The notes beneath the pieces are model-generated. The model made no database searches. It had not been told where the DNA came from and was given only the letters and a program-made list of their open reading frames with translations. Below, piece after piece: positions 1 to 38,382 of a stretch of 38,382 nucleotides of DNA (positions are counted from its first letter, which is position 1; every line of letters begins with the position of its first letter). The position numbers and the translations under genes were made by a program. Origin of the DNA: Lactiplantibacillus songbeiensis (GTDB lineage: Bacteria > Bacillota > Bacilli > Lactobacillales > Lactobacillaceae); contig NZ_BJDL01000005.1 of NCBI RefSeq assembly GCF_005405125.1, forward strand, positions 1 through 38,382, given 5' to 3'.

Positions 1-1812
1 GATACCGACTCGGATACAGATACCGACTCAGATACGGATACCGACTCAGATACAGATACTGACTCGGATACGGATACGGATACTGACTCGGATACGGATA
101 CTGACTCGGATACGGATACTGACTCGGATACGGATACTGACTCAGATACGGATACTGACTCAGATACGGATACCGACTCAGATACAGATACTGACTCTGA
201 TACGGATACTGACTCGGATACGGATACTGACTCAGATACAGATACTGACTCGGACACCGATACTGATTCCGATACGGATACTGACTCGGATACAGATACT
301 GACTCAGATACGGATACCGATTCTGATACGGATACGGATACCGACACGGATACGGATACTGACTCGGATACGGATACTGACTCAGATACCGACTCAGATA
401 CGGATACCGATTCTGATACGGATACCGACTCTGATACGGATACTGATTCTGATACAGATACTGACTCAGATACAGATACTGACTCAGATACGGATACCGA
501 TTCCGACACGGATACCGATTCCGACACCGATACTGACTCGGATACAGATACTGACTCGGATACAGATACCGACTCAGATACGGATACCGATTCTGATACG
601 GATACCGACTCTGATACGGATACTGACTCAGATACAGATACAGATACTGATTCTGATACAGATACTGACTCAGATACGGATACCGATTCCGACACGGATA
701 CCGATTCCGACACCGATACTGACTCCGATACGGATACTGACTCCGATACAGATACCGATTCTGATACAGATACTGACTCAGATACGGATACGGATTCCGA
801 TACAGATACTGATTCCGATACCGACTCGGATACAGATACTGACTCTGATACGGATACGGATTCCGATACAGATACCGACTCTGATACGGATACCGACTCA
901 GATACGGATACGGATTCCGATACAGATACCGACTCTGATACGGATACCGACTCAGATACGGATACTGATTCTGATACAGATACCGACTCTGATACGGATA
1001 CTGACTCAGATACCGATACCGACTCTGATACGGATACCGATTCTGATACGGATACCGATTCTGATACAGATACTGATTCTGATACAGATACTGACTCAGA
1101 TACGGATACCGATTCAGACACCGATACTGACTCAGATACGGATACTGACTCGGATACGGATACCGATTCCGACACGGATACTGATTCAGACACCGATACC
1201 GACTCGGATACAGATACCGACTCGGATACGGATACTGATTCCGATACGGATACTGATTCCGATACGGATACCGACTCGGATACGGATACCGACTCGGACA
1301 CGGATACCGACTCGGACACGGATACCGACTCCGATACGGATACTGATTCCGACACGGATACCGATTCAGATACAGATACTGACTCAGATACAGATACGGA
1401 TACCGACTCGGACACGGATACTGATTCCGATACGGATACTGACTCGGATACGGATACTGACTCAGATACGGATACTGATTCTGACACGGATACTGACTCA
1501 GATACAGATACTGACTCAGATACAGATACTGACTCAGATACAGATACTGACTCAGATACAGATACTGACTCGGATACCGATACTGACTCAGATACGGATA
1601 CTGACTCGGACACGGATACTGATTCAGACACGGATACTGACTCCGACACGGATACCGATTCAGACACGGATACTGACTCGGATACCGATACTGACTCGGA
1701 TACCGATACTGACTCGGACACCGATACCGACTCAGATACGGATACCGATTCAGACACCGATACCGATTCAGATACGGATACGGATACGGATACTGACTCG
1801 GACACCGATACC
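1..1812 (+). repeat. Asp-Ser/Asp-Thr coding tandem repeat
   Basis: This is a hexanucleotide-based tandem repeat (GAY-TCN / GAY-ACN) of about 300 dipeptide units, all in the frame of the surface protein. The usual order is D-S-D-T-D-T with variable numbers of D-T. Third positions vary (tcg, tca, tct, tcc; acg, aca, act, acc). This suggests older expansion with synonymous drift, probably also local duplications, because longer blocks recur. Length variation by slippage or recombination is expected. Confidence 0.95.
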
Positions 1813-2412
1813 GATTCAGGTTCCGATGGTGATGGTGACCTCATTAACCCAGGACCAGATACTGGTTCAGGATCCGGATCGGGTTCAGGTTCAGGATCCG
1901 GCTCGGGTTCAGGATCTGGTTCTAACACAGGTTCAGGTTCAAACTCCGGTTCCGGATCAGGCTCAAGCAACGGTGGCGGTACTAGTTCAAATGGCGGAAC
2001 AACTACTAACACTAGTGGTTCCAACGGTGGTAACGCGACGACGCTTAATTATTCACCAAGTAGTAATGCTGGCTCGGGCACGGCGACAGCAAATGGTGAT
2101 GGCATTGTCGCGACGAATGGAACTGCAACACCAAGCGTTTCCTTAGCAACGGCGGCTCGTCAAAGTACCAATAGTGATACTGGCGAAACCAAGGCAGCTA
2201 AGAAGAGCACTAAGGATAAGACTAACGTCAAGAAGGCCGCAACGAAGACAACGCCAACAAGCGATCAAACCGCGAAGAGCAACACGCAAAGTGATGGCGA
2301 TAAAATTAACTCAACTAACAATTGGGCAACAGTTGGTGCTTGGCTCGCAGCCGCGGCGATTGCCGCTCTAGGTGCAGGGTATGCGTTGACGAAACGTCGT
2401 AAGGATGATTAA
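1..2412 (+). CDS. SD/TD-repeat surface glycoprotein, 3' part (5' end outside window)
   Basis: The reading frame is open from base 1 to a TAA at 2410-2412 (803 codons seen). Residues 1 to about 604 are an uninterrupted run of Asp-Ser and Asp-Thr dipeptides. A Gly/Ser linker follows (about 607-665), then an Asn/Thr/Ala-rich region, a Lys/Thr-rich stretch (about 731-760) and a C-terminal hydrophobic segment starting near WATVGAW, ending in a positive tail (KRRKDD). The design resembles staphylococcal Sdr/Clf adhesins, where the SD stalk carries a ligand-binding domain away from the wall. Here that domain would lie upstream of the window. No LPxTG-type sortase motif precedes the membrane segment; only DTGET occurs, about 45 residues too early. 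The next genes encode glycosyltransferases, so the Ser/Thr-rich stalk is their probable substrate. That role is inferred. Confidence 0.85.
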
Positions 2413-2471
2413 AATTCATAAGTGGTTTATCATGATGATTAATGGTTAAAGTGGTAAATTAGAGTTACATT

Positions 2472-2503
2472 ATCAGGATGAAAGGAATTTGTTTCATCCT
2501 GAT
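2472..2503 (+). terminator. Hairpin between adhesin and glycosyltransferase operon
   Basis: A 12-bp perfect inverted repeat (ATCAGGATGAAA / TTTCATCCTGAT) with an 8-nt loop lies 60 bp after the adhesin stop. No U-tract follows, so it may be a weak terminator, a processing site or an attenuator that lowers expression of the downstream operon relative to the adhesin. Confidence 0.5.
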
Positions 2504-2545
2504 ATACATAAAAAGCTATAAATAACTTAATTGCGAGGTAATCAA

Positions 2546-4174
2546 ATGCAAAAGACAACGATTAAACAATTAAAACAAGCGGTTCTCATGTTAGGGGATT
2601 CAGTTGACCGTAGTACAGAGACGGTCACTTTAGCACTATCGATCTCTGATCACCGGCATCGAGCGGCTGTTCAGTTCATTCGGCGAGCGACTTTTAACCA
2701 AGCTTGGCAAGTCGTTGCTGATTGCTTGGCACAAACTGCGCAGCACAGTTGGGTGCGAGTAGAAGTGGTTCAATCTATGCAACGGCTAGCCCGATCAGTC
2801 TTTGAAAAGCGGTTAGCGGCAACGTTTCGGATGAACTACTGGCGTTACGGCGTCAGTTTTGACGCTGATTTCAAGTCGGCGTTGCTCGAAATGGAAATCA
2901 ACGGAAATGCCTTTTTCCGGCCAAGTAAGGACCATCGAATTGGCAAAAATCGGTCGGGATCATGGGTCGATTATCAACGGGTATTGCCATATCTAACTAA
3001 ACGCGAAGGCTCGCTACCGCTGGATATTCAAAAGACGGATTATGTCTGGATTTTCACAACAGCCGGTGTCTTTACTGATGGTGACCAGCTTTGGCAATTA
3101 TCGGACAAAGAAGATTGCGGTAAAGGGATTCGCGTTTTGACGGATTCAAAGACTGAGATTGCTAACGTGATTGATCACGGGGAGACGTTCTTGGTGAACC
3201 AGATCAAAGCAGATGGTAAGTTTATTTACGGATATTTTCCTAGTCGCCAAAAGATCTTATCGAATTACAACTATGTTCGCCACTTTTCATCGTTATATGC
3301 GTTAGTCGAAGCCGTTGAGTTCACGAATCGGACTGAAGATTATGCTAAAGTTAAGCAGGCGATTCAATGGGGCCTGGATGAAGCCACGATTGAAAAAGAT
3401 GGCGCCGTCTTCATTGATGATAATGGCGAACTAAAGTTAGGTGGACAAGCATTATTGATGTTGACGCTTAGCAAGTATCAAGAAGCCACGGGTGATCGGA
3501 CTTTTGAACCGGTTTTGATGAAAGCGTTTAAAGGGGTGCCTTACTTCCGCGAACCATCTGGCAAGTTGAACCATGTCTTGAATCGCGATTTAACGTTAAA
3601 GAGTGCTTATCGCATCATTTATTACGAAGGTGAAGTGGTCTTTGGCCTGTCGCGGTTATATGAATTGAATCATGATCCCGCAGTCATGGCTTTGGTGAAG
3701 CGAATCTTAGATTACATGGTGGCGAATGATTATGGTAAGTATCACGATCACTGGATCTCATACGCGATTAACGAAGCCCTGCAAGTCTTTCCAGATAACC
3801 GCGACTACATGGCACTTGGTTTGAAAAATGTCTTTATTCACCTTGATTTCATTCAAGGCCGGGATACGACTTATCCAACGTTGCTTGAATTAGTGGATGC
3901 CGCCGTTAAAATGACGGATATGGTAAAGGCTTCCGGCAACGAGGATTTGCTCGAACCCTATGATTTGATTCGGTTGCGGCAAGTCTTAAAATATCGGGCC
4001 GAATATGAAGTGACAACGGGGAGCTTCTTACCTGAAATCGCAATGTATCTCTACAATCCAGCCAAGTTCATCGGTGGCTTTTATGCTCGGCATGATAGCT
4101 TCCGGACGCGGATTGATGATTGTGAGCACTTCTTATCAGGATTAATTAATTACTATAATTACACTTATAAGTGA
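2546..4174 (+). CDS. Unrecognised 542-aa protein of the glycosylation operon (possible alpha/alpha-barrel)
   Basis: The start is the ATG at 2546, six bases after GAGGT; an in-frame TTG at 2531 has no proper site. I cannot name the family with certainty. There is no signal peptide or membrane segment, so it is probably cytoplasmic. The first ~130 residues form a mixed alpha/beta-looking domain. From about residue 240 (SNYNYVRHFSSLYALVEA) the sequence looks like regularly spaced helical hairpins, as in six-hairpin glycosidase or epimerase-like toroids. It is the first gene of a three-gene operon: 11 bp separate it from the next start, and it sits directly behind the SD-repeat protein. A role in making or trimming the sugar on that protein, or in its folding and export, is inference only. 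Confidence 0.75.
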   Translation: MQKTTIKQLKQAVLMLGDSVDRSTETVTLALSISDHRHRAAVQFIRRATFNQAWQVVADCLAQTAQHSWVRVEVVQSMQRLARSVFEKRLAATFRMNYWRYGVSFDADFKSALLEMEINGNAFFRPSKDHRIGKNRSGSWVDYQRVLPYLTKREGSLPLDIQKTDYVWIFTTAGVFTDGDQLWQLSDKEDCGKGIRVLTDSKTEIANVIDHGETFLVNQIKADGKFIYGYFPSRQKILSNYNYVRHFSSLYALVEAVEFTNRTEDYAKVKQAIQWGLDEATIEKDGAVFIDDNGELKLGGQALLMLTLSKYQEATGDRTFEPVLMKAFKGVPYFREPSGKLNHVLNRDLTLKSAYRIIYYEGEVVFGLSRLYELNHDPAVMALVKRILDYMVANDYGKYHDHWISYAINEALQVFPDNRDYMALGLKNVFIHLDFIQGRDTTYPTLLELVDAAVKMTDMVKASGNEDLLEPYDLIRLRQVLKYRAEYEVTTGSFLPEIAMYLYNPAKFIGGFYARHDSFRTRIDDCEHFLSGLINYYNYTYK

Positions 4175-4185
4175 GGCGAAGCGGC

Positions 4186-5691
4186 ATGTTTTATTTTATT
4201 AATGAATACCTTCTTCCTAAAAATTCCAGTGTGGAACATAGCGCGATTCAACGGGCACGCTTATTTAACCATTACCAAACGCCCGCTAAGATTGTGACCA
4301 AAATGTATGATCGATTATTACACAAGACGTTACCCAGCTTTGACGTGCCGGATGACCAAGTCTTAAATATGTTCGATTATTTCCAACAAGCAATCACGGT
4401 CGAACCCAAAATTCTACACACGGTGGACTTACAGCTACCTGTAGAATATGCAGTCGAAGTCGGGGCGAACTTTAGTCGGGTCTTTAACGGTGATGATCTG
4501 GTTGAAAACGTCGGCTTTATCCCCGGGACAATTGGGCAAGTCTTCTATCAAGAATATGTTGATAATCAAGGCAACCGGTTGTCCACCGATCTATGGGACT
4601 CGCGGGGCTTTAAGTCCGCAACGCAGTATTTTGGCCAAAATGGCAAGTTAACGATGGAACGTTACTATACGCCGGCTGGTCAAGTCGTGATCGAGCAATA
4701 CTTTGTTGCGGATACGAATGGCAATCCGATGGCCTCACGCTTGATCTTGAAAGATTATCAGCAGGCTGGCGATCGGTTCTTCCAAAATGCGGATGATTTG
4801 TTTAACTTTTTCATTGCGGAACTTAGCCGTCAAGATACTGGCACGACGACCTTCATTAGTGATCGTCCTGGGACTGGGGTGGCGCCGTTACTACAATTAA
4901 ATGATGATGCCCGTAAATACGTCACAGTACCGATCTATCACGCTAAAGATTTAAATGATCCGTTACACGCACCATTAGATGGGTTCTTACAACCAGCATT
5001 TGATAATGCCCCACACTTCGATGGTTTTATCGTCGCCACTGCGACCCAAGCCCAACATTTGCAGAATCGGTTCCCAAAAGTACCAATTACAGTCATGCCA
5101 ACCGTTGCCACAACGCCACTCTCACAGGCCAAATTGGCGCCGATTGGTCAACGGACACAACAGTTGCTATACGTGGGTCGTTTAGCCCCAGATCGCCAAG
5201 TCGACCAACTGATTCGGGTGGTAGCGTTAGTGAAGCAACAAGTACCGCAAGTCCATTGTGATCTATATGGATTCGGTGATGAAGCCTATCTCAAGACCTT
5301 ACGTGAGTTGATTAAGGAACTGAAGCTGGAAGCCAATGTCCGCTTGATGGATTATCAGCCAGACTTGGCCCAACACTACGATCAGTATCAAGTGATGTTG
5401 AATCTGGATCTAGTGGATGGCGGACCAATGGCCATGCCCGAAGCACAAGCGCATGGTATTCCAGTGGTTAGTTATCGTTTTAATTATGGCCCTAAAGACT
5501 TCATTAAAGATGGTGAAGACGGTTATCTGATTGAACCGGGTAACCAACTGGCAATGGCGGACAAGGTTACGCAATTATTGACGGATGAAAAGTTACTCAC
5601 GGTCTTTAGTGAAGCCGCTTTTCACAAGCAGCACACGGCCCACACCTATTTAAAGACGTGGCACCGTTGGCAGAAGTTAATGGACATATAG
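4186..5691 (+). CDS. TarM/SdgA-GtfB-like glycosyltransferase, probably the partner subunit
   Basis: A 501-aa protein. The start is ATG 4186, nine bases after GAGG; a GTG at 4171 would overlap the previous gene. It has the layout of the TagE/TarM/SdgB/GtfA family. The N-terminal half holds the beta-rich insertion typical of the group (WDSRG near residue 136, FGQNGKLTMERYY). The C-terminal half is a GT-B fold (LLYVGRLAPDRQVDQLI). In the retaining GT4 signature the first acid of E-x7-E is Asp (D411-x7-E419, DGGPMAMPE), and the usual EGFS stretch is missing. In GtfA/GtfB pairs the second subunit is a non-catalytic partner that recognises the acceptor protein, and this gene fits that role. It ends 12 bp before its paralogue. 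The target is probably the upstream SD stalk; glucosylation of wall teichoic acid is the alternative. Confidence 0.82.
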   Translation: MFYFINEYLLPKNSSVEHSAIQRARLFNHYQTPAKIVTKMYDRLLHKTLPSFDVPDDQVLNMFDYFQQAITVEPKILHTVDLQLPVEYAVEVGANFSRVFNGDDLVENVGFIPGTIGQVFYQEYVDNQGNRLSTDLWDSRGFKSATQYFGQNGKLTMERYYTPAGQVVIEQYFVADTNGNPMASRLILKDYQQAGDRFFQNADDLFNFFIAELSRQDTGTTTFISDRPGTGVAPLLQLNDDARKYVTVPIYHAKDLNDPLHAPLDGFLQPAFDNAPHFDGFIVATATQAQHLQNRFPKVPITVMPTVATTPLSQAKLAPIGQRTQQLLYVGRLAPDRQVDQLIRVVALVKQQVPQVHCDLYGFGDEAYLKTLRELIKELKLEANVRLMDYQPDLAQHYDQYQVMLNLDLVDGGPMAMPEAQAHGIPVVSYRFNYGPKDFIKDGEDGYLIEPGNQLAMADKVTQLLTDEKLLTVFSEAAFHKQHTAHTYLKTWHRWQKLMDI

Positions 5692-5703
5692 GAGGCGGCC
5701 AGG

Positions 5704-7224
5704 ATGTATTACTTTTTAAATGACAATATGCAATTCTCAAAATCAGGGATTGAACATGCGGAGATCAATCGGTTACGACTCTTTAAAAAGCACCAAGTGC
5801 CCGCCAAAATTGTGACGCGCATCTTCGCCATGAATCTGCATGACGTGATGGCTGGCGCTAAGTTAGCCGATACCGACTTAGTCAATTTGTTTGACTTCTT
5901 CTGTGGCAGTCAACACGTTGAGCGGCACCCGTTCATGTTGAATGACTTTCAAGTGCCGGCCAATGCGATTAAAACGCGTAAGGATCGACAAGTACATGTC
6001 GTTCAACAAGGCAAGCTCTTAATGATCATTTATTTACGGGGCCAAAGCGGCGATGAAATCAGCAACGTACAATACTTTGATGTGAATAATAAGACGTTGA
6101 AGATGACCTGGTGGGATACCCGCGGGATGCGTTGTTTGGAACAATTATTTGATTGGGACGGCAAGATTGCCCAAGAAGCTTATTTTGGACCAGATGGGCA
6201 AATTCATCTGGAGAAACTCCATTTCTTAAACCACGCTGGTCAAGAACGACTGACGTGGCGGGTGGTGAACTATCGGGGGACGAGCTGGACGTTTAGTGGA
6301 ATGAATCAGCTGACTAGGTTCTTCTATGATGAACTGAATGCCAATGGTGAGGATAATGTCTTCATCTGTGATCGGACCGTGGAGTGTGCCTGGGGCTTGT
6401 TCAATATGACAACGCCAGCCAAAAAGGTGCTCCATCTGCATAACAATCATGTCGGCGATTCTGATGATATCTTGCATTCAGCATTGAACAATAATTATGA
6501 GAATGCCTTAAATAATTGGCAACAATGGGATGCGGTTATTTCGGCCACGCCGGAGCAATCGGCGGATGTGGCGGCTCGGTTCGGTAAGGATATTCCAGCC
6601 TTTACGATTCCTGTCGGCTATGTGACTGATGGGACGTTGGCAGAATCGCCCGTGCCATTCCAGCAACGCCAACCGCATCTGATTGTCCAAGTTGCCCGGT
6701 TAGCACCGGAAAAGCAACAGAATCAGTCGATTGAAGCTTTCCAGCAAGTTCATGCCAAGTTCCCAGATGCCGAATTAGATTTCTGGGGCTATTCAAATGG
6801 TGACATGGAAGCCCAATTAAAGGCTCAAGTTGCGGCAGCCCATCTGGAGCAAACAATCCATTTCCGTGGCTATACCACCGATGTGAATGCCGTGTATAAC
6901 CGTGCGCAACTTGGCTTATTACCAAGTCGTGCGGAAGGCTTTTCACTGATGTTACTAGAAGCCCAAGCGCATGGCCTGCCAATGATTGCTAACGATGTGA
7001 AATACGGTCCGAGTGACATTATTCAAGACGGTCAAAGCGGTATTTTGACGACTGACGGCAATGTGCAGCAACTTGCTGATGCGATGATTGAGTTAATGAC
7101 CCAGCAAGACGAACTCGCTGACTTTAGTGCGGCGGCATATGAAAATGCCAAGCGTTATTCAGAAGATGCGGTCTTTGATCAGTGGCAAGCGTTGTTGAAT
7201 TACTTTGAAAAAGTGCCAGTTTAG
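5704..7224 (+). CDS. TarM/SdgB-GtfA-like glycosyltransferase, probably catalytic
   Basis: A 506-aa protein. ATG 5704 follows GGAGG at eight bases. It is a paralogue of the preceding gene and keeps the same domain order: the family-specific beta insertion (WDTRG near residue 138, DWDGKIAQEAYF), then a GT-B C-terminal half (IVQVARLAPEKQQNQSIEA). The GT4 E-x7-E motif is complete (E411 and E419 in EGFSLMLLE), and YGPSDII follows as in TarM/GtfA. It should transfer a sugar from a nucleotide sugar to Ser/Thr of a protein (SdgA/SdgB on SD repeats, GtfA on serine-rich proteins) or to polyol-phosphate teichoic acid. Position beside an SD-repeat gene favours the protein substrate. No SecA2/SecY2 genes are present here, so the glycoprotein presumably leaves by the general Sec route. 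Confidence 0.87.
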   Translation: MYYFLNDNMQFSKSGIEHAEINRLRLFKKHQVPAKIVTRIFAMNLHDVMAGAKLADTDLVNLFDFFCGSQHVERHPFMLNDFQVPANAIKTRKDRQVHVVQQGKLLMIIYLRGQSGDEISNVQYFDVNNKTLKMTWWDTRGMRCLEQLFDWDGKIAQEAYFGPDGQIHLEKLHFLNHAGQERLTWRVVNYRGTSWTFSGMNQLTRFFYDELNANGEDNVFICDRTVECAWGLFNMTTPAKKVLHLHNNHVGDSDDILHSALNNNYENALNNWQQWDAVISATPEQSADVAARFGKDIPAFTIPVGYVTDGTLAESPVPFQQRQPHLIVQVARLAPEKQQNQSIEAFQQVHAKFPDAELDFWGYSNGDMEAQLKAQVAAAHLEQTIHFRGYTTDVNAVYNRAQLGLLPSRAEGFSLMLLEAQAHGLPMIANDVKYGPSDIIQDGQSGILTTDGNVQQLADAMIELMTQQDELADFSAAAYENAKRYSEDAVFDQWQALLNYFEKVPV

Positions 7225-7260
7225 TTGGGTAGGTGTCCGTGGTTGATTGTCCGTCTCCGT

Positions 7261-7412
7261 TGATCAGTAGGTTCGCGGTGGGGCAGACCTGCAGCCAAAG
7301 GTCGGTCTGCAGGGCGCTTTTAAGCCGAAAGCCCCGTCTTAAAAGTCGGCCCAGCCACTAACCTGGGAATAACACCCAGCTAAGTGGCTCGACACGGCGA
7401 ACCTACTGATCA
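7261..7412 (+). repeat. Structured repeat, type B, full copy
   Basis: Closed by a perfect 16-bp inverted repeat (TGATCAGTAGGTTCGC at 7261-7276 with its complement at 7397-7412). Inside are three hairpins: CCTGCAG/CTGCAGG (7288-7313) around the loop CCAAAGGTCGGT, CTTTTAAG/CTTAAAAG (7317-7345), and AGCCACT/AGTGGCT (7353-7389). The core motif CGACAC lies at 7390-7395. It sits just after the glycosyltransferase operon and may also act as its transcript end. With the type A copy that follows, it fills the gap 7225-7682. Confidence 0.85.
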
Positions 7413-7483
7413 CTACGACTCTGATTGGTGGTTATAGGTTGAAAGATAGTCTAGTTATTAATTGTCTGTCCGTTAATTAACGT

Positions 7484-7632
7484 CGGGCGGGCCAGAATTG
7501 GCTCAGTGGTGTCGTTTATCTTGGTCGATGATTTTCCGACTTAGATAACCCCCGGCTTGTGGAAGACCGAACTTTGGCTTTCAAACGCGGCCACCACGTT
7601 CCAGCTGATTCTGGACCAACCAGAGTGGCAAT
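7484..7632 (-). repeat. Structured repeat, type A, copy 1
   Basis: This ~150-bp element begins CGGGCGGGCC and ends ACCAGAGTGGCAA on the plus strand. The core loop motif CCAAAGNNCGGT reads on the minus strand. Paired segments are CCAGAATTGGCT with AGCTGATTCTGG (outer stem), GTGGTG with CACCAC, and TTATCT with AGATAA. A hairpin surrounds the core loop (CCAAAGTTCGGT on minus). The inner hairpin is slightly imperfect in this copy. The nearest relatives are the copies at 17843, 18829 and 21650. Confidence 0.85.
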
Positions 7633-7682
7633 CAGTATTGGGTAAAACAGTAGATAAAGACGCAGTGGTTGACAGTGAGAGG

Positions 7683-7886
7683 ATGATTAAGTTGGTTTTA
7701 CTATCAATTTACGGTACCGTCAAAATGGCGACGCGGTTAGGAATTTACTTGATTCTAGGAACTTTAGTCGTGGTGATTCGACTACGCAATCGCAAGAAGT
7801 CGCGTAAAGAAATGGATAAAGATACCGAACGCTTGATGCGTAAAACGCCAAAAGATGCGAACGGTAAGTATCCTTGGGAACAATAA
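7683..7886 (+). CDS. Small single-span membrane protein
   Basis: A 67-aa protein. The start is ATG 7683 after GAGAGG; the open frame extends back to a TTG at 7557, but that codon lies inside the structured repeat. The N-terminal half is hydrophobic (about residues 4-33, one membrane segment). It is followed by a strongly basic patch (RLRNRKKSRKE) and a hydrophilic tail ending YPWEQ. The positive-inside rule puts the tail in the cytoplasm. I do not recognise the family. It is monocistronic, with a terminator right behind it. Confidence 0.65.
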   Translation: MIKLVLLSIYGTVKMATRLGIYLILGTLVVVIRLRNRKKSRKEMDKDTERLMRKTPKDANGKYPWEQ

Positions 7887-7896
7887 TTAAAAAATC

Positions 7897-7929
7897 AAAA
7901 CTCGTATCGGTAATTGATGCGAGTTTTTT
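7897..7929 (+). terminator. Rho-independent terminator
   Basis: AAAACTCG...(T)GCGAGTTTTTT hairpin with a U-tract, 10 bp after the small membrane protein gene. Confidence 0.85.
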
Positions 7930-7985
7930 GTTCAGTAAACTAAATTGTATTGGCGTGACAAAATTATAACGTTTATAAATTTTTG

Positions 7986-8049
7986 AACGATAGTAGCGTT
8001 AAATAATGCCTTAAAGTTGATTTCAATTGAACTGAAATCAACTTTTTTT
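7986..8049 (+). ncRNA. Possible small RNA ending in an orphan terminator
   Basis: A second strong terminator (AAAGTTGATTTCA / TGAAATCAACTTT with T7, 8013-8049) stands alone, 84 bp after the first one and with no gene in front of it. A weak promoter-like pair (TTGGCG at 7950, 18-nt spacer, TATAAA at 7974) would start transcription near 7986, giving an RNA of about 64 nt. It could equally be a leftover or a backup terminator. The rest of 8050-8172 shows nothing recognisable. Confidence 0.25.
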
Positions 8050-8172
8050 GTCGCTAATTAAACAATGAGCCACGCGGATTCTAGGACATTTACCTGACAG
8101 GCGCAATTAAAAAAGTCTTTCAAAGCTGGCATGGCTCGGTTAATAATAAATTTCGTCAAAAAGAACATACTG

Positions 8173-8192
8173 TGTACGACTTATAGGGTACA
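8173..8192. promoter_or_regulatory. Palindromic operator candidate before the YhgE-like gene
   Basis: The dyad TGTAC-N10-GTACA lies 21 bp before the start codon, where it would overlap the promoter or 5' leader. Genes of this family are often controlled by a TetR-type regulator, and a site like this would suit one. No regulator gene is adjacent, so the assignment is speculative. Confidence 0.3.
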
Positions 8193-8213
8193 TAGATTTT
8201 GGAGGGATTTAGA

Positions 8214-11200
8214 TTGAAAAAGCGAGTCATTATTGGGAGTGCGGTCGCGGCGATATTGATTGTGCCATTTATTGGGGCTGCCACTTTTGTCCGGTCGGTG
8301 TGGGATCCGTTTGGTCATGTGAATCAGTTACCAGTCGCAGTGGTCAATCAAGATGAGCCGGTCACTTATCAAGGTAAGGTGATGGCGGTTGGGGCGACGA
8401 TGACTAAACAGTTGCGGAAAAATCATGAGTTGGGCTGGCATATCGTTTCGGCGCAACAAGCCCGCGATGGGTTAGCACATAACAAGTATTATACCGTTGT
8501 CACAATTCCGAAAGATTTTTCCAAGCGGGCGACAACGGTGACGAGTGCCCAACCCAAACAGATGCGCCTGACCTATCAAACGAATGATTCGCTGAGTTAT
8601 ATTGGTGAAATCATTAGTCAGACTGGGGCCGATAAGCTAAATAGCGCCGTACGCGCGGCGGTCACGAAGGCCTATGCGTTGGCGACATTTAAGGAGATCA
8701 AACAAGCTGGTCAAGGTTATGCTAAAGCCGCAGATGGGGCGACTCAGTTAAAAGATGGAACCGTTAGCTTGCGGCATGGGTTAACTCAATATACGACAGG
8801 CGTTAAAACGTTGAAGAATGGTATTTTGACGCTGGATACGCAAGTACAAAAGTTACCAGCCGGTGTGACCCAATTGGCGAGCGGGTCCTTAGCATTAGCG
8901 ACTGGACTGAACACGCTGAATGGCAAAACTGGGCAATTAGCTGGTGGTGTGCAACAGTTAACGACTGGTTCTGGGCAACTGGCCAACGGATCGCAACAAG
9001 TGACAACCGGTCTGGGGACTTTGAAAGCTAAATCTGGCCAGTTAGCCCAAGGGGTTGGTCAATTAGCTAGTGGCACGACCCGTTTGGCGCCAGGATCACA
9101 ACAAGTCACGGCGGGCTTACAAACGCTGAATAGTCAAACCGGGGCTTTGGCAACGGGGGTCGGGCAACTCACCACCGGAGCTGGTCAAGTGAGTCAGGGA
9201 TTAACGACTTTACATGGTAAGACCGGGGCCTTGTCACAGGGTGTGATTCAGTTGGCGGATGGCAGTCAGGTCTTGGCCACCAAGCTAACCACTTATACCG
9301 ATGGGGTTTATACGGTTTCGCAAGGGTTAAAACAGCTTAATGGTCAGACTGGTGAGCTGGCTGATGGGGTTAAACAGCTGACAGTTGGGTCGCAGAGCTT
9401 GGCCGCTGGAGTGCAAGCATACACGACTGGCACGAGTCGAGCGAATCAAGGGGCACAAAAGTTAGAGACGGGATTGACCGCGTTAAATGGTCAGACCGGT
9501 CAACTTAAAACTGGCGTCGCGAGTCTGAGTCAAGGCAGTCAAGGTTTGGTTAGTGGGGCAACACAGTTAAAAGCTGGAAGTCAGCAAGTGACGACTGGCT
9601 TAGGTCAGCTAGCCACGGCAATCGCGGCCAAACAACCAGCATTAGCTAAGCTAACGACGGGCATGACTGGCATCGGTAGTGGCTTAACGGCTTTAAGTGA
9701 TGCGTTACAGCAAGTTAAGCCGGGGGTAGCGACTGGCGATGCCACTAAGACATTGACGAAAGTCCAGACTGACTTAAACGGCTTAACAACCACGACAACG
9801 AATTCAAGTGCTAGTCCGGTCGATGCCAAGATTGATCAAGTGGCTAGTACCCAGAAGTTAACACCAACGCAAACGGCGGCTTTAAAGACGGCCTTAGCGG
9901 GAGTGGGAGCAGCAACGACGAAAACGACAACGGTTGATCCGGCTGCGATGACGACGTTAAAAAATGATGTTGCAACGCTACGTGGTCAGTTGGATCGTTT
10001 AACAAGTGGGAATGATCTAAGTGCTTTGCAAACGCAAGCCCGTAACTTAAGTACCCAATTTGGGGTTGTTAATCAAGGCTTTGGATCGGTGACCGCAGCA
10101 ATCAAGACTGCTGGCACGAGTGCTGCTAGCTTGACTACCGGTTCACAAACGGTCACGAGTCAATTAGGCACGTTAGCCAATGGGGCGACGGCGTTAACTG
10201 CTGGCGCTAGTCAACTAAATGGTCAAGTGCCGAGCTTGGTCAGTGGCGTGGGTCAATTAGCGACTGGTGCCCATCAATTAGCCGGTGGAACCCAAACGTT
10301 AGTGACCAAAAGTGGACAACTAACCGGTGGGGCAAGTCAATTAACGGCTGGTTTAACTAACTTGAATGGCCAAGTGCCACGATTACGTTCTGCAGTTAGC
10401 CAATTATTTACCGGAGCGACGACTTTAGCCGCCAATAACGGGGCGTTACAAACTGGGACGCAACAATTGGCAACCGGGTTGCAACAGTTAAATGGACAGG
10501 TCCCAACGTTAGTGGCGGGCGTCAGCCGATTAGATACTGGTGCCCAACAAGTGAGTGGTGGTCTGACCCGGTTGTATGGTCAAGTACCTGCATTAACGGA
10601 TGGCGTCCAACAGCTAGCCACTGGTTCTAACCGTGTGACGGCTGGCTTGGTCCAAGTTAACGGTGGTTTGACTCAATTGAATGCCCAAGTCCCAGTCTTA
10701 GTCAGTGGTGTGGCACGATTATTCGCGGGTGCTGACCAAGTGTCGATGGGAGCGGGTCAATTACATCAAGGATTGGATCAACTAAACGGTCAAGTTCCAG
10801 CCTTAGTTAGTGGCGTTGGCCGTCTAGCTACGGGTAGTAATCAACTTCAAGCCGGTTTACAAACCTTAAACAGCAAGACGGGTGCCTTAACAAGTGGGGT
10901 CGGCCAATTGGCTAGTGGTGCCACGAAGCTAGACCATGCCTCAGATCAGTTGACGGCCGGTACAGGTAAGCTGACTGACGGCAATACCAAGTTAGCTAAA
11001 TCTTTACAAGGTGGCGCCAATCAGATTAACGCGGTGCCATTGACCAATCGGACCGCTAAGATGTTTGCTGAACCATCAACGTTAGCGCATGATAATTACA
11101 GTTATGTACCGAACTTTGGGCATTCTGTGGCGCCATTTGTGATTTCATTAGTTTCGTTTGTGGGTGTCACCTTGTTATTAGGTGTTTTTGATTATTTTGC

Positions 11201-11675
11201 GTTATTACGGACACCAAAGCAATTAGCTAGCTTGTTCGGACTGGTCGCACTGCAAGCCGGATTAACGAGTGGATTATTGCTGGCTGTTTTACTAAATGCG
11301 ACACATCCATGCCAATTCATATTAGTGGCTGTGTTGTTTTCAGAAGCAATCCTCGTGATTGAACTGGCGCTGAAAGTCACGTTAGGTCGCATAGCAGTCG
11401 CGGTTGTTGGGGTCTTATTATTCCTGCAAGTCTGTGTCTCGAATAACTTGTTCCCAGTTCAAACGGTCAAGACAGCGTATGCTGGGATCGCCACTTATTT
11501 ACCGATGACGTATTCTAATGCCGGTTTAGCGGAAGCATTGAGCGGGATTGGGCTAACGAGTACAACTGTCGTGCAAGGCTTGAGTGCGGTTGGCCTGATC
11601 TTCTTGATTGGTGGCGGTGTGATTGTTTTGAAATTGCGGGCTAAGCAGGCGGCGATGGTGGCCGATGGAGAGTAA
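8214..11675 (+). CDS. YhgE/Pip-family membrane protein with long heptad-repeat ectodomain
   Basis: A 1153-aa protein. The start is TTG 8214, eight bases after GGAGG (a TTG at 8199 would overlap the site itself). One N-terminal membrane segment (residues 5-24) is followed by the YhgE/Pip N-domain (VWDPFGHVNQLPVAVVNQDEPV). A very long external region has a seven-residue period (L-x-x-G-x-x-Q). Repeat blocks opening LNGKTG, LNGQTG or LNGQVP measure 28, 35, 42 or 49 residues, all multiples of seven. About five membrane segments close the protein from residue ~970. Members include lactococcal Pip (phage c2 infection protein), B. subtilis YhgE and the related type VII component EsaA. At about 1150 residues it is longer than most. 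A Thr/Lys-rich, repeat-poor island (about residues 500-610) splits the stalk into a TG-type and a QVP-type half. Function in this organism is unknown; phage receptor or secretion roles are possible. Confidence 0.85.
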   Translation: MKKRVIIGSAVAAILIVPFIGAATFVRSVWDPFGHVNQLPVAVVNQDEPVTYQGKVMAVGATMTKQLRKNHELGWHIVSAQQARDGLAHNKYYTVVTIPKDFSKRATTVTSAQPKQMRLTYQTNDSLSYIGEIISQTGADKLNSAVRAAVTKAYALATFKEIKQAGQGYAKAADGATQLKDGTVSLRHGLTQYTTGVKTLKNGILTLDTQVQKLPAGVTQLASGSLALATGLNTLNGKTGQLAGGVQQLTTGSGQLANGSQQVTTGLGTLKAKSGQLAQGVGQLASGTTRLAPGSQQVTAGLQTLNSQTGALATGVGQLTTGAGQVSQGLTTLHGKTGALSQGVIQLADGSQVLATKLTTYTDGVYTVSQGLKQLNGQTGELADGVKQLTVGSQSLAAGVQAYTTGTSRANQGAQKLETGLTALNGQTGQLKTGVASLSQGSQGLVSGATQLKAGSQQVTTGLGQLATAIAAKQPALAKLTTGMTGIGSGLTALSDALQQVKPGVATGDATKTLTKVQTDLNGLTTTTTNSSASPVDAKIDQVASTQKLTPTQTAALKTALAGVGAATTKTTTVDPAAMTTLKNDVATLRGQLDRLTSGNDLSALQTQARNLSTQFGVVNQGFGSVTAAIKTAGTSAASLTTGSQTVTSQLGTLANGATALTAGASQLNGQVPSLVSGVGQLATGAHQLAGGTQTLVTKSGQLTGGASQLTAGLTNLNGQVPRLRSAVSQLFTGATTLAANNGALQTGTQQLATGLQQLNGQVPTLVAGVSRLDTGAQQVSGGLTRLYGQVPALTDGVQQLATGSNRVTAGLVQVNGGLTQLNAQVPVLVSGVARLFAGADQVSMGAGQLHQGLDQLNGQVPALVSGVGRLATGSNQLQAGLQTLNSKTGALTSGVGQLASGATKLDHASDQLTAGTGKLTDGNTKLAKSLQGGANQINAVPLTNRTAKMFAEPSTLAHDNYSYVPNFGHSVAPFVISLVSFVGVTLLLGVFDYFALLRTPKQLASLFGLVALQAGLTSGLLLAVLLNATHPCQFILVAVLFSEAILVIELALKVTLGRIAVAVVGVLLFLQVCVSNNLFPVQTVKTAYAGIATYLPMTYSNAGLAEALSGIGLTSTTVVQGLSAVGLIFLIGGGVIVLKLRAKQAAMVADGE

Positions 11676-11795
11676 TTAGTGAGTAAAGTTTTAATTTTGT
11701 TTATTGACATTGTTGTGAGATGAGCGTATTGGTCGTTGGCCGATGAAACATCCGGTATACTTGAGCTAAAGGCAACTGAAGTGGAGGCGATGAGG

Positions 11796-11981
11796 ATGGT
11801 GAAAGACTTAATTCGGCAAGATGAACAGGGCATTTGGATTAGCCATGAGATTCTAGAAATGGTTGGTATTCAACTTGATCAGCCAGTCCAAATCAATACT
11901 CATCAAATTGCTGGTCAGCGCGTCTTAGTGTTACATGCTTCGAAACAACCAGTGTCGGAACCGAAGCCACGGGAAGTTTAA
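11796..11981 (+). CDS. AbrB/MazE-like small DNA-binding protein
   Basis: A 61-aa protein. Of the in-frame starts, ATG 11796 has the best distance (8 nt) from GGAGG at 11783; ATG 11790 is too close. The segment IWISHEILEMVGIQLDQPVQIN fits the swapped-hairpin SpoVT/AbrB fold (a pattern like v-I-P-k-e-i-l-e-k-l-g-i-q-x-D-x-V-x-I). Such proteins are antitoxins (MazE) or transition-state regulators. No toxin gene follows: the next gene is convergent and a terminator stands between. It is an orphan, so a regulator is as likely as an antitoxin. Confidence 0.6.
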   Translation: MVKDLIRQDEQGIWISHEILEMVGIQLDQPVQINTHQIAGQRVLVLHASKQPVSEPKPREV

Positions 11982-11993
11982 TTAAGGACAAAG

Positions 11994-12020
11994 AAAAACC
12001 GCGAGTAATCGCGGCTTTTT
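11994..12020. terminator. Bidirectional terminator
   Basis: AAAAACCGCGA-gtaa-TCGCGGCTTTTT lies between the convergent AbrB-like gene and glpF-like gene, with A- and T-runs on both sides. Confidence 0.85.
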
Positions 12021-12038
12021 GTCGTTTCTGAATAAATG

Positions 12039-12791
12039 CTATAACCCAAAGAAAATTTTATAAGTAAAAACGCCAATAATTGCGCCAGTAATTGGTGCGA
12101 GCACGGGAACCCAACTGTAATCCCAGTGAGAAGACCCTTTGTGGGTAATCGGTAGGATGGCATGAACGATCCGCGGTCCTAAATCGCGAGCAGGGTTCAA
12201 GGATGGCCCGGTGGCACCACCTAAGGCAATGACCATGGTCATGATTAAAAGGCCGACCCCGATGTTGGCAATATCCACATTGTTGTGGAAAAAGACGCCT
12301 CGGTAGAGTCCCATGGCGCCGAATGCTAAGACACCGGTCCCAATTGTTTCAGTGATAAAGCCGTTGAACTTACTATCGGTCGCGTCCCCAGTCGCAAAGG
12401 TCGCTAAGATTCGACCCGCGTCATTCGTACGTTTGTAATGGGGGGCATAGATTGCTACGACTAATAATTGTCCCACAATCGCGCCGACAAACTGCCAGAA
12501 TAAGTAACCGGCCACATGTGACCAAGGAAAAATCCCTGCTAAGGCTTGGGCAATCGTCATTGCTGGGTTAATATGACAACCCGAAATGGCGCCGAACATC
12601 ATCGCCGGTAGCATCACCCCAAAGCCGAAGCCAAACGCAATGAAGATCCAACCCCCATTCGCTTGACCCTCGTCACCATTAGCTGTGGTGGCTTTTAGAA
12701 ACGAGTTAGCAACCGCCCCGTTCCCAAATAAAACTAACATTAAAGTACCAAAAAACTCAGCAGCGTAGCGTGCATCCCAGGTACCACTCAT
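12039..12791 (-). CDS. glpF: Glycerol facilitator (MIP/aquaglyceroporin)
   Basis: A 250-aa protein with six membrane segments and two half-helices. Both NPA boxes are present (NPA 75-77 in GCHINPAMT; NPA 199-201 in SLNPARD). Asp203 directly after the second NPAR is typical of glycerol-conducting members rather than water-only aquaporins. It should pass glycerol and perhaps small neutral solutes such as lactic acid, since some L. plantarum homologues do so. It stands alone, with no glpK or glpD beside it. The start has a strong site (AAAGGAGG). A consensus cre sequence about 70 bp upstream indicates catabolite control. Confidence 0.92.
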   Translation of the reverse strand: MSGTWDARYAAEFFGTLMLVLFGNGAVANSFLKATTANGDEGQANGGWIFIAFGFGFGVMLPAMMFGAISGCHINPAMTIAQALAGIFPWSHVAGYLFWQFVGAIVGQLLVVAIYAPHYKRTNDAGRILATFATGDATDSKFNGFITETIGTGVLAFGAMGLYRGVFFHNNVDIANIGVGLLIMTMVIALGGATGPSLNPARDLGPRIVHAILPITHKGSSHWDYSWVPVLAPITGAIIGVFTYKIFFGL

Positions 12792-12859
12792 AATGCATCC
12801 TCCTTTAGTTATGGATTAATTAGTTGTACACCTTGAAATATACAGGAAAATAGCTGTTA

Positions 12860-12873
12860 TGTAAACGCTTACA
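12860..12873 (-). promoter_or_regulatory. cre site (CcpA operator) upstream of glpF
   Basis: TGTAAACGCTTACA matches the cre consensus TGWAANCGNTNWCA at every position. It is the core of a 20-bp near-perfect palindrome running from TTATGT to ACATAA. Its place 69 bp before the glpF start suits repression by CcpA when preferred sugars are present. The remaining intergenic sequence to 13098 shows no gene. Confidence 0.8.
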
Positions 12874-13098
12874 TAAGAAATAGTTGTGTTCGTTAAACAA
12901 CGTTTGTAATGTTGGCTAAAATAATATCGCTGGTGAGATTAGATCTTGATGGTGAATTATTTTTTTTAAAACGGAAATCGATTGCTAAAAACGTACTTAA
13001 TTCTAGTAGCTGATAATAGACAAAAAATTAGGATAACTAGAAAGGAGCAACTAACGGGAAATAGCTACTAAATTTAACTAACAGGGGGATTTATTTCA

Positions 13099-14388
13099 AT
13101 GAAGTTAGGTAAAGTACTATTATTAACGGCGGCCGTTTTAGGGGCAGTTGGTAGTCTGTCGGTGACTGATGTGCAAGCTAAGACGGGTTACCAGCGGACG
13201 AAAAATTTGGCGGTCAAGCCGAAAGCTTTTTATTCGACTAGTAAACATGGCGCTACTTATCAGGCCAATGGATCACTAACTAATTTTAAGTTCAAAAAGA
13301 ATCATGCCTTAACCCACTATCGGGATTCAACCTGGGTTGCGACCAGCAAAACCTATATTAAAATGCATGGTAAGCATCGCTTATATTATTATGTTCATAA
13401 TTCTGACGGTAAAGCAAAAGGTTGGGTTTGGAATGGCTATTTGAAAGCCGGTAAGCATAATCAGATGCGGCATGAAGCGTCGAAACAGGTTGGCAATTAT
13501 GTGATGGCTAAGCCTGGTAAGCTGTATCAATTTGGCGGCGGTTATCGAGCAAAGCACTTTAACCCATTTAACATTCGGTTTAAGCATGGGATTAAGTTGA
13601 GCGACAAGGTGACGTATAAGCGGACACAACTGTGGACGGTTTATAAACATGGTAAGGCGTCTAAGTATTATTATGTGACTAGTTCTGATAATCAGGTTAA
13701 AGGCTGGGTCTGGCATGGATTCTTGAAGCCGGGTGAAGTTAAAGAAGCGGCTAAGAAGCCCGCACCTGCAGTGACTAAGCCGAGTGGTGGTTCGACTCAT
13801 GGTCAAGGTGTTGCTGGTGGAACAACGAAACCAGTTAAGCCGACTATTCCTGTTCAGGTACCAAAACCAATCATGCCTAGTGAGAAACCTAATATCAATA
13901 GTCGAGCCTGGTTGAAGGACGATGGAAAAAGGAAAAGAATAATTGTTCAACATGGAGAATTATTGGAATGGTTGGATCAGGGAAATTCGTACGACTTAGG
14001 TATCTACATTGAAAGATACTTCCGTAGTCAGCCAACTAGGTTAGTGTATGTTAAAAATATCTTTACAAAGATAGAAGATGATAGTCCGTATGCACATACA
14101 AAGCGGATGTACGCAATAAAGACTGATGGCACGCAGGTTCTAGGAGATTGGGCTATAGGGGCCCTAGCTAACGGAGACATACTGGAAGATAGTCGTGGAT
14201 TTTCCAGTGTGAATCCGCCAGAAATTCATACGAAATATCCAATTCATGATTCATGGAAGGGAGCTTATATTGATGGTTCTCCTACTTGGACGCAATATAG
14301 TTCCGTCGAAGATAGACAAGTACTTTGGATGTTTAATTTAAAAAAACAGCAATGGGAAAAGCCACAATGGGGCAGACCTATAAATTAA
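13099..14388 (+). CDS. Secreted protein with two GW/SH3-like modules and an unrelated C-domain
   Basis: A 429-aa protein. ATG 13099 follows AGGGGG. The signal peptide ends near VQA-K (residue 27/28). Two similar modules follow (about 30-120 and 130-215), each ending in a KGWVW[NH]G[YF]LK motif typical of GW/SH3-like wall-binding repeats, rich in Lys, Tyr and His. A Pro/Gly/Thr linker (about 218-270) leads to a ~155-residue C-terminal domain that I do not recognise. No sortase motif is present, so it probably binds the wall non-covalently through the basic GW modules. Base use changes at the linker: the part from about 13910 is clearly more AT-rich, which hints that the C-domain was acquired by recombination. 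Confidence 0.75.
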   Translation: MKLGKVLLLTAAVLGAVGSLSVTDVQAKTGYQRTKNLAVKPKAFYSTSKHGATYQANGSLTNFKFKKNHALTHYRDSTWVATSKTYIKMHGKHRLYYYVHNSDGKAKGWVWNGYLKAGKHNQMRHEASKQVGNYVMAKPGKLYQFGGGYRAKHFNPFNIRFKHGIKLSDKVTYKRTQLWTVYKHGKASKYYYVTSSDNQVKGWVWHGFLKPGEVKEAAKKPAPAVTKPSGGSTHGQGVAGGTTKPVKPTIPVQVPKPIMPSEKPNINSRAWLKDDGKRKRIIVQHGELLEWLDQGNSYDLGIYIERYFRSQPTRLVYVKNIFTKIEDDSPYAHTKRMYAIKTDGTQVLGDWAIGALANGDILEDSRGFSSVNPPEIHTKYPIHDSWKGAYIDGSPTWTQYSSVEDRQVLWMFNLKKQQWEKPQWGRPIN

Positions 14389-14403
14389 AATCAAAAATTA
14401 AAG

Positions 14404-14432
14404 TTGACAACCAAAAACAATCTATGTTAAAT
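14404..14432 (+). promoter_or_regulatory. Promoter of the T-box operon
   Basis: A consensus -35 TTGACA (14404-14409), a 17-nt spacer and TTAAAT (14427-14432) as -10. Transcription would start about 35 bp before the T-box stem I. Confidence 0.6.
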
Positions 14433-14473
14433 TAACAATCGTTAAAAACAAATGAGAAAACAATTAAACGCAA

Positions 14474-14737
14474 TGATTAGGACAGTAGCTCTTAGTGAAT
14501 TTCTTCAGCGAGTCGTCGGGTGGTGCGAGACGATGAAATCACGAGTGGCGAACATCCCCTAATCACGGTAGGTACGAACTTTTGGGAGTATCTAATGGCG
14601 GCATCCATTATCTTGCTAGCGTATCGTATTAAGTTACTGTACGCGAATTAAGGCCATTTTTAGAATGGCAAAGCATAGGTGGTACCGTGGCGACGCCCTA
14701 TGGAAATCAAGCAATTGATTTCTGTAGGGCGTTTTTG
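14474..14737 (+). promoter_or_regulatory. T-box leader, probably isoleucine-specific
   Basis: The leader has all the expected parts. Stem I base is TGATTAGG (14474) paired with CCTAATCA (14558). The AGTA loop-E half is at 14484-14487 and GAA at 14550-14552. The T-box AGGTGGTACCGTGG is at 14677-14690. A terminator (ACGCCCTA...TAGGGCGT, T-run to 14737) competes with the antiterminator. By alignment with the known glyQS arrangement (GAA, one base, specifier, one base, stem) the specifier is ATC at 14554-14556, an Ile codon. Uncharged tRNA-Ile would then switch on the peptidase and oligopeptide-binding genes. Confidence 0.9.
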
Positions 14738-14762
14738 TTTTCTAAAATTTAGGAGGAATTTT

Positions 14763-15668
14763 ATGACAACAGGCACTCGGTTATTAACATTAAAGAACGG
14801 TTATCATTTATTTACGCGGACGGTCGGGCATGGGCCAGTCAAGTTATTATGTGTCCACGGTGGACCCGGTGGTACGCATGAAGAATTTGAAAATTTTGCG
14901 GCTGAACTTGGTGAAGATAAGGTTCAGGTCAGTATGTATGATCAATTAGGGTCGTTTTACTCAGATCAGCCGGATTTTACTAAGCCCGAGAATCAGCAAT
15001 ATTTGACCTTAGATTATTATTTATCTGAGTTAGAAGAAGTTCGCCAGCAGTTGGGATTAGACCAATTTTACTTGCTTGGGCACTCTTGGGGTGGCTTGTT
15101 GGCACAAGAATACGCCTTAAAATATGGCAAGCATCTCAAAGGCTTAGTCGTTATGAGTATGATTGACAATATCGCCGAATATACCGTTAATGTTAATGCA
15201 TTACGTGCACAGACTTTGACAGCGGATCAGGTCAGTTATATGCAAGGCGTGGAGCAAGCAGCAGCTTTCGATGATCCTGAATATCAAAAGCTAGTTGACG
15301 TTTTAAATCGCCACTTTGTTTGTCGGCAGCCCCAAGCGCACCCACGCCATCTTGTACCAACGATGGCTACGGCCGTTTATAACCATTTTCAAGGAAACAA
15401 TGAGTTTGTCATGGTGGGAACGCTGAATGGCTGGGATCGGCGGGCTGATTTACACCGAGTTACGGTGCCGACGCTACTCACATTTGGGGAATACGATACG
15501 ATGCCGTTACAAGCTGCGCGGCGTATGCAACAAACGTTGCCACACGCGCGCTTAGTCTTAACGCCGGATAGTGGGCATGGTCACAGTGTTGATAATCCGC
15601 GCGCGTTTTTCAAAACGCTCGGTCAGTATTTACACGATGTTGAGACAAATCAGTTTACGGCATATTAG
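14763..15668 (+). CDS. pepI: Prolyl aminopeptidase (proline iminopeptidase, S33)
   Basis: A 301-aa alpha/beta hydrolase that removes N-terminal proline from peptides in the cytoplasm (EC 3.4.11.5). The start is ATG 14763 after AGGAGG; the frame runs back into the T-box terminator and must not be extended. The oxyanion motif HGGPGG is near residue 38. The nucleophile is Ser108 in GHSWGG, the acid is probably Asp245 (GEYDTM), and the base is His272 or His274 in GHGHS. Length matches PepI (about 300 aa). It is the first gene after the T-box and lies 14 bp before the peptide-binding lipoprotein gene. Together they read as a peptide-scavenging unit induced by amino-acid (probably Ile) starvation. 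Confidence 0.9.
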   Translation: MTTGTRLLTLKNGYHLFTRTVGHGPVKLLCVHGGPGGTHEEFENFAAELGEDKVQVSMYDQLGSFYSDQPDFTKPENQQYLTLDYYLSELEEVRQQLGLDQFYLLGHSWGGLLAQEYALKYGKHLKGLVVMSMIDNIAEYTVNVNALRAQTLTADQVSYMQGVEQAAAFDDPEYQKLVDVLNRHFVCRQPQAHPRHLVPTMATAVYNHFQGNNEFVMVGTLNGWDRRADLHRVTVPTLLTFGEYDTMPLQAARRMQQTLPHARLVLTPDSGHGHSVDNPRAFFKTLGQYLHDVETNQFTAY

Positions 15669-15682
15669 GAGGTCATGGGGAT

Positions 15683-17308
15683 ATGAATTTTAAAAAAGTG
15701 GCGGTAGTCAGTAGTTTAGTCTTATTATCAGGTGGCTTAGCAGCTTGTGGAAAAGCGAATGCCAATAGTAAAACCAGTCAAAAAACACTTAGTTTGATGC
15801 AAACGTCGAGCTTACAGTCCTTGGATACGTCGAATCAAGCGGACTTTACGCAGTGGAACATGTTGCAGCAGTCGATGGAAGGCTTGTACCGGATGAATGC
15901 TAAAGATCAAGTCGTTGCGGGGATGGCGAGAAAGGTCGTTAAACCGACGAACAACGGCAAGACTTATACGTTCCAGTTGCGACGCAATGCCAAATGGAGT
16001 AATGGTGATCCGGTAACGGCGCAAGACTTTGTGACTGCTTGGCGGCGTTCCGTGAGTGCAACATCGACTTCCGGGTACAGTTACATTTATGAAGGGGTCA
16101 AAAACGCCGCGCAGATTTCAGCGGGAAAACAGCCAACGAGTGAGTTAGGGGCTAAGGCCGTTGATAAATATACGTTTAGGGTTACGTTATCGCATGCGAT
16201 GCCATATTTAAATAAGATGTTAGTCATGCCAGCCTTCTTCCCGCAAGATCATCAATTGGTTACGAAGTATGGCAGCAAGTACGGGTCTAACAGTACCAAG
16301 ATGGCTTATAATGGCCCATTCAAGTTGACGGGTTGGAATGGGACGAATGATACTTGGTCATTAGTTAAGAACAATACATATTATGATAAAAAGACCGTCA
16401 AGTTAGATAAGATGACGGTGCGGGTCGTTAAGGATTCGAATACAGCACATAACTTATTTTCATCGAATAAGTTAGACGATGCGACGATCACGGGTGTTAC
16501 CGCGCAAGGACTGCAACATGACAAGCACTTAAAGCATGTCAGCAAAGCGGGAACTTATTATTTGCGGCTCAACATGGATAAAAATCATGCCTTACATAAT
16601 GCTAAGTTACGGCGTGCGTTGAACTTGGTTCTGAACAAAGAAAACTTAACGAAAAAAGTTTTGAGTGACGGCTCCACGCCAGCTCATAATTATGTCACAC
16701 CAACGTTAGTTAAAGATCCAACAACTGGTAAAGACTTCGGGACTGAGACAGCCAATACGGATACTTATAATGTGAAAAAAGCACAGCAGTTATGGCAACA
16801 AGGCTTGAAAGAATTAGGCAAGTCATCAGTGACGTTGAAGTTGTATAGTGATGATACGACTACCGCGAAGACGATTGACGAATTCGTACAAGCTGCGGTA
16901 GAACAGCACTTATCCGGCGCTAAAGTTAACGTCTCCTCCGTACCGGCCAAAGCAAGTGGTAGTGCCGTTGAAAGTGGGAACTTCGATATGGCGTATACGA
17001 TGTGGTTGGCGGACTACGCTGATCCGGTATCCTTCTTCGATGTCATCACGAAGACGAACCCGCAAAATTATGGCCACTATGACGATGCGCAATTCAATGC
17101 AGCAGTGACAGCGGCGCATGGTAAGAACGCGACAAATACTGCGGCTTATTGGCAGAATATGCGGACGGCAGCCAAACGGGTCAATACCACGAATGCAGTT
17201 GTGCCACTGTATAATATGACGGAAAGTCACTTGGTTAATTCGAAGCTAGCTGGCGTGGTCTATCATTCAGTTGGTGAAAATGATTATACGCGGGCTTACT
17301 TCAAATAG
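15683..17308 (+). CDS. Oligopeptide ABC transporter substrate-binding lipoprotein (OppA-like)
   Basis: A 541-aa protein, ATG 15683 after AGGAGG. It has a lipoprotein signal with Cys22 in the lipobox LAAC, then the SBP_bac_5 fold (NGKTYTFQLRRNAKWSNGDPVTAQDFVTAWRR region near residue 90-125 is the family signature). It should capture extracellular peptides at the membrane. No permease or ATPase genes are near, so it must use Opp components encoded elsewhere, as orphan OppA paralogues do in lactobacilli. It is co-transcribed with the prolyl aminopeptidase behind the T-box. Confidence 0.92.
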   Translation: MNFKKVAVVSSLVLLSGGLAACGKANANSKTSQKTLSLMQTSSLQSLDTSNQADFTQWNMLQQSMEGLYRMNAKDQVVAGMARKVVKPTNNGKTYTFQLRRNAKWSNGDPVTAQDFVTAWRRSVSATSTSGYSYIYEGVKNAAQISAGKQPTSELGAKAVDKYTFRVTLSHAMPYLNKMLVMPAFFPQDHQLVTKYGSKYGSNSTKMAYNGPFKLTGWNGTNDTWSLVKNNTYYDKKTVKLDKMTVRVVKDSNTAHNLFSSNKLDDATITGVTAQGLQHDKHLKHVSKAGTYYLRLNMDKNHALHNAKLRRALNLVLNKENLTKKVLSDGSTPAHNYVTPTLVKDPTTGKDFGTETANTDTYNVKKAQQLWQQGLKELGKSSVTLKLYSDDTTTAKTIDEFVQAAVEQHLSGAKVNVSSVPAKASGSAVESGNFDMAYTMWLADYADPVSFFDVITKTNPQNYGHYDDAQFNAAVTAAHGKNATNTAAYWQNMRTAAKRVNTTNAVVPLYNMTESHLVNSKLAGVVYHSVGENDYTRAYFK

Positions 17309-17388
17309 CCTTGAAACTTCAAACTCGCAATTTAACCGATAGCCAGCTAAACTAAACTTACCAAACTAAAGTAGAGGGGTCGGCAATC

Positions 17389-17697
17389 TTGGTGATGCGA
17401 GATTTGAATATTGGTACGAAAGTTGGACTGGAACTATTAACGGATAAATGGAATGCGCTCACGCTGAGTAATTTAACGGCGGAAGCGGCCGGATTTATGG
17501 TGTTACGCGAAAAAGTCCGCGGTATTTCAACGTTAAAGTTACTGACGGTGTTGGCCAAGCTAGAACAGTTGGACTTGGTGACATCGACGGAGACATACGA
17601 CTATGCGTTAACGGCAACAGGCTTAAAATTGCAACAAGATTTGGCGAATTTAGAAGCTTGGGGCAACCGTGTGATTACAGAAATGGGCGCGGAATAA
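17389..17697 (+). CDS. HxlR-like winged-helix regulator
   Basis: A 102-aa protein. The start is TTG 17389 or GTG 17392, 9 or 12 bases after GAGGGG; ATG 17395 is further. The pattern LLTDKWNALTLSNL, then GISTLKLLTVLAKLEQLDLV, then YALTATGLKLQQDLANLEAWG follows the HxlR winged helix closely (KW at the first helix, GIS at the recognition helix, YxLTxxG wing, terminal W-G). The N-terminal redox Cys common in HxlR proteins is absent, so a thiol-sensing mode is unlikely. It is only 80 bp from the peptide-binding gene, and no target site is evident. Confidence 0.7.
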   Translation: MVMRDLNIGTKVGLELLTDKWNALTLSNLTAEAAGFMVLREKVRGISTLKLLTVLAKLEQLDLVTSTETYDYALTATGLKLQQDLANLEAWGNRVITEMGAE

Positions 17698-17724
17698 GCC
17701 TAACTGAGTCGTCATTAAACATAA

Positions 17725-17773
17725 TGAGCTTTAATTGATCCTGGAAATCAGGTCAATTAAAGCTCATTTTTTT
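17725..17773 (+). terminator. Rho-independent terminator
   Basis: A 14-bp perfect stem TGAGCTTTAATTGA / TCAATTAAAGCTCA with a 14-nt loop and T7, downstream of the HxlR-like gene. Confidence 0.9.
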
Positions 17774-17842
17774 GAGAAGTAATGCAGTTGTTATTGTTGG
17801 TATTGGTTGAGAATAGTAGTGATTAGCTAGCTTTCAAAATGC

Positions 17843-17990
17843 CGGGCGGGCCAGAATTGGCTCAGTGGTGTCGTTTGACTTAGCCGGTGATCTTCCGGGT
17901 TAGTCAAAGCCCGGCTTATGAGATCGTCCTGTGGCTCATAAACGCGGCCACCATGTTCCAGCCGCTTTTGGACCAACCAGAGTGGCAAGT
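17843..17990 (-). repeat. Structured repeat, type A, copy 2 (most diverged stems)
   Basis: The same outline as the copy at 7484 (CGGGCGGGCCAGAATTGGCT ... ACCAGAGTGGCAA). The inner stems have new sequence yet remain paired: TTTGACT (17874) with AGTCAAA (17902), and TTATGAG (17916) with CTCATAA (17935). In other copies these positions read TTTATCT/AGATAAA and TTGGAAG/CTTCCAA. The core loop is CCACAGGACGAT on minus, a diverged form. It lies between the HxlR terminator and the convergent SGNH gene. Confidence 0.85.
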
Positions 17991-18011
17991 TGAATCCAAT
18001 TAGCTCAGCAT

Positions 18012-18707
18012 TTATTTGCCATATTTCGCTAACACCGGACCCACCGTTGCAACATATTCACGTTCGCCCAGACTATTCGGATGTAAGTTGTCATCGACGA
18101 ACCAGTTCCGATTGTCTTGACTGACATAGAGCCAGTCGACTAAATGAACGTTGGCATATTGTTTGGCGGCCGCGGCAATTAGCTTGTTATTGCTAGCTTG
18201 CCAAGCTTTACCGGGTACCCGAGTATTCACCCAAAAGATCTGGTGTTGACTGCCGATTTGCTTGATAATGCCGTCAATGGTATCGGCGTCAGTTGGGCCA
18301 TTGGTACCTAAGTTAACCAGTACATTTTTAGCAATCGCGTCATTGCTTTTCAGTTGGGTAATAATGGCTGGAGCCGCGGCGACTTGCCGACCGACTTTGG
18401 CATTAGCATTGAAGCTACCGAAGACTTCTTTTAAGTCCGGTGTCGTGCGGACCATAATGGAATCTCCAATCCCCGTGACTTTTAAGTGCTTGAGGGTGGT
18501 GAGTTGCTGATCAGATAGTTGATATTTTTGCCCGAGTTTAGAATCAGCGACTGACCGGCTCGCTGATTTGGTAGTATGACCAGTCAATGTCTGGCCGATT
18601 TTAATGACTTGTTTTTGAATTGCCGGTGTTGGGATGATCAGCGCACCACCAATAAAAATAATGGCGAATAAGCCGACCAATCCATAGATTAATTTACGAT
18701 GTCGCAT
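18012..18707 (-). CDS. Membrane-anchored SGNH/GDSL hydrolase
   Basis: A 231-aa protein. The start is the ATG at 18707 (complement), eight bases after AAGGGGG; the frame runs further back without a site. One N-terminal membrane segment (residues 6-25) anchors an external domain. The catalytic blocks are G81-D82-S83 (TGIGDSIMV), NLGTNG with Asn136, and D206-x-x-H209 (DDNLHPN). It resembles the extracellular SGNH domain that follows the acyltransferase-3 channel in OatA-type peptidoglycan O-acetyltransferases, but here it is a separate protein. Its substrate is probably an acyl group on a wall polymer. It is monocistronic. Confidence 0.82.
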   Translation of the reverse strand: MRHRKLIYGLVGLFAIIFIGGALIIPTPAIQKQVIKIGQTLTGHTTKSASRSVADSKLGQKYQLSDQQLTTLKHLKVTGIGDSIMVRTTPDLKEVFGSFNANAKVGRQVAAAPAIITQLKSNDAIAKNVLVNLGTNGPTDADTIDGIIKQIGSQHQIFWVNTRVPGKAWQASNNKLIAAAAKQYANVHLVDWLYVSQDNRNWFVDDNLHPNSLGEREYVATVGPVLAKYGK

Positions 18708-18828
18708 CCCCGTAACCCCCTTGATTGCTACCAGACTAGTCCAGTGCCGTCCGCCTGTCAATCGTTTTTAGCGCTATACTACTCATATAACGAGTCATGG
18801 AGGTATGGTCTTGTGCTGGTTGGTTTAA

Positions 18829-18980
18829 ATTGTCACTCTGGTTGGGCCAGAATCGGCTGGAACGTGGTGGCCTCGTTTGGAAGCCAAAGAACGGTCTTCC
18901 AAGCCGGGCTTTATCTAAGTCGGAAAAGCACCGACCAAGATAAACGACACCACTGAGCCAATTCTGGCCCGCCCGGCGTT
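18829..18980 (+). repeat. Structured repeat, type A, copy 3
   Basis: An opposite-orientation copy whose core loop CCAAAGAACGGT reads on the plus strand (18884-18895) between TTGGAAG (18877) and CTTCCAA (18896). The second hairpin is TTTATCT (18910) with AGATAAA (18938), followed by the core motif CGACACCACTGAGC. The outer stem is CCAGAATCGGCT with GAGCCAATTCTGG. It lies in the gap between the SGNH and M20 genes; the rest of 18708-19077 contains the SGNH promoter area and a half-copy of type C. Confidence 0.85.
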
Positions 18981-19009
18981 AACTAACAAGGATTGATTAT
19001 TTTCAGTTC

Positions 19010-19037
19010 AGCATTTTAGGAACCAACCAACCGGCAG
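19010..19037 (+). repeat. Half-copy of structured repeat type C (right arm)
   Basis: AGCATTTTAGGAACCAACC and then CCGGCAGG match the closing arm of the type C copy at 21449. The rest of the element is missing, so this looks like a deletion remnant next to a type A copy. Confidence 0.65.
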
Positions 19038-19077
19038 GTAGCAGTTTTAACTAGCACCAAGCGTAAGGAGGAGTGGC

Positions 19078-20436
19078 ATGAATAACAAACAATTTATCAG
19101 TACTCATTTAGCTGAATTTGAGGCCCGACTGGCTCAGTTAGTCAGCTTGAAAACGGTGAGTGGCGACGTTAAGCAGTTGCAGTCGGGGGTGACCTACCTA
19201 GTCGATTGCTTTAAACAATTATTACAGGCGCAAGTCACGGTCGTTAAGACTGGCGGCGCACCGGCGATTGTGGCGCGAATTAATGGGACGAGTGATCAGA
19301 CCGTTTTGTTTTATGGGCATTATGACACGATGGCGCCTGGTGATCTAGCGGCATGGGCTAGTGAGCCATTCAAAATGACTAAAAGAGACGGCCGATTTTA
19401 CGGTCGCGGTATTGGAGATAATAAGGGGCAATTAATGGCTCAGATTTTAGGCGTGTATACGTATCTCCAGACCCACGAGCAACTCCCACTTAACGTGATT
19501 TTTATGGTGGAAGGTGAAGAAGAACAAGGTAGTGTGCATTTAGCAGCGACGGTGGCGCAACTCAAGTCAACGTTGTTAGCGGCAGTGGACTTAGCAGTCG
19601 TGATTGATGGGTCGATGAGTCAATCGGGCCAACACGTTTTACGGTTAGGTAATCGCGGGTTGTTTGGCTTTGAGCTGACGGCATTGACGGGGACGGTGGA
19701 TAATCATTCCGGCAATGCCGGAAACATCATGCCGAACGCGGCAGTGTTTTTGAACCAATTATTAGACCGGTTAGTGCAACATGGTCAAGTTCAATTGCCA
19801 CACTTTTACGACGGGGTCCCAACCGATGCGGAGATCCCGTGGGACTTGATTGACGCGTTGCCGTTTGATGCCGAAGCAATTGCGACTCAGTTCGGCTTAT
19901 CACAAGTACCAACGAAACGCGATTATTATCGGCGACTGATGTTTCGGCCAACGTTTAATCTCAATAGTTATCAAGCTGGTGCAACTGGATCGGGGTTTAA
20001 AACAATTATTCCGCATGCCGCAACGGCGAAAATTGACTGCCGCTTAGTTGGGCAACAGTCAATTCCGGCGATTGAAGCGGACTTACGCCAGGCACTAGCC
20101 CCAGAACTTGCGAGTGGTCAAGTCAAACTCGTTATTCGTGGACGGATTCCCGTTAGTGTGACAACCTTACCCGCAGCTAAGATTCAAGCGCTGGCGGCGA
20201 TGATTAAGCGGGCAACGGGGGCGGTGGTGATTGAGCCGATGATGCCGGGCACCGTGCCGAACTATGTCTGGACAGATATCTTAAAGGTGCCAGTGGTGAC
20301 AATTCCGTATGCCAACTTTGACCAGCACAATCACGCGCCCAACGAGAATCTGACTGAGGCTGCTTTTCAAACGGGTATTCAAGTGGCAGCCGAATTAGTC
20401 GGTCACTTGCAAACAGTCATTGGAAAAACTAGCTAA
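19078..20436 (+). CDS. M20-family metallopeptidase (dipeptidase/deacylase)
   Basis: A 452-aa protein, ATG 19078 after AAGGAGG. The two-zinc M20 site is complete: His81 (FYGHYDT), Asp114 (GIGDNKG, bridging), Glu147 as base and Glu148 as ligand (MVEGEEEQGS), Asp177 (VIDGS) and a late His in QHNHAPNEN. A lid/dimerisation domain is inserted in the middle (about residues 195-330). There is no signal peptide, so it is cytoplasmic. Family members cleave dipeptides or N-acyl amino acids; the length and the NRGLFGFEL segment resemble the CNDP/DapE-like dipeptidases. The following transporter gene is only 44 bp away and probably co-transcribed, so uptake or export of a related metabolite is possible. 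Confidence 0.88.
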   Translation: MNNKQFISTHLAEFEARLAQLVSLKTVSGDVKQLQSGVTYLVDCFKQLLQAQVTVVKTGGAPAIVARINGTSDQTVLFYGHYDTMAPGDLAAWASEPFKMTKRDGRFYGRGIGDNKGQLMAQILGVYTYLQTHEQLPLNVIFMVEGEEEQGSVHLAATVAQLKSTLLAAVDLAVVIDGSMSQSGQHVLRLGNRGLFGFELTALTGTVDNHSGNAGNIMPNAAVFLNQLLDRLVQHGQVQLPHFYDGVPTDAEIPWDLIDALPFDAEAIATQFGLSQVPTKRDYYRRLMFRPTFNLNSYQAGATGSGFKTIIPHAATAKIDCRLVGQQSIPAIEADLRQALAPELASGQVKLVIRGRIPVSVTTLPAAKIQALAAMIKRATGAVVIEPMMPGTVPNYVWTDILKVPVVTIPYANFDQHNHAPNENLTEAAFQTGIQVAAELVGHLQTVIGKTS

Positions 20437-20480
20437 GCTTGTTAGACTGGAATCAAGCTTAGAAAACGGGAGGGAGTCAT

Positions 20481-21383
20481 ATGCAAAAGAAGACGGTCGG
20501 GCTAATTCTCGCCAGTGTGGGACCGTTTCTCTGGGGGAGTTCCGGGACAGTGGCCCAACATTTATTTGAAACGACATCGATTGAAACCATGTGGTTGGTT
20601 TCGCTACGGATGTTAGTTTCCGGGACCTTGCTGATTGGCTATGGATTAGTGACGCGTGCGCCGGTATTTGAAGTGTTTCATCATCCGCGAGCTACGGTCA
20701 AGTTAGTTGCGTTTAGCTTACTCGGTATGGCATCGGTACAGCTGACTTATTTTATGGCGATTAGTACGGGGAATGCGGCCACGGCGGCAATCTTACAGTT
20801 CTTGTCACCGGTTATTATAATTATCTATTTGTCGATTTTGAGTTTCAGTTGGCCCAGTAAAATTGATGTTATTTCAGTCATTTCGGCAATCCTAGGCACT
20901 ATTTTAATCGTGACGGAAGGTCATTTAAATTCATTAGCTTTGCCGGTTGCGGCGGTCGTGTGGGGGTTGTTAGCCGCAGTCGGAGCGGCGGTCTACACGT
21001 TGATGCCGCAACAATTGTTAAAGCGGTATGGGGCGATCCCAATTGTCGGTTGGTCGATGCTAATCGGTGGTTTAATGGTCTGTGTCGCGACCCGAGCGTG
21101 GCAACATTGGCCGCAATTAAGCGGGCCTGCTTGGTTGGAAGTTGGCTTCGTCGTCATCTTTGGGACAATGTTAGCCTACTTATTCTTCCTCCAAAGCCTT
21201 GAATCCGTGCTACCAACGACGGCTAGCGTGCTAGGGGCGATTGAACCGCTGGCCGCTACAATTTTAAGTGTGCTATTTTTAAACGTCAGCTTTAACGGTT
21301 ACGGTATTATCGGGGCCATATTAATTGTTGGCGTTACGTTCTTGCAATTTATCTCCGCACGCGATGCCATGATGACACCGTAG
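20481..21383 (+). CDS. EamA/DMT-family transporter
   Basis: A 300-aa protein, ATG 20481 after GGGAGGGAG. It has about ten membrane segments in two EamA halves (start GLILASVGPFLWGSSGTVAQ; second half from about residue 150). The motif NAATAAILQFLSPVIIIIY in segments 3-4 and LESVLPTTASVLGAIEPLAA in the second half are typical. Members export amino acids or other small metabolites. The substrate cannot be told. It is probably in one transcript with the M20 peptidase. Confidence 0.9.
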   Translation: MQKKTVGLILASVGPFLWGSSGTVAQHLFETTSIETMWLVSLRMLVSGTLLIGYGLVTRAPVFEVFHHPRATVKLVAFSLLGMASVQLTYFMAISTGNAATAAILQFLSPVIIIIYLSILSFSWPSKIDVISVISAILGTILIVTEGHLNSLALPVAAVVWGLLAAVGAAVYTLMPQQLLKRYGAIPIVGWSMLIGGLMVCVATRAWQHWPQLSGPAWLEVGFVVIFGTMLAYLFFLQSLESVLPTTASVLGAIEPLAATILSVLFLNVSFNGYGIIGAILIVGVTFLQFISARDAMMTP

Positions 21384-21386
21384 TGC

Positions 21387-21416
21387 TTGACGTCAACTCA
21401 ATTGGGTTGGCGTTTT
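21387..21416 (+). terminator. Weak terminator
   Basis: TGACGTCAACTC-aatt-GGGTTGGCGTTTT hairpin with short T-run right after the EamA gene. Confidence 0.45.
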
Positions 21417-21448
21417 AGTTTGTAGGGTTAATATTGTTACTTTGTTCC

Positions 21449-21596
21449 GCCCGCCGGTTGGTTTCTAAAATGCTGGAATGCTGTGGACCATTTTGAAGCC
21501 AAAGAGCGGTCTTCAAAACTGACCTTGGCCTTAAGTCCGAGCAGACCACTCGCACTAAGGCCAACGACACGGCTGAGCATTTTAGGAACCAATCTA
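21449..21596 (+). repeat. Structured repeat, type C, full copy
   Basis: The outer arms are TTGGTTTCTAAAATGCT (21458-21474) and AGCATTTTAGGAACCAA (21576-21592), 17 bp with one G-T pair. The first hairpin TTTTGAAG/CTTCAAAA (21491-21518) carries the core loop CCAAAGAGCGGT. The second is TTGGCCTTA/TAAGGCCAA (21525-21564). The motif CGACACGGCTGAGC leads into the closing arm. The plan is the same as types A and B, with different stem sequences. Confidence 0.85.
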
Positions 21597-21649
21597 TCAG
21601 CTAAATTGACTGAATTGAAAATACTCAATCGTTAACTTTTTAACTCCCG

Positions 21650-21812
21650 TTAGTTAACGACGGGCGGTCCAGAATTGGCTCAGTGGTGTCGTTTATCTTG
21701 GTCGGTGATTTTCCGACTTAGATAAAGCCCGGCTTGGAAGACCGACCTTTGGCTTCCAAACGCGGCCACCACGATCCAGCCGGTTCTGGGCCAACCAGAG
21801 TGACAATTTAAA
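21650..21812 (-). repeat. Structured repeat, type A, copy 4
   Basis: This copy starts about 55 bp after the type C element. It includes the left flank GTTAGTTAACG that is also present at the copies at 7484 and 18829. Paired segments are CCAGAATTGGCT/AGCCGGTTCTGG, GTGGTG/CACCAC, TTTATCT/AGATAAA and TTGGAAG/CTTCCAA, with core loop CCAAAGGTCGGT on minus. Together, types C and A fill the gap 21427-21812. Confidence 0.88.
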
Positions 21813-21814
21813 CC

Positions 21815-21868
21815 AACTAAATAGCTGTTCAGAAATCATTGTGCAATTTCTGAGCAGCTATTTAGTTT
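21815..21868. terminator. Long bidirectional terminator hairpin
   Basis: Arms AACTAAATAGCTG...TCAGAAAT and ATTTCTGA...CAGCTATTTAGTTT pair over about 21 bp around an 8-9 nt loop. It ends the minus-strand glycosyltransferase operon and may also protect from read-through on the plus strand. Confidence 0.8.
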
Positions 21869-21894
21869 ATCCAGATGAACATTATGACCATTTT

Positions 21895-23817
21895 CTACGG
21901 TAAGGCTAAGTAAAGCTTAGGTTGCCGTTTCTTCTTAGTCGGTTGTTTTTTAACCGGAGTGAGCTTGGCCGCACTCGGTGAGAGCCGTTGTAGCCCAGTC
22001 TTCGTAACCTTAAAGAACCCAGTCCGGACGCCTTTTTGGTGATAGGCGTGTTGCATCATGACGGTAAAGGTATGGTGATATTCCGGAATCGCCACGTAAC
22101 GGTAATGTTGCAGGCCTTGCCGGAATTGTTGTGGTGTTTCCATAAAGTTTTCTTGCGCGGTCGCGTGGTTGGTAAAGAAGTAGTAATGTGCCACGAACCC
22201 AGCATAGTAGCTGTCAACATCGCCAGCGTGCGGATCGACGATTAAAATCTTGGTTCGGTTGTAATGCGTCCACGGTTGCGCAATCCGTTTGAATTGTTGC
22301 GGAATCGTGTTGCGGTTATAACGATTGGCGAAGTTCGTCCCGTTAATTTCTGAGAGCATCATAATGATTGAAAAAATCAACAGAATAAAGGTCGACATTT
22401 GATAAAAGTTCTTGGTAAAGATGGAGCGAAACGTCCGCAAGTCGCGTTTTTCAAAGCGCTGCTCGTATAAACCAATATCCATAGCACGGACGAGCATAAT
22501 TGCGCCAATCAGTAAGTTCAAAATAACGGTACTGGACATGTAGCGCTCATAGCCATCCAAAACGATGGCTTCAGCATAAGGCATCGATAGGGCGTACATC
22601 CCGAATAGGCTGCCAAAGTAGGTGATAAAGATGACGTCAATGATGACGAGCATTTTCAACAAGTTAGTCTGTTTATGGCTGCCTATGCGAATTAAGCCCC
22701 AAGCAATCAGCAAGGTGATGTTGATCAAAATAATCCCTTGCACGGAGAGTGAATTCAAGTTCAGCAGTTGATTGACCATCTTGTGCCCAACTTTAAGAAT
22801 CTTCGTGGTGCCTTCGGTATTAAGTTGCTGGCTATAAGCTTTGGCACTGATTTCATGTTTAGAAACAGTGAATGTTTGATGAACATGACGTTCCCACCAC
22901 ATGAATGGCAGGGCGCCTAAGCCAATGGTCCCTAGCCAACGATAAGCAATCCGCCAAGTTCGCTGTAAACGCGACCCTTGGGTGTATTTAATTAAGGTGT
23001 AGAGCAAGTAAATCGCGATAATGACCACGAAAAACGTCGCTGAATTTTTAACTAATAGTAACCCGGCGACAAAGATCGCCGTATGCGCCGCCAGCAGGCC
23101 GGGATGTTTTCGATAAACGTAAATCCCGACCAGCGCGGCAATCGTCAAAATAGGCAACACGTAATCAACTAACAAGTTATTCAACCGAATGGCGATGTTA
23201 AAGACATACGTCACTGCCAGGGTGAAGCATAACGTTAACGACATGAGGGCGCGTGTCCGATCGCGCAACGCCCCGAAAATCGCATAGGACGCCGCCCAGA
23301 TCAGAATGAATTGGCCCACCAGCATCGTGCCATCACTGAATTTCGTTAAGGAAACAAAGTCGGTGATAAAGAGGGCGGTAGCGGGCGGATATGATGTAAA
23401 TGAAATAATCGCATCACGAGCGCCGGGCAAGCGGCCTTCAAATGTTAAAAATTTAACGATAACCGCCCAGTGCGAGAAGTTGTCGTAATGAATGAGCGGA
23501 CTATGATATAAGACATCCGCCATCGCGAGACCGAGCGCAATCATCCATAAGTCAAAAGTATGCAACCCTTCAAATTTGAGCCGGCCTTTTCCCATGAAGC
23601 CCAGCACAAACCGAATCCCAAATAAGATGATACCCAGTCCAGTTACAATCCAGATGCCCCACCGTAGTAGCTGCAGCATTGCAAAAGCATACAGTAATAG
23701 AATCTGGACTAAAATCGCGGTAATCCACGCTAGATAAGGACTAATCCCTAAGTAGCGCAGGGTCCCATCGTAGCCAATCAACGCAACAATAAAAATAATT
23801 AAACCTAACCAAGCCAT
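21895..23817 (-). CDS. Polytopic GT-C-like glycosyltransferase (exopolysaccharide module 1)
   Basis: A 640-aa protein, ATG 23817 (complement) after GGGGG. About 12-13 membrane segments fill residues 1-510, and a soluble C-terminal domain of about 120 residues follows (TKILIVDPHAGDVDSYYAG). The first large external loop has LIHYDNFSHWAVIVKF and then FTSYPPATALF, which resembles the acidic/His catalytic loop of GT-C enzymes that use lipid-linked sugars. The tail after residue 605 is very basic (KKQPTKKKRQPK). The gene follows a BcsA-like synthase by 56 bp. Its paralogue at 27224-29278 sits next to another BcsA-like synthase, so the pairing is conserved. It may modify, polymerise or help export the polymer; the GT-C assignment is from motif style only. 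Confidence 0.72.
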   Translation of the reverse strand: MAWLGLIIFIVALIGYDGTLRYLGISPYLAWITAILVQILLLYAFAMLQLLRWGIWIVTGLGIILFGIRFVLGFMGKGRLKFEGLHTFDLWMIALGLAMADVLYHSPLIHYDNFSHWAVIVKFLTFEGRLPGARDAIISFTSYPPATALFITDFVSLTKFSDGTMLVGQFILIWAASYAIFGALRDRTRALMSLTLCFTLAVTYVFNIAIRLNNLLVDYVLPILTIAALVGIYVYRKHPGLLAAHTAIFVAGLLLVKNSATFFVVIIAIYLLYTLIKYTQGSRLQRTWRIAYRWLGTIGLGALPFMWWERHVHQTFTVSKHEISAKAYSQQLNTEGTTKILKVGHKMVNQLLNLNSLSVQGIILINITLLIAWGLIRIGSHKQTNLLKMLVIIDVIFITYFGSLFGMYALSMPYAEAIVLDGYERYMSSTVILNLLIGAIMLVRAMDIGLYEQRFEKRDLRTFRSIFTKNFYQMSTFILLIFSIIMMLSEINGTNFANRYNRNTIPQQFKRIAQPWTHYNRTKILIVDPHAGDVDSYYAGFVAHYYFFTNHATAQENFMETPQQFRQGLQHYRYVAIPEYHHTFTVMMQHAYHQKGVRTGFFKVTKTGLQRLSPSAAKLTPVKKQPTKKKRQPKLYLALP

Positions 23818-23873
23818 AAAGTGCCCCCATCTAACTAGTCATTAAGCCTGTGAATTGCCCATCAAACTAAACA

Positions 23874-25850
23874 TCAAAACCGAGTTAGTCGACTGACCCG
23901 CCGTTCTAACTTCTGTAAGCGAATCATCACGTTGGTGTAAAGCTCATCGAATGGTGAGATCCACGTGTCTTGCGTCAGTGGTAAAGTGTCATTGAACCCA
24001 TTGTAAATGAGTTGTAAATAATGATTGCGGTCATCGCCATTGGGAACCGTCAATTGCACACTATAGGCGAAGTCGGCATTGTAGTGGCTGACCCGCATAA
24101 TCTTACCCGTTAAGTTCACGTACTGCCCATGTGACGGTAGTCGTAGTTTGACCGTCTGACCTTGTAAGAGTTGTGAATGTTCCAAGTCGCGGGTGTCACC
24201 GCTGAGGCGAAATGAGAGTCCTCCTTCAGACGCGTCATTGGTGCGCATATCTTGCCAACTGTTACCTAGCCAGATATCGCCATCAATTTGACGGGAGAAA
24301 CGTTCCGTTTTACGGTACACTGGTCGGCCCATCGCAATGAACAGACAGAAGCTTAAGTTGATAAAGTGCATCAATAACCAGAACGTGATGACACTCCCAA
24401 TCAGAATTTCGGAGCCAAACTTACCATAGTTGAACTTGACGATCGCAATTAAGGTGACTAGCCAGAGTGAAAAGTACGGCAAGATGTACAGCTTATCAAT
24501 AATTGAGAAAGTCACGTTTTTTTCGGTCACTTTGAACTTCTTCGCCTTAACACCCAGTGTTTCTAAAATAACTGGAATGAATAAGTAGGGCGCAAAGAAG
24601 GTTTCTTGAATTTCACCCCAACGTTCGTTCCGAATCGAATCGGATGTATCTTTTAAGACGTAATGCAGTAAGAAGTACCCTGGCGCCCAGACAATCATCA
24701 GAATCCAAAAGTTTGCCATGACAACTTGAATCTTAAAGAGTGCGTAAAGAATTGGCGCAATAATGTAAATGATTCGTCGAGCAAAGGACCACCAATATAA
24801 GTACGTGTTGATCAGAATCAGGCGGTTTTTCCAGCCGAGTTTCGGGTTAATAAAGATATGCAAGTTGCGGCAACTTTGAATAACGCCGCGGGCCCAACGT
24901 GTCCGTTGCTTGATGACGCCTTTTAAGTCGATCGGGGTAATCCCACTAGACTGTGGTTGTGCCGTTGCCAGACTGATGTAGCCTGCCATGTTGATCTCAG
25001 TTCCCAGTTCGAAGTCTTCCGTCAAGGTGTCGGTTGGAAACCCACCGACTTTATCGACGACTTCGCGTAAGAATAACGCGTTGGAACCGGTGAACAGTGC
25101 CGTATCATTACTCCCATTTAAGACGTTCACATCACGGGAGAAGAAGTCTTGTTCGTTCGGTACGATTTTTTCAGAGAATAAGTTAAATTGAAAGATATCG
25201 GCGTTATAGAAACTCTGAGGCGTCTGAACGAAGCCCAGTGGTTTCACATCTTGGTCGTCGTCGGCTAATTGTTTAAAGTTTTCAATAAATAACGGTACGG
25301 TGTCTTTTAGAAAGCCGGAAAAGGGAATCATATCAGTATCGAAAATCGCAAATAATGGCGAGTGTAAGAACTGTAACGTATGGTTGATATTGCCGGCCTT
25401 GGCATCGTGATTATCATCCATTCCAAAATATTGGGCATGGTATTCAGCTGCTAAGGCTTTAACCTCGGGCCGATTGCTGTCATCTGAAATCACGATATGC
25501 ACCTTATGCGGGTCGGGATAGTCGATGAAAGTGGCCGCATTGACTGTCTTGCGGAGCAATTCAACGTCTTCGTTATGGGTCACGATAATAATATCAACGT
25601 CCGGTAATGGTTGCGTGTGATCGTAGTCCGGAATCTTTAAGTTGAGCTTGTTCTTAAATGCCAGCATCCGAAAGAAGATTAAGATGAAGGCGGTTAAGTT
25701 CGACATGATTTCACTACCGACCAGAAGTAAGGCAAAAATCAAGACAAAAAGACCTGCGTGCCAGGGTATCGTAAAAACGACTCGCCAAATTAAGTAAATG
25801 ACTGAGAGGACGATCGCTAAAACGTAGGTAATTTTTTTAATGATGGACAT
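23874..25850 (-). CDS. BcsA-like processive beta-glycosyltransferase with PilZ domain (module 1)
   Basis: A 658-aa protein. The start is ATG 25850 (complement), overlapping the previous gene by 14 bp, with GAAGGA upstream, so translation is probably coupled. Two N-terminal membrane segments precede a GT2 domain with the cellulose-synthase signature: DD 123-124, DTD 171-173, TED 277-279 and Q315-R-T-R-W319, plus VQTPQSFYN as in BcsA. More membrane segments follow (about 345-505). The C-terminal PilZ domain keeps both c-di-GMP motifs: R513-K-T-E-R517 and D-A-S-E-G-G (539-544). The protein should build and extrude a beta-linked polysaccharide, activated by c-di-GMP. No BcsB, PgaB or diguanylate cyclase gene is near. 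Confidence 0.88.
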   Translation of the reverse strand: MSIIKKITYVLAIVLSVIYLIWRVVFTIPWHAGLFVLIFALLLVGSEIMSNLTAFILIFFRMLAFKNKLNLKIPDYDHTQPLPDVDIIIVTHNEDVELLRKTVNAATFIDYPDPHKVHIVISDDSNRPEVKALAAEYHAQYFGMDDNHDAKAGNINHTLQFLHSPLFAIFDTDMIPFSGFLKDTVPLFIENFKQLADDDQDVKPLGFVQTPQSFYNADIFQFNLFSEKIVPNEQDFFSRDVNVLNGSNDTALFTGSNALFLREVVDKVGGFPTDTLTEDFELGTEINMAGYISLATAQPQSSGITPIDLKGVIKQRTRWARGVIQSCRNLHIFINPKLGWKNRLILINTYLYWWSFARRIIYIIAPILYALFKIQVVMANFWILMIVWAPGYFLLHYVLKDTSDSIRNERWGEIQETFFAPYLFIPVILETLGVKAKKFKVTEKNVTFSIIDKLYILPYFSLWLVTLIAIVKFNYGKFGSEILIGSVITFWLLMHFINLSFCLFIAMGRPVYRKTERFSRQIDGDIWLGNSWQDMRTNDASEGGLSFRLSGDTRDLEHSQLLQGQTVKLRLPSHGQYVNLTGKIMRVSHYNADFAYSVQLTVPNGDDRNHYLQLIYNGFNDTLPLTQDTWISPFDELYTNVMIRLQKLERRVSRLTRF

Positions 25851-26922
25851 GTGATGGCGTTCCTTCTTTGAAAATAAAATCGCGTTGAATTTGATAACTG
25901 ATAATAAATAAGATAAAGTCAACGATCATCTTGGCTAAAGTCGGCATCCATTGTCCGCTAGTCGTAGGCAGTGCCCAGGTCAACAGGTTGGTCAAATAAC
26001 CCGAGGCAAACATCTGCACTAAAAAGAGCAGGCCATACTTGATCAAGGTCTGATGACCAGCATGATCGAAGACCAGATGATGATTGATCAAGTAGTTAGC
26101 GATGGACGACAAGACCCGCGAAATGACCGTGGCAATCAGGATACTGTTGAGTACGTGATTACCGATCAAAGAGATGACCAAGTAGAACAAGCTGATATCA
26201 ATTAAGAATGAGGCCAGCCCACTGGCAGCAAACTTAAAGAAGCGCGAGTAAATCGCGATTGAGTCACGGATGACGCGAAAGTGCGATGATTTATTCCCAT
26301 CTAAGTAAATCGTGGGAATTGGGGCTTCAGTCACTTTGACATCATATTTGCGCGCTTCCAGTAACATATCGAATTCAAATTCAAACCGGTCACCCGGAAA
26401 GTTGACTAATTGCTGGGCGTAGGTCATTGGAATGACCCGCAAGCCGGTCTGTGTATCGGAGATCGATTGATGCGTCAACAGGTGCACCAAACTACTCGTC
26501 AACAAGTTACCAAAGCGACTGCGAAACGGAATGGTTTCTGTAAATTGCCGGACGCCGATGACCAAGTCGTGCGGGGTCTGTGCGAACTGTTGTAGACAAT
26601 GTTGCAGCGCGGCGACGGTGTGTTGGCCATCGGAATCCATCGTGGCAATCCCGGTCAGTTGCGGCAGTTGGCGCTGACAGTAGTCAAAGCCAGTCTTTAA
26701 AGCCGCGCCTTTACCACGATTCTGCGGGTGGTGCAGAATATGTAAACGTGAATCAGTTAGTGTCCCCAATTGCGTAAAGATGGGTTGATGCTGTGCATCG
26801 CTGCCATCATCGACCACAATAATGGCGGTGATGGGTGCGGTGATCGTAATAAGTTCATTCATAAGTTTTATTAATTTATTATCCGGATTAAGTGCCGGAA
26901 TTAGTACTCCGATGGCGGCCAT
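25837..26922 (-). CDS. Polyprenyl-phosphate glycosyltransferase fused to GtrA-like flippase
   Basis: A 361-aa protein, ATG 26922 (complement). Residues 1 to about 225 form a DPM1/GtrB-like GT2 domain (VVDDGSDA, NRGKGAALKTGF, ATMDSDGQH with the D-x-D type metal site, DTQTGLRVIP). Residues about 228-350 form a four-segment GtrA domain (FFKFAASGLASFLIDISLFY). It should make undecaprenyl-phosphate-sugar and help flip it outward. That is the donor type GT-C enzymes need, which fits the polytopic protein two genes downstream. The three genes form one minus-strand operon. A promoter is likely just upstream, where ATTATA at 26979-26984 reads TATAAT on the minus strand. Confidence 0.85.
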   Translation of the reverse strand: MAAIGVLIPALNPDNKLIKLMNELITITAPITAIIVVDDGSDAQHQPIFTQLGTLTDSRLHILHHPQNRGKGAALKTGFDYCQRQLPQLTGIATMDSDGQHTVAALQHCLQQFAQTPHDLVIGVRQFTETIPFRSRFGNLLTSSLVHLLTHQSISDTQTGLRVIPMTYAQQLVNFPGDRFEFEFDMLLEARKYDVKVTEAPIPTIYLDGNKSSHFRVIRDSIAIYSRFFKFAASGLASFLIDISLFYLVISLIGNHVLNSILIATVISRVLSSIANYLINHHLVFDHAGHQTLIKYGLLFLVQMFASGYLTNLLTWALPTTSGQWMPTLAKMIVDFILFIISYQIQRDFIFKEGTPSHVHH

Positions 26923-27089
26923 TGTCGTTACCCCTTTTGTTTAATATACCTAAATAATGTTAACGATATATCAATTTAATTATAACATTGATTTGCTTAA
27001 ACTTAACAGTTCATTCTGATGATGTCAGTTAACTATTTTGTTCCTCCAGTATTGGCGGAACAGTTGAGACATGCTGGTTGATTAGCCGT

Positions 27090-27195
27090 CTTCGTTGACC
27101 AGTCAGTTCGCGGTGGGGCAGCCCTGCAGCCCAAAGGCGGTCTGCAGGGCGCTTTTGAGCCGAAGCCACGTCTCAAAAGTTGTCCCAGCCACTGC
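27090..27195 (+). repeat. Structured repeat, type B, truncated copy
   Basis: Matches 7261-7359 up to the AGCCACT segment and then stops. CCTGCAG/CTGCAGG (27123-27148) encloses CCCAAAGGCGGT. The next hairpin is CTTTTGAG/CTCAAAAG (27152-27179); the copy at 7317 has CTTTTAAG/CTTAAAAG, a paired change on both arms. It lies in the gap 26923-27223 between the two exopolysaccharide modules. Confidence 0.82.
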
Positions 27196-27223
27196 GATTA
27201 AAACTAAGTTAATTTTTTTGAAG

Positions 27224-29278
27224 TTATAGCCATTTTGAATTCAACCAATGAGCTTCAAAATTGCTAGTTGGTCTTGGCATTCGAAGCAATAGTTGTATCA
27301 AAGAAAATATTCCAGCGACTAACTTTGTTGTTAAAACTAGTGCTTGAACATAAGTGACACTACGCTGGATGCTAGTTGAAATTGCCGCCTGCCGGTTGGT
27401 TCCTAAAATGCTGGAACGCCATGGACTATTTTTAACCCGATGCAATGTTGTTGGCGTAACTTTGAAAATCCCGGTTTTGAGCCGTTGATGATACACTTGC
27501 CAAGCCATCTTAGTGAAGGTCCGATGCCATTCGGGAATGACCACATATTGATACTGATTTAAAGCCGTGCGGAACGCTTTTTTTGATAACATAAAGTTTT
27601 CTTGACCAACAACTTTATCGGAGAGGAAGTAGTAGCGACCCACATAGCCAGTAAAGTAGTCGTTGACGTCATTAACGTGTGGATCAACGAGTAAGATCTT
27701 CGTATGATTTAGCGTCGTGGTCTGTGGGGCCAGCTTGGGTAACTGCACGGGTAATTCTTCTTTACCAAGCGTGTTGTTGTATTGAATCCCGTTGATTTCT
27801 GAGAACATCAGAATGACGGAAAAAATCATCAAGCCTAGCGCCAGAATCTGATACATATTCTTCGTGATGATCGAGTGAAACGACCGTAGTGATCGTTTGG
27901 AAATCCGTTGTTCGAAGTAAGCCCGGTCCATCGCGACGACTAGTGCCATCGCGCCTAACATCAGGTTTAGAATCACCATACTTGATAAGTAGCGTTCACA
28001 GCCGTCTAACAAGATGGCTTCCGCGTACGGCATCGAGACGATATACATCGCGAAGACACTGATGTAGTAGGCGATAAAGCTGATATCTAGGGCAATTAAG
28101 GTGGCCAATAAATTATTCTTTTTATGCATGAATAGGCGAATGACGATCCAAGCAATCAAGAGGCTTAGGTTGATCAGCAAAACGCCTCGCGTTGATAGCG
28201 AATTTAAGCTAAGAATTTGTTGGAGAAATTTATGCCCAATCTTCATGATGACCGTTGAACTTTCCCCAGCTAGCTGATGTTTATAGGCTTGGGTACTAAT
28301 CTGATGTTTTGAAACGGCCGCAAAGGTAGCGTGAACATGTTGATTCCACCAAAAGAAAGGCAAATAGCCAGCGCTCATACTGAGTGCCGTCCAGCCTAAG
28401 CTTTTCCCGCAGCGCTTCAACCAATGACCGGTTGGCTGTTTCATAAGGACATAAAACAAATAGCAACCAATCATGACGACGTACATCGCGCCGGAGTTCT
28501 TAATGAGCAATAATTCGGCACTAAAGATGGCGGCGGTGAATACCTGCAGCTTGGGGTGTTCGCGATACGCGTAGACCCCAGCAATCCCGGCAGCAGTGAC
28601 GATTGGTAAGATGAAGTCGACTAACAAGTTATTCATCCGAATCGCAATGTTAAAGACATTGGTAATTGAAATCACAAAGCAGAGTGTGAAGGCGTTCAAG
28701 GCGCGAGAACGATCCCGTAAAACGGCGAAAATCGCATAGAAACTAGCCCAGATTAATAAGAATTGGCCGAGTAACATGGCGCCGCCGCTAAAGCCGACCC
28801 AGCTGACAAATTGTGTGATAAATAGCGCTGTTGCCGGTGGGTAGGACGTAAAGGTAATTAACGGCTCAGCCGCAGTTGGTAGATGCCCTTGGAACAGGAG
28901 AAACTTAACAATCAATGCCCAATGCGAATAGTTATCGTAATGTAGTAAAGGACTGGCGTAGAGGACTTTACCGAGGATGATCCCGATAGCGAGCATCCAG
29001 ATGTCAAAGTAATGAATCCCTTCAAAAGCCAGCTGTCCGCGCTTGAAGAATAACAGGGCAATCCGGACGACTTCAATACCAACCCCAAGTAAGATGACGG
29101 CCTTTAACGCAAATGGTAGTAGATTGAGCATTGCAAACGCGTACAATAACAACGTCTGCACAATCATGGCGGTAATCCATGAGAGGTACTTATTGACACC
29201 GAGTTTCCGCAACATTCCGGTGTATCCCAGTTGGGCGATTAAAAAGATAATAAAGCCAATGATTGACACGATCTTCAC
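27224..29278 (-). CDS. Polytopic GT-C-like glycosyltransferase (module 2) with altered C-terminus
   Basis: A 684-aa protein. The start is GTG 29278 (complement), 14 bp after the stop of the synthase gene, with only a weak ribosome site, so coupled translation is likely. It is a clear paralogue of the 640-aa protein: the same multispan core, LLHYDNYSHWALIVKF and FTSYPPATALF in the first loops, and a soluble domain with TKILLVDPHVNDVNDYFTG. From about residue 613 it no longer resembles the paralogue. The segment NSPWRSSILGTNRQA is encoded by a reversed half-copy of structured repeat C. The last ~55 residues, including a hydrophobic stretch, have no counterpart and probably come from intergenic DNA read in frame. 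Activity of the core may be unaffected. Confidence 0.72.
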   Translation of the reverse strand: MKIVSIIGFIIFLIAQLGYTGMLRKLGVNKYLSWITAMIVQTLLLYAFAMLNLLPFALKAVILLGVGIEVVRIALLFFKRGQLAFEGIHYFDIWMLAIGIILGKVLYASPLLHYDNYSHWALIVKFLLFQGHLPTAAEPLITFTSYPPATALFITQFVSWVGFSGGAMLLGQFLLIWASFYAIFAVLRDRSRALNAFTLCFVISITNVFNIAIRMNNLLVDFILPIVTAAGIAGVYAYREHPKLQVFTAAIFSAELLLIKNSGAMYVVMIGCYLFYVLMKQPTGHWLKRCGKSLGWTALSMSAGYLPFFWWNQHVHATFAAVSKHQISTQAYKHQLAGESSTVIMKIGHKFLQQILSLNSLSTRGVLLINLSLLIAWIVIRLFMHKKNNLLATLIALDISFIAYYISVFAMYIVSMPYAEAILLDGCERYLSSMVILNLMLGAMALVVAMDRAYFEQRISKRSLRSFHSIITKNMYQILALGLMIFSVILMFSEINGIQYNNTLGKEELPVQLPKLAPQTTTLNHTKILLVDPHVNDVNDYFTGYVGRYYFLSDKVVGQENFMLSKKAFRTALNQYQYVVIPEWHRTFTKMAWQVYHQRLKTGIFKVTPTTLHRVKNSPWRSSILGTNRQAAISTSIQRSVTYVQALVLTTKLVAGIFSLIQLLLRMPRPTSNFEAHWLNSKWL
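27387..27430 (+). repeat. Half-copy of structured repeat type C (left arm) inside a gene
   Basis: GCCGGTTGGTTCCTAAAATG and the following CTGGAACGCCATGGAC match 21453-21489 of the full type C copy. The homology ends after ATTTTT. On the minus strand it encodes part of the C-terminus of the 684-aa membrane protein. Confidence 0.75.
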
Positions 29279-29292
29279 TCACAATCTAAGCG

Positions 29293-31275
29293 TTAAGAAT
29301 TTTGGCGCATAAAGCTGGTTAAGGTTCGTTCGATATTTTTAAGGTGCATTAGGACGTTCATATGCAACTCGTCCAGTGGCGTAATCCAGTTATCTTGTGC
29401 TTTTGGCAAGAGTTGATTATCACCATCATGAATCAGCTCTAAATAGTTGTTCTGGTCACGCGCCTGCTCAATATTAATCGTGACAGCATACCAGACCGGT
29501 TCGCGTTCCACGACGCGCACAACTTTACTGGTAAAGCGAATCGGGTGATGGTGACGATATAAGATACCGCTAAAAGGTTGTCCTTGCGGCATGCGAATCG
29601 ATTGGTCTTTGAATTCAAAGGAAAAGCCGCCTTCGGAAACGTCTCGGGTGGTGAAGCGGGCCCAACGATTGGTGCCGGGAATCAGGACTTTGCCGGGGGC
29701 TTCGCGAGCAAACCGCTCACTCTTACGATAGATATCCCGTTTCATTGAGACGAACAGGCAGAAGCTCAAGTTGATAAAATGCATCACGAGCCAGAAAGTA
29801 ATTACACTGCCGACAATAATTTCGGACCCCCACTTGCCGTAATTGAACTTAATGATAGCCAGTAACGTCATGGACCATAAGAATAAGTACGGTAAGATGT
29901 ACAACCGGTCTTTGAACGAGAACTTAACGTTTTTTTCAGTGACCTTAAACTTTTTGGCTTTAATCCCAATCGTTTCCAGAAAAACGGGAATAAATAAGTA
30001 AGGCGCGAAGAAGGTTTCTTGAATCTCGCCCCAGCGTTCGTTCCGAATCTTACTAGAAGCATCACTTAGGACATAGTGTAATAGGAAGTAACCAGGTGCC
30101 CAGATAATCATGAGCACCCAGAAATTTGCATTTACAACTTGAACTTTAAATAGGGCGTATAGCAGTGGCGCCGCAATATAAATTAAGCGTCGGGTAAACG
30201 TCCACCAATACAAGTACGTGTTGATGAGAATAATCCGGTTAATCAAGGAAAGTCGCGGATTCCAAAAAATATGCAAGTTGCGACAGCTTTGAATGACACC
30301 GCGCGCCCACCGTGTCCGTTGCTTAATGACCCCTTTAACATCAACCGGAGTAATCCCGCTAGAAACGGGTTGAGTCGTTGCCAGACTGGTATAGCCGGCC
30401 ATATTGATTTGGGTGCCGAGTTCGAAATCTTCCGTAATCGTATCAGTTGGAAAGCCACCGACTTCATCAATGGCGGCGCGTAAAAAGACGGCGTTGGACC
30501 CAGTAAAGAGTGCCGTTTCGTTGTAGCCGTTGAGCACGTTCACATCGCGTGAAAAGTAGTCTTGTTCGTTGGCCACGTAGTTTTCAGAGAATAAGTTAAA
30601 TTGAAAAATATCGGCGTTATAAAAGCTTTGTGGCGTTTGTACAAAGCCGAGTGGTTTCGTGTCATTATCGTCAGCCGCCCGTTGTGCCCAATTAGTCGTA
30701 AAAAACGGGACACTACTCATAAGAAAGTTCGAGAATGGAATCATATCCGTGTCAAAAATGGCGAATAACGGTGAATCCAGTTGTGTCATTGCGTGGTTGA
30801 TATTACCAGCTTTGGCTTTCTTGTTATTTTCCATCGTGATATAACCGACGTGATATTCAGTCGCGAGTTGCTGGACCTCAGGACGATTACCGTCATCGGC
30901 AATGTAAATGTGGACCTTGTGTTTTTCCGGATAATCCATAAAGGTAGTGGCATTAACCGTCTTGCGTAACAACGCCACGTCTTCATTATGGGTGACGATT
31001 AAGACATCGATAGCGGGCACTGGTTGTGATAAATCAAACTTTGGAATTTCTAGTTTATGGTTCTTTTTAGATTCTAAAATGCGGAAAATAATCAGCACAA
31101 AGGCCGTTAGATTCGACACAATTTCACTCCCAACCAGCATTAACGCAAAAATCAGGGTGAATAAATGGGCGTGCCACGGAATTGTAAAGAGTACCCGCCA
31201 GAGTAAGTATAAGACGGATAATGCGATTGCGAGCACGTAGACGATTTTACGATGCCAAGAAATGCGCATAGACAT
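29293..31275 (-). CDS. BcsA-like processive beta-glycosyltransferase with PilZ domain (module 2)
   Basis: A 660-aa protein, ATG 31275 (complement) four bases after GAAAGG; the ATG six bases later is an alternative. It is a close paralogue of the synthase at 23874-25850, with the same order of motifs shifted by about four residues: DD 127-128, DTD near 175, TEDFELG, KQRTRW near 319-323. The C-terminal PilZ domain keeps RKSER and DVSEGG, so c-di-GMP binding is expected. It forms a two-gene unit with the 684-aa polytopic protein. This module has no polyprenyl-phosphate glycosyltransferase of its own and may share the one from module 1. The product is a beta-glycan of unknown sugar. Confidence 0.88.
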   Translation of the reverse strand: MSMRISWHRKIVYVLAIALSVLYLLWRVLFTIPWHAHLFTLIFALMLVGSEIVSNLTAFVLIIFRILESKKNHKLEIPKFDLSQPVPAIDVLIVTHNEDVALLRKTVNATTFMDYPEKHKVHIYIADDGNRPEVQQLATEYHVGYITMENNKKAKAGNINHAMTQLDSPLFAIFDTDMIPFSNFLMSSVPFFTTNWAQRAADDNDTKPLGFVQTPQSFYNADIFQFNLFSENYVANEQDYFSRDVNVLNGYNETALFTGSNAVFLRAAIDEVGGFPTDTITEDFELGTQINMAGYTSLATTQPVSSGITPVDVKGVIKQRTRWARGVIQSCRNLHIFWNPRLSLINRIILINTYLYWWTFTRRLIYIAAPLLYALFKVQVVNANFWVLMIIWAPGYFLLHYVLSDASSKIRNERWGEIQETFFAPYLFIPVFLETIGIKAKKFKVTEKNVKFSFKDRLYILPYLFLWSMTLLAIIKFNYGKWGSEIIVGSVITFWLVMHFINLSFCLFVSMKRDIYRKSERFAREAPGKVLIPGTNRWARFTTRDVSEGGFSFEFKDQSIRMPQGQPFSGILYRHHHPIRFTSKVVRVVEREPVWYAVTINIEQARDQNNYLELIHDGDNQLLPKAQDNWITPLDELHMNVLMHLKNIERTLTSFMRQNS

Positions 31276-31415
31276 AGTACCTTTCTATTAATTATGATGT
31301 TATTTATAGATTAGGAATTCGTCTGCTTAGAAAAAACGGCAAAGTCGATAAAAAATCCAATAATTGTTAATTAGCGAACAGTTAACTAGCATCAAATATG
31401 AATTAATGATTAGTT

Positions 31416-31457
31416 TTTAATTTAGTAGTTATTCAAAATTATCACTACTAAATTAAA
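31416..31457. promoter_or_regulatory. 14-bp-arm palindrome between module 2 and arsC
   Basis: TTTAATTTAGTAGT (31416-31429) and its exact complement ACTACTAAATTAAA (31444-31457) are separated by 14 bases. It lies about 140 bp upstream of the divergent synthase gene and 110 bp upstream of the ArsC gene. No long T-run follows, so an operator or RNA leader structure is more likely than a terminator. Apart from this and the next palindrome, 31276-31566 shows no gene. Confidence 0.5.
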
Positions 31458-31520
31458 TTATACCGTTAATTTTAATAAACTAAAGCTTGAAAATCTCAAA
31501 CCTAAGCTTACTTGTGAGAA

Positions 31521-31537
31521 GTCCCAAAATATGGGAC
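31521..31537. promoter_or_regulatory. Palindrome GTCCCA-N5-TGGGAC before arsC
   Basis: A perfect 6-bp dyad around AAATA, 30 bp before the ArsC start, at the expected place of an operator at or just after the promoter. No ArsR-type gene is adjacent. The regulator is unknown. Confidence 0.4.
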
Positions 31538-31566
31538 ACTAAAGTTAATTTAAAGGACGGTGATGG

Positions 31567-31974
31567 GTGATGACCAAGCAAATTTACTTTTTATGTACGG
31601 GGAATTCTTGCCGTAGTCAGATGGCAGAAGGCTTCGCTAAGCAATTATTACCAGCGGACTGGATCGTGGCCTCTGCTGGGATTGAGCGACATGGGTTGAA
31701 TCCACGGGCAGTTCAAGCGATGGCTGAAGTGGGGATCGATATTAGCCAGCAACAATCAACTTTGATTGATCCGGCGTATTTAGCCCAATGTGATTTGGTT
31801 GTGACTTTATGCGGCGATGCCCGTGACCGTTGTCCAGTGACCCCGCCTAGCGTCCAGAAGTTGCATTGGCCATTACCGGATCCTGCCCAAGCGACTGGAA
31901 CTGAAGCCGCGCAATTAGCCGTTTTTCGGTCGGTTCGTGATGAGATTAAGCAGCGTATTTTAGCATTAAATTAA
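31567..31974 (+). CDS. arsC: Thioredoxin-coupled arsenate reductase (ArsC, LMW-phosphatase type)
   Basis: A 135-aa protein. The start is GTG 31567 (9 nt after AAGGA) or the adjoining ATG 31570. The P-loop C10-T-G-N-S-C15-R-S matches low-molecular-weight phosphatases. The second site L-C82-G-D-A-R-D-R-C89-P supplies the redox Cys pair. With the first start, the Cys positions 10, 15, 82 and 89 are exactly those of the plasmid pI258 ArsC, which cycles a C10-C82-C89 disulfide and is reduced by thioredoxin. It converts arsenate to arsenite in the cytoplasm. No arsB, arsR or acr3 neighbours are seen, so export must be encoded elsewhere. A protein tyrosine phosphatase role is less likely given C82/C89. 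Confidence 0.88.
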
Positions 31975-32430
31975 TTAGAAAATCGTTACTGTTACTTTTA
32001 AGGTGCCTTACAAGTAGACTTATTTGCCTGATGATTGTAAAAGATTTCGTATAAGCAAATATAGTAGTTAATTCAAAGCTAGAATTGTTTGTGAATACTT
32101 TAGTGTCGGGGATGGTTTGAAGGATCTAAGCATTAAGTGTCAGATTCTTAGCACTAAAAGTATTCTAGGTGGGTAAAGCAAGTGCGTGATCATGGTACGG
32201 GGACTTTGAAAAGGAAGTATCATGATAAATGTGGTGAAAATTGATGCCAAGCAATCATAACGAGTAGTTATTCAACGAAATTCTTTTAAGTAGCTGATAA
32301 AACATTCAGTCAAGTGACGTCTTTTATAAGTGTGCTTATCAATTTTTCATGGGTTTACCTAGTTGTATTTTGGAAAAGCGGTAATACTACAACTATTCCA
32401 TCCAAGTGTAACTAAGTCTACCTACAAGTA
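31975..32430. other. AT-rich gap without a recognisable gene
   Basis: All frames are short. One inverted repeat (ATCATGGTAC ... GTATCATGAT, about 32189-32225) is visible. The sequence is more AT-rich than the DNA to its left and marks the start of the accessory end of the window. It may be decayed coding DNA upstream of the fragment at 32431. Confidence 0.5.
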
Positions 32431-32595
32431 ATGTCATTTGGTCGAGTACTTTGTCAGTTACTTAACTTAGGTAAGACTGCAGATGGCTATGGAGTAGTTA
32501 ATAACCAGTATGGTACGTTTGTACAAAATAACAATGATAGTTATACTAACGTTGGAACTCAGAAACAAGTTTTAAACGCAGGTTTACAGAAATAG
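32431..32595 (+). pseudogene. 3' remnant of a surface-protein-like gene
   Basis: A 54-codon frame, MSFGRVLCQLLNLG then KTADGYGVVNNQYGTFVQNNND, ending LQK-stop. It has no ribosome site. The YGxxNxxGxFVQ motif looks like the end of a secreted repeat protein. A similar motif (NDYGIYNVTG, stop, FVQFT) appears on the far side of the insertion sequence at about 34714-34785. It sits 11 bp before the next gene and is probably the end of a broken gene. Confidence 0.4.
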
Positions 32596-32606
32596 GGTGG
32601 TCTATT

Positions 32607-33059
32607 ATGTTTTTTAAGCATGTATTACCTTTGCTGATGCTTAGTGTATCAGGATTGCTAGTTTCCAATGGACTTCAAGCATCTGCCAAAAAAATTAAAA
32701 CGAAAACTCCTACACCAAAGTTTGAACAATACTACAACATCAAATATTTGCAAGAAGCTACAGAAATTCAATATGCTATTAAGCACTCGACGAATACTTT
32801 CCCTAGAGGTACCAAAGTATCGGTAAGCTATGATCAACCACCATATACTGCCTTTATTAGGGCTAAGAAAAACAGTACCGTTTATGTAAAGCAAGGCAAA
32901 CGAACTTTATATCACAAAAAATTACCAAGTGGTGTCGGCTTTCTTAAACTAAAGTTATTTGTTTTTCAAAAGTCGATAAAGGTATATGCAACTAGTGCAA
33001 ATCATCGCAAGTCTAGTGTTAAATCTTATAAGTTTAAGCTCTATGATATGAACAAATAA
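32607..33059 (+). CDS. Small secreted basic protein, unrecognised
   Basis: A 150-aa protein, ATG 32607 after AGGGTGG. The signal peptide is clear (LPLLMLSVSGLLVSNG, cleavage near ASA-K, residue 27). The mature part is basic and rich in Lys, Tyr, Ser and Val, with alternating hydrophobic residues that suggest a beta-sandwich of about 110 residues (KVSVSYDQPPYTAFIRAKKNSTVYVKQGK region). There is no Cys, no anchor and no known motif. It follows the surface-protein remnant, so it may once have been the second gene of an operon. Function unknown. Confidence 0.65.
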   Translation: MFFKHVLPLLMLSVSGLLVSNGLQASAKKIKTKTPTPKFEQYYNIKYLQEATEIQYAIKHSTNTFPRGTKVSVSYDQPPYTAFIRAKKNSTVYVKQGKRTLYHKKLPSGVGFLKLKLFVFQKSIKVYATSANHRKSSVKSYKFKLYDMNK

Positions 33060-33129
33060 TGAAAGCTCGGTTAAAAAAGTTGCATACTAAACAAAGACTA
33101 AGTTAACTAAAGGTTGAAAGTTAATAATA

Positions 33130-33165
33130 TACAGTAAAGCCCCGGCTTGCCGGGGCTTTACTGTA
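33130..33165. terminator. Perfect 17-bp GC-rich hairpin, terminator-like
   Basis: TACAGTAAAGCCCCGGC and its exact complement are separated by only TT. The stem is flanked by A/T-rich DNA (ATAAAAA after it). It can end transcription of the small secreted protein gene. It abuts the left end of the insertion sequence and would shield the transposase from read-through. Confidence 0.7.
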
Positions 33166-33237
33166 TAAAAATAGACATGAATCACTTTACATCTGTATAC
33201 TTAAAGTGCCTAAACTCAAACATACAGAGGAGTGTCA

Positions 33238-34510
33238 TGTCCATGTCTACTATACAATATAATACTACCGATATTCATCATTTTTCAAAATTGGTCCACC
33301 CTTCAGCTACACTACGTCGTTCTTATATTTCAAAATCACACGGTATTCGTACCGAGTTACTCTTCTAGTGGCTATTGACCACTATTTTTAATCGTTATTC
33401 TATTTTTAGAGCCGAAAAAACCAATGGATTTTCAAAACGTACAGTTCGAAATTGTTTGAATAATACCCACACTAATTGGCAACGTTTAGTTCAACTTATT
33501 GGGATTCGACTGATTGAGTATATCCAACAGTTTACCGATTCCCGTCGTCGACAGGCCTTGATTATTGATGATTCGCTTTTTAAAAGTGAATTTTCTAAAG
33601 AGACTGAGCTATTAGCTCGTGCTTTTTATCATGACAAGCAATACTGTTTAAGGGGATTTCGCGCTCTAACCATTACATTTTTCACCCATGTCTTCTCGAA
33701 ATGTTAAGAACCGGTTAGGACTATTTAAATCTGTTTATCACCGTTCTCTATCTGTGCGGCGCCGTTCACAAGAACTGCGTAAAATGAACGATGTTGCACT
33801 TGAGCTAGTGGATGATGCCATTGCGTCCGGTGTTAAAGCTAAATATATTCTTTTTGATAACTGGTTTGCTTCACCACATATGTTTTCGGAACTAGTAAAG
33901 CGACATCGCGATGGTATTGGTATGTTGAAGAAAACAACGAAAGTATACTTCCGTTATCGTGATCGCGAAATGGACGTGAAAATACTATACGACATTCTTC
34001 GCCGTAGTAAATGGCCGACTAAGTCCCAATACTTGTACAGTCTGATAGTAACGTTGACGTTGCTGGCAAGAAAATGTCAATGAAATTGGTTTTTGTGACC
34101 AAACGTGGTCAAACCGATCAGTACTTGGTTTTGGCGACCACAAAACTAAGTTTAAAACCAGATGAAATCATTCAAATGTATGGTCGTTGCTGGCAAATTG
34201 AATGTTGTTTCAAAGTGGCTAAGCAATATCTTCAATTTGATCAAACTCAAATTCAAAGTTACGACGGTTTATGTGGACACTTAGCGATGGTCATGCTATT
34301 TTGGCGTTATCACAACGTAAGAACGCAGATGAACGAACCCTAGGTGATGTATTTTATGGTTATGGGTGTTCATTACCGGATATTGAAGTTGTCAGAGCCT
34401 TAGACTGGTTACTAAGGACCATAACTGGTCTAGGTGAACGTTTTGAAATGATGGCCGAGATTCTTGATACTATTTTCAATAAATTAAAAAAACATTACCA
34501 AGTAGCCTGA
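33238..34510 (+). pseudogene. Broken DDE transposase (IS4 superfamily)
   Basis: The start is ATG 33238 (or 33244) after AGAGGAG. An in-frame TAG at 33366 interrupts ELLF-stop-WLLTTIFN; a CAG-to-TAG change would explain it. Frame changes follow near 33680 (with some residues lost), near 34040 and near 34320. Read across the breaks, the protein keeps the first Asp (ALIIDDSLFKS), the second Asp (ILFDNWFASP), and the Glu in YGRCWQIECCFKVAK, which is the IS4 Y-R-E-K region. The end is LKKHYQVA at the TGA at 34508. One nonsense and at least three frameshifts make it dead. Confidence 0.85.
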
Positions 34511-34527
34511 CACGACTACTTGGTAAT
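34494..34527 (+). terminator. Hairpin overlapping the transposase stop codon
   Basis: A 12-bp perfect stem ATTACCAAGTAG / CTACTTGGTAAT around a 10-nt loop that contains the TGA stop. Confidence 0.6.
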
Positions 34528-34598
34528 GCTCAATACATCAGAAAACACTAATATTTAACCCCATAGGTCTTTTGTATCAAGGCGTGTGGTCTATTTTT

Positions 34599-35027
34599 GT
34601 GTTTTCAACCTTTAGGTTTTAAATAAAACTGAAGTTATTCATTGGTAAAGCGATGATAAGATCTCAGGCTTGTTTATATAAATGATGTTTACGCTTGAAT
34701 AGTAAGAATTTAAGAACAAACAGGTGGTAGTTTGGTTAATGATTATGGAATTTATAATGTAACTGGTTAATTCGTACAGTTTACAGCTTGTCTATAATGT
34801 GTTTTTTATTATTGTAACCATAAATTTAATTTTTAAATATTCATTGTAACACTTGAAAAACATACGTATACTACATCAGGTAGTTACGAATGTAATTGCA
34901 TTTATTCAATTTTCTTGCAAGAAAGTTATTTTAATATTATTTTGAATGAAAATTATTTCAATAATGCGCAAGGGATAAGTGACGGATATAAAGCGCAAAA
35001 ACCGCAACAATCTATTTTGCTGTTGAT
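34599..35027. other. AT-rich gap with gene remnants
   Basis: No complete gene. At about 34714-34785 a frame reads GGSLVNDYGIYNVTG, TAA, FVQFTACL, which resembles the remnant at 32431-32595 and suggests surface-protein debris on both sides of the insertion sequence. From about 34850 a frame open to 35037 (ENYFNNAQGISDGYKAQKPQQS near its end) runs into the 5' side of the next gene in a different frame. It could be a frameshifted beginning of that gene or chance. Confidence 0.4.
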
Positions 35028-36011
35028 ATGGATATTGAAGATGGAAATATACCAGGTACGGTTATTCCTTACATTACTGGCGTAGCTGTTAGCTGTACGC
35101 AATATAAAATTGGTATATACGGTACTAGAAATGTCTGTACCAAGGCAACTGAAACAGGTGTAGTTTCAACCTGCTTTGTTTCTGATATGTCTACTGGTTA
35201 TTCGGGTAACTTAGGTTTCAAAATGCCAAAAAATTGGGCATTTGACCAATTTGTCGAATATAACCTTACTGCCGATATGGGAATTGACCAAGTCGCTGCT
35301 TCAGGTCGCGATGAGGGAACATCGGAGTTTGAGGCTTGTGACATTACACCCGCTAGTATCATGGGAGATATAGTTAACAGTGTTCCAGCGCTGGCTATCT
35401 TTGCTCAGACTAATTTTACTCTTGAAATGAGAAAGGATATTTATACGCCAATTGCAGATTATCATTTGAAGTGGTCAGATAAAATTACCGTTGGTGATGA
35501 CAAGAAATTGGGAAAAGTTGATATTACGAATGGCAGGATTACTACTAGTTTAAACGCGCCCCTTCAACATTTTCCAAATGTTTTTAAACAGAAAGACTCC
35601 GATGATGCCGAAACTCTATTCAATGAATTAGCGCCAGCAATAGATAACGGATTTATTAAAGTTGGACCAGTGGCAAAAGATGGACGCATTGGTATTAAGA
35701 TGATTATTAGTGCGAAACAAGAATCTTGTGATAATTCCACTATTAAGATTTCAGTTGAAATAGAGATTTATTGGAATGTCGGAGGACTACCAATGGAAGC
35801 ACCACAGGAAGTAGAAATCTATAATGACATCGAAAATATTCAACGTCACATAGTATCAAATCCAGATCCTGATTTAGTTTATGTGATTGTGTTGGGGCTT
35901 GCAATAGTTGGTGTTTTAGCAATTGGCTTTTCTACCGCTCCAGGAACGGGAGGGACAAGTGCTAGTGCAGCATTATTATTAGTGTCTGGAATGGCTTCGA
36001 CTCTCAAATAA
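35028..36011 (+). CDS. Unrecognised protein with hydrophobic C-terminal tail, possibly 5'-truncated
   Basis: 327 codons from the ATG at 35028, but there is no ribosome site in front of it. The frame is open a further 12 codons upstream to a TAA, without another ATG, GTG or TTG. So the true 5' end is uncertain: the gene may be truncated or frameshifted. The body is polar and acidic with five Cys (SCTQYK, NVCTK, STCFVS, EACD, ESCDN), probably a folded beta-rich domain. A hydrophobic, Gly/Ala-rich end (about 282-324, VYVIVLGLAIVGVLAIGF and SASAALLLVSG) could span the membrane once or twice. No signal peptide is left. I do not recognise the family. AT-rich codon use sets it apart from the left part of the window. 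Confidence 0.55.
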   Translation: MDIEDGNIPGTVIPYITGVAVSCTQYKIGIYGTRNVCTKATETGVVSTCFVSDMSTGYSGNLGFKMPKNWAFDQFVEYNLTADMGIDQVAASGRDEGTSEFEACDITPASIMGDIVNSVPALAIFAQTNFTLEMRKDIYTPIADYHLKWSDKITVGDDKKLGKVDITNGRITTSLNAPLQHFPNVFKQKDSDDAETLFNELAPAIDNGFIKVGPVAKDGRIGIKMIISAKQESCDNSTIKISVEIEIYWNVGGLPMEAPQEVEIYNDIENIQRHIVSNPDPDLVYVIVLGLAIVGVLAIGFSTAPGTGGTSASAALLLVSGMASTLK

Positions 36012-36075
36012 GGTATAGCTGAATAAATATTTGCTGGGAAAATTAATAATTTTGTTTAATTAAAGGTTAACAAAT

Positions 36076-36104
36076 GGGGTGGTTGTTAAGACCATCCTTT
36101 TTTA
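36076..36104 (+). terminator. Rho-independent terminator
   Basis: GGGTGGT-tgttaag-ACCATCC followed by T6, 65 bp after the preceding stop. Confidence 0.75.
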
Positions 36105-36162
36105 TATATGTAATCCGACTTAATTTAGGTACACTGAGTTTATAGGTATCAAATAAAAATGA

Positions 36163-36729
36163 ATGGTGGTCAGTAAAACAATGACATTTTACCCGAGCAG
36201 CTTGCTGTTTAATTTTTTTGATCATGAAGACCTTAATTATCTGGTAACGTTGTTTACTTTTCTGACAATTTGCAGGGTGTTTGTAGTTATTATAGACAGG
36301 TACTTTAAAAGACAAGTTAAATTATATGTTTCCAAACATATTTTTAAAAAGGTTAGTTACACAGATAAGATGTTAAATAAAGTAAGTAAGTTTTTTCGAA
36401 TGTTAGAAATTATGGTAATGATTACAACAACTCTGTCAATTTATGAGCAATCTGAAATTTTTGCAATGTTAACACAATTGATATTTACTATTGCTCTGTT
36501 TTTAAAATTGTTTACCCAGATGAAGCGAAATTGGATTTGGAAAAAGTTGAAAAAGGTAATCAATAAAGAATTTGAAAAGTCGAGCCAGCAAATTGATGCA
36601 GTTAATAAGCTTTATCGACTACTTATAATTCAAACGATAATCGAAGATATTTTTATAATACCGATATATCTGTGTATCATGGAATTTGTAGGTTTATTTC
36701 CCTATCTGCTTTCAGATCGGGGATTTTAA
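36163..36729 (+). CDS. Small polytopic membrane protein, unrecognised
   Basis: 188 codons from ATG 36163; ATG 36181 with GGTGG upstream is an equally good start. Hydrophobic segments lie at about 24-45 (YLVTLFTFLTICRVFVVIID), 78-100, 104-122 and 153-180, separated by Lys-rich loops (VSKHIFKKVSYTDKMLNKVSK, MKRNWIWKKLKK). That gives probably four membrane spans. It is very AT-rich with no known motif. Small basic polytopic proteins next to a bacteriocin-like gene are sometimes immunity proteins, but the helveticin-like gene is on the other strand and about 300 bp away, so this is only a thought. Confidence 0.6.
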   Translation: MVVSKTMTFYPSSLLFNFFDHEDLNYLVTLFTFLTICRVFVVIIDRYFKRQVKLYVSKHIFKKVSYTDKMLNKVSKFFRMLEIMVMITTTLSIYEQSEIFAMLTQLIFTIALFLKLFTQMKRNWIWKKLKKVINKEFEKSSQQIDAVNKLYRLLIIQTIIEDIFIIPIYLCIMEFVGLFPYLLSDRGF

Positions 36730-36796
36730 TAAAAAAGACATAAGATAATTCATAAGAAAGCAGGAATTAATTTATATTTATGTCAATATAATATGC

Positions 36797-36910
36797 ATGA
36801 AGCTAGAAGCCGTTAATTACTTTGTAGGTAAGACTTTGTTAGTGAATATGATAATCTTGAATGCAGTGTTAGGACGGATTGAAAATCAACCGGAACCGTG
36901 GAGACTGTAA
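36797..36910 (+). CDS. Possible 37-aa small protein
   Basis: ATG 36797 to TAA 36908-36910 encodes MKLEAVNYFVGKTLLVNMII and 17 more residues ending PEPWRL. A perfect TATAAT lies at 36787-36792, too close for a leader, and no ribosome site is seen. The peptide is amphipathic with one short hydrophobic run. It could be a remnant of a larger gene. The rest of 36730-37035 holds only the terminator of the helveticin-like gene. Confidence 0.2.
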   Translation: MKLEAVNYFVGKTLLVNMIILNAVLGRIENQPEPWRL

Positions 36911-36951
36911 GTTGAAAGCCCTTAATCTAGATGATACCTGTAGCACACATA

Positions 36952-36995
36952 AAAAGATCAGTAATGCCCTTAAGAAAGAATATTACTGATCTTTT
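36952..36995. terminator. Bidirectional terminator
   Basis: AAAAGATCAGTAAT and ATTACTGATCTTTT, 14-bp arms, 41 bp beyond the stop of the helveticin-like gene on the minus strand. Confidence 0.85.
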
Positions 36996-37035
36996 GAACC
37001 GTATCTCTTTTAGTCTCTAGGAAACGTACCAGTTT

Positions 37036-38175
37036 TTAGAATGCACTCTTAGGTACTCTAAAAACAAGTTGGGCCACAGCATTTGAACTACTTTTATGGA
37101 AATGCTGGCTGACATAAATGAAATCACCCTTTAGTTGGATGCCTTCGACTTCGTTGTCATTTTTTCTATTTGCAAATTGAGGGTATGACAACGCAACGAT
37201 GACACTTGGTGTCCCGTGTCCCCAGTAATACTTGCCAATTTTAGGTATTTGAGACTGGGAACCACTGGAAATGTAGATTGCTTGACCATCGGAAAATTCA
37301 AATCCTTGGAAAGATACACCGTTAGGCACTGACCATTGACCATTGGTAAACTGGGCCTGGCCTTTACATGCCTCACGTACTCGAAGATCGTCACAACCAA
37401 CCCATTTAGAAGCTTGATTTTCTTTGCTATCCAGAATCGTATTTAGGGTATTGACGTTGTAGTATGAAAATTGGATGCCTGCTGCGGTGTTTTTCATCCA
37501 AATCATCAGAAAGTGTGAGTCACTGGAGAGCGCAGCTTCAACACGGTAAACCTTTCCGTAAGGTTTACCGGTTTTATTAGCTGAATCAATACCGGCTAAG
37601 CGTGGAATGTCAGTATAGCTGTTGATGGTGGTATTATCCCTGAATTGAAGTCGCCCGATTTGAATTTCCCAGTTGAAATCACCTTTTTCTAAGCCTTTAA
37701 CCGCTAAATTTGTTGCTTTACAGACGACCCAAAAGTAATCTTTTCCTTTATGGGAGAAGTATTGTAGTGTTTGACCATGACCGAAATTGTATAGCGTCAT
37801 TGTTGAAACGCGAGTCGCAGTCTTTTTTTCTTTATCCATTCTGCACTTAGACAAAAGTTGTTTAGCGTCACCTTTGACAAACTGCAAAGCGTAAGCGTTG
37901 GTTGTGCCAATATAAATAGATTGGACAACGTTACTGTTAGGAAGACCAATAAAAGTAAGCTCTAGGTCGGCATTGACATTTTTGGGGGTGACTTTGGGTT
38001 GGATAGCCTCTTCAGTTGGTTCGCTAGACTTAAGTGCTTCTGGATGCTGCGTCATGAATTTATTGTAGGCAGCTTCTGTTTCAAAGTTCTCAGAAGTAAG
38101 AACAATCTCTTCAGCGGATACTAAACCGGGGCCATCGTCCATATCTAATGATTTTTTATCGTCTTCATTATTCAT
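37036..38175 (-). CDS. Helveticin J-like class III bacteriocin family protein
   Basis: A 379-aa protein, ATG 38175 (complement) after AGAGGAG. Residues from about 65 to the end follow helveticin J in order: the RLAGID / EAALSSDSHFLMIWMKN segment, YYNVNTLNTILDSKEN, GQAIYISSGSQSQIPKI and VEGIQLKGDFIYVSQHFHKSS match its RLSYLN / EAAVSPDYTKFLIATVEN, IYNLDTINEKLDEK, IYISSQKAP and VESIQIIGENHCYLTVAYHSK. The family is predicted to be a beta-propeller-like fold. About 65 acidic residues precede it (NNEDDKKSLDMDDGPG, Glu-rich to residue 60) that helveticin J lacks. There is no signal peptide, as in helveticin J. An antibacterial role is known for helveticin J; for this homologue it is inferred. No immunity or export gene is obvious. 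Confidence 0.85.
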   Translation of the reverse strand: MNNEDDKKSLDMDDGPGLVSAEEIVLTSENFETEAAYNKFMTQHPEALKSSEPTEEAIQPKVTPKNVNADLELTFIGLPNSNVVQSIYIGTTNAYALQFVKGDAKQLLSKCRMDKEKKTATRVSTMTLYNFGHGQTLQYFSHKGKDYFWVVCKATNLAVKGLEKGDFNWEIQIGRLQFRDNTTINSYTDIPRLAGIDSANKTGKPYGKVYRVEAALSSDSHFLMIWMKNTAAGIQFSYYNVNTLNTILDSKENQASKWVGCDDLRVREACKGQAQFTNGQWSVPNGVSFQGFEFSDGQAIYISSGSQSQIPKIGKYYWGHGTPSVIVALSYPQFANRKNDNEVEGIQLKGDFIYVSQHFHKSSSNAVAQLVFRVPKSAF

Positions 38176-38382
38176 ATTTATTAACTCCTCTCTTATGCGT
38201 GAAAATTGTAATAAATGTTGATATCAACGCCTTTATAGTAATCGGAATCAAGAGAAAAACAAGCGCAAAAATATAATGTTTTTATTATTGTAAAAATATA
38301 AAATACCTCGATTTAAAATTGAAGTGCAACACCTGCTCTACTAGACCAGTTCTTTATTCAGACTAGTCAAAAAGGCCATGAA

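Follow-up and report, generated by a model that had tools for sequence, protein, structure and literature searches.

In integron attC sites the stems vary while the structure is conserved, and these sites act as folded single-stranded DNA. Prokaryotic MITEs such as QMITE2, Nezha and RUP have in common with the repeats described here that they are short, non-coding and intergenic, with inverted ends, target duplications and many copies, and at least one account calls AT-richness typical of them (PMC10969869). As characterized in PMC3049150, the BOX repeats of Streptococcus pneumoniae are modular, structured and MITE-like, carry inverted ends and target duplications, and number 125 in one genome. 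REPINs, following the description in PMC3116915, are extragenic inverted doublets with a spacer that display compensatory changes and a 'clover' fold. The literature that we searched contained no description of the repeat family presented here, which we consider, with a probability of about one half, to be a Lactobacillaceae-wide superfamily of non-autonomous, MITE-like mobile elements whose folded arms act in cis for their spread.

The window, a stretch of 38,382 nt from Lactiplantibacillus songbeiensis (NZ_BJDL01000005.1), had been described in a first-pass annotation as holding seven structured repeats of types A, B and C. All seven were recovered at their places by our model R1. A type B arm with an outer stem and three hairpins (7255..7424, +; 39.3 bits, and supported by its fold) is the left arm of a convergent pair, the right arm of which is of type A (7477..7625, −; 142.9 bits) and lies 52 bases away. 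For the type A arm at 17836..17982 (−; 135.6 bits) no partner was found; it bears the alleles TTTGACT/AGTCAAA and TTATGAG/CTCATAA, and the stem swaps quoted earlier are indeed seen in the window copies. The next type A arm (18836..18982, +; 172.4 bits) is a left arm, and as its right partner we read a remnant at 19025..19065 (−), the outer end of a C arm found through inverted repeat I5, which has lost its hairpins as judged by eye and has the inverted end ACGCTTGGTGCTAGTT at 19064 on the minus strand. A left arm of type C (21452..21602, +; 125.7 bits) is paired across a gap of 51 with a right arm of type A (21654..21800, −; 164.8 bits). A truncated type B arm, recognized by its fold, lies at 27097..27212 (+), with an R1 score of only 18.9 bits (E 0.0012). 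The seven copies were thus all present, but a further partial C copy had been missed, the left end of an arm at 27361..27445 (+; nhmmer 27383-27445, 50 bits; repeat I5 27361-27401). It sits inside the 3' end of an ORF on the minus strand (27224-29278), so that the elements touch coding sequence too.

That every copy shares the loop CCAAAGNNCGGT and CGACAC proved slightly overstated: the exact loop is found in five of the seven; the A arm at 17836 carries CCACAGGACGAT, and the B piece at 27097 is without both its last hairpin and CGACAC. A sixth exact CCAAAGNNCGGT match in the window, at 11108(−) within an ORF, is probably due to chance. For the combination of loop and CGACAC chance is excluded, since it occurs four times in the window against 0.00 across 100 shuffles, and 84 times genome-wide against 0 for the reversed pattern. 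Across the family, the 12-nt loop cannot be called fixed, as arms of other genera fold alike with different loops. The plan with two inner hairpins likewise held only in part; type B has three, but all seven repeats follow one design in which an outer stem surrounds the hairpins.

Each arm is about 150 nt long, its outer stem leading to a junction with the two (in type B three) hairpins. Covariation was assessed over 134 rows, some of which are opposite-strand matches of the same arms, with a score of our own standing in for R-scape and with shuffled and slid controls. Both sides change in 45 of the 45 modelled pairs, two-sided changed cells number 1212 vs 358 after shuffling, and the covariation score is 0.545 vs 0.147 for shuffled and at most 0.133 for slid alignments. 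This strongly supports the fold, and the proposal of a single superfamily with a fold kept by compensatory change is borne out. The stem changes come in blocks on both sides, as they would if the fold were unselected and template switching during replication corrected imperfect palindromes, changing both sides of a stem at once; the frequent deletion of hairpins, a hint that these form in DNA, and the closing of the TAA/TAA internal loop into a perfect stem in some genera (L341) fit such a process as well. We nevertheless hold it to be quite improbable: correction would erase internal loops such as GGAAC/TG (CTGGAACG with CTGAGC), yet this one has a conservation of at least 85% among 26 arms that come from several genera, and the bias of wobble pairs towards one strand (see below) is not expected from correction. 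An unchanged fold in arms of changing sequence suggests a need for the fold as such, perhaps in the spreading of the element.

The unit had been taken to be the single repeat. Neighbouring arms less than 700 bp apart in the 1.22 Mb of this genome that were sampled formed 87 pairs in (+,−) order, 1 in (−,+) order and 16 on the same strand, and when 20 loci were picked around R1 matches in 19 further Lactobacillaceae genomes, a second arm was present at 10, all 10 pairs being convergent. Of 136 matches, 91 entered the arm-pairing set, after removal of weak matches, of duplicates on the opposite strand and of two matches truncated by the end of a locus. The unit is therefore a convergent arm pair, to which A/C elements add inverted ends of their own. 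ACGCTTGGTGCTAGTT occurs with up to 4 errors on 152 of 259 arms, and the 45 A/C elements bounded by such ends measure 166-420 bp, 42 of them 310-410 bp. The stems are not simply the terminal repeats of these elements, because the terminal inverted repeats lie outside the arm stems. Judged by eye, type B and D arms have no A/C inverted ends. Some ideas about the architecture were discarded: that long-gap pairs are autonomous copies (a 1456-base gap in L192 contains a gene read by eye as prs), that arms in other genera enclose cargo (a small ORF in L347 resembles a RelB/DinJ antitoxin by eye and had no Pfam match) and, an early and mistaken one, that the elements of Levilactobacillus are one-armed.

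Mobility, one of two options originally left open, could be settled for the A/C elements. Target duplications flank 22 of the 45 end-bounded elements vs 0.4% of swapped controls, with a length of 6 to 12 bp and usually 8-9 bp (14 of 22); the other 23 have none at the same threshold. The search for empty sites yielded one clean case, in a sister species that has a single ACTTATTTC where this genome has an insertion, the flanks being 88-90% identical between the two species, and the sister species carries a 99% identical copy at a different site with an 8-bp duplication of its own. The A/C elements are thus mobile; types B and D are without the A/C ends, so that this route is demonstrated for the A/C elements only. 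Shortened copies make up 20 of the 70 A/C elements and gave no sign of having been amplified: the nearest neighbour was intact in 15 of 20, about the chance expectation, and the deletion junctions, compared by eye, mostly differ. Three deletion copies have a common junction at a short direct repeat and are not each other's nearest neighbours. It may be just that the deletions arose after the most recent transposition burst.

The strand on which the plan had been read as 'right' is probably the wrong one. On that strand, covarying pairs show A.C 80 times vs G.T 24 times (first 81 of the 134 rows, 71 distinct), and in a second set the counts are 78 vs 40 (52 rows, 47 distinct, most from outside this genus, with four loci from other species of it). 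Over all pairs in the 71 distinct rows the bias is weaker (104 A.C, 70 G.T), because non-covarying pairs lean the opposite way (24 vs 46, mainly through one T.G pair); A arms alone, again over all pairs, give 148 and 87, from a set of 146 A and 49 C out of the 259 arms. These wobble counts are not independent of one another. The opposite strand was also the more stable on folding in 102 of 135 A arms and 44 of 48 C arms (again out of 259). With the wobble intermediates mostly on the opposite strand, the folding strand is probably the one that reads outwards from the middle of the element; at each terminus, this strand is the one with a 3' end.

A one-strand wobble pattern is what RNA would give, and pneumococcal BOX repeats, according to PMC3049150, are transcribed. 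The mobile element might accordingly carry a structured RNA of benefit to the host, such as an attenuator, an mRNA 3' end or a processing site, with host selection keeping the fold. Gene context makes this unlikely. The 81 composites lie in 37 unidirectional, 19 convergent and 17 divergent settings, with 8 at locus edges, and next to the intergenic regions given by crude ORF calls (396/145/134) no clear preference appears; a role as terminator or gene end was rejected for this lack of a clear bias. Unpaired arms were sense to transcripts in 12 cases and antisense in 10, intact arms were about equally frequent in proximal and distal position, and sister species differ in at least one insertion. 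Orientation relative to genes is indeed not fixed, as the first-pass annotation had it, and its view of the repeats as non-coding is supported: none of the composites (0 of 81) falls within a crude ORF call, though 3 of 45 unpaired long arms do.

Returning to the elements as mobile, MITE-like units, a partner transposase with these ends was not found among the IS256 and ISL3 types. Across six genomes, neither type (PF00872 and PF01610) gave a match in this one (G000, six small contigs of which are N) or in G004, a genome with many arms; the 24 such loci in relatives included none with an arm core or with ACGCTTGGTGCTAGTT-like ends at up to 3 mismatches, and four with a single one at 4. Self-comparison of the 1.22 Mb (at least 85% identity over at least 450 bases) brought up nothing but the window's tandem array. 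The elements could also be very large relatives of REPINs, with palindromes in inverted doublets that a Y1 transposase (IS200/RAYT-like) mobilizes in the form of single-stranded DNA, and the spaced doublets, compensatory changes and clover-like fold of REPINs recommend the idea. IS200-like insertion is not known to make a target duplication, and both the duplications and the single-copy empty site misfit it. Moreover, Y1 transposases occur in just 6 of 13 genomes, none in G004, and R1 matched at 0 of 11 Y1 loci, so that we regard this kinship as highly improbable. As to known RNA families, no Rfam 15 model matched over an intact arm, whether gathering scores were applied (to the window and to seven 20-kb loci) or the limit was relaxed, to E 10 for 18700-21900 of the window and to E 1 for 11 other loci. 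The C remnant at 19025 is overlapped by a single match, at chance level (E 6.7).

The 1.22 Mb sample contains 259 arms, or an estimated 640 or so per genome if it is typical, a figure that may be high because the sample contigs were drawn from hit lists. Within Lactobacillaceae, arms were present in 79 of 301 genomes and 13 of 40 genera; none of the 248 genomes from elsewhere in the phylum had any. A pattern scan of a contig collection returned 111 stretches, mostly chance matches in other bacteria, the arms among them being in records of L. wangkuiensis and L. dongliensis, and the one A arm queried had no match in plasmid and phage collections.

How the folded arms would act in cis can be sketched. 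A transposase or a host factor provided in trans may recognize them in folded form, as single-stranded DNA or RNA, and since the arms are inverted, any transcribed or single-stranded strand has one of them in folding orientation. More tentatively, the family could represent a class of mobile elements with DDE-like insertion that relies on an arm folded into a junction at either end, as outward-strand RNA or single-stranded DNA, the inverted pair making the signal independent of orientation. The many copies and many stem alleles give a direct view of the strand and the fold positions that are kept. Should spread depend on the fold, strand-level structure would be joined to ordinary duplication-forming transposition, in a host family with members from food and the gut.

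Compared with the described systems, the elements are not AT-rich (GC 0.476 in 70 A/C elements with flanks vs 0.449 in the genome sample), AT-richness being a typical and not a defining trait of MITEs; they differ from prokaryotic MITEs in their two large arms with inner junctions, in covariation across genera and in that no partner transposase was found among the types searched. In BOX, by its description, the element's own ends pair together in one fold, whereas here each of the two arms forms a fold of its own, and the arms are oriented towards one another. REPINs, as they are described, share the inverted doublet of palindromic units, but consist of 16-mers about 71 bp apart and are tied to RAYTs, in contrast to arms of about 150 nt with inverted ends, target duplications and no Y1 link. 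The likeness to integron attC sites is that structure is kept while stem sequence varies, as it does in these arms.

All seven repeats that the first-pass annotation had called were located in the window, with small corrections, together with one further partial copy. These repeats are arms, folding units of about 150 nt (types A to D), two of which in convergent order make up an element. Across the genome of Lactiplantibacillus songbeiensis the loop followed by CGACAC occurred 84 times and its reversed control not once, and a covariance model trained on 17 A and C arms (R1) gave at least 150 matches. A sequence-only nhmmer search of 1.22 Mb of this genome identified 259 arms, 163 of type A and 96 of type C. 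The C arms in this sample were more often broken, a length and score filter being passed by 49 of 96 as against 146 of 163 A arms. One membrane-protein-like ORF (27224-29278, minus strand) contains a partial C arm (27361-27445) in its 3' end, so that its final residues are probably repeat-derived. The loop motif also occurs, probably by chance, at 11108, within a long ORF (8199-11675, plus strand) rich in LxxGxxQLxxG-like repeats.

The arms are organized in facing pairs. In 419 kb we found 37 neighbour pairs in plus-then-minus order, 22 of them separated by 41-52 bases, and over the 1.22 Mb neighbours no more than 700 bp apart comprised 87 plus-then-minus, one minus-then-plus and 16 same-strand cases, some of which we read as fragments of a single broken arm. 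B and D arms were also paired, with A arms or with one another. Among 20 loci from 19 other genomes, picked around R1 matches, a second arm was present in 10 and convergent in every one of these. Loci from L. wangkuiensis and from genus g16, which is probably Levilactobacillus since some of its arms nearly match arms in L. wangkuiensis records, contained 12 pairs of convergent arms no more than 700 bp apart and, in one case (L224), a pair on the same strand. In the same genus as the window, a record of L. dongliensis (L078) carries a type A arm and has two same-strand arms near each other. At another locus (L347 457-789, genus g5) a small ORF between two convergent arms resembles by eye a RelB/DinJ antitoxin, without a Pfam hit. 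Two elements of one genome of genus g21 (L348, L349) have spacers 72% identical over 293 columns, without a convincing ORF, and end in GCTTGTGTCCAGC, one of them having CGCTTG in common with A/C element ends.

In many A/C pairs the outer ends carry ACGCTTGGTGCTAGTT, a sequence found beside 152 of the 259 arms. Flush direct repeats scoring at least 5 flanked 22 of 45 two-ended elements, compared with 0.4% when left and right flanks were swapped between elements; these duplications measured 8 or 9 bp (seven each), 7 bp (three), 10 bp (two) and 6, 11 or 12 bp (one each). The element at L264:17198 is missing from the same site in a sister species, where a single ACTTATTTC stands instead of two, and a 99% identical copy with its own ATTCTAGT duplication is found elsewhere in that genome. 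The flanks of this site are 88-90% identical between the two species, and a different insertion is common to both at 97% identity; one or more copies thus appear to be recent, and another predates the species split. Among the IS256-, ISL3- and Y1-type transposases searched for, none proved to be a partner of the A/C elements.

Among 146 A arms from a single genome, stem positions show several alleles, both sides changing together, e.g. CG 53, TA 41 and GC 32 for one base pair in hairpin 1, and AT 103, GC 30, CG 6 and TA 4 for one in hairpin 2. In an alignment of 134 matches (56 loci, 120 distinct), which was fitted to R1 and is therefore biased towards the structure, two-sided changes affected 45 of 45 pairs, with 1212 two-sided cells compared with 358 after shuffling (none of 500 shuffles attained the observed count); when partners were shifted by 1-3 columns, the score fell from 0.545 to at most 0.133. 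Arms from g16 and other genera, which played no part in building the alignment model, took the same fold on energy alone in the examples inspected. The loop CCAAAGNNCGGT varies among 26 arms drawn from several genera, whereas CTGGAACG, CTGAGC, AGC..GTCT and TAA are conserved at 85% or more; the TAA/TAA internal loop is sometimes closed, forming a perfect stem in L341.

A C-G pair changes to T-A via C.A or T.G, so that intermediates bear on which strand folds. On the strand of the first-pass annotation, covarying pairs gave 80 A.C and 24 G.T (28 pairs, 71 rows) and, in a second count with rows mostly outside the genus (38 pairs, 47 rows), 78 and 40. An A.C read on one strand appears as G.T on its complement. 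By RNA folding energy the opposite strand was the more stable one in 102 of 135 A arms (the reverse in 31) and 44 of 48 C arms (the reverse in 3). On both grounds, the strand reading outwards from the element centre is the likelier to be folded. Against this, the counts are not independent, and all pairs together gave 104 A.C and 70 G.T, because non-covarying pairs lean the opposite way, chiefly one T.G pair that is near-constant in type A arms. This strand test does not distinguish RNA from single-stranded DNA. Some deletions are, by eye, bounded by short AACG repeats flanking hairpins, which suggests that hairpins form in DNA.

Elements showed no clear bias in gene context, and no preferred direction of transcription was seen for unpaired arms or for the intact member of a pair, which counts against a fixed host role. 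Twenty of 70 A/C elements were shortened (less than 370 bases, flanks included); the nearest neighbour of 15 of these was intact, about the chance expectation, and no amplified family of shortened copies was found among the 70, which suggests that spread may require intact arms.

With Infernal's stricter filters and at a rough E-value of 1e-6 or less, R1 matched 79 of 301 genomes of the family, in 13 of 40 genera (some by one weak match only), and none of 248 other genomes of the phylum. Within the genus, 19 of 21 genomes, L. songbeiensis included, had matches at E ≤0.001.

Elsewhere in the window, 18-base tandem repeats form a long array at 1-1781 (91 overlapping 300-nt copies among the matches listed), bases 1-623 recurring at 1159-1781 with 86% identity, and a T-box leader (14464-14703, plus strand, 93.8 bits) lies at the 5' end of an alpha/beta-hydrolase-like ORF (14679-15668).

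By its anatomy of inverted ends, duplications and non-coding content, this is a MITE-like superfamily. No published description of it was found in the literature covered, which left out most subscription journals. Its pair of large, mutually facing arms, both of them containing a junction, and its family-wide covariation are only partly shared by known MITEs, by BOX elements and by REPINs.
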